Shown here piece after piece: positions 1 through 64,000 of a stretch of 64,000 nt of DNA. The position numbers and the translations under genes are program-made. Below the pieces are notes generated by a model. It was not told the DNA's origin, searched no databases, and was given only the letters and a program-made list of their open reading frames with translations. This DNA is from a virus, in the IMG/VR virus record IMGVR_UViG_3300023179_000009, positions 394,814 to 458,813 of that record, one strand, 5' to 3'. How positions within the stretch are numbered: position 1 is the stretch's first letter; the number at the start of each line of letters is the position of its first letter.

Positions 1-1896
1 CCTGCTGGTAGTACTATTATGATTTTGTTTGAATCTGGGAACGTTGACTCTGCATTTTATCTAGGAACAGCTTGGAGTAAAGATCGAAGGCCCGGTGGAC
101 AAGATATAATGGACATTTTTCCTTCTCGTGAATGGCAGCGTGTTTATCAAGGACACAGAAAGGGATATTTGGTTGGACCAGACGACGAGTCTCAAGTTTA
201 CCCTCCCTGGAACACAGAATCTTACAACGGAAGCGACATTTACGATATTAAAAAATTTGTTTTTGACCCCAATGAACAAAAAAGAACAACTTATCCAAAC
301 ATTTATGGATTCAAAACTCCCGAAAAACATATGTTAAAAATGGTTGACGGGAACGCAAAATGTAACAGGAGATGGAAAAGACTGGAGATAATGTCGGGTT
401 GTGGAAATTGGATGATCTTCAAGGATGATCACCTTCATTACGGTGGCCAGTGGGCACATCCAAGTTGCCCTCCGGACCCTGGTGGGGGTAATGTTGATGT
501 CTGTTCTATACACCAAGATAGACTTCCTTATTTTAGTAATTTCCATGGAGAACCTATCGAGAAGGGTGCTGGTTGCGAACCAAATTGCGAAGGAAAAAGC
601 AAAACTCAATGTTCTAGAATTTTGGGAGGACACACTTCTACTCCATGCGACCCAGAGACAAAATATTGCAAATCTCAAGGTGGTGCGAATCCTTTTTTTA
701 AACATAAAAATGAATGTCGTCCATATAAGGGACCACAAACTCCACAAAACAACAAATGTGATTTGCCGCAATCAGGCATTCAATTTTTATCCATATCTGG
801 TCACACTTGGGTAATGGACGACTCTGTGGAGGAACCCAAGGGTAAGCCTGAGTGGGAGCGAAGTATGCAACCTTTTGATTTTGGTTGTAGCGATTTATTT
901 CAAGGAAGAACATATTGGAAAAGTGCAACTGGTCATTCGATAATGATGAGCGATGTTGAGAAAAAAGGCTTATGCACAGGAGGAAAGCCAGGAAGGCCAA
1001 ATATAAATTATATTAAACTTCTCTCTGCTTCGGGAAATAGAATAGAGTTAAACGATCACACAATTCCGGTGTGTAGGGGCGGAGAAGATCGTGGAATTCA
1101 CATGCAAAGCACATCAAACCATGTGATTAAAATGATCGATCATTTAGTTAGTCAATGTTCTCCTTGTAGGCGTGAAGGCGGAAAACCAATTCCAAATGCA
1201 ACAAGAGCATATATTCAAATAAGATCAGGGTACGGACTGGAAATGAGATATAATGACGACTTCAGTCAACAAACAACACAAAAACAATGGATACAAATTT
1301 TGCACCCACAATGTGTTAGTCCTCAGTCCGACAAGGCTTGTAATTCTCTACCGAGTTGTGGATACAGGGGACCGCATATTTTAAGATTTCAAGGTCGCCC
1401 CAAGGGTCAAGCTGGTTGCATTTATCTCCGGGCTGGAGGTCATTCGGTTCGTCAAACTTATGATTTTGACGTTGTTTTAGTTGGCGACAAAGAATGTAAT
1501 CCTTCCGATAAAATTACTTATGTTTCAAGAAAACATATTAGGGGTTGCGAAGATGTGGACTTTAGATATTCCGGGAAAAGACACGTTTTTTTTGCGGAGA
1601 AAAGAATTTTATTACTTGCTGGACGAGATTGCCCGCCCAAGCCTCCTAAAAAATGCAAAGGTCCATGTGTTTATAGTGTTATAATAGCACGATGTCCTGT
1701 TATATGTCCGTTAACTGGTATCGTTCATTGGACCCAAAAATCAATGAGCGAAAGAGTTTTTGCCTCTGGTTGGCATCCGTGTCCTGCTTGTTTGCCTTGT
1801 AGGATACCTGGATGTGAACACCCAGAGCCAGAGCCACCGAATGTAAAGATAGACACAGGTATAGGTATAATAGAAGTAAATAATAACGTTGATTAA
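1..1896 (+). CDS. Baseplate central spike / hub protein, gp5-like (5' partial)
   Basis: The reading frame is open from base 1, so the true start lies left of the window; the first ATG is at 19. The visible N-terminus (STIMILFESGNVDSAFYLG) fits the OB-fold of T4 gp5 and VgrG spikes, which sit at the centre of the baseplate and pierce the cell envelope. After it comes a repeated short beta motif of the form xxLxSxSGHxxxMxD, at about residues 121-138, 255-270, 298-312, 331-346, 358-375 and 397-413 counted from the ATG; it resembles the strand repeats in VgrG/gp5 proteins. The chain is very rich in cysteine (31 in 625 residues), and the tail is CPCRIPGCEHPEPEPP. No lysozyme domain is visible in this part. 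The gp25 gene follows 3 bases later. The gp5-like assignment is inferred from motif and gene order. Confidence 0.65.
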   Translation, partial: PAGSTIMILFESGNVDSAFYLGTAWSKDRRPGGQDIMDIFPSREWQRVYQGHRKGYLVGPDDESQVYPPWNTESYNGSDIYDIKKFVFDPNEQKRTTYPNIYGFKTPEKHMLKMVDGNAKCNRRWKRLEIMSGCGNWMIFKDDHLHYGGQWAHPSCPPDPGGGNVDVCSIHQDRLPYFSNFHGEPIEKGAGCEPNCEGKSKTQCSRILGGHTSTPCDPETKYCKSQGGANPFFKHKNECRPYKGPQTPQNNKCDLPQSGIQFLSISGHTWVMDDSVEEPKGKPEWERSMQPFDFGCSDLFQGRTYWKSATGHSIMMSDVEKKGLCTGGKPGRPNINYIKLLSASGNRIELNDHTIPVCRGGEDRGIHMQSTSNHVIKMIDHLVSQCSPCRREGGKPIPNATRAYIQIRSGYGLEMRYNDDFSQQTTQKQWIQILHPQCVSPQSDKACNSLPSCGYRGPHILRFQGRPKGQAGCIYLRAGGHSVRQTYDFDVVLVGDKECNPSDKITYVSRKHIRGCEDVDFRYSGKRHVFFAEKRILLLAGRDCPPKPPKKCKGPCVYSVIIARCPVICPLTGIVHWTQKSMSERVFASGWHPCPACLPCRIPGCEHPEPEPPNVKIDTGIGIIEVNNNVD

Positions 1897-1899
1897 ATT

Positions 1900-2328
1900 A
1901 TGACAAATAGTAGTAAATTTTTAGGATTGCAATATCCACTTGTAAAAACGCCAAGAGGCATCATGGCCCAAAAAACTGGTGTTGATCAAATTAAAGCTGA
2001 TTTATTGCAACTTTTGTTAACAAATCCCGGAGAAAGAGTTATGTTGCCAACATATGGAACTCCTTTAAGGGAATTGTTTTTTGAACCAAATGATAAAACT
2101 CTAGAATCAAAAGCAAGACAAATAATAGCCGAATCGATCATCACCTGGGAGCCTAGAATAGTTGTATCAGATATACAAGTGACTTCAAATGCTCCCAAAT
2201 CTTCGTTAAATCAATATGATTCTTTTGATGAAAAAGATGCTATCTTATATATAAGCATAAAATTTATAGACCCGGAAAATATCCAATCTGTTGAAGAATT
2301 AGTGTTAGAAAGGCCCGTTGGTGCTTAA
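1900..2328 (+). CDS. 25: Baseplate wedge subunit, gp25-like
   Basis: This 142-residue protein matches the gpW/gp25 family, close to the 132 residues of T4 gp25. Family features visible are a start with LGLQYPLVKTPRGI, the segment IKADLLQLLLTNPGERVMLP, then TYGTPLRELFFEP, and a C-terminal beta segment on which sheath assembly begins. In T4, gp25 joins gp6 and gp53 in the wedge and nucleates sheath polymerisation. It lies between the spike gene and the baseplate-J gene and is separated from the latter by 2 bases, so the three are surely co-transcribed. Family assignment is firm; the symbol follows T4 usage. Confidence 0.92.
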   Translation: MTNSSKFLGLQYPLVKTPRGIMAQKTGVDQIKADLLQLLLTNPGERVMLPTYGTPLRELFFEPNDKTLESKARQIIAESIITWEPRIVVSDIQVTSNAPKSSLNQYDSFDEKDAILYISIKFIDPENIQSVEELVLERPVGA

Positions 2329-2330
2329 TT

Positions 2331-3887
2331 ATGGCTTATGAAAATTGTCCTTTTGATGTAACCCCTTATGATCAATCTAACTTGGTTAAAGTTCCCAATC
2401 TTGTAAACTTGAATTATACAAATCAAGATTTTTGGTCAATGAAATCCAGACTGGTTTCTTTCATAAAAGAAAAGTTTGCTGATTCTTTTAATGACTTTGT
2501 AGAGTCAGACTTGGCCATTATGCTCATTGAAAATTGGGCTTTTATTGCTGATACCCTGAGTTTTAAGATGGATCAAATAGCGAATGAAATATTTATAGAC
2601 ACGGTGAGCGAGGTTGATAACGCCTTTCGTTTAAGTTTGTTGGTGGGATTTAAACCTCAGCCGCCGATAGGATCAAGATCCTTATGGTCTGCAACAATAA
2701 ATAATGTTCTAGAGACAGACCTGGACATACCAACCCCGTTGCAGATTCCTTTTAACTCAGAACAGGGTCAAAGATATATTGAGCTTTTTGCAGCAGATGA
2801 GAACAACCAACCTATTTTTGGCCAAAACATTTACATACAAGCAGGTTCTTTTTTGACAACAGCCATAGTAGGTGTCGAAGGTCAAACTTTTGAGCAAAAT
2901 GCAAGAGGAACCGGTGAGTCAAATCAATTTATTAGTTTGCCACAAGGCCCAGTTCTTTCAAATTCCATAAAGGTATCGGTGGATGGCAATGAGTGGACAC
3001 AGGTCGAGTATTTTTCAGAGTCTCAACCCAAAAAAGAATTTAGAGTTGAGTATAACACAATTTACAACGCTTTTATAATTTTTGGAAACAATCGTGCTGG
3101 ACAAATACCTTCTTTGAACGCAGATATTCGTGTTTCGTATCGAGTGGGAGGTGGTGTAGTTGGAAATATAGTCACTGGGTCGGTTGAGGTTCAAAAAAAT
3201 TATATTGTTCCAGGTTTTGATTTTAGAGTTCCTGTGACTTTTAGAAATTACACCAAAGGTGAATTTGGTTATGCTGGTGATGGAATCGATGATATAAAAA
3301 GAAAATTACCACACTGGCTTAGGACACAAAATAGGGTTGTGTCCGGTGACGATATTGAAGCTTTTGCAAATCAGTTTTCAACTGACTATAATGGACAGAT
3401 TGGAAAAGCCAAAGCAGTTTTGAGAAATTATGGGTGTGCCGCAAATGTGATTGATCTTTATATTTTAGCAAGACAAGATCAAGACAATCTTGTGATCTCA
3501 GATAATGGTTTAAAAGTTGAATTGCTAGAATCTTTAGATAATAAAAAAATGATGACGGACCTTATTTGTATCAAAGATGGATCTATTATAGAAGTTGATG
3601 TTGCGATTGACATAACTATGGATAAATTTTATAGAAAATTTGAAGAAGAATTTTTAGAAAAAATAAATCGTCGTGTTAATAATTTTTTTCTTTTAAATAA
3701 TTGGGATTATGGAAAGACTCTAAACGCTGTTGATCTGATTAAAACCACCTCGGATGTTCCTGAAATAAGACAGGTTGAGGTAAATTTAAATACTTCAAAT
3801 GAATCTAACTCAGGTCTTGTTGTTACAACAAAATTTTATGAAATTATAAGACCAGCCAATATAGAAATCAACTTTATTTACGAATAA
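2331..3887 (+). CDS. 6: Baseplate wedge protein, gp6 / baseplate-J-like
   Basis: At 518 residues it is somewhat shorter than T4 gp6 (660). The N-terminal third has the typical J-family layout: a segment starting FWSMKSRLVSFIKEKF, then FVESDLAIMLIENWAFIADT, then a helical stretch ending in RLSLLVGFKPQPPIGSR. The middle is beta-rich and contains a glycine-rich turn (RVGGGVVGNIVTG), and the C-terminal part contains WLRTQNRVVSGDDIEAFA, also common in J proteins. The protein would form the ring that joins the baseplate wedges around the hub. It sits directly between the gp25-like and tail-I-like genes, the usual order in myoviruses. Confidence 0.88.
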   Translation: MAYENCPFDVTPYDQSNLVKVPNLVNLNYTNQDFWSMKSRLVSFIKEKFADSFNDFVESDLAIMLIENWAFIADTLSFKMDQIANEIFIDTVSEVDNAFRLSLLVGFKPQPPIGSRSLWSATINNVLETDLDIPTPLQIPFNSEQGQRYIELFAADENNQPIFGQNIYIQAGSFLTTAIVGVEGQTFEQNARGTGESNQFISLPQGPVLSNSIKVSVDGNEWTQVEYFSESQPKKEFRVEYNTIYNAFIIFGNNRAGQIPSLNADIRVSYRVGGGVVGNIVTGSVEVQKNYIVPGFDFRVPVTFRNYTKGEFGYAGDGIDDIKRKLPHWLRTQNRVVSGDDIEAFANQFSTDYNGQIGKAKAVLRNYGCAANVIDLYILARQDQDNLVISDNGLKVELLESLDNKKMMTDLICIKDGSIIEVDVAIDITMDKFYRKFEEEFLEKINRRVNNFFLLNNWDYGKTLNAVDLIKTTSDVPEIRQVEVNLNTSNESNSGLVVTTKFYEIIRPANIEINFIYE

Positions 3888-3896
3888 CGGACCAAA

Positions 3897-6800
3897 ATGG
3901 CACTAAAAAAAATAAATGAAAATCCAAAAATAACCGACGTTATTCTAATTGAGATCGAAACACCTGGAGTTGACGGGTGTTTTACAAATAACCCTTATAA
4001 AGTGGATAATTTGACAATTTATTATGTTGAACGTGATTTCATGGGAGATAATTTTGGGGAATACTCCTCAGAGGTTGTTGATGATAATTTAAAAGTTAAG
4101 TTAAAAAAAGCCGAAGAGGAATTTTGCGGGAACCCTAATTTAGATAATCTAAATAAATTAGAAAAAATAAAAACGGAGATCTACTCCGCCACACAAAGAA
4201 ATACTTTTTATTACAAAGACCGATCAATTGTAAAGCAAGTTGGTTCGCCATCTTTCCCAGCTTGGTTGTCAACTGACACCGATAATGCTTATTTGCAATT
4301 AAAAGAAAATCAATATGGAAGTTTTTATTACGAATGGGATCCAAAAGGTCACGCAAGAGAAGGCGACTATTTTATTTGTTGGACTTGGACCCCAATTCCA
4401 GATGGAGAAAAGTTATCTGCTCATTTGCATTTTTTTGTTGAAGGTGATGGAGCAGCCGTTTCCGCCACTCCTGCACACGTAACGCCAAAAGATAAATATG
4501 AAACTTTATTGGAACGCTATCTTCCAGAAGTCTACAAATACACTCTTTCAAATAACGATATAACCCCCCAAGTAACAGAAAGACTCAATCAGTCTGTTGC
4601 TAAAGGTTTTACTTTTTTGGAGGATATGGCAAATCAATTAATAGATTTATTCGATGCCAATGCCCTGCACGAATCTTTATTAAATTATCTTTCCAATCTT
4701 TTCGCAATCAAACTGAGGTCGAGTGATCCAACTTTGTGGAGAAGACAAATAAAAGAAGCAATCCCTTTATTCAAAAAAAAGGGAACTTTAGACGGTTTAA
4801 AACAAGCTTTTACACAATCCGGGATGGTTTTAAATTCGTATGTTCAATATTGGCAAATTACCTCTCCGTATACATGGATTCAAGTTTTTAAGGTAAAAGA
4901 CAGTGTAAGTTTTATTTTAGAAAAAGATAATATCGTATCATTTAATAGTCAAAATTTTAAGTTATGGTTAAAAAGAGAAGGGCAAGAATACACGGAAGTT
5001 TCCTTTGATAATGTATCGTTTAGTTCTGGAGAAGACGGTTTAATTCGAATGACATGGGTTGGGGATCAGTTGTCCACAAACAGGCTGGATTTATATGAAA
5101 ATGATAAAATTAAATTGCAATATCAATATCATCCAATAAATTCTAATAATGAACAAAATATAGAAAATTATATACAAATGCTCCCTTTGATGGATCAAAG
5201 AAACGAAGACGATCAGGATTATCCTCCCAAAAATTGGAACGTTAAACTAATTGCCGAAGACGATCCGATGTTCTCGGTTTTAATTCCTGTTAGGCATCCA
5301 TTTGCTGACCCTCTCCAATTCGGTTGGGTCAGAACTGAATTTGCTTACTCTGAAAATGTTTATAACGCAGAAGAGTATAATGGTTCCACTAGACCTTCTT
5401 TTGATGCTTGTCGTATAGATAAAGAATTTATAGATCCATGCAGGGCTTGTTTAAGTAGTTCGTATAGTTTGGATGTCGGCATTGAAGAACTCTCCAATGA
5501 CAGAATTTTAGAAGCACAAGATATACTTCGAGAATATGTTCCTTTTCACGCTCAACTATACTCAATTGGATTTACAGGAGAGGTAAATGAATTTGTTCAA
5601 TCGCCAGTTGAGAAGATAGAAACATTGGTTACATTAGATTATTCTCAATTTATTTTATCCGGGAACTCAAACCCATTTTTTACTAGAAATTTAGAAAAAG
5701 GATCAAGCAATTATTTTATTACAAGAGAAGACCTTACCGATCAAGTCACAGTTTTGTCTGGTAAGATTGGCGTGGCTTATAATGATCATATAAAAATAAT
5801 AATCCCCGATTACAATCTTAAAAGTTTAGGGTTAAATGTCCAAAATCATATTTTGGAAGTATTATCCCCATCCGTTAATGTTGGGACATATACTATTGAT
5901 GAAATAGAGGGAAACACAGCAAAAGTTACATCTTATGTTAACGAACCCCTAGATAAAACAGCCTTTACTTTTAATTTGTCAAATATTATTTACGGAAACA
6001 CAAACTCTTCAATATTTCAAAGAGATTTAGTAAAATTAAATGATTTAAAGAATGATATAATAAAATATTCAATAAAGACTGTTTGGCATAGGGAATTTGA
6101 TGATTATGAAGGAGAAGTTTATAAAATTTTAATTCCTTCGTATTCAAACGTAGCTTTTGATATAGAACAAATTTTGGACGGAAACATTATTATCAAAAAT
6201 GATAGTTTTGTTTTCTCTAATGCAACAAACGTAAATTATTCTATAATTGATGATTCGGGAGAAGTGATACTCAATAGTAATTTTGGCAATTTATTTGTAG
6301 AAAAAAGAGGTCTAGTAAACTTTAACGATTCTGCAATTTTGAATATAAATGATTTTGTAAAAATTGGCGATTTTTTATATTACAATCAACAAGAGTTCAT
6401 CATATCTGAAATATCCGACAACAGTTTTTATATTAAAAATTATTTAAGTGGCGATGCAGTAGGAGTTTCTGTACACAATAGAAGAAGGTTAATTGTTAAC
6501 GGAGTTGGTTTTTTTGGCTATAAAGGACTTAATTTAAAAACTCAATTTGATCATGAATCAGAGTTTGAGATGATGAATGGCAAAAACAGGCCGATTGACG
6601 AAAACGAAATCTTACAAGAAAATTCATTTATTCAAAATTTTATGTTTAAAATTGGAGAAGAATTTTATAAAATTACCTCTATTAATAAAACAGATGTGGT
6701 TTTAAATGGTCGAGAACAAGACTGGACTACTTTGAATTTTGGCGGAGAACCAGTGGATTATTCTATAATTAAGTTTCCTAAAAAACAAATAAACGTAGGA

Positions 6801-7001
6801 TTTACTGTGTTTAGTGGCCTAGATAGAAGTGGATATGACCCTGTAATTCGTGAAATCGAATCTGAAATAGATCAGAACACGGCTACTGTTGCTTTGAGCA
6901 TGCCAAAAAGTAGCGGTTTTCAAGAAAGTGTTTCAAACGGAGAAAATATTTTGGTTACAATTGAGTCTAAAAACGGCGAAAAAATAGAAGGTGAATTATG
7001 A
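3897..7001 (+). CDS. Large baseplate wedge protein with tail-protein-I-like domain (gp7 position)
   Basis: The protein has 1034 residues. Residues about 200-315 resemble the P2 tail protein I / phage tail domain: LERYLPEVYKYTL, then FLEDMANQLIDLFDA, then LLNYLSNLFAIKL and IPLFKKKGTLDGLKQAF. Such proteins link the baseplate ring to tail fibres. The rest is beta-rich and was not recognised. Its position after gp6 and its size (T4 gp7 is 1032 residues) suggest a gp7-type wedge protein, but that equivalence is inference. The stop overlaps the next start by 4 bases (ATGA). Confidence 0.75.
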   Translation: MALKKINENPKITDVILIEIETPGVDGCFTNNPYKVDNLTIYYVERDFMGDNFGEYSSEVVDDNLKVKLKKAEEEFCGNPNLDNLNKLEKIKTEIYSATQRNTFYYKDRSIVKQVGSPSFPAWLSTDTDNAYLQLKENQYGSFYYEWDPKGHAREGDYFICWTWTPIPDGEKLSAHLHFFVEGDGAAVSATPAHVTPKDKYETLLERYLPEVYKYTLSNNDITPQVTERLNQSVAKGFTFLEDMANQLIDLFDANALHESLLNYLSNLFAIKLRSSDPTLWRRQIKEAIPLFKKKGTLDGLKQAFTQSGMVLNSYVQYWQITSPYTWIQVFKVKDSVSFILEKDNIVSFNSQNFKLWLKREGQEYTEVSFDNVSFSSGEDGLIRMTWVGDQLSTNRLDLYENDKIKLQYQYHPINSNNEQNIENYIQMLPLMDQRNEDDQDYPPKNWNVKLIAEDDPMFSVLIPVRHPFADPLQFGWVRTEFAYSENVYNAEEYNGSTRPSFDACRIDKEFIDPCRACLSSSYSLDVGIEELSNDRILEAQDILREYVPFHAQLYSIGFTGEVNEFVQSPVEKIETLVTLDYSQFILSGNSNPFFTRNLEKGSSNYFITREDLTDQVTVLSGKIGVAYNDHIKIIIPDYNLKSLGLNVQNHILEVLSPSVNVGTYTIDEIEGNTAKVTSYVNEPLDKTAFTFNLSNIIYGNTNSSIFQRDLVKLNDLKNDIIKYSIKTVWHREFDDYEGEVYKILIPSYSNVAFDIEQILDGNIIIKNDSFVFSNATNVNYSIIDDSGEVILNSNFGNLFVEKRGLVNFNDSAILNINDFVKIGDFLYYNQQEFIISEISDNSFYIKNYLSGDAVGVSVHNRRRLIVNGVGFFGYKGLNLKTQFDHESEFEMMNGKNRPIDENEILQENSFIQNFMFKIGEEFYKITSINKTDVVLNGREQDWTTLNFGGEPVDYSIIKFPKKQINVGFTVFSGLDRSGYDPVIREIESEIDQNTATVALSMPKSSGFQESVSNGENILVTIESKNGEKIEGEL

Positions 7002-7471
7002 TTTCTGACAGTATGCAACCAATTGGGGATGTTGAGATTATTTTAGAGTGTCGAAGCGGCACCTCTGAGATTAAAAATTTTAAAAACACCGTTTTACTGG
7101 GTGGGAGAAGGGCTTTAGCTAAATGTTTAGCGAATCAAATAGGTGATAAATTTCAATTTAATATAGTTAATATGGTTTTTGGAGATGGGGGAACAAATAA
7201 CGGTGTTAAAAAATTTGTAAATGCTGGAAGAGAAGGTTTGTTTGGCATCACAAGATTATCAAAACCAGCGTTATCGAATTTAGATAATTCTATACCCGCT
7301 CAAGTGATATTCACATCTGTAATAAAATTCGATGAAGTAGTTGGGGTTACTTTAAACGAAATGGCTTTACAAATGGCGAATGGTCAATTATATAGTATGG
7401 TTACATTCCCTGATTTAAATAAAACAGAGGATATGCAGCTTACATTCAACTGGAGAATTAATTTTGTTTAA
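6998..7471 (+). CDS. Small baseplate/tail structural protein, unknown
   Basis: A 157-residue protein translationally coupled to the wedge protein (ATGA). It has a beta-rich look, a central glycine-rich stretch (VFGDGGTNNGVKKF) and an aromatic end (FNWRINFV). It vaguely resembles the reverse-strand protein at 30120-30641, which has a similar length and also places a loop of the form F-x-x-LG or FGDG near its centre. No family was recognised. Context argues for a virion protein of the baseplate or fibre attachment region. Confidence 0.6.
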   Translation: MISDSMQPIGDVEIILECRSGTSEIKNFKNTVLLGGRRALAKCLANQIGDKFQFNIVNMVFGDGGTNNGVKKFVNAGREGLFGITRLSKPALSNLDNSIPAQVIFTSVIKFDEVVGVTLNEMALQMANGQLYSMVTFPDLNKTEDMQLTFNWRINFV

Positions 7472-7494
7472 ACAACAATAAAGAAGGTTTTGCA

Positions 7495-8277
7495 ATGCCA
7501 AGAATCGAACTTATACCCGAAGTTTTATACGGCCCAATGGATCCAATTCATTGGGAAATAGACAATTTGCCACTTAAAGCAATTCTAAGAAGGCAAAATT
7601 TAATCAATCTAGCTTTAGATAACGTCATTGCACAAATTCGTGACGCAATAGGAACACAAGGGAGTTTGTCGAATCGTTTAAATCAATCAATAAATCCAGA
7701 TGGTAGTTTAAAAACTGAATCTATTAATGAAACTCTCCACAGTATTGAAGATCACCAAGACACAGATCTTTATGTAAGGATGACTCGTGAAGAATCAGAG
7801 AAGTTGGCAAATATTGCCGATGAGGCAAAAAACGTTAGTTTTGAAATTTTTACTAACGAATCTTCTTTTGTTGGTTTTTCGGAAGGGGTTCTAAAAATAA
7901 AACCATCAAGCACCCTAATTCCTAGTTTTGAAGCCCCCGATGTAGTGAAATTCAATCTTAACTTCCCAGCATCCTCCGCTCATCAACATTATTATGGTTT
8001 AGTGCCTGTCCATGAGGATATTGTAAATCCAAATCACAAGAACTATAGAGTTGTTAGTGCGAATACTAATTTTATTGAGGGTTCGTTGCGTGTTTACATA
8101 AATGGAGTTAGAATTTTTGAAGATGATGAGGTCTATGTGCCGGGAGCGATGTTAGAAGACGCATGGACGTTACTATCGTTTACTTCAAATTCATCCGATG
8201 GTTCATTCGAACTGTCTTCTGCTATAACCGAAGATGATATTATAAGAATTGATTTTGATATATCTTTGGTTGAATAA
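7495..8277 (+). CDS. Putative baseplate or tail-fibre attachment protein
   Basis: A 260-residue protein preceded by AAGAAGG (a good Shine-Dalgarno). It starts MPRIELIPEVLYGPMDPIHW, followed by a helical segment with a short heptad-like part, and the last 90 residues look like a beta sandwich (SLRVYINGVRIFEDDEVYVP). This N-helix plus C-sandwich layout suits a short fibre or fibre-connector subunit. No named family could be assigned, so the role is inferred from position in the baseplate operon. Confidence 0.55.
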   Translation: MPRIELIPEVLYGPMDPIHWEIDNLPLKAILRRQNLINLALDNVIAQIRDAIGTQGSLSNRLNQSINPDGSLKTESINETLHSIEDHQDTDLYVRMTREESEKLANIADEAKNVSFEIFTNESSFVGFSEGVLKIKPSSTLIPSFEAPDVVKFNLNFPASSAHQHYYGLVPVHEDIVNPNHKNYRVVSANTNFIEGSLRVYINGVRIFEDDEVYVPGAMLEDAWTLLSFTSNSSDGSFELSSAITEDDIIRIDFDISLVE

Positions 8278-8301
8278 TTTTGAAAATATAGAAAGACCAT
8301 A

Positions 8302-8835
8302 ATGGAAGTATGTTTCTTGATTCTGAATCCTGATGGGAATTACATCGGTTTAAAGAATACAATTGGATCAATTAAATTAAGAAGTTTTAATAGAGATTAT
8401 ATTTGTGCTGTTGGCCAAAACACGGGTTCTAAAGAATTAAAAGAAATGAAGGAATTGTGTCCAACATTTAAAGGCAAAAATACAATAACAAGTTTAATAA
8501 ATACTGGTTTTAAAAAAATTAAAAAAGGATGGGTTTGTATTGTTTTTAGCGGAAGTAGAATTCCGGCTGGCATAGAAAAAAAATGGAGTCTTTTTTGTAA
8601 GAATGAAAACGATGTCTTGTATCCAATAGTTGAAAAAAAGTATAATTTTGTAGAAGGCTCTTTTAATGGGGTTTTAATCAACACCGATTTTTTTAATAAA
8701 TGCGGAGACTTTCCTGATCATGTTATGCAAAAACAAGGTTTAAATGATTTTGAGTTTGCAAAACTTTTGTGGTCTTTTGATGCCTTGAAAAATGGCGCTT
8801 GTTTTAAAGGAATTATTGGTATGAAGGTGATATAA
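8302..8835 (+). CDS. Short glycosyltransferase-like protein (tentative)
   Basis: This 177-residue protein starts MEVCFLILNPDGN and continues with a pattern like the nucleotide-binding half of a GT-A glycosyltransferase: an alternating beta/alpha N-terminus, then GWVCIVFSGSRIPAGIEKKW, where many GT2 enzymes describe a value or object, and a late NGVLINTDFFNKCGDFP segment typical of the acceptor region. No clear DxD motif is present, so it may be inactive or a different Rossmann-like protein. It lies inside the tail operon, 25 bases after the preceding gene. Confidence 0.35.
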   Translation: MEVCFLILNPDGNYIGLKNTIGSIKLRSFNRDYICAVGQNTGSKELKEMKELCPTFKGKNTITSLINTGFKKIKKGWVCIVFSGSRIPAGIEKKWSLFCKNENDVLYPIVEKKYNFVEGSFNGVLINTDFFNKCGDFPDHVMQKQGLNDFEFAKLLWSFDALKNGACFKGIIGMKVI

Positions 8836-8837
8836 AG

Positions 8838-9341
8838 ATGTTAGAACATAGCGGCTGGACAATAACATTAAGAAAAGAAAATGAGGAAGATACACTACTT
8901 CAGTCACCTGTTAGATCTTTTTCTTTGACTCGTGAAAACGATGATTATTCTCAAATCGCAAGCAATATAGAGGTTACGATTGATAATTGTAACCTCTTGT
9001 TAAACGAAGGCACCTCTATGTTGGGTCAAAAATTTGACATAACCATGATTTGTGAGCCTTATGAAGGGTCTAAAAAAAATATTTTAGACGCAACTCTTAT
9101 TAGTTTGACTCACAAATTGGAAGGAACAAACATGCATGTTGTCGCAAATTGGAGTTATCTTGAAGATGAGTCTTTCCCACAAACTGTTAATGTTGATACA
9201 AGACAGATTTGGGAAGTAGCTGATTATTATACGTCTATTTCAAACTATAATATTGGTATTCAAGCGGTGTACAATGAGGGATTTATTAATTTAAACTTAG
9301 ACCGGGATCAAAAAGTGAATTGGAGTCTGTTAGGGTTTTGA
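8838..9341 (+). CDS. Hypothetical tail-operon protein
   Basis: A 167-residue protein whose start follows the previous stop by 2 bases, with an AAAG Shine-Dalgarno inside the upstream gene. It is acidic and apparently all-beta, with the segments WTITLRKENEEDTLL and NIEVTIDNCNLLLNEG. Its end overlaps the reverse-strand gene at 9308-9931 by 34 bases. No family was recognised; context suggests a small virion protein. Confidence 0.6.
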   Translation: MLEHSGWTITLRKENEEDTLLQSPVRSFSLTRENDDYSQIASNIEVTIDNCNLLLNEGTSMLGQKFDITMICEPYEGSKKNILDATLISLTHKLEGTNMHVVANWSYLEDESFPQTVNVDTRQIWEVADYYTSISNYNIGIQAVYNEGFINLNLDRDQKVNWSLLGF

Positions 9342-9931
9342 AGTCTAATATGTTCAAGGTATTTTCTAATCAAAACCCATTTATTTGACATTTTAACTTC
9401 ACCAGAGTCTATTTTTAACAACTCTTCAACAACTTCTTCCAGGCTTCCAAAAACATTGCAGCGAGTTTGTTTTTGAGAGTCTTCTAAATCCACAACATCA
9501 TAAAGCCATCTAGGTAATTTTGATAAACCCCCATCGCACACAAAAAAACAAGGCTTGTGTTGCTGCTCTGCAAGAAAAACTTCGTTATAAGTTCCGCACA
9601 AATGAATGTTGGGGTCTATAACAACCACAAGAAAGTCGGAAAGGTCCACAAATCTTAGGTCAAATCTTCTATATTTTGAAACATAATCTCTTAGTTCTAA
9701 ATATTTCCCTTCTTTTTGAAGTTTAACTTGATATTCCTTGTCTTCTCCTAATTTTATATCTTCGCCACCGGGTTTATTTGTTGGATCTATAAAATCAATA
9801 TTTAAACCTTTATCCCAAATCATTTTCATAAATTGCCTACGCCAAGAAACCCCACTATCAGCAGCGTATTCCATTGCTCCCGAAAGGTAACAACAAGCCT
9901 GATCGAGTTTTCCCCTAGAAAGTTCATTCAT
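9308..9931 (-). CDS. Nucleoside 2-deoxyribosyltransferase-like protein
   Basis: A 207-residue protein. The N-terminal YLSGAMEYAADSG and the later DLSDFLVVVIDPNIHLCGTYNEVFLAEQQ (positions about 116-145) match the layout of the nucleoside 2-deoxyribosyltransferase-like fold: an SGxM substrate loop, then a D-x-x-D turn and a G-T-x-x-E catalytic loop. Enzymes of this fold move or hydrolyse deoxyribose between bases, so a role in nucleotide salvage or base modification is possible. It is the only reverse-strand gene in the tail operon, which suggests a later insertion. Confidence 0.65.
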   Translation of the reverse strand: MNELSRGKLDQACCYLSGAMEYAADSGVSWRRQFMKMIWDKGLNIDFIDPTNKPGGEDIKLGEDKEYQVKLQKEGKYLELRDYVSKYRRFDLRFVDLSDFLVVVIDPNIHLCGTYNEVFLAEQQHKPCFFVCDGGLSKLPRWLYDVVDLEDSQKQTRCNVFGSLEEVVEELLKIDSGEVKMSNKWVLIRKYLEHIRLQNPNRLQFTF

Positions 9932-9989
9932 TTTTCAAAAACTCCTTTACTAATTTAAAGTTGTAACAATCTCTCAAATCGGAGGATAA

Positions 9990-10700
9990 ATGTCAATAGA
10001 ATTATTAGAAAAAACAAATGATTTGTTGGAAAAAGTAAAAATACCGGACAGACACACGTATTTTCAGATAGAAAAATTTATAATTGGCAAAGAGCCAACG
10101 GCACAATCTCAATTATGGGCCATTCTAAAAGAGTTGCAGTCAAGGAAAGAAACCGTCGAACAATTTCACAAAGATCTTAAGGACGCCGAGGACAACCTGG
10201 AATTATTTGATATTAAAATAGAAAGATTAAATAGGTTGATAAAAAACGAATCTTCTTCTTCAAATGTGGAGGAATCAGGGCTAAATATTAAAGAATACGA
10301 AATAAATATAAGAAAGTTATTAAGAGAAAAAGAAAGTTTAATAAAATCTGCACAAAAACTAAACAAAAAATTAAAAGGTGTTTTGGAGGAAATGAATTGT
10401 TTATTAATTGGATATGAAAAAATTACATCAAAATATGAAGAATTAAAGGATTTAGATGACGAACAATCGCAAAAAGAAATGTGGAATGAAAAATTGTTAG
10501 AAGAATTTAATTTAAGGTTAATACTTCAAAGACCCCTAGACCCAGATTTTGTTAGAACAGTATTGTCTCTTCACGACGAATCTACTGCAAAAAAACAAGT
10601 CGTAACTTTAATTGAAAATATTCAAAAAAAAATGATTGCTGATAGGAGTCCAAACCAACAACCTCAAGTTGAAAGCAAGCCAAAGATCATGGCTAATTAA
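9990..10700 (+). CDS. Coiled-coil protein, unknown
   Basis: This 236-residue protein is preceded by CGGAGGATAA, a near-ideal Shine-Dalgarno. Residues about 40-150 are charged and heptad-like (KELQSRKETVEQFHKDLKD, then IERLNRLIKN and LREKESLIKSAQKL), predicting a long coiled coil. A short C-terminal region ends in NQQPQVESKPKIMAN. It stands just before the PKD proteins, so a tail or fibre role is possible, but no family is apparent. Confidence 0.6.
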   Translation: MSIELLEKTNDLLEKVKIPDRHTYFQIEKFIIGKEPTAQSQLWAILKELQSRKETVEQFHKDLKDAEDNLELFDIKIERLNRLIKNESSSSNVEESGLNIKEYEINIRKLLREKESLIKSAQKLNKKLKGVLEEMNCLLIGYEKITSKYEELKDLDDEQSQKEMWNEKLLEEFNLRLILQRPLDPDFVRTVLSLHDESTAKKQVVTLIENIQKKMIADRSPNQQPQVESKPKIMAN

Positions 10701-10704
10701 AATT

Positions 10705-11727
10705 ATGGCAAAAATATCAAGTTTAGATGCGGGTTACACCACAGGGATGCTGTCTGTTTTTCCTGAGGCTTTAGATGATTTTGAATCACTATACAGGGCC
10801 ACAAATAATACCAAGATTGCTTTAAAGCAAACTTTGAATTTTAACTCTCCAAGAATTATAGTAGAGGACACAAGTGCTTTTCCTCCAAATGGAATAGTTA
10901 GAGTAGGTCCGGATGTTGGGACTTATGGCGAATATGAAATGATTTTTTATGAATACAAAACGCCTTATACTTTCGAAAAATTAAGTCGAGGCTTTGCTGG
11001 TTCAAGACAAAGAAAATGGTCCACTCAAGGAAATTATGTCACCAACTCTGTCGTGGCCGAACACCACAATGCTATAAAAGACGCTTTAATTAATATGCAA
11101 GTTAATTGTGGTTTGAAAGAATTTCCAGAGCCTGAATCTTTGAATGGAATTTTGAAATATCAAGAAACTAGATTTCTTGCTCCCAAGCCTTTGTTTCGTG
11201 CGTTTCCCATTAAAGGCCCGCCTCCCTTGAAAGTAAGATTTCAAAATTTCTCCACTGGTTGGATCGCACGATATCTTTGGGATTTTGGCGACGGATCTAA
11301 TTCGTTAGAGAAAAGCCCTGTTCACGTTTACTTGAACGAGGGTATTTATAATGTAAAACTAAATGTAATAACTTCTAGTGGCGCTCAAGGCGTTGCTTCA
11401 AAAATAGGATACATAGAAGTCAATGCAGACGAGTCCATCCCGTATTTTTATGTTGATTCTATCGATAATCCTTACTCTCAAAAATACGCAACAGAGAGGG
11501 GTCTGCAACCAAAAGAATTTATTTTTGTGGATCAGTCAGACGGGGATATAGTTCAAAGGAATTGGATTTTTGGAGATGGAACAAATTTTGCCCAGCAAGA
11601 CCCGAACATACACGAAGTAAAGCACATTTATGCAAATCCTGGAGAATATGTAGTCACACAGTTAATTCAGTTTGCTAACGGTAGGATTAAGCGTGTTGAA
11701 CTACCGGAAACTTTGATAGTTTTATAA
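10705..11727 (+). CDS. PKD-domain virion protein, paralogue 1
   Basis: I chose the ATG at 10705 rather than an in-frame ATG at 10636, because the upstream one overlaps the coiled-coil gene by 65 bases. The 340-residue product begins MAKISSLDAGYTTGM. It has a conserved VVAEHHNAIKDALINMQ segment, then a PKD-type Ig domain (YLWDFGDGSNSLEKSPVHVY) and a second, weaker one (RNWIFGDGTNFAQQDP). PKD domains are beta-sandwich adhesion modules found on phage virions. The next two genes share the same HHN segment, so the three look like tandem duplicates. Confidence 0.7.
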   Translation: MAKISSLDAGYTTGMLSVFPEALDDFESLYRATNNTKIALKQTLNFNSPRIIVEDTSAFPPNGIVRVGPDVGTYGEYEMIFYEYKTPYTFEKLSRGFAGSRQRKWSTQGNYVTNSVVAEHHNAIKDALINMQVNCGLKEFPEPESLNGILKYQETRFLAPKPLFRAFPIKGPPPLKVRFQNFSTGWIARYLWDFGDGSNSLEKSPVHVYLNEGIYNVKLNVITSSGAQGVASKIGYIEVNADESIPYFYVDSIDNPYSQKYATERGLQPKEFIFVDQSDGDIVQRNWIFGDGTNFAQQDPNIHEVKHIYANPGEYVVTQLIQFANGRIKRVELPETLIVL

Positions 11728-11739
11728 GAAAAGAGATTT

Positions 11740-14028
11740 ATGATTCCTTATAGTTCCCTATATCCAAATGAATTTGATTCAGACAGTAATTTATTTTTAG
11801 TTCATGATTCTTTAAGAGGAATTCTTATAAACGATTACAACCCAGGGGATAAATCAATACAAGTTGATATGATTCCAGATGTTGCCAATAGCATTCCCCC
11901 GACAGGTTTGATCACCCTTACAGAACAATGCTCTGACGTTGATGAACGTGCTGTTTCTTTTTTTTACAACACATGGGATTTTGACACACAAACATTCTCA
12001 GATTTAGAAATACTACCAACATTTGTTGATGTGCTTAAGCCTAAAAAAATCACAAACGTAACAGTGAACGTTATGGCTATGCATCACAATCATTTAAAAA
12101 ACGCCTTAATAGAAATTCAAAAATTTTGTGGAGTAAAAGGCACCGAGGATTTGGAACCCTTTGGTCCAACTTTAGAAGGAAGAATAAATTTTTTAAGAAG
12201 ATTGGTGCTGCAACCCAAAGCTTGGTTCACATCAAACATAAGAACCGGAAACGTTCCGCTAGAAGTCGAATTTAAAAATATGAGTTTTAGGCTGGGAACA
12301 GATGGTACCGCTGATGAGGTGAAAATTACTTGGGATTTTGGCGACCAAACGACTTCAATAATATCGGACATTTCACTTATAAGTGCGGACAGCGTTACCC
12401 CAAATAGCAACGTCAATGTTATAGTTCGTGATACAGATGGCGGCGTTATTAAAAAAACTTATTACCAGCCGGGATTGTACGATGTCAAACTAACTGTGGA
12501 GAATAATTTTGGAAAAGATGTTTGTGTTTTTGAAGATTTTATCAATGCACGTGTTAAGGCACCAGATGTTGCTGTTTTAAGATTTGTTGAGGATTCTTCT
12601 ACTCAAACATCTGAGGCTGGCGTTCCTCCGAATGGACCTTTTGAAACTTTTCCAAAGATAAGATCTCCTGTTAATACTTTGATCAATATTGAGATAGAAA
12701 ATGGAGAAAACTTTTTAGGAAATCCTGGTTTTAGTTATGGTGGCGAAAAACTAAATGAATCCGGCGCAGCCATTGATCCTATAGTTTCTTGGAGTTGGCA
12801 ATTAGGAGATGACTTAACTCATCCAAATTCCCCTGTTACTAAAGCCTCTTATAGTGTTGGCGGCATATATGATTGTAAATTACGTGTTGATACCAAATTT
12901 GGGGCATACAGAATATCAAATTATGAAAACGTAATAGATGTTGTAGAAAATACAAATTTGTGGCTTTGGACCGTCCAGGACAACTTAGCTCGTGCTTATG
13001 AATATGGATTAATAAGTGAAACTTATAAATTAACGAGCAATCCAACTCTAAGTGTTTTAAGAAATCATTCGTTTTTAGATCAACACGAAGAGAATATTAG
13101 ACACAAAATGAAATTCGAATTTCTTAGAAATAATGGATTTGCTCCAAGAGGCACAACGAGATCGGGTCAAAAAGGAACCTGCCTGCTGTATTGGGCAGGG
13201 GGAAGAAATTTGTCTCAACCTTCCAGCGTTGAGGAAATTAAGGTCACAGAGTTTGAGGGATTTACTGGAATTTACATATCTCGAAATTCGATAATGAGAT
13301 CTTGGAATTGGGCAAACTTAAACTCTGCCAATAAGTCTTATTTCATTTTTGGGACAAATCCTAATAATCTACCTCAATCCTCCCCGACAAATGAAACTAA
13401 AGTTGAATTTGATTTATTAAATTTAACTTCTGCCAATTCGACAATAGAGCCTTCGATGTATTTAAATGGCGCTCAAGAACTCGGGCAAAACGTATCAATC
13501 TATGATTCTTTGGGAGAATCTGTTTATGGCGACTATAGCGTTTATAAAACGACTTGGAAAGACAATACTGGTTACATAGCAAGAAATGATGGTGTGGGGC
13601 CTTTCTTTAGAATAAAAAGTTTCTATAGAACAGAGGGTAGCCTAGGAGAGCCGGTTAGTTTCTTGAGAAAACTTCAAGATATACAAGGCCCAACAAAAAC
13701 AGAGGGGCAATTAACAAATTTAAGTTCAGGCGTTTATTTTCTAAATAACTCTGGCTCAGTGTCTAAGTTTGATCCAAACACAAGTGCCTGGACAAGCGGT
13801 GGGCCTGGAGTCAATTCGTTATTGTATAGAAATTTACAAGACACATCAGTCGTCGGTTTTGATCAGGACGCAAACTCTTTGTTGCTTGCATCAGATAGCG
13901 ATAAGCGTGCTTATTTAAGTTTTGATTACAGTCCGAATGCATTTATAAAATTTAGCGAAATAGATCTTACTTTCTCTAGTTTGGGCAGCAGACCGAGTGG
14001 GGAGCAGTGGATCATGGGAGTGTTTTAA
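11740..14028 (+). CDS. PKD-domain virion protein, paralogue 2
   Basis: A 762-residue protein. It carries the paralogue signature (VMAMHHNHLKNALIEIQ), then a PKD domain with a long inserted loop (ITWDFGDQTTSIIS, then YYQPGLYDVKLTVENNFG), and another copy (WSWQLGDDLTHPNSPVTKAS, then GIYDCKLRVDTKFG). The C-terminal 350 residues are a separate beta-rich region. The stop overlaps the next start (TAATG). I infer a fibre or surface decoration role from the Ig-like domains and operon position. Confidence 0.68.
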   Translation: MIPYSSLYPNEFDSDSNLFLVHDSLRGILINDYNPGDKSIQVDMIPDVANSIPPTGLITLTEQCSDVDERAVSFFYNTWDFDTQTFSDLEILPTFVDVLKPKKITNVTVNVMAMHHNHLKNALIEIQKFCGVKGTEDLEPFGPTLEGRINFLRRLVLQPKAWFTSNIRTGNVPLEVEFKNMSFRLGTDGTADEVKITWDFGDQTTSIISDISLISADSVTPNSNVNVIVRDTDGGVIKKTYYQPGLYDVKLTVENNFGKDVCVFEDFINARVKAPDVAVLRFVEDSSTQTSEAGVPPNGPFETFPKIRSPVNTLINIEIENGENFLGNPGFSYGGEKLNESGAAIDPIVSWSWQLGDDLTHPNSPVTKASYSVGGIYDCKLRVDTKFGAYRISNYENVIDVVENTNLWLWTVQDNLARAYEYGLISETYKLTSNPTLSVLRNHSFLDQHEENIRHKMKFEFLRNNGFAPRGTTRSGQKGTCLLYWAGGRNLSQPSSVEEIKVTEFEGFTGIYISRNSIMRSWNWANLNSANKSYFIFGTNPNNLPQSSPTNETKVEFDLLNLTSANSTIEPSMYLNGAQELGQNVSIYDSLGESVYGDYSVYKTTWKDNTGYIARNDGVGPFFRIKSFYRTEGSLGEPVSFLRKLQDIQGPTKTEGQLTNLSSGVYFLNNSGSVSKFDPNTSAWTSGGPGVNSLLYRNLQDTSVVGFDQDANSLLLASDSDKRAYLSFDYSPNAFIKFSEIDLTFSSLGSRPSGEQWIMGVF

Positions 14029-15881
14029 TGGCTTTTCCTCCAGTACCTGTTTATCCGAAGGCAATAGACAGCGACTATACGTTGTACCTTGTTTTTGACA
14101 CAACCGAAACCAGACTGTCTGTGGATAATGTTGCTTGGTCTCAAGAAATTGAAATAGTTCCTGTAGAGCCAGAGAAACCAGAGATATGGGCAGACAATGG
14201 CTTTGCCAACATAGATGGGGAGTTGCTTTATTATGACTCAGTTGAGCGAAACTCTTATGGAAAAATTAATAAATTAAAAAATTGTGAACGCAATTTAGGT
14301 GGAGAAAAAACAAAATTTAATAAAAAAGGAATTTGGATTAGAAGTTATGTTGTTGCCGAGCATCATAATCAATTAGTTTCTTGTGTTTTAAAAACACAAA
14401 ATTTTATAGGTTACAATTTTGACCCTCGAAGAGAAACCCTTGATTGGAGAATTAGAAATTTACAAGCCTTAGAGGTAATATTCGATGACTTTAACTGTCC
14501 TGATATAAATTTTACTTGGAATATCATAGAAAACAACCCAGTGACAGGTATTTTGGCTGAGTATTTGATAGAAATATCTCCGCCGGGAACAGTAGGTGAT
14601 TTTAGATTAGATTTTGGCGATGGGAATTTTACAACTACAGAATTGTCGGGGCAACACAGATATCCGGTGAACGCAAGAGTAGATCCTGTTATACGTGTTT
14701 CCAACGAAAAGTGTCAAATTATACAAACACCAATTGAGAGAGACAATCCAGCAGAGCCGCCACCGGATGACACTCCCACTTTTGAAGTTGAAATACCAGA
14801 ATTTCCAGATATTCCAGATTTTACATTTGTTCCTTGTGATGTTCCAGAGGCCGACATCAATGTTCCGCCTCTTGTTGTTCCGTGTATATCTATCGAGGGA
14901 CAAGTTGGGCCTTTACCCTCTGTGATTATAACTGAGGGCTTGAATGTTCCGAGTATAATCACGGCGACAGGATTAACAGGTGTGCCTAGCACAATTACTG
15001 TGACAGGAGTAACAATCCCCAGTGTTATAGTTGTGGATACTCCTCCTATTCCGCCCACAATTATAATTGAACCTCCTATTCCTCCAACAATTGTTATAGT
15101 TCCTCCGCAATCTAATATCGCTATTGATGTTGACTTCACTGAGATGCCAAGACTAGCAGTTGATTGGGGAACGCCTCCAGAGATGGAAGTCGCCATGACT
15201 TTTGCTCGTGAAGTAAAAATACCTGAAAGGTTTGCGGCAGATGAGAAGTTAATGGCAGATTTTGGTGAAGAATTTGCTGATTTGTTTGAAACCAAACAGA
15301 CAATGAAAATCGAATATGAACCTGTTGGCATACCATCAGAGATACGAGTTATTTTACCAGAGGACACTAGTTTAAAACTTGATACAAGTGATTTAGACAA
15401 TAAAAAAATTCAAATAGATGCAACCTCAGTTGATTTGCCCGAAAGTATTCAAATTCATGGCCCCGATAGTCCTATACCCGATTCCATAGTTTTCGATGCT
15501 TCTGACTTCGTTCAAGCTATAGAAAGACTGCAATCATCGCCTCCAATAAAGTTGGACGCATCAGGCATACCGAAATCAATTAAGATTGATTTGGAAAAAG
15601 AAATTCCAAAAACAATAGTGGTCGAAATGCCAAACCCAATACCTGAAAAGATTGTTGTTGAAAGCCAAATACCTGATAGAATTATATTAGAAGGTCCAGA
15701 GGGCATACCCTTAATCTTGCCAGATGAATTTGTTTTACCAGTCAAATTTCCAGACAAGATGCCTGAAGTCGAACTGGTCTGGAAGGGTAGTCCGATTGAA
15801 GTTAAGGTTACTTTGGATGAAGTTTTAGATAAAGAAGCGGATGGAAGAAACTGTGTTATGATAGTTCCTTGCAAGAAGTAA
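14028..15881 (+). CDS. Paralogue 3: HHN-segment virion protein with long proline-rich repeat tail
   Basis: The ATG at 14028 overlaps the previous stop; an upstream in-frame ATG at 14007 would overlap by 22 bases and is less likely. The 617-residue protein keeps the signature (VVAEHHNQLVSCVLKTQ) and a degenerate PKD-like strand (GDFRLDFGDGNFTTTE). From about residue 240 it becomes an unusual proline/valine/isoleucine repeat, for example PSTITVTGVTIPSVIVV, PPIPPTIIIEPPIPPTIVIV and IPKSIKIDLEKEIPKTIVVE. This suggests an extended beta-solenoid or stalk. It ends CVMIVPCKK. It may be a fibre whose shaft grew by repeat expansion. Confidence 0.65.
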   Translation: MAFPPVPVYPKAIDSDYTLYLVFDTTETRLSVDNVAWSQEIEIVPVEPEKPEIWADNGFANIDGELLYYDSVERNSYGKINKLKNCERNLGGEKTKFNKKGIWIRSYVVAEHHNQLVSCVLKTQNFIGYNFDPRRETLDWRIRNLQALEVIFDDFNCPDINFTWNIIENNPVTGILAEYLIEISPPGTVGDFRLDFGDGNFTTTELSGQHRYPVNARVDPVIRVSNEKCQIIQTPIERDNPAEPPPDDTPTFEVEIPEFPDIPDFTFVPCDVPEADINVPPLVVPCISIEGQVGPLPSVIITEGLNVPSIITATGLTGVPSTITVTGVTIPSVIVVDTPPIPPTIIIEPPIPPTIVIVPPQSNIAIDVDFTEMPRLAVDWGTPPEMEVAMTFAREVKIPERFAADEKLMADFGEEFADLFETKQTMKIEYEPVGIPSEIRVILPEDTSLKLDTSDLDNKKIQIDATSVDLPESIQIHGPDSPIPDSIVFDASDFVQAIERLQSSPPIKLDASGIPKSIKIDLEKEIPKTIVVEMPNPIPEKIVVESQIPDRIILEGPEGIPLILPDEFVLPVKFPDKMPEVELVWKGSPIEVKVTLDEVLDKEADGRNCVMIVPCKK

Positions 15882-15885
15882 AATT

Positions 15886-16743
15886 ATGTATATTAAAAAA
15901 CACGATAGTGGAAATGAGTATATCTACGCCGGGGATGTTTGGGTTAGAAATTTTACCAAAAAAAAAGTATCCCCATTACAGATAACTAGTTTGTTTTCTC
16001 AAAGTGACTTTAGAAGTGTAATAGAGAACCAACAATTAAATTTAAATTTTCCCAAAATATCCGATGAAGTGTTGCAATTTGATAAAGTGGTAATAGTGTC
16101 TGATGGTTTTAAATTTGAAGAAAAACAATCTATTTTATCCAATTTACCAAAAGATGTTTGTATTCTTGCAACAAATGGAGCATTGAATAAGTGGAAACTA
16201 TTCAAAAAAGATATTGATGATGATAAAAAAAGATCAATAAACGCTTATGTTGTAAACAATCCTTTCAAAGAATGTTTTAATTATCTACCTCCTCAAAATT
16301 CAAAATATTACCCTGTGTGTGTTGCCTCTTTAAGAACAAATCATGAGTTTTTAAAAAAATATTTAGGTGACGTTTATACTTATTGTCCAACTTCCGAAGC
16401 TGGATTTGGAATCCATGCTGCTGAGCAGTATTTTATAGATGATTATAGAAATCCAATATGTGCTTGTATAAACTTAGCTTACCAGTTCGGTGTTAAAAAA
16501 TTAATGTTGTTTTGTTGTGATGACTCTTTTGAAAAATCAAGAGAACAAGCGATCCAGTTGCCGAATAAACTTTGGACTTATTCTTCGCTTTTAAGATCTC
16601 AAGATATAATTGATGCAAATTTATATTGGTTAAAAAATCAAGAAAATGAAGAAATTCAAATCGTAGACCACTCTAGCGGTGCAGATTATAAGTATGCAAC
16701 ATATATACATGAAAAGGATATAACATCCTTTTTCAATGACTAA
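15886..16743 (+). CDS. Putative GT-like protein of the DUF115/MptE type
   Basis: A 285-residue protein. The segments DKVVIVSDGFKFEEKQSIL, CILATNGALNKWKLF, then YPVCVASLRTNHEFL and INLAYQFGVKKLMLFCCDDS follow the layout of the DUF115 (MptE-like) fold used by motility-associated glycosyltransferases: a nucleotide-binding VSDG loop, then a C-terminal A-x-x-x-G-x-x-x-I-x-L-x-x-D signature. If correct, it would transfer a sugar, possibly to a virion protein. It follows the tail genes by 4 bases. The match is by pattern only. Confidence 0.4.
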   Translation: MYIKKHDSGNEYIYAGDVWVRNFTKKKVSPLQITSLFSQSDFRSVIENQQLNLNFPKISDEVLQFDKVVIVSDGFKFEEKQSILSNLPKDVCILATNGALNKWKLFKKDIDDDKKRSINAYVVNNPFKECFNYLPPQNSKYYPVCVASLRTNHEFLKKYLGDVYTYCPTSEAGFGIHAAEQYFIDDYRNPICACINLAYQFGVKKLMLFCCDDSFEKSREQAIQLPNKLWTYSSLLRSQDIIDANLYWLKNQENEEIQIVDHSSGADYKYATYIHEKDITSFFND

Positions 16744-16757
16744 TCGGAGGGATTCTG

Positions 16758-17078
16758 ATGAAAAATAAACCAATATCTTTAAACGAGTTCAAGACTTGGT
16801 TTGAAAACCAAAAAGATTTAAAAAATATTTTTAGTTTAAATCGAGACAAAATTAAAGATAACGAAAATGAAAAATTTGTTGGGTATCATTGCGAAAGTAA
16901 AGTAAGCGAGAAAAAATTAAAAGAAAAAATAAAAACCGACGAAGACGTAGAGGGTTTAATTCGTGAGTTTTTAGAGAGTGGTGGAGTTATTACCGCTGTA
17001 GATGAAAAAAGATTTTCCATAGAAACGGACAGCGGTAGTTTTACCCTTCCTATATTTTGTGTAAAAGTTAAAAAGTAA
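16758..17078 (+). CDS. Small protein with possible capsid-targeting-like leader
   Basis: The 106-residue protein starts after TCGGAGGGATTCTG, a strong Shine-Dalgarno. Its N-terminus (MKNKPISLNEFKTWFENQKD) carries the F-x-x-W pattern seen at the start of several other proteins here, and the L8-N9-E10 triplet fits the T4 prohead protease consensus. The remainder (SGGVITAVDEKRFSIETDSG) is a small alpha/beta domain of unknown function. A two-way terminator follows 25 bases downstream. Confidence 0.55.
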   Translation: MKNKPISLNEFKTWFENQKDLKNIFSLNRDKIKDNENEKFVGYHCESKVSEKKLKEKIKTDEDVEGLIREFLESGGVITAVDEKRFSIETDSGSFTLPIFCVKVKK

Positions 17079-17103
17079 AAAAATAAAATTACTCTTAAAA
17101 AAT

Positions 17104-17142
17104 AACAAGCCTAGTTTAGAAACTGGGCTTGTTTTGTTTTTT
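17104..17142. terminator. Bidirectional Rho-independent terminator
   Basis: A 13-bp stem with one G-T pair (AACAAGCCTAGTT against AACTGGGCTTGTT), a 4-base loop and T-runs on both sides. It stands between the forward gene ending at 17078 and the reverse gene whose stop is at 17116, so it can end both transcripts. Confidence 0.8.
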
Positions 17143-17487
17143 GATCATGGTTCTTAAAGTTTTAAAAGATTTTTTAAAACTTGTATTAAAATTGTTGTGT
17201 TCAAAAGACTCAACCAAAGGATTAAAAACAGCGGGGAGATCTGTGTATCCTCTTCCTCTTAGTCTTGTTTTTAACTCATCAAAATTGTTGCAAGTTTCAA
17301 TCCATAAATCATAAAGTATTTTGTTTTCTTGAATAATTTGATTTATTTTTTTTTCCGCAAAAACAGGGAGATTTAAGTCTTTAATATCGCTAATTTTTGA
17401 AGTAACAATTGACTCACTCAAAATTGTTGTTATGACCTTTATTCCCCTTTTGTTCCTGTTTGCCAAATATAAATAAAGCTTCTTCAT
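17116..17487 (-). CDS. Hypothetical protein, start uncertain, overlaps upstream frame
   Basis: A 123-residue reading frame from ATG at 17487, but no Shine-Dalgarno precedes that ATG and it overlaps the upstream gene (17414-17608) by 74 bases in another frame. A TTG at 17421 that nearly touches the upstream stop would be a more usual coupled start. Alternatively the two frames are one gene broken by a single-base shift in the A/G-rich run near 17450. The later sequence is helical (VFAEKKINQIIQENKIL). No family was recognised. Confidence 0.45.
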   Translation of the reverse strand: MKKLYLYLANRNKRGIKVITTILSESIVTSKISDIKDLNLPVFAEKKINQIIQENKILYDLWIETCNNFDELKTRLRGRGYTDLPAVFNPLVESFEHNNFNTSFKKSFKTLRTMIKKQNKPSF

Positions 17488-17608
17488 TCATTAAACCTTT
17501 AAATAAAATTTCTAAAAAAATTTTTGCATGTTCATCTTTTCCCCATAGATCAAAAAAATCTACGAGTTCTCTATTAACATAGTCAATTTTTTCTTTATCT
17601 TTACTCAT
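17414..17608 (-). CDS. Short hypothetical protein, possible 5' half of a shifted gene
   Basis: A 64-residue frame starting MSKDKEKIDYVNRELVDFFD, preceded by a purine-rich stretch. It ends in a low-complexity tail (GKQEQKGNKGHNNNFE) exactly where the second frame takes over, which is what a frameshifted gene would look like. Overlapping genes with re-initiation remain possible. Confidence 0.45.
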   Translation of the reverse strand: MSKDKEKIDYVNRELVDFFDLWGKDEHAKIFLEILFKGLMNEEALFIFGKQEQKGNKGHNNNFE

Positions 17609-17619
17609 TTTTTATAGTT

Positions 17620-18222
17620 ATGATTGGTTTAACTGAATATTCTGCGTTGAAGAACGATATTTGTTTGATTTATAATGGTTGGTGTGACGAGTATCTTTTA
17701 CAATTAGATATTTTAAAGCCATTTATTGAAAAACAAAAAAATATCTCAATATTTATATCATGCCGAAATGATAAAAAAATATTATTTCCCGACAAGGATT
17801 ATTTTGTGCCATCATCCGATTTAGGCAATTATAAATTTGGTTTTACTTATGAAATTACTTTTGATGGACAAAATCACCCAATTGACAATTTCTTAAAACT
17901 ATTATCAATTGATAAAATAGAAAACAAAAAAATTGAAAAAGATTCAATTACAAATCTTTGTGTTTTATTAACAAAAGGAAACTATCCAACAAAAAACTTA
18001 AATAGTGACCAAATTAATTTTTTAAATAAAATAGCCAAACAAAAAGGATATGATGTCGTTGTCGATCAAAGTATTTTCAATGCTGGGTTGGTTATGGGTG
18101 TAGAAAGTTTTGATTTATTCAAGGCTGCTAGTCTTGGAATTGAGACTTGCTTATTCGATACAGGGCTGGGTTTGAATCTCTTTAAAAAAATGTTTCCTTA
18201 TTTTGAAACAATTAGTTTATAA
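17620..18222 (+). CDS. Putative glycosyltransferase-like or sugar-binding protein
   Basis: A 200-residue protein. It starts after the reverse-strand gene and reads MIGLTEYSALKNDICLIYNG. The C-terminal segment GVESFDLFKAASLGIETCLF resembles the nucleotide-sugar end of GT-B enzymes, where a glutamate and the A-x-x-G turn bind the donor (compare the GT9-like protein 0.6 kb downstream). No N-terminal acceptor domain is clear, and it is shorter than typical GT-B enzymes. It may be a truncated or stripped-down relative; confidence is low. Confidence 0.35.
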   Translation: MIGLTEYSALKNDICLIYNGWCDEYLLQLDILKPFIEKQKNISIFISCRNDKKILFPDKDYFVPSSDLGNYKFGFTYEITFDGQNHPIDNFLKLLSIDKIENKKIEKDSITNLCVLLTKGNYPTKNLNSDQINFLNKIAKQKGYDVVVDQSIFNAGLVMGVESFDLFKAASLGIETCLFDTGLGLNLFKKMFPYFETISL

Positions 18223-18254
18223 AATAATATATATTATATCACAAAAGAGGCACC

Positions 18255-18821
18255 ATGTCTGTATTTAAGGTAAAATTAAACAACGGAACTCAAGGAAAAT
18301 TAGATGTAAATCCCGATACAGGGACAGCTTTTGGCGTTTCCAAACAAAGACAAATTTATGTGGCTGGCCCCAATAGAAAAATAAGGATATTGAGCGATGG
18401 CGATGTCTTCACCGATTGCAACTATTGGAAAAGATTCACAAAAGAGTTCATGGGCGAAGAAAATGCTTTTATAGAGATAGTCAGCGATGACGGCTCTGTT
18501 TATAGCGAAAATTCAGCGGAAAACACCTACTCGGTTGGGAACACTTTAAGCGTAACAACGTCTTTTTCTGCAACTGCTATTGATTTTATGGATCTTTATG
18601 GTTCTCCAGCAAGGTTCTTAATGGTTCAAAATATAGATAATTCAACACCCGTAACCGGCGAATTAAATGGAAATTCTGGAGTTACATTTATTGTCGGCCC
18701 TGGCGAGACAATGATGTTCAATCAGGGTGACGTTGTTATTACTAAATTAAGATTAAAAAGTGACTCAGGAAATCCTAGTGTTACATATATCGCATCGGTC
18801 AGGAGTGACTGCAAAACTTGA
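18255..18821 (+). CDS. Putative structural protein, beta-rich
   Basis: A 188-residue protein with an AAGAGGC Shine-Dalgarno, behind a stretch of alternating A and T (18222-18240). It looks all-beta: KIRILSDGDVFTDCNYWKRF, then NTLSVTTSFSATAIDFMDL and ITKLRLKSDSGNPSVTYIAS. Features such as a basic N-terminal arm and a hydrophilic beta core fit a head decoration or neck protein, but no family was recognised. Confidence 0.5.
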   Translation: MSVFKVKLNNGTQGKLDVNPDTGTAFGVSKQRQIYVAGPNRKIRILSDGDVFTDCNYWKRFTKEFMGEENAFIEIVSDDGSVYSENSAENTYSVGNTLSVTTSFSATAIDFMDLYGSPARFLMVQNIDNSTPVTGELNGNSGVTFIVGPGETMMFNQGDVVITKLRLKSDSGNPSVTYIASVRSDCKT

Positions 18822-18836
18822 TTTAGAAAGTTTTCA

Positions 18837-19814
18837 ATGGGGATTGTAAAAAAAAATATTAAAAATTTAAGACCAGAGAAGTTTAAGAAGAAATCTAATT
18901 TATTAAATTATTTAGAAAATAGAAATAAAATATTAATAATAAGAAGTGTTGGTGGATTGGGCGACATACTCATGCATCGAATGATGTTTGAAGATTTTAA
19001 AAATTTATCTCAAGATTTAGAAGTTCATTTTTGTTGCCCCAGTTATTATCACGACGCAATAAAAGATCACCCTTTTATTGATAAAATTTTGGATTGTCAA
19101 CAAGTTAACAAAAATGATTATGTAATTCATTATAACACATCAACTGTTTGCGGCAGAACAGAGATGGATAATTTGCCTAATAAATCGCCTCATAGAAGTG
19201 ATATTTGGGCAAATTATTGTGGGGTTGAGTTAAAAAATCATGACATGCATATAAACTTGAGCGATTGGGAAAAAAACATTGCTTATGATTTGCTAAAGTC
19301 AATCAATAAAAAATCAATCAAAAGCGTTGCAATATGCCCAATCTCAGCCATGGTGAACAAAAATTTATTGCCAAATCAAGTTTGTTTTTTAGTAGATTTC
19401 TTGAAAAAACAAAATTTGTTTCCTTTTTGTTTGCATCATAAAATTATAGATTATTGTGAAAAAAATAGAATTCCATCGATAATAGAACCAAGAATTAGAA
19501 TTTGGATGGCTATTTTGCAACAAGTTGATTATGTCATAAGTGTAGACACTGCTGCTTTTCATTGTGCTGGAGGGTTAAAAAAGCCCCTAACGGGGATTTT
19601 TAGTTTCATAGACGGAAAAGTATATGGAAAATATTTTGATTTTGTTCTGCTTCAAAAACACAAAGAAGATGACACAAATTGGACTTGCGGCCCTTGTTAT
19701 GATTGGTGCAAGTGCCCAAAAACTTCTCTTAGTCCAAAGCCCTGCATAACAGATATTTCTGAAGAAATGTTAACTGGAGCAGTAAATAGGATGCTAGAAA
19801 AATGGCCGTTATAA
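18837..19814 (+). CDS. GT9-like (heptosyltransferase family) glycosyltransferase
   Basis: A 325-residue protein. The N-terminus has the family loop RSVGGLGDILMHRMMFEDF, the acceptor-side Rossmann signature of ADP-heptose:LPS heptosyltransferases. The C-terminal half has QQVDYVISVDTAAFHCAGGL, matching the D-T-x-x-x-H-x-x-x motif near the donor site. It would transfer a sugar from a nucleotide carrier, in a phage perhaps to virion protein, host surface or DNA. It ends in a cysteine-rich segment (TCGPCYDWCKCP) unusual for the family. It is the clearest of several GT genes interleaved with the tail module. Confidence 0.75.
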   Translation: MGIVKKNIKNLRPEKFKKKSNLLNYLENRNKILIIRSVGGLGDILMHRMMFEDFKNLSQDLEVHFCCPSYYHDAIKDHPFIDKILDCQQVNKNDYVIHYNTSTVCGRTEMDNLPNKSPHRSDIWANYCGVELKNHDMHINLSDWEKNIAYDLLKSINKKSIKSVAICPISAMVNKNLLPNQVCFLVDFLKKQNLFPFCLHHKIIDYCEKNRIPSIIEPRIRIWMAILQQVDYVISVDTAAFHCAGGLKKPLTGIFSFIDGKVYGKYFDFVLLQKHKEDDTNWTCGPCYDWCKCPKTSLSPKPCITDISEEMLTGAVNRMLEKWPL

Positions 19815-19836
19815 ACTATATTAAATAAGGGTTGTT

Positions 19837-20049
19837 ATGCCTCAACTCATAAAACCGAGCACAAAAGTAAAAATTATTCCTAAAGATGGAGAGATTGAGA
19901 TTACTCTTAATATAAACATAAATCTTGATGGAAAAGTTTCTGCTATTGCGGACAATGCTGATGTTTTGGTTGATGAAGAAGAAAAAGTTCCTCATATTAT
20001 TCCGGATTTTTCTTCGGGTTTAAAATTAAATTTTGGGAAAAATGCATGA
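19837..20049 (+). CDS. Small acidic hypothetical protein
   Basis: A 70-residue protein with an AAGGGTTGTT leader. The middle, EITLNININLDGKVSA, is a repeated hydrophobic/polar strand, followed by an acidic turn (DVLVDEEEKVPHIIPD). It ends overlapping the start of the GIY-YIG gene by 4 bases (ATGA), which suggests it was there before the endonuclease. No family recognised. Confidence 0.5.
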   Translation: MPQLIKPSTKVKIIPKDGEIEITLNININLDGKVSAIADNADVLVDEEEKVPHIIPDFSSGLKLNFGKNA

Positions 20050-20813
20050 TTGGAATTTACGCAATAAAAAATAAATTTAATAACAAACTTTATATCGGAC
20101 AGAGCGTGTCGATTAAATGTAGATGGATGAATCACAGATCAGATTTGGCCACGGGTAGGCATCCAAATAAACATTTGCTAAAATCTTATAAGAAATATGG
20201 AGAAGATTGTTTTGAATTTTTGATTTTAGAAAATTGTTTAAAAAGAGATTTGGGGAAAAAAGAAGAAGAGTGGATAAAAAAATTTCCTAAAAAACAACTA
20301 TACAATATAAACTATAACATTGTAGATTTAAATGGAGAAAAAAATCCTTTTTTTGGTAAAAAGCACAAAAAAGAATCCAAAAAGAAAATGTCAATTTGGA
20401 AAAAACAAAATTATATAGGTGCTAAAAATCCTAATTTTGGCAAAAAATGGACAAAAGAACAAAAAACCAAAAATGTTTTAAAAAATTCAAACACCAAATT
20501 AAAAAAAACTGATGTTCTGGAAATTAAAAAATTATTAATAGATGGCAAATTAGAAGATAAAGAAATTGCTAAAAAATTTAAAATTGGAAGATCCGTGGTA
20601 ACAAGAATTTCTAACGGAACAAGGTGGTCCCATGTAACAGGGGGAAGAGTAATAAAAAAAGAAAGGAGAGGTTTAAGGAACATAGGTGTTAAGAGGTCAG
20701 AGAAAACAAAACAAAAAATCAGAAATTCTATTTTGGGCATCAAAAGATCTGAAGAAACAAAACGCAAAATAAGTTTATCTAAACAAAAAAAGAAGGAGAA
20801 AAAATGTCAATAG
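20046..20813 (+). CDS. GIY-YIG homing endonuclease with NUMOD3 motifs (Seg/I-Tev-like)
   Basis: A 255-residue protein. The GIY-YIG nuclease domain occupies residues 1-90: GIYAIKNKFNNKLYIGQS, catalytic R26 (KCRWMNHR) and a late glutamate in GKKEEEWIKKF. Two NUMOD3-type DNA-binding motifs follow (NPFFGKKHKKESKKKMS and NPNFGKKWTKEQKTKN), then a helix-turn-helix (EIAKKFKIGRSVVTRIS) and a basic tail with two more NUMOD-like repeats. This is the architecture of the T4 seg and I-TevI group, free-standing selfish enzymes. It overlaps the actin-like gene by 10 bases, so its tail may supply that gene's ribosome binding site. Confidence 0.88.
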   Translation: MIGIYAIKNKFNNKLYIGQSVSIKCRWMNHRSDLATGRHPNKHLLKSYKKYGEDCFEFLILENCLKRDLGKKEEEWIKKFPKKQLYNINYNIVDLNGEKNPFFGKKHKKESKKKMSIWKKQNYIGAKNPNFGKKWTKEQKTKNVLKNSNTKLKKTDVLEIKKLLIDGKLEDKEIAKKFKIGRSVVTRISNGTRWSHVTGGRVIKKERRGLRNIGVKRSEKTKQKIRNSILGIKRSEETKRKISLSKQKKKEKKCQ

Positions 20814-21817
20814 GAGCGGATGTCGGGACTTACAATCTGGTTTGCTGTAAAAGAAATGACAATGGGGATTTTGTTTACAAACGTGAAGTGAATGCTTTTT
20901 TGTCAATGCCTCTTGATAATGATTTTGTTTTTAACATGATGAAGCAGGCTGGCGTTCCACTTATTCACAGGGAAGACGCAAACATAGCATACGCTCTTGG
21001 CGAAGCAGCCGTTAATATGGCCTACACAATGACTCAATTAGAATTAAAAAGACCAATGAAAGATGGTTGTGTTAATCCGAAAGAACAAGATGCTTTTCAA
21101 ATTATGAATATTATGATCCACAATCTTTTGGATGAAATAAAGCACGATAAGGAAGTGCTAGTTTACTGTGTTCCCGCAAATGCTATAAACGAACAAACTG
21201 ATGCTGATTATCATCAAAAGATTGTTGAAGCAATATTTAAAGCATACAAGTCAGAGAAAGGTTTTACCGTAGATGCGAGACCAATAAATGAAGCAATGGC
21301 TCTTGTTTATGCCGAACTAAAGGACAAGATGTTCACTGGAATTGGGGTTTCATGCGGAGCAGGCTTAGTTAATGTTGCATTCAGTCTTTTTGGTGCTCCT
21401 GTTTTCAGTTTTGCTCTCGCCAATTCGGGGGATTGGATAGACAAACAAGCCGCTTTGGCAACAGGCGAGACGATAGCCTTTATTAATAAAACAAAAACAA
21501 AAATAGACTTAGACAAAGAACCCGCCAATTTAGTGGAACGTGCAATAATCACTCAATATCAATTAATGATTGAAAAAACAGTGGGTGGTATCAAAAAAGG
21601 TCTGGAAAATAATAAAGAAAAAAATGCAAAGTTAGATGCACCTGTTGATTTTGTTCTTGCTGGGGGAACGTCTTCTCCTCCAGGTTTTGCGAAAATGTTT
21701 GAAAAACTTTTAAGACAAACAAAACTTCCGATAGAAATAGGCCGTGTTATTCATCCAAGCGACCCATTATTTAGTGTTGCTCGTGGTTGCTTGGTGGCCG
21801 CTGAAAATATAAAGTAA
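20804..21817 (+). CDS. Actin/Hsp70-fold ATPase, phage actin-like protein
   Basis: A 337-residue protein with a GAAGGAG Shine-Dalgarno inside the endonuclease gene. It shows the actin-fold motifs in order: phosphate-1 at residues 4-11 (GADVGTYN), a connector (INEAMALVYAEL, 161-172), phosphate-2 at 179-192 (TGIGVSCGAGLVNVAF) and the adenosine loop at 284-295 (VLAGGTSSPPG). Phosphate-2 lacks the usual D-G pair, as in some divergent bacterial actins. Phage actins polymerise to move or position DNA or replication centres. The next gene is a small protein of repeated domains and may be its partner, as ParM-type actins have small adaptor genes alongside; that is inference. Confidence 0.8.
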   Translation: MSIGADVGTYNLVCCKRNDNGDFVYKREVNAFLSMPLDNDFVFNMMKQAGVPLIHREDANIAYALGEAAVNMAYTMTQLELKRPMKDGCVNPKEQDAFQIMNIMIHNLLDEIKHDKEVLVYCVPANAINEQTDADYHQKIVEAIFKAYKSEKGFTVDARPINEAMALVYAELKDKMFTGIGVSCGAGLVNVAFSLFGAPVFSFALANSGDWIDKQAALATGETIAFINKTKTKIDLDKEPANLVERAIITQYQLMIEKTVGGIKKGLENNKEKNAKLDAPVDFVLAGGTSSPPGFAKMFEKLLRQTKLPIEIGRVIHPSDPLFSVARGCLVAAENIK

Positions 21818-21824
21818 AGGTAAA

Positions 21825-22316
21825 ATGACTGTTCTAAAATTTGTAAATGATTTAGGTGTCGCCGCTTATGTGTTAATGCACGGCTACACTGTTGTTGGCA
21901 AAAAAGCAAAATCTATTTATTTTGAGTGTGAAAATATTGAATCATCTAAAGAATTTGATAAATTAGTTTTGGAATATCAACCACCAAATGATTTTTACAC
22001 ATTTGACTCTTGTCTCATGTTTTTGAAAAAAATCAACGAAAGTGTTCCAGAGGTTATCGATGATAGAATACATAAGACTGTCGGTGATCTTGGTGTGGCG
22101 GCTTATTTGTTGATGCATGAATATAGACCTAAAAGTATGGGCTTAAAGGTTATCGGCAAAAAAGGAAAATATGTATATTTCGAACACCCCGAGGGTCGTG
22201 GCGACGACTTTGAAAGATTGAGCTACCAATATCTGCCTAGTCAATTCCAAGTTTATGATTCTAATTTGATGGCTTTGAAAAAAATTGGCGAACATATGCC
22301 GAAGAATAGACCTTAA
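21825..22316 (+). CDS. Small protein of two tandem DUF5659-like domains
   Basis: A 163-residue protein that is an internal duplication. Both halves begin D-L-G-V-A-A-Y-[VL]-L-M-H, contain a V-[VI]-G-K-K-[AG]-K-x-[IV]-Y-F-E strand, a segment ending in [EY]-Y-[QL]-P, and finish with an aspartate-serine-x-L-M-x-x-L-K-K-I motif (residues about 8-70 and 86-156). The domain resembles a family of unknown function (DUF5659, from memory) found in phages. Position directly after the actin-like gene suggests an adaptor or DNA-binding partner of the filament, unproved. Confidence 0.65.
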   Translation: MTVLKFVNDLGVAAYVLMHGYTVVGKKAKSIYFECENIESSKEFDKLVLEYQPPNDFYTFDSCLMFLKKINESVPEVIDDRIHKTVGDLGVAAYLLMHEYRPKSMGLKVIGKKGKYVYFEHPEGRGDDFERLSYQYLPSQFQVYDSNLMALKKIGEHMPKNRP

Positions 22317-22327
22317 GAAAAGTTTTC

Positions 22328-22357
22328 TTTCGATATATATATTTAGAAATATCGAAA
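22328..22357. promoter_or_regulatory. Inverted repeat TTTCGATAT-N12-ATATCGAAA
   Basis: A perfect 9-bp inverted repeat with 12-base spacer, ending 8 bases upstream of the chosen ATG at 22366. The spacer holds an AT-rich stretch resembling a weak promoter. It could be an operator or an RNA hairpin that hides the ribosome binding site. Confidence 0.45.
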
Positions 22358-22365
22358 AGGTGACC

Positions 22366-25300
22366 ATGAAAAGTTTTATAGAGTATAGAAAAAACAAATT
22401 GCTTAAAGGCAATAAATTAAATATTCAAGAATCTATTATTGAATGCTTTGATCTTTTAAAATTAGATCTATTAAAATCTATAAAATTACCGGATATCCTC
22501 TCTGAGAACACTAGAGTCAAAGCAATCACTGAATCTGCTTATGAAGTTTGTAAAAAAGAAGATTATCAAGACAATAAACAAATAATAGAATTAATAATTT
22601 CCGAATTTAAAAATAATTTTTGGTCACAATTGATATCGGAGGCGACTGCAACCGCTGAAAAAGAACCTAAGGTTACTGTTGATGATTTAAAAAAACAAAT
22701 GTCGGATGAAATAGACTCGATGGTTGGCGAATTAAAACAATTAGTTTCTCGCTCATTATCTGCCTCAAGAACAACAACCGGAAATGACGTTGAGGATGCA
22801 ACAACAAGTTCAACCGAACCCGGTGAAGAAAATTCACCAACACCCAAACTTACCGCAAATCAAGCAAAATACATAAGTGATTTGTATCAAAAATTAGGAA
22901 GAAACCCTCCGTCTGATCTTGATAAACTAAATCCTTTACAAGCCAGTAGGCTTATAGATCAATTAAAAAAACAAATAGGAGCGAGAACAGGATCGCCTGC
23001 TCCATCTTCGTCTCAATTCAACGCCAATCAAACGACTAGCGGGGATGCTGGTGGTGAAGATTTTTCATTAGACGAACCTACTTCTTCGCCAGCCAGTTCT
23101 TCTCCACTTCCTAGTCAACAGGTTATGAATGGAAGATATGTTTTGCCAAATGATTGGAAAAGCAAATACGGAACAAGATATGGCACTGAGAGACCGACAT
23201 ATCCTGACGGGTTTAAACCAGCACCATATGGACACATGAGACCGAGCGATGGTTGGCTAGGTGGTTTGAAAAGAACAATTTGGGATCCTGCTACCGGCTG
23301 GCTAAAAAATAAAACCAGGAACTTTAGAAGACGCTGGCACAGAGATGAGTTTAGAGAACATTTTATTAATTTAGAAAATATATTCTTGGAAAATGCTGTG
23401 GAGATCATGAGTGATATTGACACATGGACCACAAGATTGAAAGATATTGTTTTAAATAAATACTTTGATCAAATTAAAAACTTTTTAAGTGGAGATGTTC
23501 AATCTTTGCCAAAAACCAAAGATTCCGTCGCCGGGAAAACTGGCGATGTTAGTCCAAGACAACAATCGCCCGCTGTTGATGCTGGATCTGGTAAAGTTGA
23601 TGACGACGATGTTGAATACGAAGACGATAATAAGGCCGAAGGCCCCACAGGTGATGTTCAACCCAAGAAATCAAATGATGCTTCCGTCGATTCCAATATT
23701 CAAAAAACTGATTTTACAAAGAAGGAAAGCATATCTGAAGGTGCAAATTTATTGAAGCTGACTTATAGGGACGATAAATTTTACACTTCTAATTCTAATG
23801 AAGAATTAGAGGGAAGTGTTTTGAGAAATTTTTTAATCAGGCAACTTTTAAAGATTTTTCAAAAAGATCAAAAATTACAAGATGAAGTTTGGAAATCAAA
23901 AGATCTAAAAGAAAGAGATGAAGCCGAAGCAAGGTTGGATAAAATTATTGCTAGCTCAATCAAAAGACCCACGGATTTTGAACTACAAATAATAAATGAA
24001 TGGCTTGGTAAATTTGAATCTATTGCATTAACCGGCTATAGCAATAAAAAAACAAATTTTCCTTTAATTTTGGCATATTTCAAATGGCATAAAAAAGAAA
24101 AGTATGGGTTAGATATTAAAACCAATAAAAGAGAACCTAGAAAAACCGAGGGCGATGACTCTGGTGAGGTTGCAGCAAAAAAACAAGATTTAACACCTGA
24201 GCAAAAAAAAGATTTGGAAGAATTCAATAGATTTAAAAAAGAATTCCCTAAAGCTTATAAAAAGTTAATTGATAGTTTCGAAGGCGGAACCGAAGAGGAG
24301 CGGATTAAAGATACCGAAGTTTGGGTTTTAGAGGCGGGCTTAGGAGAAGAATCTGAATTAAAACAAATTATTGAATTTCTAAAAAAACAATCAGGTGAAG
24401 AGTCACAAGAATCAGGTGAAGAGTCACAAGAATCAGGTGAAGAGTCACAAGAATCAGGTGAAGAGTCACAAGAATTAAAAAAAAAATCCCTAACTGATGA
24501 GGAATTTATTTTTAGTTTGCAAAAAAAATGGTTTGAGAACAATAAGTCAACATTAGATTTAAGAGATGTTTTAACAAACAAATTCATTGACAGCGGGAAA
24601 GGGCCGCTAACATTAGATGATCTCAAAAATATAGTTAGTGATTTTGATTTGGAAGACAAAGATCAAATTGAAGAAGCTAGGCAAAAAGTTATGGATGCTG
24701 TTAGAAAGCACCCTATAACTTTGGAAAGAAAAAAAGTAAATAGAGATCAATTAAAAAAAACTAAAGACTCAGATGTAGTTGACCCCGAAACTACGACAAT
24801 AAAAATAAATTCAAACAAAGAAGAAGAGAACCAGATTAAAGATGAACTGGACGAGAATGAAGTTTATCAAAGAATTTATGAAAAATATCAAAATTATCTA
24901 ATTAGCAAAGGCTCAAAAGGAGATGATTTAAGAAATGGCCTAGATTTGTTTGACGAAAAAATTATACAAGATATTTTATTGAAAGGCAAAGATAAAATTG
25001 AAGACATTCTATCTACGCAAGAAAGTCTTTTAGACAATTTGATTGAAAAAATCAAAAAAGATCCCGTACCCGAAAATTCGGATGTGCCCGAGGAGTTAGA
25101 GTCTTCTTTTGAAAAATTAGAAAGAGACACGCAGTACAAAGATTTGACAAAGCAATATGTTGATTCGTTGAGAGGTCAAGGAAAAGATGAAGAAACTATA
25201 AAAAAAGAATTGCATAAAAAAACATTAAAACATGCAAAAGAAATGTTTGATCAAGAAAAAACAATAAAACAAATTGTTCAAGATTATGAAAAAGAATTGG

Positions 25301-25959
25301 GCATAATCCCCGAAGAAAGTCCAGATAAAACTAAATCTTCGCAAAAGTCAGATTCTCAAGAAGAAATCAATAGGATCGCAAGAGATTCAGGGGAAATTAC
25401 TCGAACATCTTCGGGAGATAATGAGGGAACAACTAAATTAGGTGAAGAAAAAAATATAGAAAAAACTATAAAAGACATAACAAAACATGTTAAGTTGCAG
25501 GGCGGCAGTTTGTCTCTAAGAGATGGGAAACTTTTAATTAAAAACAGAGATAAATTAGATAAAAAAACTCAAAATTTAATTAAAAAACACAGGGAAGAAA
25601 TAATAGATTTTTTAACCCCAAAAGAAACAAGATCTCAGAAGACATCGCCAGAAGAAGCAATTGAAAAAAAAGTTAAGCCCGATGATAAAAAACTTGAAGA
25701 AATCCCTGAGAGATTAAAAAATATAGATGGATACGATTCATTGAGACAAGAAATAATAAAAATAATTGAGGGCAGCAATAATCAAGTGATGCGTAATATT
25801 TTAATGAGAAAAGAGTCAGAGTGGCTGGATTCAGATTTGGATGACAATCAAATAATAAAAAATTTAAGAGAATTAAAAAATCGTTTTGAGTCTCAAACAA
25901 GAAAAACTGAGGGTTTTTTGGGGATATTAAAAAGATTTAAAGAGTTAGTTAATTCATAA
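22366..25959 (+). CDS. Giant charged protein with capsid-targeting-like leader and SGEESQE repeats
   Basis: I chose the ATG at 22366, after AAAAGGTGACC, over an in-frame ATG at 22285 that would overlap the previous gene. The 1197-residue product begins MKSFIEYRKNKLLKGN, like other leaders in this genome, and I20-Q21-E22 fits the [LI]-x-E prohead protease site. The body is very rich in K, E, D and S and has a proline/glycine-rich stretch near residues 210-300, four tandem SGEESQE repeats and many short helices. No enzymatic domain was seen. It could be a large internal or core protein, inferred from the leader and composition. Codons are strongly A-rich. Confidence 0.65.
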   Translation: MKSFIEYRKNKLLKGNKLNIQESIIECFDLLKLDLLKSIKLPDILSENTRVKAITESAYEVCKKEDYQDNKQIIELIISEFKNNFWSQLISEATATAEKEPKVTVDDLKKQMSDEIDSMVGELKQLVSRSLSASRTTTGNDVEDATTSSTEPGEENSPTPKLTANQAKYISDLYQKLGRNPPSDLDKLNPLQASRLIDQLKKQIGARTGSPAPSSSQFNANQTTSGDAGGEDFSLDEPTSSPASSSPLPSQQVMNGRYVLPNDWKSKYGTRYGTERPTYPDGFKPAPYGHMRPSDGWLGGLKRTIWDPATGWLKNKTRNFRRRWHRDEFREHFINLENIFLENAVEIMSDIDTWTTRLKDIVLNKYFDQIKNFLSGDVQSLPKTKDSVAGKTGDVSPRQQSPAVDAGSGKVDDDDVEYEDDNKAEGPTGDVQPKKSNDASVDSNIQKTDFTKKESISEGANLLKLTYRDDKFYTSNSNEELEGSVLRNFLIRQLLKIFQKDQKLQDEVWKSKDLKERDEAEARLDKIIASSIKRPTDFELQIINEWLGKFESIALTGYSNKKTNFPLILAYFKWHKKEKYGLDIKTNKREPRKTEGDDSGEVAAKKQDLTPEQKKDLEEFNRFKKEFPKAYKKLIDSFEGGTEEERIKDTEVWVLEAGLGEESELKQIIEFLKKQSGEESQESGEESQESGEESQESGEESQELKKKSLTDEEFIFSLQKKWFENNKSTLDLRDVLTNKFIDSGKGPLTLDDLKNIVSDFDLEDKDQIEEARQKVMDAVRKHPITLERKKVNRDQLKKTKDSDVVDPETTTIKINSNKEEENQIKDELDENEVYQRIYEKYQNYLISKGSKGDDLRNGLDLFDEKIIQDILLKGKDKIEDILSTQESLLDNLIEKIKKDPVPENSDVPEELESSFEKLERDTQYKDLTKQYVDSLRGQGKDEETIKKELHKKTLKHAKEMFDQEKTIKQIVQDYEKELGIIPEESPDKTKSSQKSDSQEEINRIARDSGEITRTSSGDNEGTTKLGEEKNIEKTIKDITKHVKLQGGSLSLRDGKLLIKNRDKLDKKTQNLIKKHREEIIDFLTPKETRSQKTSPEEAIEKKVKPDDKKLEEIPERLKNIDGYDSLRQEIIKIIEGSNNQVMRNILMRKESEWLDSDLDDNQIIKNLRELKNRFESQTRKTEGFLGILKRFKELVNS
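24391..24474 (+). repeat. Four tandem 21-bp repeats encoding SGEESQE
   Basis: TCAGGTGAAGAGTCACAAGAA occurs four times with no change, in frame with the giant charged protein. Identical codons show recent expansion, and copy number may vary between phages. Confidence 0.9.
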
Positions 25960-26442
25960 TTATTTTTTAAATATCTGATCCTGTGCTTCGAATGTTCTTC
26001 TAGATTGTTCAGCTAAACTTTCTAAACTTGCTATATCAACAAAAGAAGCATCTCCTTGCTGATCCTGCTCTGCTTCTTTTTTTTCAATAATAGGAAGAGT
26101 TTCTTGTTGGGGTTTGTTTTTTACTTTTGCTTTTATATCGCTTTCTAACTTCTCTCCAGTTCTTTCTTCATATTCTTTTATCATTAAAGCGTGTTCGGGA
26201 TTGCTTGAATCTAATTCAACTTCTTCATGAATTGAAATTATATGTTGCGTTGTGAAAAAACTCACAAGGTCATCGTTGTATGGGTGTGTTCCCCAAATTC
26301 CATCAGAATTTATAGTTTGAACTCTAATGACGAAGTGTTCACGAGAAATAGTTTCATCAAAACTTCTATTCATAGATGTGGTCACAACACTACACACTTT
26401 TCCAACAAAATATTGAAGTTCTTTGATTGTGTTTGAAGTCAT
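25960..26442 (-). CDS. Hypothetical protein, acidic C-terminus
   Basis: The 160-residue protein starts MTSNTIKELQYFVGKVCSVV. Its N-terminal 90 residues look like a small alpha/beta domain (REHFVIRVQTINSDGIWGTH), followed by a charged, Q- and E-rich tail. It is convergent with the giant gene; the two stops abut with no spacer. No family was recognised. Confidence 0.6.
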   Translation of the reverse strand: MTSNTIKELQYFVGKVCSVVTTSMNRSFDETISREHFVIRVQTINSDGIWGTHPYNDDLVSFFTTQHIISIHEEVELDSSNPEHALMIKEYEERTGEKLESDIKAKVKNKPQQETLPIIEKKEAEQDQQGDASFVDIASLESLAEQSRRTFEAQDQIFKK

Positions 26443-26474
26443 AATTTTTTAAATAATAATGGTAAATAAATTAT

Positions 26475-26798
26475 ATGCCATCAAAAAGCAAAAGTCAACA
26501 AAGATTGTTTGGAATAATTCATTCTTGTCAAAAGAATGAAAAGAAAAAGATATGCTCAGAGCCTAGTATTAAAAAAATTATACAAAATATTAGTAAAAAA
26601 GACGCAAAAGATTTTGCCAGCACAAAACATGAAGATTTGCCCGAGAGGTTGGAGAGTTTTAAAAATTGGCTTGAAAGCCAAAAAGGAGAAAAAATGGAAG
26701 AAAACAAATGTATGTGCGATTGCCCACCTTGCAAAAGTGGCGATTGCTCAAGCTGCACCTGCAAAAATTGTAAATGTGAAAACTGCACTTGCAACTAA
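26475..26798 (+). CDS. DUF3008-like small protein fused to metallothionein-like tail
   Basis: A 107-residue protein. The start MPSKSKSQQRLFGIIHSC and the later DFASTKHEDLPERLESF match the DUF3008-type phage family (MPSKSKSQQ..., TKH..LPE), which is common in tailed phages and of unknown role. Residues 74-107 form a cysteine cluster with 11 cysteines. A strong ribosome binding site inside the gene suggests a second product from residue 74 (separate entry). The linker reads SFKNWLESQKGEKM, so the F-x-x-W-L leader pattern appears internally here. Confidence 0.75.
   Translation: MPSKSKSQQRLFGIIHSCQKNEKKKICSEPSIKKIIQNISKKDAKDFASTKHEDLPERLESFKNWLESQKGEKMEENKCMCDCPPCKSGDCSSCTCKNCKCENCTCN
26694..26798 (+). 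CDS. Possible independent 34-residue metallothionein-like protein
   Basis: An in-frame ATG at 26694 is preceded by AAAAAGGAGAAAAA, a textbook Shine-Dalgarno at good spacing, inside the 26475 gene. Translation from it gives 34 residues with 11 cysteines (at 6, 8, 10, 13, 18, 21, 23, 26, 28, 31 and 33), a C-x-C and C-x2-C spacing typical of metallothioneins and other metal-binding peptides. It could bind zinc, copper or cadmium, or be a C-rich virion peptide. Whether the short form is made must be tested. Confidence 0.5.
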   Translation: MEENKCMCDCPPCKSGDCSSCTCKNCKCENCTCN

Positions 26799-27856
26799 AT
26801 TTTATTTGCCAAAAGTATAGGGCGAGTGTCTTTTGTAAACAATTTAATGTATTTGTTTACGTAAGATACTAGTGTTTCTAAATTTTTATTTACTAAAAGA
26901 CCATTCCAATCTTTGTAGATTTTAGGTGGTCTAACGAAGTATATTTCTTTAAATCCTTTTGAAAGCAAATTTTCGCCAATATTAAGCATTGCCTCCAAGC
27001 CAGCCTCATCTGAGTCGAATGCTAAAACCGGCACAAAGTCTTTAATTAAATCTATTTGTGTTTCTGATAAGAATTTACCGCCACAAGCACAAGCATTTAA
27101 TCCTGCTTGTTTAATTGTGAGTGCATCAAACTCTCCCTCCATTATAAACAATTTTTCTCCTAAACAATTCCAATTAGTCATAAATAAAACATTTTTTTGA
27201 TCCACTACAGAGGTGGGGCATTTCATATATCGAAGTGTATTCCTCCGATCTGTTATGGATCTTGCGTTGTAATAAATTAAATTACTAGATTTATCATAAT
27301 ATGGAATAACTATTCTATTTTTGTATTCGCCCGAAACACAAACATATAAACCTTCACAATTTATTTTTCTGGCAGTTAGGTATTGTTCGGCTTTTTTCTT
27401 CATAAAATGATGAGGGTATTCCGCCGAGATCAAATAGGAATGGGGCGGCAACTGGAGATCGACTTTTTTTTCTTTGTCTTCGTGTCTGACAATATTGTTG
27501 CTTTGATTAAAGAAATCATGAACTTTTTCTTCGAGATCACGAAGAGAAGAACCCTCAGATATTCTGTATTCGGCTTCTTCCCAGTCAACTTTATCTAGTT
27601 CTGAAACCAAGCCAACCAAGGATCCCATTTGGTCCGTCAACCAACATCTATATGATCCGAATTCAGGATGTTTAGACTTTCCCCCGCTTGGATTCATCCA
27701 TAAGTGAAATTTGTTGTCTGTTTTGCCGAGTTTATCCTCTGACCAAGGAGAATTAGTACATATTTCTGTTCCGTGTGCTGTGTTTCTAAGTTTTATGTTA
27801 TGCTCTCCAAACTTTTGTTTAGACCATTCATAAAACAAATCAAAATCAACTGACAT
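26795..27856 (-). CDS. Toprim DNA primase, T4 gp61-like
   Basis: A 353-residue protein. Toprim signatures are present: LFIMEGEFDALTI with E240, and VLAFDSDEAG with D281 and D283. An N-terminal part with PWSEDK, FHLWMNPSGG and a WLTDQMG segment is like the zinc-finger domain of DnaG-type primases, but the usual cysteine pairs are missing, as in some phage primases. Size equals T4 gp61 (342). It would make RNA primers for lagging-strand synthesis with a helicase not found here. Its 3' end overlaps the forward gene by 4 bases. Confidence 0.82.
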   Translation of the reverse strand: MSVDFDLFYEWSKQKFGEHNIKLRNTAHGTEICTNSPWSEDKLGKTDNKFHLWMNPSGGKSKHPEFGSYRCWLTDQMGSLVGLVSELDKVDWEEAEYRISEGSSLRDLEEKVHDFFNQSNNIVRHEDKEKKVDLQLPPHSYLISAEYPHHFMKKKAEQYLTARKINCEGLYVCVSGEYKNRIVIPYYDKSSNLIYYNARSITDRRNTLRYMKCPTSVVDQKNVLFMTNWNCLGEKLFIMEGEFDALTIKQAGLNACACGGKFLSETQIDLIKDFVPVLAFDSDEAGLEAMLNIGENLLSKGFKEIYFVRPPKIYKDWNGLLVNKNLETLVSYVNKYIKLFTKDTRPILLANKI

Positions 27857-27921
27857 TTTGTTTTCCTCGCTGTTGATTTATATCAGAATTTTTAGGATAA
27901 TTCAACTTTGAGGAAATTTTT

Positions 27922-28758
27922 ATGGATATAAATCACCTGTCAGTTAGTAGAAAAAAGACATTCGATCAGTGTTCGCAGTTATACAAATTCAAATATCATC
28001 TCAAAACACCTTCGCCGCAACCAGAGCCTTTTTACTTTGTGTATGGAAATTTGGTTCACAAAATAGCGGAGTTGTATGTTGCCGAAAAGGGGTCTAAAGC
28101 AATAGACAAAATAGCCTTAGATGTGCTGCATGGAAAAATCGAATTAAAAGAGGGCAAAAAATGTCCCAAATTGCCAAAAGAATATCAAAATAAAATAGGC
28201 AAAGACATAAAGGCAATTAAAAATTTAACAAAAAAAATAGGATTTGATGGTTATGTTGAATATGATTTTACTTACGATTTGGACCCGCCAAACAAAAAAA
28301 ATGTTATAGGTTTTATAGACCGATTGATAATAAAGGAAGATTCAAAACAAAAAAAAGCTTTTATAATTGATTATAAGACAACCAAAAAAGGAAAACATCG
28401 ACTTAACAACGAAACTGTTTTATATGACTTACAACTTAGATGTTACTGTAGAGTGGTTCAAAAAATATTTGACATACCAGCGTCGAATATAAAGGCGGCA
28501 CTTTTTTATTTAGATGGAGAAAATTTGATCGCTGCCCAATACAACCAAGACTCACTAGATAGGGTTGAAAAAGAATTAAAAAATGGATATGTGACTATTG
28601 AAGAAACAAAATCAGAAACAGTTCGTGGTAGTGTTGGGTGGCACTGCAAAAACTGTGAGTATTCGAGCATTTGTCAATTTTATAAATCCCAAAATCAATC
28701 AAATGAATCTTGGAATGGGGATTTGTTGGAATTGGGACACGATAATTCTTGGAATTAA
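27922..28758 (+). CDS. Cas4/RecB-like PD-(D/E)XK exonuclease with iron-sulfur cysteines
   Basis: A 278-residue protein. It has the family features in order: C17 near the N-terminus, H46, D133 in GFIDRL, then D150-Y-K152 in FIIDYKT, a QLRCYC motif, and a final C242, C245, C251 cluster (CKNCEYSSIC). The four cysteines fit the 4Fe-4S cluster of Cas4 and AddB-type exonucleases. It would process DNA ends in recombination. It is divergent from the primase and shares the 66-base intergenic region with it, so recombination and priming may be expressed together. Confidence 0.82.
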   Translation: MDINHLSVSRKKTFDQCSQLYKFKYHLKTPSPQPEPFYFVYGNLVHKIAELYVAEKGSKAIDKIALDVLHGKIELKEGKKCPKLPKEYQNKIGKDIKAIKNLTKKIGFDGYVEYDFTYDLDPPNKKNVIGFIDRLIIKEDSKQKKAFIIDYKTTKKGKHRLNNETVLYDLQLRCYCRVVQKIFDIPASNIKAALFYLDGENLIAAQYNQDSLDRVEKELKNGYVTIEETKSETVRGSVGWHCKNCEYSSICQFYKSQNQSNESWNGDLLELGHDNSWN

Positions 28759-29648
28759 TTTTTGGGTAAAGGAATATAGTCTTCTGGGTAAATGCCCTGC
28801 GGATTATTTCTATCTATAATAGGTAATTTTCTTGCCCAACTAGATCCAATTTCGTTTAGCCACCCAAATCCTTGTTGTTCGTTGATTTCTCTTAACACTT
28901 TTAATGGTGTAAACAAACCATTCCCGTTTCCTTGTATGTCAGTTGTCCCCCAGCATATTCCAACAAAAAAATCTTCTGACATTAAACCGCCACCGGATCT
29001 TCCTGGTCTTGGGCTATTCTCTGTTGTTACTATATCTGGCCCTCTTTCGCCTAGATAACGAACATCGTAGTGGGCAACTTCTCTACCACCATCGCAACCA
29101 AGAGAATGCAATCTCACGTTTGTGTTAAAGTTAAAATCTGGTGGGGATATTGGAAAGTAGTTTGGAACCCAATCTGGTTTAAATTTTACTAAACTACAAT
29201 CTCTGCCTCTATCATTAAAATAAAAAAGAACTTCGGCTTTGTATGATTTTGGTTTATCTAATTTAGTTTCATTGTGATACCAAGTTATTACGTCGCAATT
29301 TAATTTTTTTTTGGCACCATCTTCGGCATTCATGTTCCCAGACCACAGGTGACCGCAAGATTGAACATAAGCATAATTTTCCTTTGTGTCATAAAAAATT
29401 ATAGTTCCAGAGCCGGATGCGTTTTTGACCGATATTTTTATACTTACACATAACCATTTTTTAAATTTTTCATCTCTTTGATCTATCGGAACTCCGCCAA
29501 TTGCCAAATGTGCATATGGGTCATCCCCAACAATTGGCATTGGCTCCACTGGCTTGGTTATTTTATTTTTTTCTAAATATTTAGTGAAAAATAGAAAAAC
29601 CAAAGAGCTAAAAATTAAAAATAAAAAAAATAAAATTTTTTTAGTCAT
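28755..29648 (-). CDS. Membrane-anchored trypsin-like serine protease
   Basis: A 297-residue protein. It begins with a single hydrophobic segment (ILFFLFLIFSSLVFLFFT, residues 5-22) without a clear signal peptidase site, so it is probably anchored facing the periplasm. The catalytic triad is visible: H100 in YVQSCGHLW, D150 in DRGRDCSLV and S218 in RPGRSGGGLM. The G-R-S-G-G motif is that of trypsin/DegP peptidases. Phage-encoded membrane proteases are unusual; possible targets are host envelope or phage proteins. Convergent overlap of 4 bases with the nuclease gene. Confidence 0.8.
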   Translation of the reverse strand: MTKKILFFLFLIFSSLVFLFFTKYLEKNKITKPVEPMPIVGDDPYAHLAIGGVPIDQRDEKFKKWLCVSIKISVKNASGSGTIIFYDTKENYAYVQSCGHLWSGNMNAEDGAKKKLNCDVITWYHNETKLDKPKSYKAEVLFYFNDRGRDCSLVKFKPDWVPNYFPISPPDFNFNTNVRLHSLGCDGGREVAHYDVRYLGERGPDIVTTENSPRPGRSGGGLMSEDFFVGICWGTTDIQGNGNGLFTPLKVLREINEQQGFGWLNEIGSSWARKLPIIDRNNPQGIYPEDYIPLPKN

Positions 29649-29671
29649 TCGTTCCTTTACTATATTAATTT

Positions 29672-30094
29672 ATGCTTAAACTAACAATTAATCACAATAT
29701 TTATGTTTCGAGAGAACAATCTTATCTCCTTCATCAAGGAAAAGAAGTAACAACAATAGGTGCTAGTGTCCCTGTGTGGTTTTATAATAAAGTTTCTTCT
29801 GAGCCTGCGATAGAAGTTTTTTGTAAATATTATATAAAAAACCCTAAAAAAGAAGTGCCCATAAAAATTTTAGAGGATGGTTACGAAATAAACTTGCCTT
29901 TTCAAGAAAAGTCTATTGATGGTAAAGAAATTTCTTCAAAAAGTCTTCTGGATATATGCGACGGAGGATCTGAGTTTTTGAATTACAGAGAACTAAACAA
30001 AGTTTTAGTAAAAGATAAAACTTTGAGTATTATGCATTATATAACAATAAATAGACTAGAAAAAATAGAAGAAACTTTTAATCAAGGTTTTTAA
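29672..30094 (+). CDS. Hypothetical protein, divergent from the serine protease
   Basis: A 140-residue protein of mixed alpha/beta look, beginning MLKLTINHNIYVSREQSYLL. No family was recognised. The start is 24 bases from that of the protease gene, with shared upstream DNA. Confidence 0.55.
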   Translation: MLKLTINHNIYVSREQSYLLHQGKEVTTIGASVPVWFYNKVSSEPAIEVFCKYYIKNPKKEVPIKILEDGYEINLPFQEKSIDGKEISSKSLLDICDGGSEFLNYRELNKVLVKDKTLSIMHYITINRLEKIEETFNQGF

Positions 30095-30119
30095 CTAATT
30101 TCTTTTAAGGCTTAGCATT

Positions 30120-30641
30120 TCATGGGCAATCACGTATTTGCATGCCAATTCTCAAAGTAACCGAATCGCCCACATTAAGCGATATCACATCAGACAATAC
30201 AGCAGTTGATATGAGCCTGTAGGTGTTTTGAACCTCTGCCGCTAAAAATAAATTGGATACCGGTCCCCAAGATCCTGCCGTGGATCTAAAGGCAACTATT
30301 GGGCTTGTTGCAACATAATGATCTTGAATAAAATTAATTGCAAAATCTCCCGAAGAGGATAATTCTGCTCTTTGATAACCTCCACCAAAAGGCTCTCCTA
30401 TTAAATCATTCATCACATCATCTACATTGACTTGCTGTCTTCTGTCTAGTCCCAAATAATAGAAATTTGGAATAATAGTACTGTTTTTTCCACCCACAAA
30501 AGCCGCCTGTAAGAGAAATTGCTCTCCTTCTTGGTGTAAAATGTTTTTAATATTTTTTTCTTCCCAAAGAATATTTCCAAGATAATCCCTGTGTTGGATT
30601 TCTTGTATCTTCATTATTCCAGGCCAATTTTTGTTTTTCAT
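30120..30641 (-). CDS. Putative virion-associated protein
   Basis: A 173-residue protein starting MKNKNWPGIMKIQEIQHRDY. The central segment has a fibre-like glycine pattern (LIGEPFGGGYQRAELSSSG) and the end is beta-rich (ISLNVGDSVTLRIGMQIRD). It is similar in length and pattern to the tail protein at 6998, perhaps distantly related. A role at the baseplate or in a fibre is inferred only. Confidence 0.5.
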   Translation of the reverse strand: MKNKNWPGIMKIQEIQHRDYLGNILWEEKNIKNILHQEGEQFLLQAAFVGGKNSTIIPNFYYLGLDRRQQVNVDDVMNDLIGEPFGGGYQRAELSSSGDFAINFIQDHYVATSPIVAFRSTAGSWGPVSNLFLAAEVQNTYRLISTAVLSDVISLNVGDSVTLRIGMQIRDCP

Positions 30642-30691
30642 AAATTTTTATTATCCTTTTCTAGATATTATAGCAAATTTAAAAAAATACT

Positions 30692-30892
30692 ATGAAATTT
30701 AAAAATTGGATCCAAAAAGAAAATCTTGCTGGTCCCGGTGGAGGGCCAAGTTTTTCTCCCGAAGATCAAGAGGCTTTAAACCTAAACATTTCAACAAGAG
30801 GGGCCGGAGCTTTTCCTAATTTTTCTCAAAAAATAAAGTTTATGTCGAAAAATAAAAACGAAAAGATACGACAAAAAAAGTTAATTTTTTAA
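30692..30892 (+). CDS. Small protein with capsid-targeting-like leader
   Basis: The 66-residue protein begins MKFKNWIQKENLAGPGGGPS, the F-x-x-W-[LI] leader pattern, but has no [LI]-x-E triplet. After the glycine-rich turn comes FSPEDQEALNLNISTRG. It could be a small internal head protein. No better assignment. Confidence 0.5.
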   Translation: MKFKNWIQKENLAGPGGGPSFSPEDQEALNLNISTRGAGAFPNFSQKIKFMSKNKNEKIRQKKLIF

Positions 30893-30896
30893 ATTT

Positions 30897-31403
<507 letters not shown>

Positions 31404-31524
31404 TTTCTACTCCGGGTTAAAGGGACAAATGTTATATTAGAAAAAATTTTAAAATTTTGCAAATTTTTTCTAACTTAAAATTCAAAGTCTCAAAGTTGTA
31501 ATCAATTTGAGAAAAAATATTTTA

Positions 31525-31532
31525 TATAAATA
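31525..31532 (+). promoter_or_regulatory. TATAAATA box in a forward intergenic region (tentative late promoter)
   Basis: A perfect match to the T4 late -10 box, on the plus strand, between two reverse-strand genes. No forward gene follows before 33354, so a transcript would be antisense to the 31552-33308 genes, or this may be chance in AT-rich DNA. The 31404-31551 gap contains nothing else recognisable. Confidence 0.25.
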
Positions 31533-31551
31533 AACTTATATGTCCATAGTC

Positions 31552-31854
31552 TTAAAAATAAATTTTATGTCTTAAAAAACAATCTTTTTTAAGATTGTTT
31601 TTGTTGATGGGACATATCTTTTTCTCAACAACTTGCACTTGTTTTCCAAATTGATCTTGTTTAAAAGTAACTATTGTTTGCAATTTACCATATTTTTTTT
31701 GCCACAAATCTAAAGGAGAATCACCTAAGGCCAAAGATGGACTATTGCAGTTTGATTTTTGCTGGCAACAGCCGCAACCGCTATTGTTCTCGGGCTTTTT
31801 TCTTCTTTGATATTCTAGGGAAGATTTGCCGGGACTATAGTCAAAACAAGACAT
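31552..31854 (-). CDS. Small cysteine-containing hypothetical protein
   Basis: I chose ATG at 31854 (MSCFDYSPGKSSLEY), after GAGGTTAAA, in place of an in-frame TTG four codons upstream. The 100-residue protein has a CGCCQQKSNC cluster and further single cysteines, possibly metal-binding. It is coupled to the metalloprotease gene, whose stop is at 31863. Confidence 0.5.
   Translation of the reverse strand: MSCFDYSPGKSSLEYQRRKKPENNSGCGCCQQKSNCNSPSLALGDSPLDLWQKKYGKLQTIVTFKQDQFGKQVQVVEKKICPINKNNLKKDCFLRHKIYF
31575..31602 (-). terminator. Possible terminator inside the 3' end of the small protein gene
   Basis: A perfect 12-bp stem (AAAAACAATCTT with AAGATTGTTTTT) and a 4-base loop. On the reverse strand it is followed by a T-run, as in Rho-independent terminators. 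It lies within the last codons of the 31552 gene. Confidence 0.45.
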
Positions 31855-31862
31855 TTTTAACC

Positions 31863-33308
31863 TCAAGAAATAAATTTTCTTTGTAATTTTCCATTTACAA
31901 TTTCAAAGGGAGCGTTTGCATTTTGGGAAACTTGATTTGTTTCTTTTAAATAGTTTAAAGCATCCATTGCACCCACTATGTCCTCTTCTTCGGTTGTTGA
32001 TAGGGAGTCGTAAATATTATTGTTTAGATCATAAAGATAAATTTTTTCGTTTGGAATTTCTACTTCAACATCGTAAAGAAAATTTTGTTCGGATTGTGAG
32101 GAAATTATATAATCTTTTAATTTTATACTCAGGAGATTCGATTTTTTAACAAAAAATTCGTTATTTTCACATTTTGGAGCCGAAAGCATTTTCACTTGTG
32201 TTGTTAATAAATTTCTTTTCTTAAAAATTTCTTGTATTTTATCTTGATATTTTCCATCCCCCAAGATCATGTCAGCCCACAGTATTGTTTTTGCTACTGA
32301 TTGGTAAAATTTAGAGTTTAAAGGAGCGTGTTGCATTGCTTTTAAAACATATTTTAAAGAAATGTCTCTTGATTGTTTTAAAGACTCCAAACAATCTAAG
32401 GAATTTCTTTTGTCTTCGTATATCAAAACTATTAAATCATAAAAAGCACCCAAAAAGATACGACCAAAACTGTGGCACTCAGCCGCAATATTATCATCTG
32501 TGTTCTCTGCTGGTAAAGAATTTGGATTAACATACTTAAAGTCATTTATTGCAGATCTTAAACAATCTTTATTTCTTCCGGAGTTGGGCTTCGACAACTT
32601 ATAAACCGCTTGTCCAAATTGTTCGGCCAAATTTGATATTATGTTTGGCTTTTTCATGTCGCCATTCGTTTGATTAATCGCATATTCTAATATTTCTTGA
32701 TGACTCATTATGTTTACAATCGCTATAAAATCAGCGAATGCTTCGTGCATTGACATTATTTCTAAAGACATGGCACTCCAAGTCTCTGGTCTATAGGCGT
32801 CAAGTATTGCGTGTCCTAATTCATGTGCCACAATATCGCTTGAATCGCAAGCAAATAAGGATCCGCCTATTTGTGGATTATTAATATAAAAAAATCTCAA
32901 GGATTTACGGTCATAGTAAGCATTTAAGTCAACGCCAGCTCTTGGAAAAACTTGTAAAGAAGAAGCCCCAGGCCAGTTTGGTATTTTTTTATTTGTTTGA
33001 GAATTTACAACGTTTAGAGTATTTGAAATTGTAATATAGCAATTTGCTGCTTGTCCTTCCGCCGATATTCTATTATACCCGCCACCTTTGTATCCTATAA
33101 TGTTAAAAAATGGAGCATTAGTTTGTTGAGGAGGTATAATTTTTTTTGTTAAAAGTGGAGTAGATGGGTCACTAATCAGGTAGTCTACTGGTTTACTATT
33201 CGAAACATTTTCTTTTTTAATTATTTTTGTCTCAACCCTGCTTCTTAATATAGAAGAAAAATGTTTTTTAAGGTTAAAATAATTAATAAATTTTTCAAAT
33301 AAATACAT
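31863..33308 (-). CDS. Gluzincin-type zinc metalloprotease
   Basis: A 481-residue protein. The metal-binding motif is visible as H162-E163-L-G-H166 in IVAHELGHAILD, and a third ligand is likely E189 in MSMHEAFADFIAIVN, a helix-turn like that of thermolysin-type (M4-like) enzymes, which use HExxH plus a downstream E. No signal peptide is evident. The C-terminal half is unknown. A TATAAATA box stands 20 bases upstream of the start on the reverse strand, suggesting late expression. Role might be processing of phage or host envelope proteins. Confidence 0.72.
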   Translation of the reverse strand: MYLFEKFINYFNLKKHFSSILRSRVETKIIKKENVSNSKPVDYLISDPSTPLLTKKIIPPQQTNAPFFNIIGYKGGGYNRISAEGQAANCYITISNTLNVVNSQTNKKIPNWPGASSLQVFPRAGVDLNAYYDRKSLRFFYINNPQIGGSLFACDSSDIVAHELGHAILDAYRPETWSAMSLEIMSMHEAFADFIAIVNIMSHQEILEYAINQTNGDMKKPNIISNLAEQFGQAVYKLSKPNSGRNKDCLRSAINDFKYVNPNSLPAENTDDNIAAECHSFGRIFLGAFYDLIVLIYEDKRNSLDCLESLKQSRDISLKYVLKAMQHAPLNSKFYQSVAKTILWADMILGDGKYQDKIQEIFKKRNLLTTQVKMLSAPKCENNEFFVKKSNLLSIKLKDYIISSQSEQNFLYDVEVEIPNEKIYLYDLNNNIYDSLSTTEEEDIVGAMDALNYLKETNQVSQNANAPFEIVNGKLQRKFIS

Positions 33309-33328
33309 AATCTAATTCTCCTTTTTTA

Positions 33329-33336
33329 TATTTATA
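33329..33336 (-). promoter_or_regulatory. Late-promoter-like TATAAATA box (reverse)
   Basis: TATTTATA on the plus strand reads TATAAATA in reverse, 20 bases upstream of the metalloprotease start. It matches the T4 late consensus. Confidence 0.5.
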
Positions 33337-33353
33337 ATTACTAATATCCAGTT

Positions 33354-33926
33354 ATGGCGAATCATAAAGAAAACATAATACGTGAAAAAAGAACGCTTGA
33401 AGCAACAAAAAAAAATTTTATGGGGCCATCGGGTAAATTTGGAGTTATCTTGCAAGTTTTTGGAACCCCTGTCGTGAGACAAGGCTCTGGCTTGTATGAA
33501 TCAAATTTACTGGAAGATTGCAATAAAATAGATAATGACCATAGCTATGAGTCAACAGCAAGCGGACAGGCTGGGCCATTGATTGACAAAGGCGAAATTG
33601 GAAATTTAGATTTTGATTTTATTCAAAATGAGGGAGTCTTATTTGATGGATTAAGTAAAGGCGTGCATTTAGAAATTATTTATTGGCAATCTAGCAATCA
33701 ATTAAAAGTCTCTTATAAAGGTCGTCTAGTTTATCTAGAAATAGCTGGCGAACTGGAGGGATACGTTCCTTTTGATGAATGGGAAAATATAATTAACCGT
33801 TTATTTGAAATTTCTAAAAATAAATTAAAAGATAAAAATCTAATTAAAGAAAAAGAACAAAAAGAAACTATAAATAAAAATAAACTTAAATTTCTGGAAA
33901 ATATTAAAAATAGATGGGGTATCTAA
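33354..33926 (+). CDS. Hypothetical protein, divergent from the metalloprotease
   Basis: A 190-residue protein. Residues 1-140 are beta/alpha with GKFGVILQVFGTPVVRQ and QLKVSYKGRLVYLEIAGE strands; the C-terminus is a lysine-rich coiled segment. No family recognised. Confidence 0.6.
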   Translation: MANHKENIIREKRTLEATKKNFMGPSGKFGVILQVFGTPVVRQGSGLYESNLLEDCNKIDNDHSYESTASGQAGPLIDKGEIGNLDFDFIQNEGVLFDGLSKGVHLEIIYWQSSNQLKVSYKGRLVYLEIAGELEGYVPFDEWENIINRLFEISKNKLKDKNLIKEKEQKETINKNKLKFLENIKNRWGI

Positions 33927-33977
33927 ATATTTAAAATTAAAATCATAAATAAGTTAAACCAAAAGGTAAGGTGAAAA

Positions 33978-34403
33978 ATGTCCGACAACAATTCAGAGGA
34001 TGTAAAAATTGAAGAATTTCAACTAGAGGATGGAAGGCGTGCTGAGAAGCATGTTGTTATAGATGAAAAGGGCGTTGAAGTTGAAGAGGTTTTTGCAGAG
34101 CAAAAACCTGTTCTGAAAATTGAAAAAAGAATTATTCGTGAATCAAAAAATATAGTAGTCAAAGAAATTCATCAAACTTTAAAGGATGGAAACGTTGTTG
34201 ATGAAAATGTTTTTGAAATTAGTCCAGAAGCTTTCAGTTTGACTAAAAAAGAAAAAGTCACAAAAAGTGTTGTAAAGGCTGTTGATTTAATTGAAGAAAA
34301 AGTTGAAAACAAGAATAAAACCAATAATATTGTAAATATTGTATTAGTATCATTGATAGTTTTACAAATTGTATTTTTATTGGGCTATTTGCTTTGGAAC
34401 TAA
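33978..34403 (+). CDS. Acidic protein with C-terminal membrane anchor
   Basis: The 141-residue protein starts MSDNNSEDVKIEEFQLEDGR after AAGGTG. A charged, repetitive body with V-x-E units (EKRIIRESKNIVVKEIHQT) precedes one hydrophobic segment (NIVLVSLIVLQIVFLLGYLLW) at the C-terminus, so it is a tail-anchored inner-membrane protein. The role may be in membrane remodelling or replication, unknown. Confidence 0.6.
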   Translation: MSDNNSEDVKIEEFQLEDGRRAEKHVVIDEKGVEVEEVFAEQKPVLKIEKRIIRESKNIVVKEIHQTLKDGNVVDENVFEISPEAFSLTKKEKVTKSVVKAVDLIEEKVENKNKTNNIVNIVLVSLIVLQIVFLLGYLLWN

Positions 34404-34410
34404 AAACAAA

Positions 34411-34446
34411 AAAAGCAAGCCTTTTTAGGGGCTTGCTTTTTGTTTT
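34411..34446. terminator. Bidirectional Rho-independent terminator
   Basis: AAAAGCAAGCC pairs with GGCTTGCTTTT around a short T/A/G loop, flanked by A- and T-runs. It stands between the tail-anchored gene and the reverse gene ending at 34465, so it can end both. Confidence 0.8.
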
Positions 34447-34464
34447 CAACAACGAACAAGTTGT

Positions 34465-34791
34465 TCAGTCAACAAACATGGCTGCGATTGGGAATCTTTC
34501 CAAAGTAGTTGAAGTAACATTCTTTCTCTTGGCTTTTGCAGCAACCTTAAGCCTGCTGTAATCGTTCCATCTTGCAATTCTGTCTTTTCGATAACTCTTG
34601 ATCTTTTTCCCAACTTCAGAAATTGTTCTTGACACATTTCCTTCTCTTAGCTCGTAACCCCTGATTTGTTCCTTTGTTTCTTCAACAACTAAAACAGTTC
34701 TTCTTACAGGGTGACTGTGGTTGCCTTGGTAATAAAACTTTGCAACTGGCAGTCTCGAAACCGGCTCGTAAACTTTATTAACAGTCTTCAT
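34465..34791 (-). CDS. Small basic hypothetical protein
   Basis: I chose ATG 34791 (MKTVNKVYEPVSRL) with an AAAGGGATTTCA leader; an in-frame earlier start adds 11 residues. The 108-residue protein holds SHPVRRTVLVVEETKEQIRG and a basic C-terminus (VAAKAKRKNVTSTT). It could bind nucleic acid. No family was recognised. Confidence 0.55.
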   Translation of the reverse strand: MKTVNKVYEPVSRLPVAKFYYQGNHSHPVRRTVLVVEETKEQIRGYELREGNVSRTISEVGKKIKSYRKDRIARWNDYSRLKVAAKAKRKNVTSTTLERFPIAAMFVD

Positions 34792-34868
34792 TGAAATCCC
34801 TTTTGTTAGTGTTAATGTCCACACGCTTTTGGCGATAAATCATTTTATATTAAAAAATAAATTATTTG

Positions 34869-35321
34869 TCAAACGCATTTTTCTTTAAGATATGGAAGTA
34901 TGAATTGGTTAAGTTCCAATGCTGTTTTTTGGCTATCCTGCAATTGATCTTCGTAGAATAAGTGAACGTAAGATTCGTGAGCGTTACCCGAATCAGTTGA
35001 CGTTTCTCGTAATCTCACAGCATACAAGTTTGATACTTCTTGCTCCATTTCTTGAGCATATTTTAAAATTTCAAAAGGACAGGTCAGGTCTATGGGGAAC
35101 GGGTTTGCTTCTTGTTGTGGGATGCCGCCTAATTGCACTATAAGACGAGCAAATTCCTCCACGTGCTTGTGTTCTTCAAATGATTCTTTAATCAAAAACT
35201 CAGAGAGTTCCTCTCTGTGGAGACCTTGGATCATTGTGCCTGCTTGCAGGTAAAAAAGCATATGCTTTCTTTCATTTTTTAAATCATTTTGAAGCATCAA
35301 GATTAAATCGTCATTTTTCAT
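34869..35321 (-). CDS. Ferritin-like diiron-type protein
   Basis: The 150-residue protein has a four-helix layout. Metal-ligand positions are visible: E17 in LKNERKHMLFYL, E50 and H53 in EEHKHVEEFA, E95 in EMEQEVSNLY and E124 in FYEDQLQDSQ. The usual last histidine of the second E-x-x-H pair is absent (E-D-Q-L), so it may be a variant or inactive. Members store iron or protect DNA against oxidation. It overlaps the M28 gene by 4 bases and is probably co-transcribed with it. Confidence 0.65.
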   Translation of the reverse strand: MKNDDLILMLQNDLKNERKHMLFYLQAGTMIQGLHREELSEFLIKESFEEHKHVEEFARLIVQLGGIPQQEANPFPIDLTCPFEILKYAQEMEQEVSNLYAVRLRETSTDSGNAHESYVHLFYEDQLQDSQKTALELNQFILPYLKEKCV

Positions 35322-36454
35322 TTTTGTTCCTTGTGATAATGATGATTGAATGGCATCTCTGGGTTGCCGTGATCATGATTGTAATCCATTTGTTTAAATT
35401 TAGCAAAATTAAATTCGGGGGCAGATTTTGAATTGATAATATTTAAGCCCAACTCAAAAGCATATTTTGTAATTTGTTCTAACCCCTCATAATTAATTTT
35501 ATCTGGTGTGTCGTCGGGGGTGTGATAATTAGAGTGAAGACCTGTGTGTAAAAAAGCTATTGGTATTTTTTTGTTGTAAAAAGAAGCATGATCTGATCCC
35601 CCCGAGGTTCTTCCTGTAATTTTTTTTGCAAATTTGTATTTTTGATTTAAATCATTAATTATTCTACTGACATCGAAGGAACTATCACCTTCTGAAAATC
35701 CAGCAAAATAATGCCCTTTATCCAAATAACCAACCATGTCTAAATTGATCATAAAAACATGTTTTTTTATATCGGGTTTTTCTTCTGGGAATAAAGGATT
35801 TTCACAATAGTGACGACTGCCAATCAGACCCATCTCTTCTGCTGAGTAGGCTTGAAAAACAACCGTTCTTTTAAGATCTTCTTTTATTAAAGAAAACGCT
35901 TTTGCCAATTCTATCAAAGCCACTGTTCCAGATGCGTTATCGTCGGCACCTGGATGAACTTCTCTTCTATTTGGGGTTCTACTCATTGATGGCCCATAAC
36001 CTATATGGTCCATGTGAGCGCCGATCACTACAATTTCATCCTTAACATTTTTGTCATTTCCTTTTATTATTGCATAAATGTTTTGGGTAAAGTCATCGCC
36101 CGATTCATTTTTTGGTCCGAAATTTGTTTTTCTTATAGAAAATTTTTGATAAAAAGTTTTTAATCCAAAACTTTCAAATTTCTTTTTTATGAACTCTGCG
36201 GCCATTATATTGCCTTTTTTGCCGCTCATTCTTCCTTCTAGTTCATTACTAGATAAATAATCTAAGTCTTGTTTAAGATTTTTTGATGAAATTCCAGATA
36301 TCGCTTGTTCAATTGTGTTTTTTGGTGTGTTATCTATTTTTTCAACTTTTGGTTCATTTGGTTTTATTGGTTTTTCTTTTTTATATTCAATCAATAGTAT
36401 TGATACAAAGATGATTGTTGTTACGCAAAATAATATTGGTATTAATTTTTTCAT
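35318..36454 (-). CDS. M28-family aminopeptidase with N-terminal membrane anchor
   Basis: The 378-residue protein begins with a basic/hydrophobic signal-anchor (MKKLIPILFCVTTIIFVSIL). M28 zinc-ligand motifs appear in order: H147-x-D149 in VIGAHMDHIG, D171 in GADDNASG, E206 in YSAEEMGL, D239 in NLDMVG and H311 in NYHTPDD. It would be a periplasmic or membrane aminopeptidase. With the serine and zinc proteases nearby it makes a proteolysis-rich region. Such peptidases are rare in phages. It is divergent from the terminase. Confidence 0.82.
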   Translation of the reverse strand: MKKLIPILFCVTTIIFVSILLIEYKKEKPIKPNEPKVEKIDNTPKNTIEQAISGISSKNLKQDLDYLSSNELEGRMSGKKGNIMAAEFIKKKFESFGLKTFYQKFSIRKTNFGPKNESGDDFTQNIYAIIKGNDKNVKDEIVVIGAHMDHIGYGPSMSRTPNRREVHPGADDNASGTVALIELAKAFSLIKEDLKRTVVFQAYSAEEMGLIGSRHYCENPLFPEEKPDIKKHVFMINLDMVGYLDKGHYFAGFSEGDSSFDVSRIINDLNQKYKFAKKITGRTSGGSDHASFYNKKIPIAFLHTGLHSNYHTPDDTPDKINYEGLEQITKYAFELGLNIINSKSAPEFNFAKFKQMDYNHDHGNPEMPFNHHYHKEQK

Positions 36455-36503
36455 TGTTTGCCTCTAACTAAATTATAGTGTTAAACTTTTAAATAGAAAT
36501 TTT

Positions 36504-38330
36504 ATGGGTATAGCTGGGGAAAATATAGATCCCAACTGGAAGATCAAATATAAATCTCTAAAAGAATTTTATAAAAGTGAATATGATTCAAAATATTTTA
36601 CTTTTAACAAATATGAGTTAGAAATTGATCCGTTGGAAAGTTTTGAAGAAGTTGAAGCATATGACTTCAATAAACAAAAAAAAGAATTGATGAAGTGTGC
36701 TTTGTCATTTTCTTATTTTTGTCACAAATACGTAAAAATTGCACATCCCAAACGAGGATTATTGCCATTTGTTTTGTACAACTACCAAAGAAGGTGTGTG
36801 CAAGAATATGAAAATCATCGATTCAATATATTATCAAAATTCAGACAGGGGGGACTTACAACCGTTACAGTTTTATGGTGCATGTGGCGATGTATGTTCA
36901 AATTAGATGAAACAATAATGGTTTTATCAAAATCTGATCGTGAGGCTATTGCAGCAGGTGAGATAGTTAAACGTGGACTCATAGAGTTGCCATCTTGGAT
37001 GAGACCAGATATGGATAAGAATAATGACCATCAAAAATTATTCAATGAAACAGGTTGTAAATTATTTTTCTACACACCAGAGGCTGCTCGTGGTCGCTCT
37101 ATTACATATCTTGTTTTGGACGAAGCAGCGTTTATTCCTCAGATGGAGAAACACTGGAAAGCCATGTTTCCCACCATAAGCACTGGTGGACATTGTATCA
37201 CAATATCCACGGTTAACGGCGTGGGAAATTGGTATTATGATATTTTTCAAGGAGCAAAGAAAAAAGAAAATGATTTTCATGTAATCGAATTAGATTATTG
37301 GGAACACCCCGAATACAACGACGCCAACTGGGTCAAGGCAACACGAGCGCAACTCGGAGAAAAAGGATGGCTTCAAGAAGTTATGCGTGACTTTCTTGGT
37401 GCTGGAGATTCGTACATCCCGACAGATGTGATTGTGGATTTAGATTTGGTTACCCAGCAAATAGAGCCGATAAGAATGTTGTTTCCTCAATGGAACAATT
37501 TGGAAGAAGCTCGTGAACAGCGAATTACCGATATGGACTCTTGGACCAGGGGGGCCTTTCATATTTGGCGTGAGCCAATTGAAGGAAGAGACTACATAAT
37601 GGGGATAGATTGCTCGGCCGGTTTAGGAGAAGACAATGACAACTCTGTTATACAAGTTATAGACGCCGTTACTTGCGAGCAAGTTGCTGAATTTTATTCC
37701 AACTTATGCCCACCTTATAACTTTGCTCAAGTTGTTGCAATGGTGGGGAGACTTTATAACAACGCTCAAATTGTTGTTGAAGACAATGGCGGATATGGAA
37801 CGAGTGTTTTGGAAAAATTACAACATGAATTTTTTTATGAAAATCTTTTTGAATCTTCTCAGGGAACTAACAAAAACCCAAAACCAGGAATTAAAACAAC
37901 ACATAGTAACCGACCTAAGTTTTTAGAAATGATTCAAACACGATTAGTTAACAAAAGCATGGCGATTAGATCGAGAAGGCTCGTTAAAGAGCTAAAGGGA
38001 TTTATTTGGAACACAGCAACGAAACGTGCAGAGGCAACCAAGGGCTTTCACGACGATGCCATTATGGCCTTGTGCTTGGCTCTATACGCAAAAGAGTCAA
38101 AAAATAGGGGCGTTCCCATGGGGTCTGCTGAGACCGGTGAATCCTATACAGAAACTTATAAAGCTGAAATTTATGAAGAAATAAAAAAAGAACTATCCAA
38201 AGACAGCCCGGATGATTGGATGGAATCTGGGGACGACTATCTTATGGGCAAAATAAACGATTCTGATGCTTCTTTGTATTATAAGTCCAAACGACCACAA
38301 GATGATTTACTTAAAGAATTCGGATGGTAG
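36504..38330 (+). CDS. 17: Large terminase subunit, gp17-like
   Basis: A 608-residue ATPase/nuclease that packages DNA into the prohead (T4 gp17: 610). ATPase motifs: adenine-binding LYNYQRRCVQ, a variant Walker A at 111-120 (SKFRQGGLTT, with the lysine upstream of the usual GKT site), Walker B at 202-210 (YLVLDEAAF), then the coupling TIST. The RNase-H-like nuclease has GIDCSAGLGEDND, VEDNGGYGTSVLEKL and GFHDDAIMALCLAL acidic sites. It leads the head module (terminase, small genes, portal, protease, scaffold, capsid). A TTTAAATA box lies upstream. Confidence 0.94.
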   Translation: MGIAGENIDPNWKIKYKSLKEFYKSEYDSKYFTFNKYELEIDPLESFEEVEAYDFNKQKKELMKCALSFSYFCHKYVKIAHPKRGLLPFVLYNYQRRCVQEYENHRFNILSKFRQGGLTTVTVLWCMWRCMFKLDETIMVLSKSDREAIAAGEIVKRGLIELPSWMRPDMDKNNDHQKLFNETGCKLFFYTPEAARGRSITYLVLDEAAFIPQMEKHWKAMFPTISTGGHCITISTVNGVGNWYYDIFQGAKKKENDFHVIELDYWEHPEYNDANWVKATRAQLGEKGWLQEVMRDFLGAGDSYIPTDVIVDLDLVTQQIEPIRMLFPQWNNLEEAREQRITDMDSWTRGAFHIWREPIEGRDYIMGIDCSAGLGEDNDNSVIQVIDAVTCEQVAEFYSNLCPPYNFAQVVAMVGRLYNNAQIVVEDNGGYGTSVLEKLQHEFFYENLFESSQGTNKNPKPGIKTTHSNRPKFLEMIQTRLVNKSMAIRSRRLVKELKGFIWNTATKRAEATKGFHDDAIMALCLALYAKESKNRGVPMGSAETGESYTETYKAEIYEEIKKELSKDSPDDWMESGDDYLMGKINDSDASLYYKSKRPQDDLLKEFGW

Positions 38331-38332
38331 CA

Positions 38333-38671
38333 ATGATTAAAAACAATATTGAAAAAACTAACAATCTTTTGAAACAAATTTTACAATTATTGCCAAAAGA
38401 TAAAAAAGATTTTAATGAAACTAGACTCCATGTAAAGAATGCTATTAAAAGTCTTGATAAGGTAAATCAAAAAATTTTTAAAAAAAATAATCAAGCAGAG
38501 TCGTGGTGGGCAAATGTTTGTGATGGGGTTTTCAAAAATCAACTGTCTGATAATGCTGATTCTAATTTACAAAAATTAAAAATAATAGACTCGCTGATCC
38601 AGGACCAAAACAAAATTTTGGATAATTCTAAAAAACAAAATATTACAAAAAAAGAATTGCTAAGCGAATAA
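38333..38671 (+). CDS. Small helical protein between terminase and portal
   Basis: I start at ATG 38333, with GGA upstream inside the terminase 3' end; an ATG at 38324 is an alternative giving 3 more residues. The 112-residue helical protein begins MIKNNIEKTNNLLKQILQLL and contains QAESWWANVCDGVFKN. It might be a small terminase, neck or completion protein by location, but no signature supports that. Confidence 0.5.
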   Translation: MIKNNIEKTNNLLKQILQLLPKDKKDFNETRLHVKNAIKSLDKVNQKIFKKNNQAESWWANVCDGVFKNQLSDNADSNLQKLKIIDSLIQDQNKILDNSKKQNITKKELLSE

Positions 38672-38707
38672 TATATAAAATCGTATTATTTTTTTGGAGT
38701 TTATTCT

Positions 38708-39535
38708 ATGGCACTAACATTTTCAGAGTATAAAAAGACAAGAGATCAAAGTAATTTTGATCACAAATTTAACAAACTTTGTGAAGGCATAGTTTTAAGT
38801 AATTTGAGTTTTGAACAATATTGGGAAAATTATGCCATACCAACGCTTTTAGAATCCACTTTTGTTTCGGACGAAGAACAACTGTTGAATGAATTTTTTG
38901 GTTTATTTGGAGGAAAAAAACAAAATAATAACACCAACTCACCAAATTTTGATTTTTTAAATGAGCCAAAACAAACTCCAAAACCTTACGGCTCAGGTGT
39001 GTCGTCGGTAAATGCCCCAGGCACAGGCGTGTCTTCAACAAATGACCCTGATTTGATACAAAATTATCAAGCGATGCAAAAAGATGCTCAAGAAAGAAAA
39101 AAAGCAGAGCGTTTGGGTCAATTTCAAAAAAACATAGACGCACAAATAGAAACTGTAAAGCAGAGATTCTCAACTGCGATGAAAGACTTTTTAAAGGCTA
39201 TGACAAATGATGCGAAACAAAGCAATGATCCCCACATGTGGAAAATAGCACAAAATTTTTATAAAAAGATACTTTCTGTAGCGCAACCTGTTGTGGATGA
39301 GTTTAAAATGCAAGCCAGGTACGGCAAGGCTTCGTACAAAGATAATTTTAATAGGCTGACTGATCGCCATCAACAAAAAGTTGGAGATTTTTATGGCAAT
39401 CTAGGCAAGTCTGTCGCTGGTAATACCGTTCCTTCGAATGTCGGTGGAAGTCAATCGCCATCGCCCGCTTCGAATATTGTTATCCCTGGGCAGCAACCCC
39501 AAAAACAACCTCAAAAAATTTGGACGCCCGGTTAA
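38708..39535 (+). CDS. Capsid-targeted-type protein with Q/N/P-rich regions
   Basis: The 275-residue protein starts MALTFSEYKKTRDQ, the leader pattern with F and Y; L24-C25-E26 fits the prohead protease site. A helical half (KNIDAQIETVKQRFSTAMKD) is followed by a proline/glutamine-rich tail (NVGGSQSPSPAS, then PGQQPQKQPQKIWTPG). A possible TATAAAAT box lies upstream. I infer an internal head protein from leader and location. Confidence 0.55.
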   Translation: MALTFSEYKKTRDQSNFDHKFNKLCEGIVLSNLSFEQYWENYAIPTLLESTFVSDEEQLLNEFFGLFGGKKQNNNTNSPNFDFLNEPKQTPKPYGSGVSSVNAPGTGVSSTNDPDLIQNYQAMQKDAQERKKAERLGQFQKNIDAQIETVKQRFSTAMKDFLKAMTNDAKQSNDPHMWKIAQNFYKKILSVAQPVVDEFKMQARYGKASYKDNFNRLTDRHQQKVGDFYGNLGKSVAGNTVPSNVGGSQSPSPASNIVIPGQQPQKQPQKIWTPG

Positions 39536-39573
39536 AGAAGTTAAATTTAACACTTTGATTCATTAATATTTCC

Positions 39574-40095
39574 ATGTTAAATGGGAAATACGAATACTCA
39601 TCGGTCCACATAGAAGTTCCTTGTGATTTATCAAAAAAAATCATCAACTGGGGGATAAAAAATATTCAAGATAAAGACCTTCATTATTCTAAAAAAAAAG
39701 AAGTTAATTTTGGAAGAGAAGATGAAATTCACGTGACAATTTTATATGGGATACACTCTGACTGCCATAAAAAAACAACAAATATAATAAAAGATTACGG
39801 ACAGGTTGACTGTTGTTTGGGAGAAATTCAAATATTTAAAGACCCCGAAGGTTACGATGTGGTTGTTATAGATGTTTTAAGTGAAGATTTATTTAAATTA
39901 AATGAGTTGATTGTTAAAAACATTAAACACACCAACAAATATAAAACATACAAACCACACGTTACAATAGCCTATGTTAAAAAAAATAGAAATTGGGACA
40001 AACTAAACAAAGATTTTTTTAAAGATATTAAATTTACTTCAAATCACGCAGTTTTTTCATCTAAAAATGGATTGAAATATGGATTTTTCCTCTAA
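39574..40095 (+). CDS. 2H phosphoesterase (LigT/Acb1-like fold)
   Basis: A 173-residue protein of typical 2H length. Both H-x-T motifs are present: H53-V-T in EIHVTILYGIH and H129-V-T in KPHVTIAYVKK, 76 residues apart. These enzymes hydrolyse 2',5'- or 3',5'-phosphodiester links in cyclic or linear oligonucleotides or tRNA ends. The T4 57B protein (Acb1) is a 2H enzyme that destroys CBASS cyclic oligonucleotide signals; whether this one does so, or repairs RNA, is unknown. Its end overlaps a convergent gene by 39 bases. Confidence 0.78.
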   Translation: MLNGKYEYSSVHIEVPCDLSKKIINWGIKNIQDKDLHYSKKKEVNFGREDEIHVTILYGIHSDCHKKTTNIIKDYGQVDCCLGEIQIFKDPEGYDVVVIDVLSEDLFKLNELIVKNIKHTNKYKTYKPHVTIAYVKKNRNWDKLNKDFFKDIKFTSNHAVFSSKNGLKYGFFL

Positions 40096-40491
40096 GGGTG
40101 GATTCCACAAAGAAAATGGAGATCTTTTTTTGTATTGTTTCAATCCTTGCACTCTATAGGACCAGTAGTCCTCGGCTTGTTTTTGGCTATAATTATATTT
40201 ATTTTTTAATTCTTCTTCGCAATCTTTAAAATCACATGACCAAAATATAATTTTATAATAGTCACATAAATGTTTCATTGTAAAATCTTTATTATGAAAA
40301 ATAACGTCCACCCAAATGCTCACAGAACTGTTGCGTCTGTGAATTTGAGATGTGAGCAATGAAACATCTGTTGGGTGTTTGTAGCTATTGCCGGTTTGAA
40401 AGACTTGAATATAAGAATTTTTTTCTAATAATTTAGATAATTTTTCCCAACCAGAGCCTAGGTGCGTCATTATAAACAATGTGTTGTACAT
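40057..40491 (-). CDS. Putative sulfotransferase-like P-loop protein
   Basis: The 144-residue protein starts MYNTLFIMTHLGSGWEKLSK. The T-H-x-G-S-G-W-E-K-L-x-K-L-L pattern is like the PAPS-binding loop of sulfotransferases, compared with the clear example at 56692 (GVGRSGTSQLAKIF). A short C-terminal half is much smaller than that of a full enzyme. Assignment is weak. Confidence 0.35.
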   Translation of the reverse strand: MYNTLFIMTHLGSGWEKLSKLLEKNSYIQVFQTGNSYKHPTDVSLLTSQIHRRNSSVSIWVDVIFHNKDFTMKHLCDYYKIIFWSCDFKDCEEELKNKYNYSQKQAEDYWSYRVQGLKQYKKRSPFSLWNPPLEEKSIFQSIFR

Positions 40492-40574
40492 ACTCTAATA
40501 CAATAATAGAAATTTAAATTTAAATTAATAACTACTTGAGTCAATTAATTTTTTGACAAGAACGGAGAGATCTA

Positions 40575-43106
40575 ATGTGGTGGGATTTTTTTAAAGTATT
40601 CACATATGCCTTTACTGAAGATCCTTTGTCTGAAAAGAACAAAAATGTGCTTACAGGTGCAGGTGTTTCTCAGCTTGATGCAATACCTGATTTGAGATCG
40701 GGAAATGAAGGATCGATAGGCGGTGGGACATCGATTAGACTAAGAGACACAAATGATTTCGTTGACCTCTCCACTGTAACAAATAGGATTCATCGATACA
40801 AAGAGTACGAAAGACTCAGGAATATGCCAGAAATTGAGATGGCTATGACTGTGTTTGCAGATGAGACCTGTCTCTCCGGAGATACAAGAGTTTCTACTCC
40901 ACAAGGCATGAGAACATTGAAAGATTTGGCAGAAAACGAGAAAGAGAGATTCCTTGTTTATTGTTATGATTTTAAAAAACAAGACTACACATTAAGTTGG
41001 GCACACAGTGCCAGAAAAACAAAAACAGCCAAAACTATAAAAATCATATTTGATAATGGGGATCATGTCGTATGCACACCAGACCACAGAATTCTAAATG
41101 CTGAGGCCGAATGGGTTTTGGCCGGAAGTTTAAAAACAGGCGATGAGTTGATGCCATTTTATAGAATTGAAGCAAATCCCGATTTGTCGAACAGCAAAGT
41201 AAATCAATTTCCTAGAATCTATTCAACTATTCATGGCTGGGTACACGAAAGACAATTTATTGATCATTGGAGAACTGGTAAGATACCAGAGGAGTTGCAA
41301 ACCCTAAACAAATATTGCCGAATGATAGCGGGTGGTTTAAATATTCGACAAATAAAAAAAATTACACAAAATCAATTTAAGACTGTGCGTGATAGGTTGG
41401 CGAAACATGGTTTTTCAAACAAAGAACTAAAATGGCTCGGTACAAAATCAAAAACAAGACGGGTAGTCTCGGTATTTGATTATAAAGAAATGGATGTATA
41501 TGACCTATCGGTTGACGAGCATGAAAACTTTGCAACAGATTGGGGCATAGTTCACAATTGTCAAAAAGACGACTCTGGTAGAGCATTTCAAATACACACA
41601 AAAAACAGCGATGCAAAAGAAGAACTTGAATTTTTATTTTTTCACAAAAAAATGTTGAATTTTGACCAAAAAAGAATTTGGAATTTAGCAAAATTACTTT
41701 TTATTTATGGAGACTTTTTTTATGAGGTTATTATAAACCCAGAGAATCCTTCCGAGGGCATTTATAATCTCATACCACTTCCTGCCGATTCGATGTATAG
41801 GTTGGAAACCACCAAAGGAAAACTATTAGAATTTCAACAATCAAAAGAAGGCCCCGATTATCAAAGTTTGGCAAACGTTGATATAACTCAGGCGACAGAT
41901 GCGGACTTGCAACAATCTACAGCCATTCGATTTGCTCCCGAACAAATTATACACATTCGAATTGGGGATGATAGAAAAACTTTTTATCCTTATGGCGTTT
42001 CTTTAATGGAAGCAGCACGTGGTCCAGCACATCAATTAAGATTGATGGAAGATGCCATGGTTGTTTACAGACTGTCAAGATCGCCAGAGCGAAGAGTTTT
42101 TTACATAGATGTCCAACAATTGCCACCATACAAGGCCGAAGCTTTCATAGAAAGAATGAAAGATCAATTCAAGAAAAAGAAAGTACCCAGCACCGGTCGA
42201 GCGCCTGGGGCCTCGTCTGTTGAGGAGAGATGGCAAACTCCTGCTGTCGATGAAGATTTTTGGATTCCGATTCGCCCAAATGCAAACACTAGGGTAGAAA
42301 CGCTTCCTGGGGCAAGCAATCTAGGAGAAATAGATGATGCTCTTTATTTTAGAAACAAGTTATTCACAGCATTAAATTTTCCAAGGAATTATTTTAACAA
42401 CGAAGATGTCAACAGCACCCGAATAGCCTTGTCTGCTCAAGATGTAAAGTTTGCTAGAATGATTGAAAGATTGCAAAGTCATATCGAAGATGCTTTGTGG
42501 GAAGTCTGCAATCGTCATCTTAAATTACAAGGGTATCCTGAGGAGTCTTATGATGATCTTGTTGTTAAGATGACTCCGCCCTCGGATTGGCGTGAACTCA
42601 CAAGAGCGGAAGTGGTTACAAATCGTTTGAACAATGCTTCAAACTTAAAGAGTGCTATGTTGCTTAGTGATTATGATATACTAACAAAATGGCTTAAATA
42701 TAGCGAAGAAGAAGCCAAAGAAATGATAGCAAGATTGAAAATTCAAAAACTTGATGATCTTAAGTTGCAAATTGTTGCACAAAATCCTACATTATTAGGA
42801 GTTGGATTGCCAAATCCAAACGAGCCAGAAATAGGAACAGATCCCGGTGGGCCAAACCCAATGTTGGCACCAGATGCTGGTCAACAAATGGCACCAGATG
42901 CTGGTCAACAAATACCACCAGATGCTGGTCAACCGGCTTTAGGAATGAAAAAATTTATGAATGCTGATCAACAGGTTCCAAAATCTGGTAGTGGGGTGGC
43001 CATACCTGATGCCTCTGAGGAAGATATTCAAAAATACAATTTGGATATTAAAGATTTTGAAAAAGAAATGGATGAAGAAGAAGTTGACATGAGTGAAAAT
43101 TTATGA
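40575..43106 (+). CDS. 20: Portal protein, gp20-like, with embedded intein
   Basis: The 843-residue reading frame contains a 230-residue intein (entry below); the spliced product is 613 residues (T4 gp20: 524). The N-part up to residue 98 is the portal wing, starting MWWDFFKVFTYAFTEDP. After the intein come LLFIYGDFFYEVIINPENP, then APEQIIHIRIGDDRKTFYPYG, and FIERMKDQFKKKKVPSTGRA plus NYFNNEDVNSTRIALSAQD, portal signatures of T4-like phages. The C-terminus has PDAGQQ repeats. It forms the dodecamer through which DNA enters. ATGA overlap with the next gene. Confidence 0.92.
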   Translation: MWWDFFKVFTYAFTEDPLSEKNKNVLTGAGVSQLDAIPDLRSGNEGSIGGGTSIRLRDTNDFVDLSTVTNRIHRYKEYERLRNMPEIEMAMTVFADETCLSGDTRVSTPQGMRTLKDLAENEKERFLVYCYDFKKQDYTLSWAHSARKTKTAKTIKIIFDNGDHVVCTPDHRILNAEAEWVLAGSLKTGDELMPFYRIEANPDLSNSKVNQFPRIYSTIHGWVHERQFIDHWRTGKIPEELQTLNKYCRMIAGGLNIRQIKKITQNQFKTVRDRLAKHGFSNKELKWLGTKSKTRRVVSVFDYKEMDVYDLSVDEHENFATDWGIVHNCQKDDSGRAFQIHTKNSDAKEELEFLFFHKKMLNFDQKRIWNLAKLLFIYGDFFYEVIINPENPSEGIYNLIPLPADSMYRLETTKGKLLEFQQSKEGPDYQSLANVDITQATDADLQQSTAIRFAPEQIIHIRIGDDRKTFYPYGVSLMEAARGPAHQLRLMEDAMVVYRLSRSPERRVFYIDVQQLPPYKAEAFIERMKDQFKKKKVPSTGRAPGASSVEERWQTPAVDEDFWIPIRPNANTRVETLPGASNLGEIDDALYFRNKLFTALNFPRNYFNNEDVNSTRIALSAQDVKFARMIERLQSHIEDALWEVCNRHLKLQGYPEESYDDLVVKMTPPSDWRELTRAEVVTNRLNNASNLKSAMLLSDYDILTKWLKYSEEEAKEMIARLKIQKLDDLKLQIVAQNPTLLGVGLPNPNEPEIGTDPGGPNPMLAPDAGQQMAPDAGQQIPPDAGQPALGMKKFMNADQQVPKSGSGVAIPDASEEDIQKYNLDIKDFEKEMDEEEVDMSENL
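40869..41558 (+). mobile_element. Intein in the portal gene (residues C99-N328)
   Basis: Splice junctions are visible: extein FADET, then C99-LSGDTRVSTPQG as block A, a CTPDHRILNAE block-B-like motif with TPDH, a late block F (VYDLSVDEHENFA) and terminal G-I-V-H-N328 followed by extein C329 (CQKDDSGR). The 230 residues are longer than a minimal intein (about 140), and the middle 90 residues include a helix-turn-helix (IRQIKKITQNQFKTVRDRLAKHGF is split over 256-279) but no clear DOD or HNH nuclease, so it looks like a degenerate homing domain. Cysteine as the nucleophile at both junctions is a class 1 feature. Confidence 0.88.
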
Positions 43107-43336
43107 AATCAATAATTACAGAAGCTCCAAAAAGAGCGTTAAAGAATCGTGAAGAAATATCCAAAGCAACCAAGTGTAGTTGCTATAGCTGTTTCTCTGT
43201 ATTCGATTCCAAAGAAATAAAAAATTGGACAGATCAAAACAAGACTGCCATTTGCCCAAATTGTTCAGCAGATACTGTTTTGCCCGAAGAATTAAACATG
43301 GATACTTTAAAACAGATTAAGAATTACTGGTTTTAA
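43103..43336 (+). CDS. Small zinc-ribbon protein
   Basis: A 77-residue protein whose ATG overlaps the portal stop. The C-Y-S-C and C-P-N-C pairs (ATKCSCYSCFSVFD and TAICPNCSADTVLP) form a zinc ribbon, resembling small bacterial cytoplasmic proteins of that type. Function unknown. Confidence 0.65.
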   Translation: MKSIITEAPKRALKNREEISKATKCSCYSCFSVFDSKEIKNWTDQNKTAICPNCSADTVLPEELNMDTLKQIKNYWF

Positions 43337-43680
43337 GCGTCTCCGCCAAAACCACTATCTGCTTCTGAGGGTTTAACTTCTTCTTTTTCTTCAGGGTGTT
43401 CTGGTTTTTTTCCCATTCTCAAAAAATGATTTTTATCAATTTTTCTAAGCATCACCACAATTTCATTATCTCCACGTTGTGCAAGTGTATGAAAAAAATC
43501 TAGAGTTTCTTCAGGGTACTTTTTTATAGCAACGTCAAATAAGTCTTTTTTTACTTTGTCGTGATCATCTGCATAATCTGCGTCTTGATCATTAAATTTA
43601 TACTTATCCACAAAATTTTCTTCGTCATTCATATTTTCTTTTAATCGCTTATTATTAAGCCAATCTGTGAAGTTGTACAT
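43333..43680 (-). CDS. Reverse-strand protein with capsid-targeting-like leader
   Basis: The 115-residue protein starts MYNFTDWLNNKRLKEN with ATG at 43680 after AAAGAGGAAAAA; an in-frame TTG further up is unlikely. F4, W7, L8 fit the leader and L13-K14-E15 the prohead protease site. Acidic, with VKKDLFDVAIKKYPEETLDF and a GFGGDA end. A reverse TATAAATA box is found 65 bases upstream. It is the only reverse gene within the head module. Confidence 0.6.
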   Translation of the reverse strand: MYNFTDWLNNKRLKENMNDEENFVDKYKFNDQDADYADDHDKVKKDLFDVAIKKYPEETLDFFHTLAQRGDNEIVVMLRKIDKNHFLRMGKKPEHPEEKEEVKPSEADSGFGGDA

Positions 43681-43745
43681 TTTTTCCTCTTTCAAATTAT
43701 AAAATTTGCACGTTTCTGCATAACTAGAGTGTAGTAGACAGCGTG

Positions 43746-43753
43746 TATTTATA
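43746..43753 (-). promoter_or_regulatory. Late-promoter-like TATAAATA box (reverse)
   Basis: TATTTATA on the plus strand reads TATAAATA in reverse, upstream of the gene starting at 43680. The 43681-43847 gap also contains AT-rich sequence before the core protein gene with a GAGGAGT Shine-Dalgarno. Confidence 0.5.
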
Positions 43754-43847
43754 ATGCTCGTTTTAGAATCGAGAGATTAAAAATAAATATAAGCAAAAAA
43801 ACATAATGTTTTTGGTGCCAAAACAAAACTAGTCGAGGAGTTAAAAC

Positions 43848-45671
43848 ATGAGAAGAAGACTCATTAAGCAAGATGCCTTTGATAAAATCGTAAACGAATC
43901 TGTTTCAACAGTTAAACGTGAGCTTGTTGCAGCAGAGCCGATTTTGGCAAAAGCAGTGGATAAAACCTATCTTCGTCTGAAATCATTCACAGAATCAACA
44001 GTTCTCTACGAATCTGCCGAGGACACTTTTGTGCATGCTGGATATGAAGTTAAAAATGGACAACTTACCTTCAACAACGTAGAAGAATTAGTCGTTGACG
44101 AAGAATCACAAAAAGAAAAACGCAAAACAACGCTCTCTGAAATGATCGACGCTGTTTTGGTTGACAACAATGATAAAGCCGGTGAATTATTTGAAAATTA
44201 TCTCGGAATGGTTCGTTGGAATGAAGCGAAGAAAAAAGAAGAAGAAGATTCCGAAGATGAAGACGAAGATATGCCAGCTTTCTTGAAAAAGAAGAGCAAA
44301 AAAGAAAAGAAATTGCCAGCTTTCTTGAAAAACAAGAAAAAGAAAGCACACAAAAAACATGACGAAGAAGAAAAGAAAGAAATCGTCAAGAAAATCAAAA
44401 AATCTGACAAAGATCTTGCAGAAGCCTATATCACTTCTCAAAATGTTTTAGAATATGTTGAGTTTATGAAGGTTGGCCCAAGTCTCGCAGAATCGGTTGT
44501 TAAAACTGACGAGAGTGGCAACCTTACCAACATTAAGATACCAACCAGCAAAGTTCGTAACGAAAACAGAATGTTGCGAAGCGACTGGAAAGGCTTGAAT
44601 GCAAAAGTTGCTGAAACCAGAAACAAAGTTGCTGATCTTGTTGAAAATCAAGAATTCTGCAAAGCGGTTGCTGTGTTGAAGAGACAAAATGCTTTTGCCG
44701 ACGCACAAGGACTTGAAGAGGCTTTGGATGTTGTTGTTCAGCAATACCCAGAAGTTCTTTATGCAACCCAATCTGAGTTGGCCGAGGTTGTAAAAGAGGC
44801 TTTAGAAGTCGTTGGTGCTACAAATTTTGACGATAAAGTTTGTGAATTCATGGCCGAGGGCATTTTGAGAAAAGCACACGATGCTTACGCTGAAAAAGTT
44901 TCTCAAGTATTGCACCTCGCTTCTGCAAATAAAGTAGAAGAGGGTGTTGATCCTTACGCTTTCTTCCAATCGGTAGTTGAAAAGTTCTACCCATCATTAG
45001 ATGAAAAATTTGGATTGGAACGCAAAGTTTTCAGCGATCTCTATGAATCACTTGAAGTTGTTTACAAGAAAGCCGAACGTCAAGGCGTCAAATCGGTTAT
45101 GAATGAAACTGCATCTTATCTCAATGATTTGGCTGCTGTTTTAAACAACGAAGTTAAACCAACTTTAGAAGTTGCCGAGGAAACAGCGGAGTATCTTGCT
45201 TCGTTAATCGAGACCAACCTTGAATCGGGGATTTGGGTTGTTTCTAACAAACCACACGAAACTCTTAATGGAGATCATCCAGAGATGAGCAAAAAAGCCG
45301 CTCATGGTTATGCTCCATCAAAAGATTTCTCTGGAAACTATGGCGATCCTCTTCCCGCAGTTGGGTCAGATGATATGAGTTACAAGGGTGGCAAACACTC
45401 AAAAGAAATGAGAAATAAGGGCATGGGTCAAGAAGGCGGAAACGACGTTTTCCCAAGCCTTAAAAACCCTTACGTGCCAACTCCTTTCGGAACTTACACC
45501 ATGAAGGGTGAAAAAGGAGTTGATAAAGATAAAGGCGACTTGCTGAGCGGATCCAAAGACACTTTCCCAAACCTGAAAAACCCTTACGTACCAAAGGAAG
45601 AGGTTGGAACAGGCGGAAAAGGTTACAAAATGAATCACGGCAAAGAAAAGGATTTAGTTGTTGACAAATAA
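43848..45671 (+). CDS. Putative prohead core protein
   Basis: The 607-residue protein is helical and highly charged. It has two repeated PAFLK units (MPAFLKKKSKKEKK, then LPAFLKNKKKKAHKK) around residue 140-165 between acidic stretches, and a C-terminal duplicated FPSLKNPYVP / FPNLKNPYVP block. It lies directly before protease and scaffold, where T4 has the core proteins gp67 and gp68. Many L-x-E sites exist for cleavage. Codons are more C/G-ending than in the small genes, as in other highly expressed head genes. Role inferred from position and composition. Confidence 0.6.
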   Translation: MRRRLIKQDAFDKIVNESVSTVKRELVAAEPILAKAVDKTYLRLKSFTESTVLYESAEDTFVHAGYEVKNGQLTFNNVEELVVDEESQKEKRKTTLSEMIDAVLVDNNDKAGELFENYLGMVRWNEAKKKEEEDSEDEDEDMPAFLKKKSKKEKKLPAFLKNKKKKAHKKHDEEEKKEIVKKIKKSDKDLAEAYITSQNVLEYVEFMKVGPSLAESVVKTDESGNLTNIKIPTSKVRNENRMLRSDWKGLNAKVAETRNKVADLVENQEFCKAVAVLKRQNAFADAQGLEEALDVVVQQYPEVLYATQSELAEVVKEALEVVGATNFDDKVCEFMAEGILRKAHDAYAEKVSQVLHLASANKVEEGVDPYAFFQSVVEKFYPSLDEKFGLERKVFSDLYESLEVVYKKAERQGVKSVMNETASYLNDLAAVLNNEVKPTLEVAEETAEYLASLIETNLESGIWVVSNKPHETLNGDHPEMSKKAAHGYAPSKDFSGNYGDPLPAVGSDDMSYKGGKHSKEMRNKGMGQEGGNDVFPSLKNPYVPTPFGTYTMKGEKGVDKDKGDLLSGSKDTFPNLKNPYVPKEEVGTGGKGYKMNHGKEKDLVVDK

Positions 45672-45690
45672 TAATTAAGGAGCAGACACA

Positions 45691-46386
45691 ATGGATCAGA
45701 TGTTACTCATCGATTGCTGTGCTAGCTCTGGATTCGAACTACAACTTAGTGAGTCTACTATGAAAGGTGGACTCACTAAATTTCGTGGCAAGTTCCAAGA
45801 AGCTGAAGCAGTAAACAAAAACAAAAGAATGTACCCTTTTGATGTGCTAAGTGAAAACATTGGCCGTCTTCAAGAGGCAATAGATGATCGTAGACTTGTT
45901 GGAGAGCTAGATCACCCAACAGACTCTATTATACATTTTGCAAATACATCTCACGTAGTTACCAAACTATGGTGGGAAGGAAACGTTCTCATGGGCGAGG
46001 GCGAAATCCTAAACACACCGTCTGGTATGATTTTGAAAAGTCTTATTGATGGCGGCGTTAAAGTTGGTATCAGTTCAAGGGGAGTTGGTAATGGAAAGGT
46101 GAACGAAGATGGCATTCTTGTCATCGGTGAGAGTTATAAACTTATCACATTCGACGCCGTTGCAGACCCCAGCACTTTTGCTGCATTCCAAGAAAAAGTC
46201 GTTGCTAAAGGTGAGAGTTTTAATCCTCAAGTTAAAGAGCAAATTCGTTCTACACAACAAAAATCAAAAATTGCTGTGAAAAATGAAAGCTCCAGCATAC
46301 ATAATGTTAACAAAGAGGTATTAATCGCTTACTTAAGCGGCTTTGTAAAATCTCAAACACAAGAAATTAAGTCGAGGTTAGGCTAA
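45691..46386 (+). CDS. 21: Prohead maturation protease, gp21-like
   Basis: The 231-residue protein (T4 gp21: 212) has the S77 signatures: FRGKFQEAEAVNKNKRMYPF, then VGELDHPTDSII with the catalytic histidine and KVGISSRGVGNG with the catalytic serine, then LITFDAVADPSTFAAF. It assembles inside the prohead and removes scaffold, then matures the capsid. It precedes the scaffold with TAATG overlap. In T4 its specificity is [LI]-x-E, relevant to the leaders found elsewhere in this window. Confidence 0.93.
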   Translation: MDQMLLIDCCASSGFELQLSESTMKGGLTKFRGKFQEAEAVNKNKRMYPFDVLSENIGRLQEAIDDRRLVGELDHPTDSIIHFANTSHVVTKLWWEGNVLMGEGEILNTPSGMILKSLIDGGVKVGISSRGVGNGKVNEDGILVIGESYKLITFDAVADPSTFAAFQEKVVAKGESFNPQVKEQIRSTQQKSKIAVKNESSSIHNVNKEVLIAYLSGFVKSQTQEIKSRLG

Positions 46387-47282
46387 TGGATAAAATTACT
46401 GAAGCATTGAAGAGCATCCTTCCTGCTGAGCATGTCAATGAGGTTGCCAAAGCCGTCGAAGAAATGATGGCTGAAAACGTCGCTGCACTCGAAGCGGAGT
46501 TCCAATCCAAATTGGACGAGGCTTACGAGCAACTTACTGAAGAACGTAAGGCTGATGAAGTCATCGCTGAAAATGGCTATCAACAAGCCTATGACATGAT
46601 TCAGTCTTTGATGGCTCGTTTGGATGAACAACGTGAAGAATTCGAAACAGCGTTAGAAGAAGGCTTTGAAGAAGCCTATAGCGAACTACAAAAAGAAAAA
46701 GGTCGCAACGAAACTCTTGAAGTAGAAATATACGAAGAAGCAGATAAGAAACTTCAAGAAATGAAGAGCATGATGGTTGACAAACTTGATCAATTCTTGT
46801 CGCTACAAGAACAAGAAATGTACGAGTCAGCCAAACGTGATGTTCTCAGCGATCCAAGCATACTTGAGCAAAGAGTTGCAGTTGAGAAGATGGCTGAAGT
46901 CCTTGCTGATTATATCGGTGACGACACCATCAACAATGCAACATCGGCCAAACTTGAAGAAATGCAAAAACAAGTTGAAGCCCTTAAAGGTCAAATGAGA
47001 ATTATTGAAGCCAAAAACGTTCGTCTTGCTACTCAAAACAACAAGTTGACCGAGCAAGTCCGTGAGGCTCACGAAGTGATCACCGAGGCTGCAAAAGCCG
47101 AGAAAACGAATAGATTGAATAAGAAAGAGAATGCAAGTGGGCGTGGACAAAGAGTTGTGAACGAGCAAATTATTAGTGAATATGCCGCTCCAACTGAAAA
47201 ATCGGCAAAAGAGGCTGACCTGCGTGAGGGTCATGATCCTTTAGCCGATCTTCTGGTTCTTTCAGGTCTTGAACAAACCTGA
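46386..47282 (+). CDS. 22: Prohead scaffold protein, gp22-like
   Basis: The 298-residue acidic helical protein (T4 gp22: 269) is composed of long heptad stretches (AALEAEFQSKLDEAYEQL, then EEFETALEEGFEEAYSEL). It ends with a basic linker and ADLLVLSGLEQT. It starts inside the protease stop. It would form the core around which the capsid grows and then be cleaved. Assigned from composition and gene order. Confidence 0.85.
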   Translation: MDKITEALKSILPAEHVNEVAKAVEEMMAENVAALEAEFQSKLDEAYEQLTEERKADEVIAENGYQQAYDMIQSLMARLDEQREEFETALEEGFEEAYSELQKEKGRNETLEVEIYEEADKKLQEMKSMMVDKLDQFLSLQEQEMYESAKRDVLSDPSILEQRVAVEKMAEVLADYIGDDTINNATSAKLEEMQKQVEALKGQMRIIEAKNVRLATQNNKLTEQVREAHEVITEAAKAEKTNRLNKKENASGRGQRVVNEQIISEYAAPTEKSAKEADLREGHDPLADLLVLSGLEQT

Positions 47283-47328
47283 TACCAAAAAATTACATCG
47301 AACTCATTAGAAAGAGGGATTAAATATT

Positions 47329-48774
47329 ATGAACGCACGTTTCCTCAACGAAGCACGTGAGATCGAGACCAGATGGTCCAAGCCTCTTCGTAACGGCAAG
47401 TCGATGCTTGATGGCATCACCGACCGCTACGAGAGAGCTTCTGCCGCTGTTCTTCTCGAAAATCAACGTCTTATGAACGAAGCTATGACCGACAGTGGTG
47501 ACATTTCGCAATTCAAAAGAATTTCGATACCACTCGTCCGTCGTATCTATCCACAATTGATCGCCAACAAAATCGTTTCGGTCCAACCATTACTTGGCCC
47601 AACCGGTTTGGTCTACTATCTCCGTTTTAGATACTCTTCAAACAAGGGTGCTATGCGTGGTGCTGACCTCAATAGCGGCTTTCCAAGCGACGACGCAACA
47701 TCGTTACAACAACTTGCTAGCGGTGATGGCAATTTAGACATCTTCTACACTCATCAATTTGTTCAAAATGAAACAAGTTCGACTGATGCTGGCGGAGATA
47801 CAACTTCAGTGTATGCTCCACTTGAGCACACTCCAGTTCTTGCCGGAACCGTGACTGGCACCGTTTATGACGGCTCAGTTGCTGTTCAAACATTTGTTGT
47901 TGCCGAGAATGGTACTTTCACCTTCACCGACATCGGAACCCCATCTGCTAAAGCAACTGGCGGCACCGTTGATCTTGTGACTGGCGAAATGACCCTTACT
48001 TGGAACAACGATCCAGGTGCTAACAATGTTGTTGTTTCATATGAATACAACATGGAATGCAATCAAGATCTGCCTGAAGTCAACCTCGTTGTTGAATCAG
48101 AAGAAATTGCTGCTAAGACTCGTAAGTTGAAGGCTGCTTGGAGCTATGAAGCCCAACAAGATCTTCGCTCACAGCATAACCTCGACGCCGAAGCCGAACT
48201 CACCGCAGTTCTCGCTCAGGAAATAAATTTGGAGATAGATAGAGAGGTGCTAACTGACCTTCGTAATAACGCTGGTACAGTGGCTGTGTGGGATTTCAAT
48301 ACTGCTCTCGGTGACACCATCAAAGAGAAGTATGAATCACTCTATGTGAAGGTTGTTGAAGTCAGCAACGTTGTGCATCGTAAGACACTTCGTGGTGGCT
48401 GCAACTGGCTCGTGACTTCACCTGAAGTTGCATCAGTTTTCGAAACTGCTACAGCCGGTTTTGCACCAGCCCCAAGTGAGACTTTCACAAGTTCGCTCGG
48501 CATCCAATATGTTGGCACAATCAACAATCGTTGGAGACTGTATAAGGATCCACTGTTCCCACAAGGTCAAATCCTCATGGGTTACAAGGGCGACAGTTAC
48601 ATGGACAGCGGATACTTCTACTGCCCATACGTGCCACTCACCCAAACCCCAGTCGTACTCGACCCAGAGTCGTTTTGTCCTCGCAAAGGAATATTAACAA
48701 GATATGGGAAAAAGTTGCTTAGAGAGGGAGCAAAGTTCTACGCCCGCATGAGCATCGCAAATTTCATCGTGTAG
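47329..48774 (+). CDS. 23: Major capsid protein, gp23-like
   Basis: The 481-residue protein follows an AGAGGGA Shine-Dalgarno. Features: LIANKIVSVQPLLGPTGLVY, YLRFRYSSNKGAMRGAD, LTDLRNNAGTVAVWDF, the RGGCNWLVTSPEVASVFE strand, and LFPQGQILMGYKGDSYMDSG. L42-L43-E44 near the N-terminus is a candidate gp21 cut site. Residues about 165-242 (HTPVLAGTVTGTVYDG to VVVSYEYN) appear to be an inserted beta domain. The C/G-rich codons show high expression. A strong terminator follows. Confidence 0.94.
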   Translation: MNARFLNEAREIETRWSKPLRNGKSMLDGITDRYERASAAVLLENQRLMNEAMTDSGDISQFKRISIPLVRRIYPQLIANKIVSVQPLLGPTGLVYYLRFRYSSNKGAMRGADLNSGFPSDDATSLQQLASGDGNLDIFYTHQFVQNETSSTDAGGDTTSVYAPLEHTPVLAGTVTGTVYDGSVAVQTFVVAENGTFTFTDIGTPSAKATGGTVDLVTGEMTLTWNNDPGANNVVVSYEYNMECNQDLPEVNLVVESEEIAAKTRKLKAAWSYEAQQDLRSQHNLDAEAELTAVLAQEINLEIDREVLTDLRNNAGTVAVWDFNTALGDTIKEKYESLYVKVVEVSNVVHRKTLRGGCNWLVTSPEVASVFETATAGFAPAPSETFTSSLGIQYVGTINNRWRLYKDPLFPQGQILMGYKGDSYMDSGYFYCPYVPLTQTPVVLDPESFCPRKGILTRYGKKLLREGAKFYARMSIANFIV

Positions 48775-48807
48775 TGTAAAACCCTAGTAATTAGGGATAA
48801 AATAAAC

Positions 48808-48840
48808 AAAACCCTTGGCAGAAATGCCAAGGGTTTTTTA
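48808..48840 (+). terminator. Rho-independent terminator after major capsid
   Basis: AAACCCTTGGCA and TGCCAAGGGTTTTT form a perfect 12-bp stem with a GAAA tetraloop and T-run. It ends the head transcript. Confidence 0.92.
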
Positions 48841-48865
48841 TTTGTTTTTTTAGAGCAAAAAACTA

Positions 48866-48894
48866 TTGCGTGAAATTTTAATTTGTGATACTAT
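48866..48894 (+). promoter_or_regulatory. Sigma-70-like promoter for the endonuclease operon
   Basis: TTGCGT, a 17-base spacer and TACTAT, just upstream of a GGAG Shine-Dalgarno and the ATG at 48915. This independent promoter suits a mobile element that travels with its own expression. Confidence 0.5.
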
Positions 48895-48914
48895 ATTGAG
48901 ATAGGAGAAATCTC

Positions 48915-49277
48915 ATGTACGAAATAAAATGTCCTGTGTGTGGTCAAAAAAGATCTGTCAGGGCTAAAAAACCTTGGATGTCAGGGGAGCCACCGTTTTC
49001 AAAAATCTGCAAGAGTTGTTGCCAAAAAGGCAAAGAAAAAACTCCGGAGTGGCGGTCAAAACTTTCGGAATCAATCAGGATTCTTCAAACTGAAGAAGTG
49101 CTTCAAAAAAAGAGCCAGTTTATGAAAGACCACCCTGAAGTTTGGAAAGAAAACCTTATATTTGGACAATCTGCCGGATGGAACAAAGGCAAGAAAATGC
49201 CCAAAACCTCTGATGAAATTAGAAAAAAGATATCGGATTCTTTAAAAACTACTTTAAGAAAAAAGAAAGACAATTAA
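48915..49277 (+). CDS. Zinc-finger / NUMOD-like homing-associated protein
   Basis: The 120-residue protein begins with a zinc ribbon (IKCPVCGQKRSVRA, then ICKSCCQKGK). The C-terminal GWNKGKKMPKTSDEIRKKIS is a NUMOD3-like DNA-binding motif. It lacks a nuclease domain of its own. The next gene starts inside its stop (TAATG), so the two are one unit, probably a DNA-recognition part and a nuclease part. Confidence 0.6.
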   Translation: MYEIKCPVCGQKRSVRAKKPWMSGEPPFSKICKSCCQKGKEKTPEWRSKLSESIRILQTEEVLQKKSQFMKDHPEVWKENLIFGQSAGWNKGKKMPKTSDEIRKKISDSLKTTLRKKKDN

Positions 49278-50401
49278 TGAACATTGAAGAATTTAAAATT
49301 AAATTTAAAAAAAATTTTTATAGAGACAAAATTGACATTAATTGTGGTGTTGAAGGTTGTCATCGATTATCTCACGTAAACAAAGATTCAGCTTTTAGAA
49401 ACATAAAAAAATATGGAATTTTCAAATGCCGAAATTGTTGCTACACAGTCGATGGTAAAAAAAGAATATCAGAGGCCACTTCTTACGAACGGTCGCCCGA
49501 TACATGTGAAAAAATGTCAAAAGCCAAAAAATCTTTTTACCAAACTGAGCGGGGTCAAGAATTAAAAAACAAACTATCTTTGGCAACAGCCGAAAATCAC
49601 ACGGTTCATAAATTTGATAAATTTAAAAGAAAAGGGGTTTTTCAATCCAAGAAGACTGGAAAAAAATTGTCATATGACTCTTCTTATGAGTTATTGCTTT
49701 GTTGGATGTTAGATTCAGATGAATCTGTGGTGGATTTTGAAACTCAATTAGTATTTAAAATAAACAATAGAGGAAGGTGCTTAGATTGCCTTATCACTTA
49801 CAAAGCGGGTAATAAAAAAGCAATAGAAATGAAACCAAAAAAAAGAATAGATGAATTTAAAGAACAAATTAATGATAGTAGAGAATATGCAAATCAGAAT
49901 GGGTGGGATTTTCAATTAATGACAGAGGATGATTTGGGCATGAGCTATAAGGAGATAAAAATTTGGGCTGACGAATACAGATCCAAGACCGAAGGAGTAG
50001 ATTACTCTGCTTATAGAAGAGAAATCAATAAAAACAAGGCCAAAAAATATTATCAGTCTCGTATTGCCAACGATAAAGTCGAAGTTTATTGTGAATATTG
50101 CAAAGAAATCCACAACCCACTTCGTTTAACTTATGACAGAAATATTGTTCGTAACGGTCGATATGTTTGTGAACGAGAGGGTGGACATATAGCTGGCAGC
50201 AAACCCAAGCCGCATCTTAAAAAGACTAACCCCTATGAATCAGAAGGTAAGAAAGAATGCAATGCCTGCCAATCTGTTCTTGCTTTGGATCTGTTTAGTG
50301 CTGGTAAGAATATTTGCAAAAGTTGTAGGGCTAAGAAATATAAGGAAAAATATAAGGATAAAAAAACTTGTAATTTAGATACAAGTGTTTTTTTGTCCTA
50401 A
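49277..50401 (+). CDS. TnsA/PD-(D/E)XK-type homing endonuclease
   Basis: The 374-residue protein has an N-terminal zinc site (CGVEGCHRLSH, then CRNCCYTV). The nuclease core at residues 130-190 shows E138 in SYDSSYELLLCW, D170 in RCLDCLITYKAG and E184-x-K186 in AIEMKPKKR, in the order of TnsA and Vsr-like homing enzymes. The C-terminal half carries another zinc cluster (VEVYCEYCKEIHN) and a final CNACQSVLALD / CKSCRAKK pair. It sits behind the capsid gene, a frequent site for homing enzymes that target a conserved neighbour. Confidence 0.65.
   Translation: MNIEEFKIKFKKNFYRDKIDINCGVEGCHRLSHVNKDSAFRNIKKYGIFKCRNCCYTVDGKKRISEATSYERSPDTCEKMSKAKKSFYQTERGQELKNKLSLATAENHTVHKFDKFKRKGVFQSKKTGKKLSYDSSYELLLCWMLDSDESVVDFETQLVFKINNRGRCLDCLITYKAGNKKAIEMKPKKRIDEFKEQINDSREYANQNGWDFQLMTEDDLGMSYKEIKIWADEYRSKTEGVDYSAYRREINKNKAKKYYQSRIANDKVEVYCEYCKEIHNPLRLTYDRNIVRNGRYVCEREGGHIAGSKPKPHLKKTNPYESEGKKECNACQSVLALDLFSAGKNICKSCRAKKYKEKYKDKKTCNLDTSVFLS
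50362..50395 (+). terminator. Terminator at the end of the endonuclease gene
   Basis: ACTTGTA pairs with TACAAGT over a 7-base loop, preceded by an A-run and followed by eight Ts, overlapping the last codons of the endonuclease. It may serve the convergent gene too. Confidence 0.6.
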
Positions 50402-50409
50402 AATTACCA

Positions 50410-52155
50410 CTAACTTAGTTTTGAGATAGCTTCGTCATCAAACATAGAATTTTTTGCCTTCAATGCCCCCTCTCTGGGCCAATTTTTCCTAGCCTCTATT
50501 TCTTGCTTTGAAACACTCACTAAAGCTATTTTAGACTGAACATTTCCATATTTTTTTAAAAGTTCATCAAAATCTTTAGAGTATTTTTCATTTGGACCAT
50601 CAATGAAAATGGGGGCCAATATTACGTGGTGATTTTTAGTAACTAAACAATTGGCTATATTTGCTTTACGATTTCCACTAATAGTTCTTAAGAATCTTAC
50701 AGTTTTGTCTTTGGTCACTAGTCCGTATTGTTCTTTATGTTCCTTAACTTTTGGATGAGTAGAAAGCCATTTATTTATAGCTGGATATTTTTGCTTAATT
50801 TTATCACTATGATTTATTTCGCCCAAAACCGACTGGGGAACATCTATAAATTCTATAGTTCTAGCATCTATCATTTCAGGAGTTGCCCTGAAATTTGTCC
50901 CACTAATACTCGATTGAATTCTGGAAGAAATTTTTCTTTTTTTTCTTAATTCTTCTAAAGTAATTTCTCCAGCAGTATACCTTATGCAATCAACGCTTGT
51001 GTAAATGTGAACACCCGTGTGCGGTTCGGGCGTGTTCCAATAGAGTTCATTTGTTTTATATGGATAATGAGAAACTCTTAACGCAGACTGGATTACCGTG
51101 TTATAAGGAGTCTCTGAACTTCTAAAATCATGCCAAAAAAATATCAAAGGTATAAAACCTAATTCGGTTGATCTGGTGCATGTCTGATTTATCAAAAATA
51201 TTTTTTTTGGACCACCGTAGTAGTCGGACCAGCTTTTTGAAGAACTGTTCTGCCAACCCCAGTTCATGCTGTCATTTTGATCTACTGCTACAAATTTAAT
51301 ATTAAAATTTAAAAACAGCCAGTCTTGAACTTTCTTACTGTTCTTAAGAGAATTGTAATCTGGACCAATTTTTAAATTTTTATTAGCCACTCTAAGGATA
51401 GAAAAAGGCTTGTCTGATTTAGTGAATTCTTTGAGCAATGAAACTGCTTGTTGAGATGGAACTATATCTACCTCTTCATCGTAAACAAAAAAATGATCGG
51501 CTTCATGAACTAAATTATTATCCAAGTGCCACTTTGCCCCTCTGTAAAAATGGGGCGTAGGAAACTTGAAAAAATCACAGTTTTTCCCATAATTTGAATG
51601 TAAAATTTCTTCATTCGATCCAGATAGGTATCTTAAGAAGATTTTCTTTTTAGTGTTATTTTTTTCTAAATCATCTATAGTCTTACACAGTTTTTTAAAT
51701 AATTTATTCATTTTTTGTCTACAGTCTGTTCCGTAGTCACTTTCATCTAAAAATATAAAAATCATATTGTTCTCTGATTGGTACAATTTTTTAATATGAT
51801 TTAAAATTTCTTTTTCTTTTCTTGCGACAAAACACTCTATTCCATATTCTCTCATTTCTTTGTGTTGCTCTTTATTGTCTTTTCGATCCAAGCTAGTGAT
51901 CATTATAAAATTAAGATCTATATTTGACGCTATTTTTTGCCTGAGGCATTCGATTATTTTAAATTCTCTTTTGCCAACTTTTGGCTCAGCATCGATAATA
52001 ACCCTTGAGCAATTTTCATATTTTTTAACAAAATCAACATGCTCAAGTCTATTTTCTTCGAAAAACTTGTAGCTTCTTATCCCTTTGGCATGTTCGTTGT
52101 CCGATTTTAAAGTCTTTAGGCCGGGAATGTGGTATTTAAAACTAGTATTTTGCAT
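50410..52155 (-). CDS. SF2-helicase-like ATPase, unknown role
   Basis: The 581-residue protein has a run of superfamily-2-like motifs: P-loop-like IIDAEPKVGKREF at 53-65 (G-K-R where G-K-S/T is usual), DExD box FIFLDESDYG at 133-142, motif-III-like YLSGSNEE at 177-183, and motif V/VI-like NQTCTRSTELGF (323-334) and VIQSALR (354-360). The first part (residues 1-50) is a separate helical domain and the last 200 residues are unknown. It is a solitary reverse gene with its own sigma-70-like promoter between the head module and the internal-protein operon. It may act in DNA processing, in defence or in counter-defence. No closer family was recognised. Confidence 0.55.
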   Translation of the reverse strand: MQNTSFKYHIPGLKTLKSDNEHAKGIRSYKFFEENRLEHVDFVKKYENCSRVIIDAEPKVGKREFKIIECLRQKIASNIDLNFIMITSLDRKDNKEQHKEMREYGIECFVARKEKEILNHIKKLYQSENNMIFIFLDESDYGTDCRQKMNKLFKKLCKTIDDLEKNNTKKKIFLRYLSGSNEEILHSNYGKNCDFFKFPTPHFYRGAKWHLDNNLVHEADHFFVYDEEVDIVPSQQAVSLLKEFTKSDKPFSILRVANKNLKIGPDYNSLKNSKKVQDWLFLNFNIKFVAVDQNDSMNWGWQNSSSKSWSDYYGGPKKIFLINQTCTRSTELGFIPLIFFWHDFRSSETPYNTVIQSALRVSHYPYKTNELYWNTPEPHTGVHIYTSVDCIRYTAGEITLEELRKKRKISSRIQSSISGTNFRATPEMIDARTIEFIDVPQSVLGEINHSDKIKQKYPAINKWLSTHPKVKEHKEQYGLVTKDKTVRFLRTISGNRKANIANCLVTKNHHVILAPIFIDGPNEKYSKDFDELLKKYGNVQSKIALVSVSKQEIEARKNWPREGALKAKNSMFDDEAISKLS

Positions 52156-52195
52156 TTTTGCACCTTTCGAATCAAAACTCGAACTCGTTTAGTGC

Positions 52196-52223
52196 ATTGT
52201 ACAAAACTTAGAAAAAAATTCAA
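52196..52223 (-). promoter_or_regulatory. Sigma-70-like promoter for the SF2-like ATPase (reverse)
   Basis: In reverse, TTGAAT, a 16-base spacer and TACAAT, 41 bases before the start codon. It suggests early or autonomous transcription. Confidence 0.5.
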
Positions 52224-52251
52224 GACAAGTCATTTTTAAGTTCAAACTTCC

Positions 52252-52656
52252 CTATTCCCCCAACTCAACCCCTTTAACGTCTTTATTTTTGCGCAACCAT
52301 TCGAGGAACGAGTTGACGTTTCTTCTTAATGACATTTTAACTTCATAAGTGTCGTTTTCTGTTTGTTTGACGCTCAAGACACGCCCGCCGCCGACTGACA
52401 CGATACCTGCGATAAAGTCTGGGTTAACATCACTGGCGGCAATAACGACAGTGATGTCTTTTGGTGATAATGATACTATTCCAACACCGGCAACTCCCAA
52501 AAACACGCAAAATGCTGCGGCCCATACAATACGTTGAGGCCATTTGCTTCTTGGGGTAACGATTTGGCCCATGCCCACAACAGGTGAGTTTTCTTGACTA
52601 TTTCTATGATTTTTTAAGTATTCTGGTAGATCTTGTAGGGGCATTGGGTCGTTCAT
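52252..52656 (-). CDS. Single-pass membrane protein, unknown
   Basis: The 134-residue protein has a hydrophilic 45-residue N-terminus, one transmembrane helix (IVWAAAFCVFLGVAGVGIVS) and an extracytoplasmic-type C-terminal domain (VIAASDVNPDFIAGIVSVGG). Codons are richer in C/G than its neighbours. No family was recognised; holin-like or spanin roles are not supported. Confidence 0.55.
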   Translation of the reverse strand: MNDPMPLQDLPEYLKNHRNSQENSPVVGMGQIVTPRSKWPQRIVWAAAFCVFLGVAGVGIVSLSPKDITVVIAASDVNPDFIAGIVSVGGGRVLSVKQTENDTYEVKMSLRRNVNSFLEWLRKNKDVKGVELGE

Positions 52657-52706
52657 GGTAATCCTTTTGCTTATTATAATTTATTTATTAAAATAATCAC
52701 AAAACT

Positions 52707-52719
52707 TATAAATACTATT
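52707..52719 (+). promoter_or_regulatory. T4-type late promoter TATAAATACTATT
   Basis: A complete match to the T4 late promoter (TATAAATACTATT), ending 14 bases before the ATG at 52734 and drives the three-gene internal-protein operon. Confidence 0.8.
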
Positions 52720-52733
52720 AAATTGAGGGATTT

Positions 52734-53123
52734 ATGAAAACATTTCAAGAGTGGTTGAACGAAAATCGATACCGTGATACTTATTCGCCAGCTTATGGTG
52801 GCGGCAACATAGAGCAACTGGCCAAATCAAGAACCAGTGGCCTTTCCTACGGCGGAAGATCGTTGGCCAATTGGAGTGCTGTTAATGCGGATCGGAATAA
52901 AATAAAAAAAGAAATGAGTGTGGACCAACTATCACGTGATGAGAATGGCGTTCCTACATTGAGTACGGACACAGTGAGAAGGATACAGGATCTTTTGGAT
53001 CGTAAAGGTCTCACCATTTCAAAAGAGTCACCAAATAGATTTGCTGTATTAGACGATGAGGGCAACGTAGTGTTTCATAGCAACGGTTGGTCTGATATTG
53101 AAAAAACCCTCCAGCAGATTTGA
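52734..53123 (+). CDS. Candidate internal head protein 1 of an operon (capsid-targeting-like leader)
   Basis: The 129-residue protein starts MKTFQEWLNENRYRD, strikingly like the T4 capsid-targeting sequence (MKTYQEFIAE), with L8-N9-E10 as a protease site. The body has a glycine-rich segment (AYGGGNIEQLAKSRTSGL) and VQDLLDRKGL-type helix near the end. No enzyme signature. First gene after the late promoter. Confidence 0.62.
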   Translation: MKTFQEWLNENRYRDTYSPAYGGGNIEQLAKSRTSGLSYGGRSLANWSAVNADRNKIKKEMSVDQLSRDENGVPTLSTDTVRRIQDLLDRKGLTISKESPNRFAVLDDEGNVVFHSNGWSDIEKTLQQI

Positions 53124-53132
53124 TATGATTTT

Positions 53133-53966
53133 ATGAAAACATTCCAGCGATTTTTTCTAACTGAGGAAAATTTTGAGCAATTTCAAAATTATCTTAGAAA
53201 TACCGGCATGACATTTGAGCAATTGCTGCAAAAATTACGTTCTGGTCGTCCTGATGGTGTGGGTGGCAATGCTAAATTTTATCGAATACCCGGAACAGAG
53301 TTTGGCGTTCGGGAAGTGAGTTCTTCTTGGGGCGTGCGTGACACATCGCATCCAAAACTCGTGGCTGCTCATGATCCTTTTGATGGGGAAAACTTTGGCC
53401 AACCTGTGGCTCATTATGGAAACAATGTACAGGTATTACGACTTCAGCATGGTTCACCTGCTGGCAAGCCGTATGGAATTAATAAAAAAGATGCTCAAGC
53501 CGATGATCGTGCGGTTCAGGCTTATAGGCAGAGAATTTTTGATGCTGCAAATCTTTCAGACGGTGCCTATGAGCGTTTGATGATGCAAATTATAAAATTA
53601 AATGAAAAAGGATACAAAGTAGATTCAAGCAAATCAGGTAATTTACTGATCGATCCACGCTCTGATAGATTTAATATTGTGGATTTAAATCCATTACAAG
53701 ATGAAAAACACAATAACAACGGCGGAGATATTATACTCATGCTTGTTGATAATTTTTTCTTTGAAAAGCATGAGTTTTATAATGACCCGGAGATAGCGAA
53801 GGCTGGTCAAGAAATCATTAAAAAGGTCGAAAGAGCATGCAATAAAACAGGACTGTCTTTGGGCGATAACGGCAGTGCTGATTATTCACGTGAATTGACC
53901 AGTGGAAATTATAAACCTTACGTAGCACCTCCTGATTCTGGAATCAAAGTAAACGATGTTTGGTGA
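53133..53966 (+). CDS. Candidate internal head protein 2, kinase-like fold
   Basis: The 277-residue protein begins MKTFQRFFLTEENF (leader; L9-T10-E11). Residues 45-190 follow a protein-kinase-like order: a strand KFYRIPGTEFGVREV, then FGQPVAHYGNNVQVLRLQHG as a hinge-like segment, helices, then a catalytic-loop-like stretch with G169-N170 in KSGNLLIDPRS and D184 in RFNIVDLNP. The canonical HRD is absent, as in divergent kinases. If packaged and ejected it could modify host proteins, as T4 Alt does by another chemistry. Inference, moderate to low. Confidence 0.5.
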   Translation: MKTFQRFFLTEENFEQFQNYLRNTGMTFEQLLQKLRSGRPDGVGGNAKFYRIPGTEFGVREVSSSWGVRDTSHPKLVAAHDPFDGENFGQPVAHYGNNVQVLRLQHGSPAGKPYGINKKDAQADDRAVQAYRQRIFDAANLSDGAYERLMMQIIKLNEKGYKVDSSKSGNLLIDPRSDRFNIVDLNPLQDEKHNNNGGDIILMLVDNFFFEKHEFYNDPEIAKAGQEIIKKVERACNKTGLSLGDNGSADYSRELTSGNYKPYVAPPDSGIKVNDVW

Positions 53967-53972
53967 TAAACA

Positions 53973-55400
53973 ATGAAAACATTCTTAAATTGGCTCAAAA
54001 ACAAAATAAACGAAAATCAAGATCCTAAAACTATTCGTGATTTAGGGATCGATGGTGTTCCTGATGGTGTGAAAAAACAAATTGATATTTTTTCAAGCGA
54101 TGATTGGCTGCGTGCCATCGATGCTGGGCGAGAATATCAAATGATAAAATTTGCCGATGTTAAGTTTGATTCAATTGAAAAATATTATGCAAACTTAGAT
54201 CAATCAATAAATACTATTCGTGATATAAAAACTTTAAAAATTGGTCAAAAAATTGCAGATTACGCAATCAGAAAAACTCCGTATTGGGTGGTTACGGGCG
54301 TTGATGAGACTAGAAACGTTGTTTACCTTGACCCAATTAAGCCCAATCCATATGTTCCAGATGCTTCTGGAAAGATGGTTGGTGCTGGGGGGCATGAATT
54401 TACAGCACATGATTTTGATGTGATGAGCGGCGAATATGAATCAAGAAAAATTGATCAATTACTCGATATAATCAATTCAAAAAACTATCATGATCCAAGA
54501 GATGTCGCATATATCCTTTTGGGCACAGTGCCGGTGCAATCTGGCCCTAATGGATCTCAAGGGGGTTGGTATAACGTATTTGATAGGCACAATAGGGGCA
54601 GTTTGAAATCAATGACTATTGAGCAAATTATACAAAAAGATGCACAAACTTTAAAAAAACTTGGATTTTCGGTGCCTGCTAAATCTTTAAATGGAACAAT
54701 TAAACCAGATGCTTGGAATGCATATGTTGAGGGAGGATATGTTCCTCGTGGTCAAGAGCAAGAATCGCAACTAGAAGAAGAAGATTTCCAAGATGCTCAA
54801 ACTATGGCAAAAATTATTTTAACTCACAGCCAACCTCAAATTCGTGAAAGAAATGCCGATCTGTTAATAAAAATGTATTCCGATAACCCAGACGGGTTTG
54901 AACCTTTGATCCGGGATGTGTCGATGAAACTTGCTGCCCAACCACAATTCGGTAAAGATTTTGATCGCAATTACAATGTTAAAGGAAAATTTATTTGGCT
55001 TGCTTGGCACAACAAATGGCAAGATATTTTGGATGCTTTCCAAGACAGCCCAGAACCTGACAACAGACGTTATGTTTCACATGGATACAAAGAATCAGGT
55101 AATGTTAATGGAATTATTGAAATGATTAAAAAAGAAACTAGTTCTGAGGCTGTGGGATCGATGTTGAACGATTTATGGAGCATGAAGTTTGAAGGAAAAA
55201 TTCCTTATTTCACTTCGGCTGAAGAGAAGGTTTCTATTTATAAAAAACTTTTTGAAGAAGATGCTGAGTCTAAGGATGTGGTAATATTCTTTTGTTCAAA
55301 CAAAGACAAAATTAAAAAAGTTATAGATAATCACGAATACCACAAAAAAGATGGTGGTATCATTTTTGATAGATTTAGCAAGTTGTGTGAGTTGGTTTAA
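53973..55400 (+). CDS. Candidate internal head protein 3
   Basis: The 475-residue protein starts MKTFLNWLKNKINENQD (leader; I12-N13-E14). The first half contains IADYAIRKTPYWVVTGVDE and alpha/beta segments; the second half looks like repeated helices (LTHSQPQIRERNADLLIKMY, then GIIEMIKKETSSEAVG), maybe HEAT-like. It ends the late operon. No enzymatic family recognised. Confidence 0.55.
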   Translation: MKTFLNWLKNKINENQDPKTIRDLGIDGVPDGVKKQIDIFSSDDWLRAIDAGREYQMIKFADVKFDSIEKYYANLDQSINTIRDIKTLKIGQKIADYAIRKTPYWVVTGVDETRNVVYLDPIKPNPYVPDASGKMVGAGGHEFTAHDFDVMSGEYESRKIDQLLDIINSKNYHDPRDVAYILLGTVPVQSGPNGSQGGWYNVFDRHNRGSLKSMTIEQIIQKDAQTLKKLGFSVPAKSLNGTIKPDAWNAYVEGGYVPRGQEQESQLEEEDFQDAQTMAKIILTHSQPQIRERNADLLIKMYSDNPDGFEPLIRDVSMKLAAQPQFGKDFDRNYNVKGKFIWLAWHNKWQDILDAFQDSPEPDNRRYVSHGYKESGNVNGIIEMIKKETSSEAVGSMLNDLWSMKFEGKIPYFTSAEEKVSIYKKLFEEDAESKDVVIFFCSNKDKIKKVIDNHEYHKKDGGIIFDRFSKLCELV

Positions 55401-55453
55401 TAAACATAAATACAAATGATCAGGATGGTCATTTTAAACGTCACGGAGGGCGT

Positions 55454-56134
55454 ATGTTGCATGAGTTATTGTACAATGATCGTGCTGCTGGTTTTTGTGA
55501 TCGTTTTGTTCACTTATTTGTGCTGCTAGATATCGCACGCCAAAATCAAAAATCTCTTCATTGCTTTTGGCGTAAAAACTATGCTTGCAGAGGTCATTTT
55601 TTAGATGTTTTTGAACCAATTGAAGATGTAATATTTCTAAATTATCCATTAAATATAACCAAGTTCAAAAAAGTTCCTTGGAAAAATATCTATAAAATAA
55701 ATTTTTGGAAAGATTTGGTGTTAAAAAAATCTATAGAAAAAGAAATATATGATTTTAAAAAATTTTTAAATTTTGATTATATCGCCGTGCATGTGAGAAG
55801 AACTGATAAAATGGACCCCAAGTTGAAAATTAAAAATGTAACAACAGATGAACAATTTTTTAAATTTATTGACGACAACAAAAAGAATAAAAAGATATTT
55901 TTGGCCACAGATAATTCTGATACACAAAAAAATTTCAAAAAAAGATACGGCAATGATTTAGTGTTTTATTCTAACATAATTGATGTTAAAGGAAACACAA
56001 GAAACACAAGTTTCGCACACAGCATTATTGATTTTTATCTTTGTATAAATAGTCAAAACTTTCTAGGAAGTCATTATTCTTGGTGGTATTTTTTTATAAA
56101 TAAAATTAGAGAAAACAGGTTTAAAAATTTATAG
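55454..56134 (+). CDS. Fucosyltransferase-like GT-B enzyme (HxRRxD motif)
   Basis: The 226-residue protein has a GGAGGG Shine-Dalgarno. The conserved H113-V-R-R116-T-D118 motif in AVHVRRTDKM is that of alpha-1,6- and related fucosyltransferases (NodZ/GT23-like), where it contacts GDP-fucose. The N-terminal DRAAGFCDRFVHLFVLLD and the C-terminal FLGSHYSWWYFF are also in keeping. It may glycosylate a virion protein or host surface. A near-match to the late box (CATAAATA) lies upstream at 55405. It leads a three-gene unit with a nuclease and a sulfotransferase. Confidence 0.7.
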   Translation: MLHELLYNDRAAGFCDRFVHLFVLLDIARQNQKSLHCFWRKNYACRGHFLDVFEPIEDVIFLNYPLNITKFKKVPWKNIYKINFWKDLVLKKSIEKEIYDFKKFLNFDYIAVHVRRTDKMDPKLKIKNVTTDEQFFKFIDDNKKNKKIFLATDNSDTQKNFKKRYGNDLVFYSNIIDVKGNTRNTSFAHSIIDFYLCINSQNFLGSHYSWWYFFINKIRENRFKNL

Positions 56135-56152
56135 CCAGCACTCCTTTAAAGT

Positions 56153-56704
56153 GTGAGTTGCCCAAAAGAAAAATACTTCAAAGATATTGACCACAAAAAA
56201 GTTTTGGAATACATGTTTGATCAATCATGTGCTTCCTCTTTTGCAAAAGGATCAATTGTCGAATTAAACTTTATAGATCAACTGAAAGCCAATGGCTACC
56301 AGTTAAACAAAATTAAAGATCATGATAAATCTAAAAGATATGATTTTTTAGCAAGCAAAAATAATAAAAAAATTACCTTTGAAGTAAAAACAATAAAAGA
56401 AAGTTTGTCGGTCGATGTCGGATATAAAGACCCTAGAAAAATCACCCTTCCATCGGGGCAAGTGTGGTCCACAAGAAGTCGCCATATTAATGAGCGATTT
56501 GACTTTTTAGCGGTGTGCCTAGTTAATTGCGACAAATTTACAATAAAAGACTTTATTTACATTCCATTTGAAGAAATCCCCAAAATCAAAAAAAGAAAAT
56601 TTACAAAAGAAGATCGTGATTTTATTGAATCAAACTATCTTGCTTTGAGTTTTAGTTTGAAAAAATGCGAATTTAAAAATGTAAATAAGTTATGCTTTTC
56701 GTAA
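56153..56704 (+). CDS. Small PD-(D/E)XK nuclease-like protein
   Basis: The 183-residue protein starts with GTG (MSCPKEKYF). The nuclease core has E37, D64 in KRYDFLASKN and E77-V-K79 in ITFEVKTIK. It resembles restriction-type endonucleases, with a WSTRSRHINERFDF helix typical of sequence-specific ones. It is co-transcribed with glycosyl- and sulfotransferases, an odd setting. It overlaps the next gene by 13 bases. Confidence 0.6.
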   Translation: MSCPKEKYFKDIDHKKVLEYMFDQSCASSFAKGSIVELNFIDQLKANGYQLNKIKDHDKSKRYDFLASKNNKKITFEVKTIKESLSVDVGYKDPRKITLPSGQVWSTRSRHINERFDFLAVCLVNCDKFTIKDFIYIPFEEIPKIKKRKFTKEDRDFIESNYLALSFSLKKCEFKNVNKLCFS

Positions 56705-57426
56705 ACTCTGATTGTGATAAAAAAGTTTTTATTGTTGGGGTTGGTAGATCTGGAACTTCTCAACTAGCAAAAATTTTTATAAGCCACCCTTCTTTAAAAG
56801 GCTTATCTTTTGAAACATTTCGTTTAAATTCAAAAAACTTAGACTTAAGCATAGCCACAGAGCATCAAATAAATTTATACTTTAGGTATATGTTTGAACG
56901 GTACGATGTTTTTAAAGAGATTATAATTAATGACAAACACAACAACGCTGTAAGAAATTATTTTTTTTCCACAAATATTAATAAAATTGTAATTTACAGA
57001 AAAAACAAATTAAAACAAGCTATTTCACATGTTTTTTCGAGGACTTCACAAATGTGGCACCCTACGGAAAAAGACCGAGATGTTTACAACAAAGAAATAG
57101 ATGGCATTAGAATTTCTTTAAATGAAGTTCGAAGTACCTTAAATTATATTAATTTTCAATATAAACTTTTATTTAAAGAGTTGAAAGAAAAAAAATATTT
57201 TTTAGTTGTTTATGAAGATCTTTTTTTTGACAATGTTGAAAATCAAAAATTGTTACTAAAAAATATGTTTAACTTTTGTAATTTAAAATTTGATGAAAAT
57301 CAAAAAATTATGAATTTATTATCGAATGGTAGAATTAATTCAAATGAAACTTATAAGAAAATAATCAACCATCAAGAAATCGAAGATGCTTTTGGTAATA
57401 AAGAAAACGGATTTTTGTTCGACTAA
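56692..57426 (+). CDS. PAPS-dependent sulfotransferase
   Basis: The 244-residue protein has the 5'-phosphosulfate loop VFIVGVGRSGTSQLAKIF (residues 12-29) and a 3'-phosphate region (INKIVIYRKNKLKQAIS) with R and S. Sulfotransferases of this small type modify carbohydrates or proteins. In a phage it could sulfate a surface sugar, perhaps that added by the adjacent fucosyltransferase. The PAPS donor would come from the host. It ends in a region convergent with the 57428 gene. Confidence 0.75.
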   Translation: MLFVNSDCDKKVFIVGVGRSGTSQLAKIFISHPSLKGLSFETFRLNSKNLDLSIATEHQINLYFRYMFERYDVFKEIIINDKHNNAVRNYFFSTNINKIVIYRKNKLKQAISHVFSRTSQMWHPTEKDRDVYNKEIDGIRISLNEVRSTLNYINFQYKLLFKELKEKKYFLVVYEDLFFDNVENQKLLLKNMFNFCNLKFDENQKIMNLLSNGRINSNETYKKIINHQEIEDAFGNKENGFLFD

Positions 57427-57427
57427 A

Positions 57428-57640
57428 TTATTTTTCTTTTTTTTGCTGGGTTTTTTTCCAATCTTCCCATTTTGTGTTTGCCGCCGAGACTCTTGTTTCA
57501 AAAGTTTTTTTCTTCGATTTATACTCTTCAAACATCTTTTTAAATTCTTCTTCGACAACTTTTTTTTCTTCATGTATAGAAGCTATTTCTTTTGAAAAAG
57601 CAACAAACTCGTCTGTTAGAAGTAACTCTGCTTCGCTCAT
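57428..57640 (-). CDS. Small coiled-coil protein, unknown
   Basis: A 70-residue, glutamate/lysine-rich helix (HEEKKVVEEEFKKMFEEYKS), with a start MSEAELLLTDEFVAFSKE. No family. Might be a chaperone-like or tail assembly peptide; nothing supports more. Confidence 0.5.
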   Translation of the reverse strand: MSEAELLLTDEFVAFSKEIASIHEEKKVVEEEFKKMFEEYKSKKKTFETRVSAANTKWEDWKKTQQKKEK

Positions 57641-57714
57641 ATTTTTTCCTTTAAAAAGAACAAATTATAATAGTAATAATTGTAGATATTTTACACCAAA
57701 ATATTGGAAACATT

Positions 57715-58167
57715 ATGCTTAACGAAAAAGACAAAAGTTGGTTTTGGAATGTGTTTGGCGGAGCCATGATGAGTGTGGTTTTTGTGTTGTTTTTATCACA
57801 CATCAATAACATCAACAATAATATTGATAAAAGTTTTCTTTCTTTAAAGACAGAAATAAAAGAACTATCTGTGGTGTTGGATTCTCAAAAAGAAAGAATT
57901 GTTGGTTTAGAGAAAAATCGTGAAATTGATAAAGAAAAAGATTGTTCATTAGAAAACAATCTTAAAAATTTAGAAAATTTGTTAAATGAAAATAAACAAA
58001 AATTGTTAGTTTGTGAAACTCAAATATTATCAATGAAAGAAGAAATCAAAATAATATCTGAGGCCAACAAAGATTATTTAAAACAGATACAGACTTTAAA
58101 AGAAAAACTAGCCGCCGATGAGGCAACAAAAAAAGCAAAACAAGAATCTACAAACCTAAATCCTTGA
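57715..58167 (+). CDS. Membrane-anchored coiled-coil protein
   Basis: The 150-residue protein has a short basic start, one transmembrane segment (VFGGAMMSVVFVLFLSHI), then a long coiled coil (KTEIKELSVVLDSQKERI, then NLKNLENLLNENKQKLL). This is the layout of an i-spanin or inner-membrane rod, but no partner o-spanin was found. Its 3' end overlaps a reverse gene by 20 bases. Confidence 0.55.
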   Translation: MLNEKDKSWFWNVFGGAMMSVVFVLFLSHINNINNNIDKSFLSLKTEIKELSVVLDSQKERIVGLEKNREIDKEKDCSLENNLKNLENLLNENKQKLLVCETQILSMKEEIKIISEANKDYLKQIQTLKEKLAADEATKKAKQESTNLNP

Positions 58168-58414
58168 GTTTGTCCTTCTTCTTTTTCTTGATTTTCTTTT
58201 TCTTGTGTTTCTTTGATGCTTTTTTTATCTCGGGATTTAACAAATCTGGGTGAACATCACTGTGCGTTGTTGCAAATGCATTTAAATGTCCAGCAACACT
58301 CGGAGCAAAAGCAAGAGGAGGAAGTTGTCCGCTTCCGTAGAGTGGCGGATATATTCCCAGTGCTGTGCGTTTGCCACGTTCATTTAGCCATTGTGTGAAT
58401 GATTGCAAAGCCAT
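58148..58414 (-). CDS. Lysine-tailed protein with capsid-targeting-like leader
   Basis: The 88-residue protein starts MALQSFTQWLNERGKRTA, with L10-N11-E12 and F6, W9 like the other leaders. A proline-rich middle (IYPPLYGSGQLPPLAFAP) is followed by a poly-lysine tail (KKHKKKKIKKKKKDKLKDLG) that could bind DNA inside the head. Translationally coupled to the next upstream gene (TAATG). Confidence 0.62.
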   Translation of the reverse strand: MALQSFTQWLNERGKRTALGIYPPLYGSGQLPPLAFAPSVAGHLNAFATTHSDVHPDLLNPEIKKASKKHKKKKIKKKKKDKLKDLGL

Positions 58415-58578
58415 TATGTGTTTCCTTTTTTGTGATCCAAGTCTAAAAGCAACATATTTTTGTCAAATTCTTCTTTTGTAATTAGCTCTGCTGCTAACAT
58501 TTTTTCAAGTTTATTTTTTCTTTTTTCGTAATCTTCCTGGGTCATTTCTTCAAAGACCCAATTTTTAAAATCTTTCAT
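58414..58578 (-). CDS. 54-residue protein with capsid-targeting-like leader
   Basis: Found by hand: ATG at 58578, stop at 58414-58416. It reads MKDFKNWVFEEMTQEDYE and continues as a helix (KRKNKLEKMLAAELITK). The start has the leader pattern with V8-F9-E10. It is coupled to both neighbours (ATGA upstream, TAATG downstream), which strongly supports translation. Confidence 0.68.
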   Translation of the reverse strand: MKDFKNWVFEEMTQEDYEKRKNKLEKMLAAELITKEEFDKNMLLLDLDHKKGNT

Positions 58579-59237
58579 ATTTGCACCTTTTTATCAATTG
58601 GAAAACGCTCTTCAACCACGCTCTCAACAGGAATAAAAGCCATTACTTTGTTTGGAGTAAAACTATTAGGATCTGGGTCACGTGTTGGCCTTAAATCAAT
58701 TCCGTTGGCTGCTTTAAATGGTCTTGTTAGTCTTCCGCCAAAATAACTCAGGTTCATTTCACGTATTGATTCAAGAACAGCACTTTTTAGCTTAGATGCC
58801 GGGACGTAATAAATCTCTGTTTCTGTTTGATTTAAAACAAAGTAATGTTCTACTTTTGTACCCCTGAAATCCCGGCCTTGTTGGTGATAATTTTCCAATT
58901 GTTTTGAAAGCAACTGAGTGTTGTCGTGGTTTCTCAACACTTCATAGGCTATGTCATTTCTTCCTGGCTTAAAACTTCTTCTTAATTTTATTTGAACTGG
59001 ATCTTTTTGATTTCCGCCAAGATAACCATCTATCTTAAATTTAGCGTCTGTTCTGTAGTCGGATGCAGGGGTTATTTCTATTCCGTGCTTGCCAAGTTGA
59101 TCTATGATGAATTTTTCACCTATATCACGACCTTGAGCCATTCTGTCTTCGATAGGCAAATTGCTAAAATCTTTTTGAATCATGCTTGACGTTTCAATGT
59201 AATCTCTAAAACCCTTCGTGGTTGATTTGTTCTTCAT
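58575..59237 (-). CDS. PD-(D/E)XK-like protein, candidate packaged nuclease
   Basis: The 220-residue protein starts MKNKSTTKGFRDYIETSSMI; an F-x-x-Y-I leader-like motif is shifted to residue 10. The core has E41 in GEKFIIDQL, D70 in KFKIDGYLG and Q82-I-K84 in VQIKLRRS, the order of PD-(D/E)XK nucleases with Q in place of E. First gene of the reverse operon with two leader-bearing proteins. A head-packaged or ejected nuclease is possible. Confidence 0.5.
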   Translation of the reverse strand: MKNKSTTKGFRDYIETSSMIQKDFSNLPIEDRMAQGRDIGEKFIIDQLGKHGIEITPASDYRTDAKFKIDGYLGGNQKDPVQIKLRRSFKPGRNDIAYEVLRNHDNTQLLSKQLENYHQQGRDFRGTKVEHYFVLNQTETEIYYVPASKLKSAVLESIREMNLSYFGGRLTRPFKAANGIDLRPTRDPDPNSFTPNKVMAFIPVESVVEERFPIDKKVQI

Positions 59238-59323
59238 TTCGTGTATATATTGATTTGTTCTTTGAATTTGTTAAGATCGCATAAGAAATATAGTTACTTT
59301 TTGTCGAAATTTAGGATCAAAAT

Positions 59324-59854
59324 ATGCAGATCGACAACCGCAATGTAATTGATTTTTACAAATACTGGGACACAGAGGCCATATTTGCGGACTTGCAATC
59401 AAAACATAATGATTTCTCTGTGTTGATAACCAATAAATTTAACGATTTTAACATTGGCAGCGTTATAAGAAACGCCAACGCTTTTTGTGCCAAAGAGGTA
59501 ATAATTTACGGTAGACGGTCTTTTGATCGTCGTGGTTGTGTTGGCACCCACAATTATTTACAAATAAAGCGTGTTAAATTTGTAGAAGAACTTGATTTCA
59601 AAGATTGCTTTGTTGTTGGAATTGATAATATAAAAAACTCAAAGCCAATAGAAGATTTTGTTTGGCCAACAAATAAACACGTTGTTATGGCTTTTGGACA
59701 AGAAAATGGCGGATTGTGTGATGAAATAATTTCTTTGTGTGATGAATTAGTTTATATTAAACAATATGGGAGCGTGAGGTGTCTTAATGTCGGATGTGCA
59801 TCATCTGTGGCAATGTACGATTATTGTAGAAAAGTTAAATGCGGTGAAACATAA
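59324..59854 (+). CDS. SpoU/TrmH-type RNA 2'-O-methyltransferase
   Basis: The 176-residue protein has all three SPOUT motifs: NIGSVIRNANAFCAKEV with R49, FGQENGGLCDEI (124-135) and QYGSVRCLNVGCASSVAMY (147-165). Such enzymes methylate a ribose 2'-OH of tRNA or rRNA using S-adenosylmethionine, and the knotted C-terminus binds it. In a phage it might protect or change a tRNA or rRNA during host takeover. No other RNA gene lies near. It overlaps the LAGLIDADG gene at its end. Confidence 0.85.
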   Translation: MQIDNRNVIDFYKYWDTEAIFADLQSKHNDFSVLITNKFNDFNIGSVIRNANAFCAKEVIIYGRRSFDRRGCVGTHNYLQIKRVKFVEELDFKDCFVVGIDNIKNSKPIEDFVWPTNKHVVMAFGQENGGLCDEIISLCDELVYIKQYGSVRCLNVGCASSVAMYDYCRKVKCGET

Positions 59855-60386
59855 AGTTTGGAAAACGATGTGCGATAGTTTTAAGAAAAACCTCTGTACC
59901 ATCGACGGAAAATAATACCTTTAGTCTGTTTTTGTCGTGATTGACGGTACAATCCATTCCAATTTCTTGAAAGTATCTTAAAATTGTTTGGGTTCCTTCT
60001 TCGCCAAATTTGGTTGTATTTATATAAGCATTTTTCTTGTTTCTCCCAGTTTTGCTCCCTCCATCTAAAAACCACGTGGCCAAACCAGTGTCTGTGAGGG
60101 TGTCTAAAACGCTCATTTTTATACTTCTTTTATTGTTTTCGTATAGTTTTTCATGCAACTCTGTTATTTTAGGATGACAACTTGAGTTGCACCTATAAGT
60201 ATTTCCATATCTTTTTAAATTTAAATTATCAAAAAAATCACACATTTCTAACATCTTGTATTCTAGCCATTCTTTATTGTTGCTTCTCATGGAAACACAA
60301 TAATTTACTCCTTTTGGAGGCTTTATCAAGCTAGATCCGCCCAAAATTGTTCCTAATAATATTTGAAGTTGAAAGTTATGATTCAT
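59835..60386 (-). CDS. LAGLIDADG homing endonuclease
   Basis: The 183-residue protein carries two LAGLIDADG-like helices, LLGTILGGSSLIKP (about 10-23) and TDTGLATWFLDGGSKTG (about 97-113), with a H-x-x-x-x-N-x-x-L linker typical of the LAGLIDADG_2 type. It is free-standing on the reverse strand between the methyltransferase gene and a hairpin at 60404, convergent with the former. It presumably homes to a site near here; the target is unknown. Confidence 0.75.
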   Translation of the reverse strand: MNHNFQLQILLGTILGGSSLIKPPKGVNYCVSMRSNNKEWLEYKMLEMCDFFDNLNLKRYGNTYRCNSSCHPKITELHEKLYENNKRSIKMSVLDTLTDTGLATWFLDGGSKTGRNKKNAYINTTKFGEEGTQTILRYFQEIGMDCTVNHDKNRLKVLFSVDGTEVFLKTIAHRFPNFMFHRI

Positions 60387-60403
60387 TAGAATTTATACGC
60401 CTC

Positions 60404-60447
60404 CCGCCAGAAAACCCAGTCCCTTTAGGGGCTGGGATGAATGGCGG
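60404..60447 (+). repeat. Hairpin A: solo IS605/TnpB-type right end
   Basis: Inner stem CCCAGTCCC/GGGGCTGGG (60415-60436, loop TTTA) within an outer CCGCCA/TGGCGG stem. It strongly resembles the hairpin at the end of the tnpB gene at 62152, with one base pair changed on both sides. It probably is a leftover transposon end or a guide-RNA-like element. Confidence 0.6.
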
Positions 60448-60496
60448 TAAAATCACACACGCACTATATATGATGTCGTTCAAGAAAGGTGAAATT

Positions 60497-60934
60497 ATGA
60501 AAAGTTTTAATGAGTGGATAAAAGAAAGATTAAAATACAATCAATTTTTTAGCGAGGAAAACCTCTCTCGCACCTACGATAGAAAAGCCTTCGTTAGCCT
60601 TCCTTGGGATTGGAATTCAATGATTAGAGCCAAAGTCATCCAGCCCCTGTTCTATTATGCAAAAGAAAATTATGTAGACGGAAAACCCGAGGTGATGGAT
60701 GATAATTCGGCAAGCGTAATAACTCTTCCCAATCTTAAGTCCATAGATAATAGTGAACTTTCTGCAAAAAACATACACACAGGAAAACCGCCCAACCTCA
60801 ATTCTTTCATGCTTTTGCTTCGCAATCCAGAATCTTGGTACGACCAGAAAATAGACCAGATTTACGACGGCATTAAAATGATTGGAAAAAAGCCAGAGGA
60901 TTTTGGCGGTAGAGACATAAGAACGCTAGATTGA
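60497..60934 (+). CDS. Candidate internal head protein with capsid-targeting-like leader
   Basis: I chose ATG 60497 after AAAGGTGA; the long upstream extension would run through hairpin A. The 145-residue protein starts MKSFNEWIKERLKYNQFF, with I8-K9-E10. The rest includes DDNSASVITLPNLKSIDNSE and a GRDIRTLD end. No family recognised. It sits between two transposon-type hairpins. Confidence 0.6.
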   Translation: MKSFNEWIKERLKYNQFFSEENLSRTYDRKAFVSLPWDWNSMIRAKVIQPLFYYAKENYVDGKPEVMDDNSASVITLPNLKSIDNSELSAKNIHTGKPPNLNSFMLLLRNPESWYDQKIDQIYDGIKMIGKKPEDFGGRDIRTLD

Positions 60935-60982
60935 TAGATTGTTTACAAAAACCATAATTCCCGTATAAATTTGTATTGACCT

Positions 60983-61002
60983 GCATACATAACCCTGTAT
61001 GC
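60983..61002 (+). repeat. Inverted repeat at the tnpB start
   Basis: GCATACA and TGTATGC flank TAACCC, and the ATG at 60999 lies in the right arm. It may be the left-end hairpin or a control site that hides the start. Confidence 0.45.
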
Positions 61003-62165
61003 TAAAGTCGTTCAAATTTCAACTACTACCCACGAAAGACCAAAAAGAAAAACTGAGCCAGCATTTTGGTTGCAGAAGGTTCGTGTGGAATTATTTCTTG
61101 AACAGACGAAAAGAAGAATACTTAGACAACAAGAAAACATTGAACTACTACGATTGTGCCAATGAACTGACAAAGGTTAAAAAGCAGACGGAATACAACT
61201 GGCTCAAGGAAGTCAACAGCCAAACATTGCAACACACATTGCGTGACTTGGACACGGCATACAACAAGTTCTTCAGAAAAGAAACCAAGTTTCCAATCTT
61301 CAAATCAAAACACAAAAAGCAAAGTTTCAGAGTCCCGCAGCATATTGCAGTCAAAGAAGACAAAATATATTTCCCAAAATTCAAGGAAGGAATCAAATTA
61401 AACATTCATCGTGAATTTGGTGAGATAAGGTTCATCACCATATCCAAGACTCCGACCAACAAATACTTTGTTTCGCTTACCTGTGAGGTTGAACAAAATA
61501 AACTCAAAAAAAACAAGAACAAAATAGGTGTTGATTTGGGCATCAGGAACTTTGCTGTTTGTTCTAATGGTGAAGTTTTTGATAATCCCAGACACTACCA
61601 CAAACTAGAGAAAAAGTTGAAGTACAATCAAAGACAATTGAGCAAAAAGACAAAAGGAGGACCGACCAGAGGAAAACAAAGACTAAAACTAGCCAAGATA
61701 CATGAGAAAATCACCAACAGCAGAACGGACTTCTTGCATAAACTCTCCAGAAAGTTGATTGACGAAAACCAAGTCATATGCGTAGAAGACCTTAATGTGA
61801 AGGGCATGATGAGTAATCATAAGTTGGCAAAATCAGTAGCAAATTGCGGTTGGGGAGAGTTTGTTCGTCAACTATCCTACAAGGCGGAATGGTATGGACG
61901 AACAATTGTGAAAATAGACAGGTTCTTCCCGAGCAGTAAAACTTGCTTTGATTGTGGATACATCAATCAAGAATTCTCACTGAAAGACCGTGAATGGAAA
62001 TGCGTTTGTGGTAAGAACATTGACCGAGACTACAACGCTAGTCTCAACATACTAAAACAAGGCTTGAATATGAGTGGTTTGGGAACCAAGTCGCTCAATA
62101 AACAAAAACAAGTGGAGTCGTTGTCGCTAGACAAGGCTATGAAACTTGAAGCCCAATCCCTTTAG
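60999..62165 (+). CDS. tnpB: TnpB RNA-guided nuclease (IS605 OrfB)
   Basis: The 388-residue protein is a full-length TnpB. RuvC catalytic residues: D179 in GVDLGIRNF, E263 in CVEDLNVKGM and D344 in DRDYNASLNI. The zinc site is C316-x2-C319 and C335-x-C337. The N-terminal part (FGCRRFVWNYFLNRRKEEYL) is the usual wedge. TnpB is guided by a 3'-end RNA to cut DNA and keeps its transposon. The stop TAG lies inside the 3' hairpin, as expected when the guide RNA overlaps the gene end. GC-richer, less A-biased codons than neighbours indicate recent acquisition. Confidence 0.92.
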   Translation: MLKSFKFQLLPTKDQKEKLSQHFGCRRFVWNYFLNRRKEEYLDNKKTLNYYDCANELTKVKKQTEYNWLKEVNSQTLQHTLRDLDTAYNKFFRKETKFPIFKSKHKKQSFRVPQHIAVKEDKIYFPKFKEGIKLNIHREFGEIRFITISKTPTNKYFVSLTCEVEQNKLKKNKNKIGVDLGIRNFAVCSNGEVFDNPRHYHKLEKKLKYNQRQLSKKTKGGPTRGKQRLKLAKIHEKITNSRTDFLHKLSRKLIDENQVICVEDLNVKGMMSNHKLAKSVANCGWGEFVRQLSYKAEWYGRTIVKIDRFFPSSKTCFDCGYINQEFSLKDREWKCVCGKNIDRDYNASLNILKQGLNMSGLGTKSLNKQKQVESLSLDKAMKLEAQSL

Positions 62166-62173
62166 GGGTTGGG
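62152..62173 (+). ncRNA. Hairpin B: 3' stem-loop of the TnpB guide (omega) RNA
   Basis: CCCAATCCC/GGGGTTGGG with loop TTTA, overlapping the tnpB stop codon. It matches the end of TnpB-linked guide RNAs. Compared with hairpin A the fifth base pair is A-T in place of G-C, a compensated change. Confidence 0.55.
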
Positions 62174-62251
62174 TAGTTCACGTATGTTTTTTGAACACAG
62201 TTTTTTAATGTGTATCATGCACCAAAATTTGTAGGAAAGAAATTTATAAAC

Positions 62252-62259
62252 TATAAATA
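62252..62259 (+). promoter_or_regulatory. Late-promoter-like TATAAATA box
   Basis: A perfect late box in the 62166-62300 gap, 41 bases before the ATG of the strongly translated small protein. The rest of the gap (62174-62251) holds nothing recognised. Confidence 0.55.
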
Positions 62260-62300
62260 ATTGTGAATTTTAACCCTTTAACATATTAAGGAGAATCATT

Positions 62301-62642
62301 ATGGCTGCTAGTTCTGTAACAGGTGTCGGTCGTGGATCGGCTGTAAAGAAACAAAAAGGATCTGAGCATGTTAGCCTCGGAGCCGCAAAAATCGTTGGAC
62401 CCAGAGTGGTTTATGCTGGAAAAGCAACCACCGATGCAAGCGGAGACGTTACCGTGGTTTTGCCAAGACTTCCGGGTGTTGCCGCTAACTACGTAACAAT
62501 GGTAACCGAAACAGGCGTTTCTGCTGCTGGTGCTTGTGCTGTTTCGTTGACCTTATCGGCTAATGCCACAACTTTGGTTCTTAAAGGACCAGTCTCGACA
62601 GAGTGCAACGTTGTGATTGTCAAAGCTGGTTTGGCCATCTGA
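62301..62642 (+). CDS. Putative abundant head decoration protein
   Basis: The 113-residue protein has AAGGAGAATCAT, one of the best Shine-Dalgarno sites here, a late promoter upstream, and C/G-rich codons like the capsid gene, all signs of high expression. It is an all-beta, A/V/T-rich chain: VVYAGKATTDASGDVTVVLP, then VSLTLSANATTLVLKG and NVVIVKAGLAI. This resembles small head decoration or fibre-tip proteins. No family was matched. A terminator closes the unit. Confidence 0.6.
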   Translation: MAASSVTGVGRGSAVKKQKGSEHVSLGAAKIVGPRVVYAGKATTDASGDVTVVLPRLPGVAANYVTMVTETGVSAAGACAVSLTLSANATTLVLKGPVSTECNVVIVKAGLAI

Positions 62643-62671
62643 TCTTACAAAAGTAAATAGTTATAAATAGA

Positions 62672-62713
62672 AAACCGGCCCAAAATTTTGCAATTTTGGG
62701 CCGGTTTGTTTTT
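62672..62713. terminator. Strong Rho-independent terminator
   Basis: A 15-bp perfect stem (AAACCGGCCCAAAAT with ATTTTGGGCCGGTTT) and a 6-base loop. A T-run follows the forward end. The reverse gene stops at 62712, so it may serve both. TATAAATA at 62662-62669 sits just before it, with no forward gene following. Confidence 0.9.
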
Positions 62714-63044
62714 AACATTTTTTGATATTTTCTATATCAACAAGTTTATCAAACCAATAGTTCTCGGCAATTAATTTCGCATCATCGAATTCTATTAAAT
62801 CAGATTCGTTCCAAAGCCCATTTAATGTGTCTGTGTACAAAACGACAAATCGATTATATGTTTTTTTTGACTTAATTAGTTTTTGTGATTTTATTACTAC
62901 TTTTTCTAAAACTCCACGATTTGCTTTGATTAAACTATAAACGACATCCCCTGGACCATACAGCGTGCTGTAATTTTTTAAAAATTCTTCAACAATGCAC
63001 CCTGCTAGTTTTATGCCGCCCGAAAAGTTCTCATTTATAATCAT
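62712..63044 (-). CDS. Hypothetical protein downstream of the repeat protein
   Basis: I chose ATG 63044 (MIINENFSGGIKLAG), 1 base after the upstream stop; GTG 63056 is an alternative that would overlap it. The 110-residue protein has YGPGDVVYSLIKANRG and a basic middle. No family recognised. Coupled to the repeat gene, so it may be a chaperone or partner of it. Confidence 0.5.
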   Translation of the reverse strand: MIINENFSGGIKLAGCIVEEFLKNYSTLYGPGDVVYSLIKANRGVLEKVVIKSQKLIKSKKTYNRFVVLYTDTLNGLWNESDLIEFDDAKLIAENYWFDKLVDIENIKKC

Positions 63045-63045
63045 T

Positions 63046-64000
63046 TTAACCACCACTTAATTGTTTAATTTTTTTCATTATTTTTTCTCGGTTGTTTGTA
63101 ATCAAATTGTTTGAATTATTTAAAGTCAACACAAATTTTCCGCCTTTTGGATTTGGTGGCTTCTTGTGTTTGTTTAAATTATTTATCTTATCGCTTATAT
63201 TTAAAATTTTATCTTTTTGCTGAGTTGTGTCTGCAAATTTAACAACCCCGCCTTGAGATAACGGTGGGCTTGTGTTGCTCTCTATTGTTTTTAAATTAGA
63301 ATCTATATTGTCTATGTTGAGGTTTAACACCTTATCTTTTTCTTCTATGGGAGATATCTCATTTGAATAAAAGTCTCCTAATGGCGTAACGTATCTAAAT
63401 ACATTATTTTCTAAAATAATTCTTGATATAGTGGTTTTTTGTGGACTTAAATTGTTGCTGATGGAATAAACTTTTTGTCCTATTTCAAATGAATATTTTA
63501 TATCTCTTAAAAAATTATAAAAATCCATCGAAACAATCGAAGATATAGAAACTTTTACTCCTCCAAAAGTGAGTATATCTTGTCTTAATAAACTAAAAGG
63601 AGAAACAATTAGTCCCCCAGATGCCAAAAATATTAAATCAACTACAGCAGATCCATTGGCAGTTAAATCCAAAGATGAAACTAGATTATAATCAAAGTAA
63701 CTTAAAGAGAATCCGTTATTGATCACCCCGCCCATCGAGATTAGATTATATTCTAATTCAATCTCAGAAGTGCTACTAGCAAGTGAACCACCAGTAGAAA
63801 CAATAGTGTAAACTGCTGTCTCTAATCCAGCACCACCGGCAAGTGAACCACCAGTAGAAACAATAGTGCAAACTGCTGTCTCTAATCCAACACCACCGGC
63901 AAGTGAACCACCAGTAGAAACAATATTGTAAACTGCTGTCTCTGATCCAGCACCACCGGCAAGTGAGCCACCGGTGGCAGCAATATTGTAAACTGCTGAT
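63046..64000 (-). CDS. Large 20-residue-repeat protein (5' partial, continues past the right edge)
   Basis: The frame is open to base 64000 on the reverse strand. The first visible part is a tandem 20-residue unit, for example AGGAGLETAVYTIVSTGGSL, four times with few changes; then degenerate copies (SSTSEIELEYNLISMGGVIN and further). Such glycine-ended repeats suggest a beta-solenoid or beta-roll shaft, as in fibres or adhesins. The C-terminal 130 residues are unlike the repeat, with PPLSQGGVVKF and a basic end. The true start and full length are unknown. Confidence 0.7.
   Translation of the reverse strand, partial: SAVYNIAATGGSLAGGAGSETAVYNIVSTGGSLAGGVGLETAVCTIVSTGGSLAGGAGLETAVYTIVSTGGSLASSTSEIELEYNLISMGGVINNGFSLSYFDYNLVSSLDLTANGSAVVDLIFLASGGLIVSPFSLLRQDILTFGGVKVSISSIVSMDFYNFLRDIKYSFEIGQKVYSISNNLSPQKTTISRIILENNVFRYVTPLGDFYSNEISPIEEKDKVLNLNIDNIDSNLKTIESNTSPPLSQGGVVKFADTTQQKDKILNISDKINNLNKHKKPPNPKGGKFVLTLNNSNNLITNNREKIMKKIKQLSGG
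63781..64000 (-). repeat. 60-bp tandem repeat, four copies and continuing
   Basis: Units start at 63781, 63841, 63901 and 63961 (the last cut by the window edge), differing at about 1-6 positions each. They are in frame with the 63046 protein. High identity indicates recent expansion or gene conversion. Confidence 0.95.

What the first reader, a model, noticed from the sequence alone, without database searches (positions are those of the whole stretch)
22366..60934. Dispersed capsid-targeting-like leader on about ten unrelated proteins
Proteins at 22366, 30692, 38708, 43680(-), 52734, 53133, 53973, 58414(-), 58578(-) and 60497 start with M-K-[ST]-F-x-x-[WY]-[LI] or a close variant, although their bodies are unrelated. 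In most, an [LI]-x-E triplet follows within about 25 residues (for example L8-N-E10, I12-N-E14, I8-K-E10). The T4 internal proteins start MKTYQEFIAE, which targets them to the prohead and is cut by gp21 after [LI]-x-E. A gp21-like protease and a scaffold are encoded here. I infer a large head-packaged, perhaps ejected, cargo set. Two of the genes are too short or oddly placed for easy annotation, so the motif helps to find them.
Basis: partly seen in the sequence, partly recalled or inferred. Interest (0 to 1): 0.9.

Follow-up and report, generated by a model that had tools for sequence, protein, structure and literature searches.

The report
Head-packaging tags on jumbo-phage cargo proteins
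A giant T4-type phage puts the same short N-terminal address tag on many unrelated proteins, very probably so that they are loaded into the virus head and trimmed there; because the tag can be read from sequence alone, it gives a way to list the proteins such phages may carry into bacteria, some of which look like weapons against bacterial immunity.

Summary
The window is one end of a 458,813-bp T4-type phage record. About seven of the ten proteins carry a clear leader (M-K-[ST]-F-x-[EQD]-W-[LIM]) or a close variant; three are weaker. The leader also occurs elsewhere in the genome, in the nearest relative (LR756511) and in many IMG/VR contigs, on about 95 unrelated protein bodies. A profile built from these phages only, without T4 sequence, ranks T4's packaged proteins IPIII, IPII and IPI 2nd, 3rd and 5th of 1,392 T4 ATG starts. 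The conserved positions (4, 7, 8, 10) are those known to drive T4 targeting and cleavage. [LI]-x-E sites are enriched after the leader. In cyanophage S-CREM2, all four proteins with the strict leader were detected in virions by published mass spectrometry. An Acb1-like protein occurs with the leader in one phage and without it in this window. I conclude that it is a divergent T4-type capsid-targeting propeptide. Cargo in relatives includes Acb1-like, NADAR, SAM-lyase-like, ADP-ribosyltransferase and tRNA-repair enzymes. Cleavage, packaging and ejection in this phage itself remain inferred.

The parts
52734..53123 (+). Leader protein, 129 aa, MKTFQEWLNE|N; residues 1-21 hit PHROG 2667 'internal head protein' weakly, profile start to start
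   Evidence: E 0.11; 21.2 bits
53133..53966 (+). Leader protein, 277 aa, MKTFQRFFLTE|E (weak variant; leader kept in the 86% identical relative L319). Fold not determined
   Evidence: AF2 pLDDT 57.6
53973..55400 (+). Leader protein, 475 aa, MKTFLNWLKNKINE|N; orthologs in L102 and L104 keep F4, W7, L8 and [IL]NE
   Evidence: (11.6 bits)
60497..60934 (+). Leader protein, 145 aa, MKSFNEWIKE|R
   Evidence: 21.0 bits
58148..58414 (-). Leader protein, 88 aa, MALQSFTQWLNE|R, Lys-rich tail; similar proteins L099 (MLTFMDWLKAKE) and L134:15694 also have a leader
   Evidence: (13.7 bits)
58414..58578 (-). Short leader protein, 54 aa, MKDFKNWVFEE
   Evidence: 4.8 bits
43333..43680 (-). Leader protein, 115 aa, MYNFTDWLNNKRLKE|N, on the opposite strand between portal and core genes; leader present in 42/42 loci examined at this site
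30692..30892 (+). Short leader protein, 66 aa, MKFKNWIQKEN (one residue short)
38708..39535 (+). Weak-leader protein, 275 aa, MALTFSEYKK; relative in L181 begins MRSFTEFLEE
   Evidence: E 8e-8
22366..25959 (+). Weak-leader large protein, 1197 aa, MKSFIEYRKN...NIQE
   Evidence: 2.6 bits
16758..17078 (+).
   Evidence: by eye; low score because of register
26475..26798 (+). DUF3008 protein with an internal leader copy (SFKNWLESQKGEKME) after the DUF3008 domain; same arrangement in L134 and in the MS-detected S-SCSM1 ORF93
   Evidence: (11.3 bits)
45691..46386 (+). T4 gp21-type prohead protease
   Evidence: PHROG 207, E 6.3e-49
46386..47282 (+). Scaffold by position (gp22-like), between protease and major capsid protein
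   Evidence: gene order; ortholog in L017 42% identical; no family hit
47329..48774 (+). gp23-type major capsid protein
   Evidence: 78% to LR756511; also hits annotated gp23
40575..43106 (+). T4-type portal protein with an intein
   Evidence: Portal_T4 9e-75, Intein_splicing 6e-14
43848..45671 (+). 607-aa protein in the place of T4 gp67/gp68 core proteins, role inferred from order only
   Evidence: 43% ortholog in L017
39574..40095 (+). Acb1-like 2H phosphoesterase WITHOUT leader; its 42% identical homolog in L134 has the leader MKTWQQFLQE

Best explanation
The leader is a T4-type capsid-targeting propeptide in a form with Trp at position 7. Aromatic residues at 4 and 7 plus the hydrophobic residue at 8 probably form one face of a short helix that docks on the scaffold core, so that any protein bearing it is co-assembled into the prohead. 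The gp21-type protease then cuts after the nearby [LI]-x-E, at residue 10 or a little later, freeing the mature cargo inside the head. The cargo is probably delivered with the genome and acts at once on the host. The prefix is modular: it has been gained or lost in front of unrelated bodies, including Acb1-like, NADAR, SAM-lyase-like, ADP-ribosyltransferase, NUDIX and tRNA nucleotidyltransferase enzymes. Shown here: the motif, its N-terminal placement, its modularity, the enrichment of cleavage-like sites, recovery of T4's packaged proteins, and co-occurrence with mass-spectrometry-detected virion proteins in cyanophages. Inferred: docking, cleavage, packaging and ejection in this phage.
For: Independent profile test in the window. 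Genome-wide and relative-wide recurrence. 161 ORFs fall into 95 body families. [LI]xE in 61 of 94 families against 27 +/- 4; where residue 10 is not E, 31 of 60 against 12.3 +/- 2.8, P < 0.0005. Blind ranking of T4 gp61.1, IPIII, IPII, IPI at 1, 2, 3, 5 of 1,392 ATG starts. T4 targeting residues 4 and 7, processing residues 8 and 10 (PMC9026906). S-CREM2 virion MS (PMC10665884): strict leader on 4 CDS of 219, all four detected and non-structural, P = 3.5e-4 against undetected. S-SCSM1 top hit is the virion NMNAT, MKSFLQFLKE. Modularity: Acb1-like pair, ART with and without leader. gp21-type protease present.
Against: No proteomics exists for this uncultivated phage. Only some of the ten window proteins score strongly. 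The S-CREM2 leaders have Phe, not Trp, at position 7. One strict leader gene of S-SCSM1 (ORF30, MKTFKQFMSE) is not marked as a virion protein. T4 Alt is packaged but was not recovered by the profile. Tagged tRNA-repair enzymes and HicA-like proteins have no known need to be packaged. Glu 10 can be both part of the leader and the cut site, so the two overlap in many proteins.
Confidence: 0.85

Rival explanations
1. The leader targets proteins to the prohead or core but is not cut, or the proteins are assembly factors that leave before packaging and are never delivered to the host.
For: T4 shows that targeting (residues 4, 7) and processing (8, 10) are separable (PMC9026906); about a third of families have no [LI]xE by residue 30.
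Against: The triplet is enriched well beyond shuffles and is kept at shifted positions in the 43680(-) gene; enzyme cargo such as SAM hydrolase, kinase and NMNAT is found in purified cyanophage virions.
Confidence: 0.15
2. The leader is a targeting or docking signal for something other than the head, for instance a replication compartment, a membrane or a host partner shared by many phage proteins.
For: Bodies are very diverse, including tRNA nucleotidyltransferase, HicA-like and GNAT domains, not obviously structural.
Against: It matches T4's experimentally defined capsid-targeting sequence position by position; clusters of leader genes lie beside head genes; MS finds leader proteins in virions of S-CREM2.
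Confidence: 0.06
3. Chance or low-complexity resemblance: short Lys/Phe/Trp-rich starts common in AT-rich phage genomes.
For: Some pattern matches are coincidental (for example a terminase segment MKTFFEWFPPG); several window members score low.
Against: Start-codon specificity P = 7e-6 in the window and about 1e-45 in relatives (the latter partly circular); at least a 6-fold excess over the F4/W7-swapped control.
Confidence: 0.01

Closest known systems
Phage T4 capsid-targeting sequence of internal proteins IPI, IPII, IPIII
   Same: About ten residues at the N-terminus, M-K-T-[FY]-x-E-F-x-x-E; aromatic 4 and 7, hydrophobic 8, Glu 10 in IPII and IPIII; unrelated bodies; gp21-type protease in the genome; recovered blind.
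   Different: Trp is preferred over Phe at 7; at least 14 copies per genome against a few in T4; dispersed genome-wide; the cut-like site may lie further in; cargo includes recognisable enzymes; also occurs internally or at the C-terminus after DUF3008.
Cyanophage virion-associated enzymes (S-CREM2 SAM hydrolase, APH/ChoK kinase, NMNAT; PMC10665884)
   Same: N-termini MKDFDSFLEE, MKRFDAFLTE, MKNFSSFLTE; proteins detected in virions.
   Different: Phe instead of Trp at 7; the authors do not report a targeting leader in the text read; different phage family (Kyanoviridae).
phiKZ/SPN3US ejection proteins with long propeptides
   Same: Head-packaged, protease-processed, proposed to be ejected (PMC5694885).
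   Different: Propeptides mostly much longer (over 100 residues in several); no hit of the leader profile in phiKZ.
P1 DarB N-terminal capsid targeting sequence (PMC9024508)
   Same: Short N-terminal signal sends an anti-restriction protein into the head.
   Different: P1 lacks a separate scaffold system according to that paper; sequence similarity not tested here.

Membership tests
T4-type capsid-targeting propeptide (CTS) proteins | N-terminal ~10-residue leader with targeting residues at 4 and 7 and processing residues at 8 and 10 | tested here: met
   A1 alignment: F4 invariant, W7 over 90%, hydrophobic 8; E10 in 34/94 families, the rest often with a later [LI]xE
T4-type capsid-targeting propeptide (CTS) proteins | Profile similarity to T4 internal proteins | tested here: met
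   IPIII, IPII, IPI rank 2, 3, 5 of 1,392 T4 ATG starts with a profile lacking T4 sequence
T4-type capsid-targeting propeptide (CTS) proteins | gp21-type protease, gp20-type portal, gp23-type capsid protein in the same genome | tested here: met
T4-type capsid-targeting propeptide (CTS) proteins | Cleavage by gp21 after [LI]-x-E | tested here: inconclusive
   Sites are enriched over shuffles; cleavage itself not observed
T4-type capsid-targeting propeptide (CTS) proteins | Leader is modular in front of unrelated or leaderless bodies | tested here: met
   95 body families; Acb1-like pair with and without leader; ART pair
T4-type capsid-targeting propeptide (CTS) proteins | Protein present in the mature head | not testable with these tools
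   No proteomics for this phage; met by proxy in S-CREM2 and S-SCSM1
T4-type capsid-targeting propeptide (CTS) proteins | Ejection into the host with DNA | not testable with these tools
   Needs infection experiments
phiKZ/SPN3US ejection proteins | Long N-terminal propeptide | tested here: not met
   Predicted cut sites lie mostly at residues 10-18; no phiKZ profile hit
P1 DarB capsid targeting | DarB-like N-terminal 30 residues | not tested
   Known only from PMC9024508

The most novel reading that the evidence does not exclude
Huge T4-type phages carry a general 'address label' that loads a large, exchangeable arsenal of enzymes into the head, many of them counter-defence (Acb1-like anti-CBASS, NADAR, SAM lyase, ADP-ribosyltransferase, tRNA repair), for release at the first moment of infection. 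New defence inhibitors could then be found by searching for the label alone.
Probability: 0.55. Interest if true: 0.88.

Novelty: new variant of a known kind. Interest (0 to 1): 0.78.

Why it matters
Most genes of huge phages have no known function. A sequence tag that marks head-packaged proteins would sort out a large class of them at once, much as signal peptides do for secretion. The tagged set in relatives contains enzyme families known or suspected to defeat bacterial immunity, which suggests that these phages deliver counter-defence before any phage gene is expressed. The tag also explains why cyanophage virions contain enzymes such as SAM hydrolase, a kinase and NMNAT, an observation left open in the papers read (PMC10665884, PMC9602691). 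It may also be of use for loading proteins into phage heads.

Tried and rejected
Chance resemblance was tested with an independent training set, start against non-start codons, shuffles, and an F4/W7-swapped DNA pattern, and rejected. A structure prediction of the 53133 protein gave pLDDT 57.6 from two sequences, so no fold search was run; a kinase-like fold was only a guess from sequence and is not claimed. tblastn of the DUF5662 and 53133 proteins against phage records gave no match. The leader profile finds nothing in Atu_ph07, RaK2, S-PM2, Syn9, RAS14, LR756508, KVP40, phiKZ or phage G, but it is strict on Trp 7 and would miss Phe-type leaders. Pattern matches in siphophage-type terminases (MKTFFEWFPPG) and in a protease/capsid-like family of small phages (MKTF[AE]EWLKA) were judged unrelated or unclear; the first group was removed from the statistics, the second counts as one family. 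A T4-late-promoter-like element in front of leader genes is suggestive only (12 of 93 against 4.2 +/- 1.9 shuffled). Full-text searches found no report of this tag in jumbo phages or cyanophages, but only an open-access library was searched.
Full report
SETTING. The window is positions 394814-458813 of a 458,813-bp virus record. It encodes a T4-type head module: a portal of the gp20 family, interrupted by an intein, a gp21-type protease (PHROG 207, E 6e-49), a scaffold by position, and a gp23-type major capsid protein that is 78% identical to that of the 595-kb huge phage LR756511.

IS THE LEADER REAL? All ten ORFs exist as described. To avoid circularity I trained a profile only on eleven leaders from LR756511 and scored every codon of every window ORF. 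Five start-codon positions reached 8 bits among 1,429, and none of 25,934 non-start codons did. The others are weaker or shifted by a residue: 43680(-), 58578(-), 30692, and, weakest, 22366, 38708 and 53133. The 43680(-) gene is supported by conservation: at the same place and strand, about 3.6 kb before the capsid gene, 42 of 42 loci examined start with an aromatic at 4 and at 7 (position counted within the leader) followed by a cleavage-like triplet in 41 (loose triplet definition), while the rest of the protein diverges (31% over 49 residues to L134). Three loci that lacked the gene were left out of that count.

HOW FAR DOES IT REACH? In this genome leaders also occur at 27362(-), 73824, 172822, 204196 and 211472(-), with variants at 17544(-), 183452(-) (TTG start) and, inside a longer ORF, 362751. 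LR756511 has about 14 profile hits. In 80 loci carrying a related capsid gene, 32 of 10,266 ATG codons but only 10 of 494,927 non-start codons reach 12 bits (this profile included some orthologs, so the P of about 1e-45 is partly circular). Locus L180 has six leader genes in a row behind the capsid gene. The leader ORFs fall into 95 families with unrelated bodies.

IS IT THE T4 CAPSID-TARGETING SEQUENCE? The T4 IPIII signal is the first ten residues; mutants show that residues 4 and 7 matter for targeting and 8 and 10 for processing (PMC9026906). In the aligned leaders F4 is invariant, W7 is over 90%, 8 is hydrophobic and E is the commonest residue at 10. A profile built only from huge-phage leaders ranks T4 gp61.1, IPIII, IPII and IPI at places 1, 2, 3 and 5 among 1,392 T4 ATG starts. 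This is a blind recovery of T4's packaged internal proteins and nominates gp61.1 as another one. T4 Alt, also packaged, is not recovered.

CLEAVAGE SITES. [LI]-x-E with Glu at 10-30 occurs in 61 of 94 families against 27 +/- 4 after shuffling residues 9-30. In the 60 families without Glu at 10, 31 have a later triplet against 12.3 +/- 2.8. The site therefore moves while the leader stays, as expected of a protease site. Cleavage itself was not observed.

ARE SUCH PROTEINS IN VIRIONS? The best outside test is cyanophage S-CREM2, whose virion proteome is printed with coordinates (PMC10665884 Table 3). Of 219 CDS, four match MK.[FLY]..[FWY][LIM]: SAM hydrolase MKDFDSFLEE, kinase MKRFDAFLTE, NMNAT MKNFSSFLTE and ORF13 MKDLHSFLTE. 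All four were detected in virions and none is a structural protein (P = 3.5e-4 against undetected CDS, 0.003 for all virion proteins against the rest). ORF136 (MQTFSMFFSE) and the Cas9-like ORF12 (internal RFASFMAE) are further virion examples. A looser pattern also finds two undetected CDS (ORF30, ORF175). In S-SCSM1 the top-scoring CDS of 64 is the virion NMNAT, MKSFLQFLKE, and its virion DUF3008 protein ends in TFKEFLEYIE, matching the internal copies in the window and in L134. One strict leader gene there, ORF30, is not marked as detected. The strict patterns were written after looking at leaders from other phages, but the looser variants were tried on the same data, so these P values are indicative.

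MODULARITY. The window's Acb1-like phosphoesterase (39574) has no leader. A 42% identical protein in L134 begins MKTWQQFLQE, and the two align from residue 3 and residue 13 onward. The ADP-ribosyltransferase L004 carries the leader before the domain, while its phage PBC5 homolog begins almost directly with the domain. Behind the capsid gene, the window and LR756511 both have three leader genes in a row; no similarity between the two sets was found by tblastn.

CARGO. Pfam hits on tagged proteins include Acb1 (29.8 bits, cut-off 27), NADAR (2e-19, weak leader MLTWTEFLEA), SAM lyase (27.0 bits, just under the cut-off of 28), Arr-type ADP-ribosyltransferase, NUDIX, isochorismatase, tRNA nucleotidyltransferase with HD domain, HicA, GNAT, RNA ligase, phosphotyrosine phosphatase and DUF5661, DUF5662, DUF6321. 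No window leader protein has a recognised enzyme domain. Family names suggest but do not show counter-defence.

VERDICT. The leader is best explained as a divergent, heavily used T4-type capsid-targeting propeptide (0.85). Delivery into the host is likely (about 0.6) but not shown. The kind is known; what is new is the scale, the Trp-7 form, the internal and C-terminal copies, and the enzyme cargo.

Noticed in passing
window 40575-43106 (+): The T4-type portal gene carries an intein (Pfam Intein_splicing 6e-14).
   Followed up: no
window 39574-40095 (+): Leaderless Acb1-like (anti-CBASS) 2H phosphoesterase just upstream of the portal gene.
   Followed up: partly
L079 around 1501 (own genome 183452, minus strand): A leader protein with a TTG start seems to be interrupted by an intein-like insert (read by eye).
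   Followed up: no
L001 (own genome 211472, minus strand): HD domain plus tRNA nucleotidyltransferase in one tagged protein, with a second leader-like stretch (RFKTFIEATEHE) at the joint, as if two tagged proteins had fused.
   Followed up: partly
L082 (own genome 49644, minus strand): A serine-protease-like ORF (by eye) ends in a leader-like motif, SLFKNWIKEKIKNE, at the C-terminus.
   Followed up: no
T4 record NC_000866, 18966-19130 (minus), L067: T4 gp61.1 (MKTFKEFIKE, 54 aa) looks like an unrecognised capsid-targeted protein; it outranks IPII and IPIII in the profile test.
   Followed up: partly
S-CREM2 OR473000, 7704-10313 (minus), L322: The virion-detected Cas9-like protein has a shifted leader-like stretch, RFASFMAE|AA.
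   Followed up: no
Upstream of many leader genes in LR756511 and IMG/VR loci: T4-late-promoter-like TATAAATA/CTAGATA elements lie about 10 bases before the ATG; modest enrichment (12/93 against 4.2 expected).
   Followed up: partly
window 60999-62165 (+): ORF that looks like a TnpB-type transposon protein (by eye only).
   Followed up: no
window 31863-33308 (-): Metallopeptidase-like protein (Pfam Peptidase_M36, E 1.4e-6).
   Followed up: no

Follow-up and report, generated by a model that had tools for sequence, protein, structure and literature searches.

Three tandem genes downstream of a gp23-type capsid gene, each encoding a protein that begins MKTF, raise the question of whether their products are carried in the virion and delivered with the DNA. 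The window analysed here is a stretch of 64,000 nucleotides, positions 394814-458813 in a virus record of 458,813 bases. As the first-pass annotation had pointed out, each of the three genes carries an [LI]xE site, and a complete 13-mer, TATAAATACTATT, lies directly before them. The three ORFs are on the same strand, separated by spacers of 9 and 6 nt; their sites are LNE at residues 8-10 of gene 1, LTE at 9-11 of gene 2 and INE at 12-14 of gene 3, and the 13-mer has no other exact copy in the record. The features of the operon are as follows.

52707-52719 (+): late-promoter-like sequence TATAAATACTATT, exact
52725-52729 (+): GAGGG, likely ribosome-binding site of gene 1
52734-53123 (+): gene 1, 129 aa, leader-bearing, fast-evolving
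52734-52763 (+): gene 1 leader MKTFQEWLNE, predicted cut after E10 (compare T4 ipII/ipIII, MKTYQEFIAE)
53133-53966 (+): gene 2, 277 aa, with leader; product probably of kinase fold
53133-53165 (+): gene 2 leader MKTFQRFFLTE, predicted cut after E11
53622-53684 (+): catalytic-loop/DFG-like stretch of gene 2, D164..N170-LLID..D184-LN, from sequence
53973-55400 (+): gene 3, 475 aa, with leader; strongly conserved
53973-54014 (+): gene 3 leader MKTFLNWLKNKINE, predicted cut after E14 (LNE in L004)

The phage is a giant T4-like (jumbo) phage, and the window encodes a T4-type head module. Genes for the gp21-type protease and gp23 were located 4-7 kb upstream of the operon, which lies 4 kb downstream of gp23, beyond probable mobile genes (e.g., one for a TnsA-like endonuclease). 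The intein apparent in the portal gene was marked by CLSGDTRVSTPQG ... VHNC, and an extremely repetitive Asp/Glu-rich ORF with a long run of aspartate codons was noted at 30897-31403 (-). Other features of the window and the genome to which the text refers are listed here.

36504: terminase-like ORF, by inspection
39574-40095 (+): Acb1-like 2H phosphoesterase, leaderless in the window (Pfam PF23474, E 1e-8)
40575-43106: portal-like ORF, apparently intein-bearing, by inspection
43333-43680 (-): 115-aa leader-bearing protein (MYNFTDWLNNKRLKE) in the portal-protease interval, the T4 gp67/68 position
45691-46386 (+): gp21-type prohead protease, presumed leader peptidase (phrog_207, E 6.3e-49)
46386-47282 (+): probable gp22-type scaffold, assigned by position only (gene order between gp21 and gp23)
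47329-48774 (+): gp23-type major capsid protein (Pfam Gp23, E 8.3e-86)
58148-58414 (-): 88-aa leader-like protein MALQSFTQWLNE, with an orthologue in L004
60497-60934 (+): leader-bearing gene, MKSFNEWIKE, with upstream DNA and leader in common with an Arr-like gene
G000:34702-35229 (-), elsewhere in the same genome: gp55-like sigma, 66% identical to a relative's protein

The leaders of these proteins closely resembled those of the T4 internal proteins. The fetched T4 ipII and ipIII sequences both begin MKTYQEFIAE, which matches the gene 1 leader in register (positions 4 and 7 are aromatic, and the cleavage motif occupies 8-10), and the fetched ipI sequence begins MKTFKEF and carries ITE at 17-19. 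MKTFQEWL, MKTFQRFF and MKTFLNWL all have an aromatic residue at positions 4 and 7 and a hydrophobic one at position 8, as does T4 MKTYQEFI. In the T4 leader, targeting depends mainly on residues 4 and 7 and processing on residues 8 and 10, and gp21 cleaves after L/I-x-E (PMC9026906). Searches of the genome for DNA encoding MK[TS][FY]xx[WFY] gave 10 matches compared with 1 for the reversed control, and 8 of the 10 opened ORFs of at least 89 aa; with leader genes counted by this one spelling, about five further leader ORFs were present in the genome beyond the operon. Among 80 gp23-relative loci together with the own-genome loci, 49 leader ORFs in 27 body clusters were chosen independently of the cleavage motif. 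The motif [LI]xE occurred within residues 7-16 in 16 of these 27 clusters versus 126 of 643 other ORFs (20%; Fisher p=1.2e-5), and versus 15 of 84 when the comparison was with other ORFs starting MK (p=7e-5), with sharp peaks at residues 8 and 10. The sampled members of the remaining 11 clusters, including the Arr-like protein (MEE), had no [LI]xE in this interval.

Past the leader, the three proteins were mostly orphans. No significant match to genes 1-3 was found in Pfam, PHROGs, NCBIfam or PDB sequence searches, the PHROG for 'internal head protein' matching gene 1 weakly and over the leader only (E 0.11). A relationship of gene 3 to threonyl-tRNA synthetase (E 0.55) was rejected as chance. 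Genes 2 and 3 had no match among 50,697 phage records, and in the other 46 relatives' records searched, gene 2 was without a match in 45 and gene 3 in 44. Genes 1-3 are known from no more than two or three related contigs. Ratios of dN/dS against the nearest relative were 0.32, 0.11 and 0.07 for genes 1, 2 and 3, respectively, and the three genes are therefore maintained proteins under purifying selection.

The same locus was compared in related phages, as had been proposed as a check. All three genes were kept in L007, with identities of 80, 86 and 97%, while L004 kept gene 1 (36%) and gene 3 (91%), had no gene 2 and carried as the first member of the operon a different leader-bearing cargo of 357 aa that begins MKTFREWI. 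Several residues of the gene 3 leader were changed in L004, yet the site persisted, INE becoming LNE, and [LI]xE was retained in the operon orthologues.

The same leader was also found on unrelated bodies, among them an ArdC anti-restriction protein in L013 (Pfam E 2.4e-7), an Arr-like ADP-ribosyltransferase encoded in the same genome at G000:27384(-) (E 5e-9), an FMN reductase in L067 (E 3.5e-13) and a PolyA_pol/HD enzyme in this genome, L006 and L008 (E 3.7e-30). Domains of the ArdC, ART and kinase classes have been proposed for polyvalent proteins that are injected (PMC5512222). The PolyA_pol/HD enzyme, with leader MKSFNEWLVE at G000:211494(-), L006 20676(-) and L008 20594(-), is possibly a virion-packaged RNA-modifying enzyme. 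The Arr-like gene and the gene at 60497 were 94% identical over 137 bp of upstream DNA plus the leader and different in their bodies, and in L013 the same cassette preceded a third body. Copies of this repeat, fused through the leader to different genes, were at G000:27362-27488(-) and at 60392-60518 of the window, the latter in the neighbourhood of an IS605-type TnpB and a LAGLIDADG gene; a GC-rich hairpin part of it recurred without the leader at G000:86187, 190964 and 90852. Four tandem leader genes (MKTFYEWL etc.) with closely similar start regions were noted downstream of gp23 in L083 (11271-13567).

Further evidence came from the Acb1-like protein, for which PF23474 scored above cut-off and two HxT motifs (HVTILYG and HVTIAYV) were present. 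This protein was leaderless in the window and in eight relatives and leader-extended in L021, L037, L120, L121, L123, L126, L128 and L129. The extensions were MKFRNWLLE, MKTWQQFLQE, MKTWNKFLDE, MKTWTQFLDE and MQRFRKFLE, and in every one xxE was immediately followed by the residue that aligns with the native start; [LI]xE fitted four of the five, the fifth being FLE. The predicted cleavage would restore the native N-terminus, a boundary that a removable targeting tag predicts and for which we are aware of no other simple reason. Recorded sites of the gene were L021 647-1195, L037 14614-15150, L120, L121, L123 and L126-L129.

Given the match to the T4 internal protein leader, the [LI]xE statistics, the turnover of cargo, the duplicated leader DNA and the Acb1 comparison, the operon is very probably a T4-style capsid-targeted, injected cargo module. 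The same observations uphold most of the first-pass description of a dedicated virion cargo module, of which the word 'dedicated' goes too far, since other genes with the leader lie scattered elsewhere in the genome. An alternative is that, like T4 gp67/gp68, leader proteins are parts of the prohead core or scaffold that help to assemble the head and set its size, and are not injected effectors. This would suit the small leader-bearing protein at the gp67/68 position, which starts MKTFxxY...LKE in relatives and was present at 18 loci in one family, but genes 1-3 occur in only a few close relatives, L004 has no gene 2, and the leader is also borne by bodies that do not belong to assembly proteins (ArdC, ART, Acb1-like and reductase), so that for the operon we regard this explanation as unlikely. 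At L033-L060, a conserved leader-bearing gene of about 120 aa lies between portal and protease, on the minus strand and some 3.8 kb ahead of gp23; TATATA(G)GTATGC recurs upstream of it and may be a promoter type of that group.

Less likely still is that MKTFxxW is an ordinary amphipathic N-terminus or an expression signal (e.g., for translation enhancement) with no role at the capsid. Although the DNA shared by some pairs of genes covers not only the leader but also the ribosome-binding site and the sequence upstream, the aromatic residues at 4 and 7 and [LI]xE survive amino-acid changes, the extension of the Acb1-like protein ends exactly at the native start with three leader types, and the leader is nearly identical to one proven in T4.

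The nature of gene 2, in which a kinase-like order of motifs had been proposed, was less clear-cut. The structure model of its product was of low confidence (mean pLDDT 57.6, pTM 0.49), its order of strands and helices resembling that of a kinase. All 50 PDB matches listed were kinases, with a best E of 5e-3 and TM-scores of at most about 0.4; PRPK and NleH2 were matched with probability 0.92-0.95, and near the top of the viral structure matches most named ones were also kinases. The stretch GNLLIDPRSDRFNIVDLN, with strands predicted at 171-174 and 179-182, resembles a catalytic-loop to DFG segment (GNLLID...VDLN). Against these points, all structural kinase neighbours were at E>=2.5e-3 and none at E<=0.001, and sequence searches of Pfam, PHROGs, NCBIfam and PDB linked gene 2 to no kinase family. 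The motifs were likewise non-canonical, R60 replacing the beta-3 lysine, D164 and N170 being spaced by six residues rather than five, and DLN standing for DFG, which makes gene 2 at most an atypical or pseudo-kinase. The proposed motif order was borne out only in part. On balance, a kinase fold is somewhat favoured for the gene 2 product and kinase activity is less likely than the fold; that the protein has some other fold, with kinase matches arising from a poor model, is quite possible and would be compatible with the cargo reading. The gene 3 model (pLDDT 40) was useless. No resemblance of the three proteins to an ordinary replication or tail protein was seen.

The description of the upstream 13-mer as a perfect late promoter stood in part. 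The element TATAAATA begins 27 nt 5' of the ATG at 52734, and the spacing of TATAAATACTATT to gene 1 suits a T4-type late promoter. At an equal distance from its ATG the nearest relative has TCTAAATATTAAT, the L007 gene 1 orthologue has TCTAAATA at the corresponding place, and in L004 TATAAATA begins 12 nt before the ATG of the different first gene. A gp55-like sigma gene was found in the genome only with a relative's protein as query, PHROG profiles giving no gp55 match there; the relative's protein itself matches phrog_234, and a stop counted inside the gp55-like match was the gene's terminal stop. On the other side, TATAAATACTATT was not enriched genome-wide, with 5 matches at <=1 mismatch versus 9 for the reversed control, and was rejected as a genome-wide promoter, while TATAAATA was absent before gp23 and without clear enrichment upstream of genes. 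Within the window, TATAAATACTATT at <=2 mismatches gave 14 matches versus 5.9 expected. The ATAAATA core showed a mild excess before genes, with a count of 16 against a mean of 8.8 for permutations of the same composition (rank 1 of 21). With a gp55-type sigma, the right spacing and TATAAATA in L004, a late promoter before the operon is plausible, and late expression is likely.

From the sequences we infer packaging, cleavage, injection, late timing and activities as follows. Expressed late, each protein would be made with a capsid-targeting N-terminal leader of 10-14 residues (positions 4 and 7 aromatic, position 8 hydrophobic, [LI]xE following) that binds the prohead core; the gp21-type protease would cut after E during head maturation, and the mature proteins would remain in the head beside the DNA, to enter the bacterium at infection and act before any phage gene is expressed. 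The three genes most likely encode proteins ready to take over the host, with a kinase-like enzyme possibly in the middle position: the gene 1 product is small and fast-evolving, as an inhibitor would be expected to be, that of gene 2 is probably an enzyme with a kinase fold that would act by modifying defence or host proteins, and that of gene 3 is large and conserved.

Such a system is known in principle, and the cargo is new and mostly orphan. The T4 Alt ADP-ribosyltransferase is a head-packaged, injected enzyme, with a counterpart in the leader-bearing ART encoded elsewhere in this genome, although the latter is of the Arr family and not Alt; no homology to Alt was found in genes 1-3. Likeness to T4 IPI, IPII and IPIII, injected proteins by which GmrSD restriction enzymes are blocked (PMC12373910, PMC9026906), extends to the 10-residue leader pattern, the [LI]xE site, the gp21-type protease and a set of variable genes with only the leader in common. 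In contrast with those proteins, the cargos here include much larger ones (277 and 475 aa) in a jumbo genome, show no sequence similarity past the leader and have cut sites up to residue 14 (17-19 for ITE of ipI). Polyvalent proteins with ArdC-N, ART and kinase domains (PMC5512222) are comparable as injected anti-defence enzyme classes, the ArdC of L013 being leader-bearing, but there the domains form one giant multidomain chain whereas here separate proteins each have their own leader. The ejection proteins of phiKZ and SPN3US are also giant-phage head cargo, cut after glutamate by a gp21-related protease (PMC9026906), and differ from the present case, in which the leader is short and T4-type and the capsid lineage gp23-type.

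The value added by this locus is comparative evidence for the leader as a portable tag in gp23-type jumbo phages. Knowledge of what jumbo phages deliver into the cell in addition to their DNA is, to our knowledge, sparse. Tentatively, and with some doubt, we propose a freely transferable capsid-export tag used across a broad gp23-type jumbo lineage, with a cut that restores the native N-terminus. Acquisition of the leader would then be enough to turn a new enzyme into an injected one, and in this operon the tag would deliver an atypical kinase before phage gene expression. The pairs of Acb1-like proteins with and without the leader suggest that some anti-CBASS proteins may be pre-loaded in the virion. 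This genome offers about eight candidates for injected proteins, including the Arr-like ADP-ribosyltransferase, to which relatives add ArdC and Acb1-like anti-defence proteins, and, should the leader prove to be a valid tag, sequence alone would suffice to list the proteins injected by hundreds of uncultured gp23-type phages.
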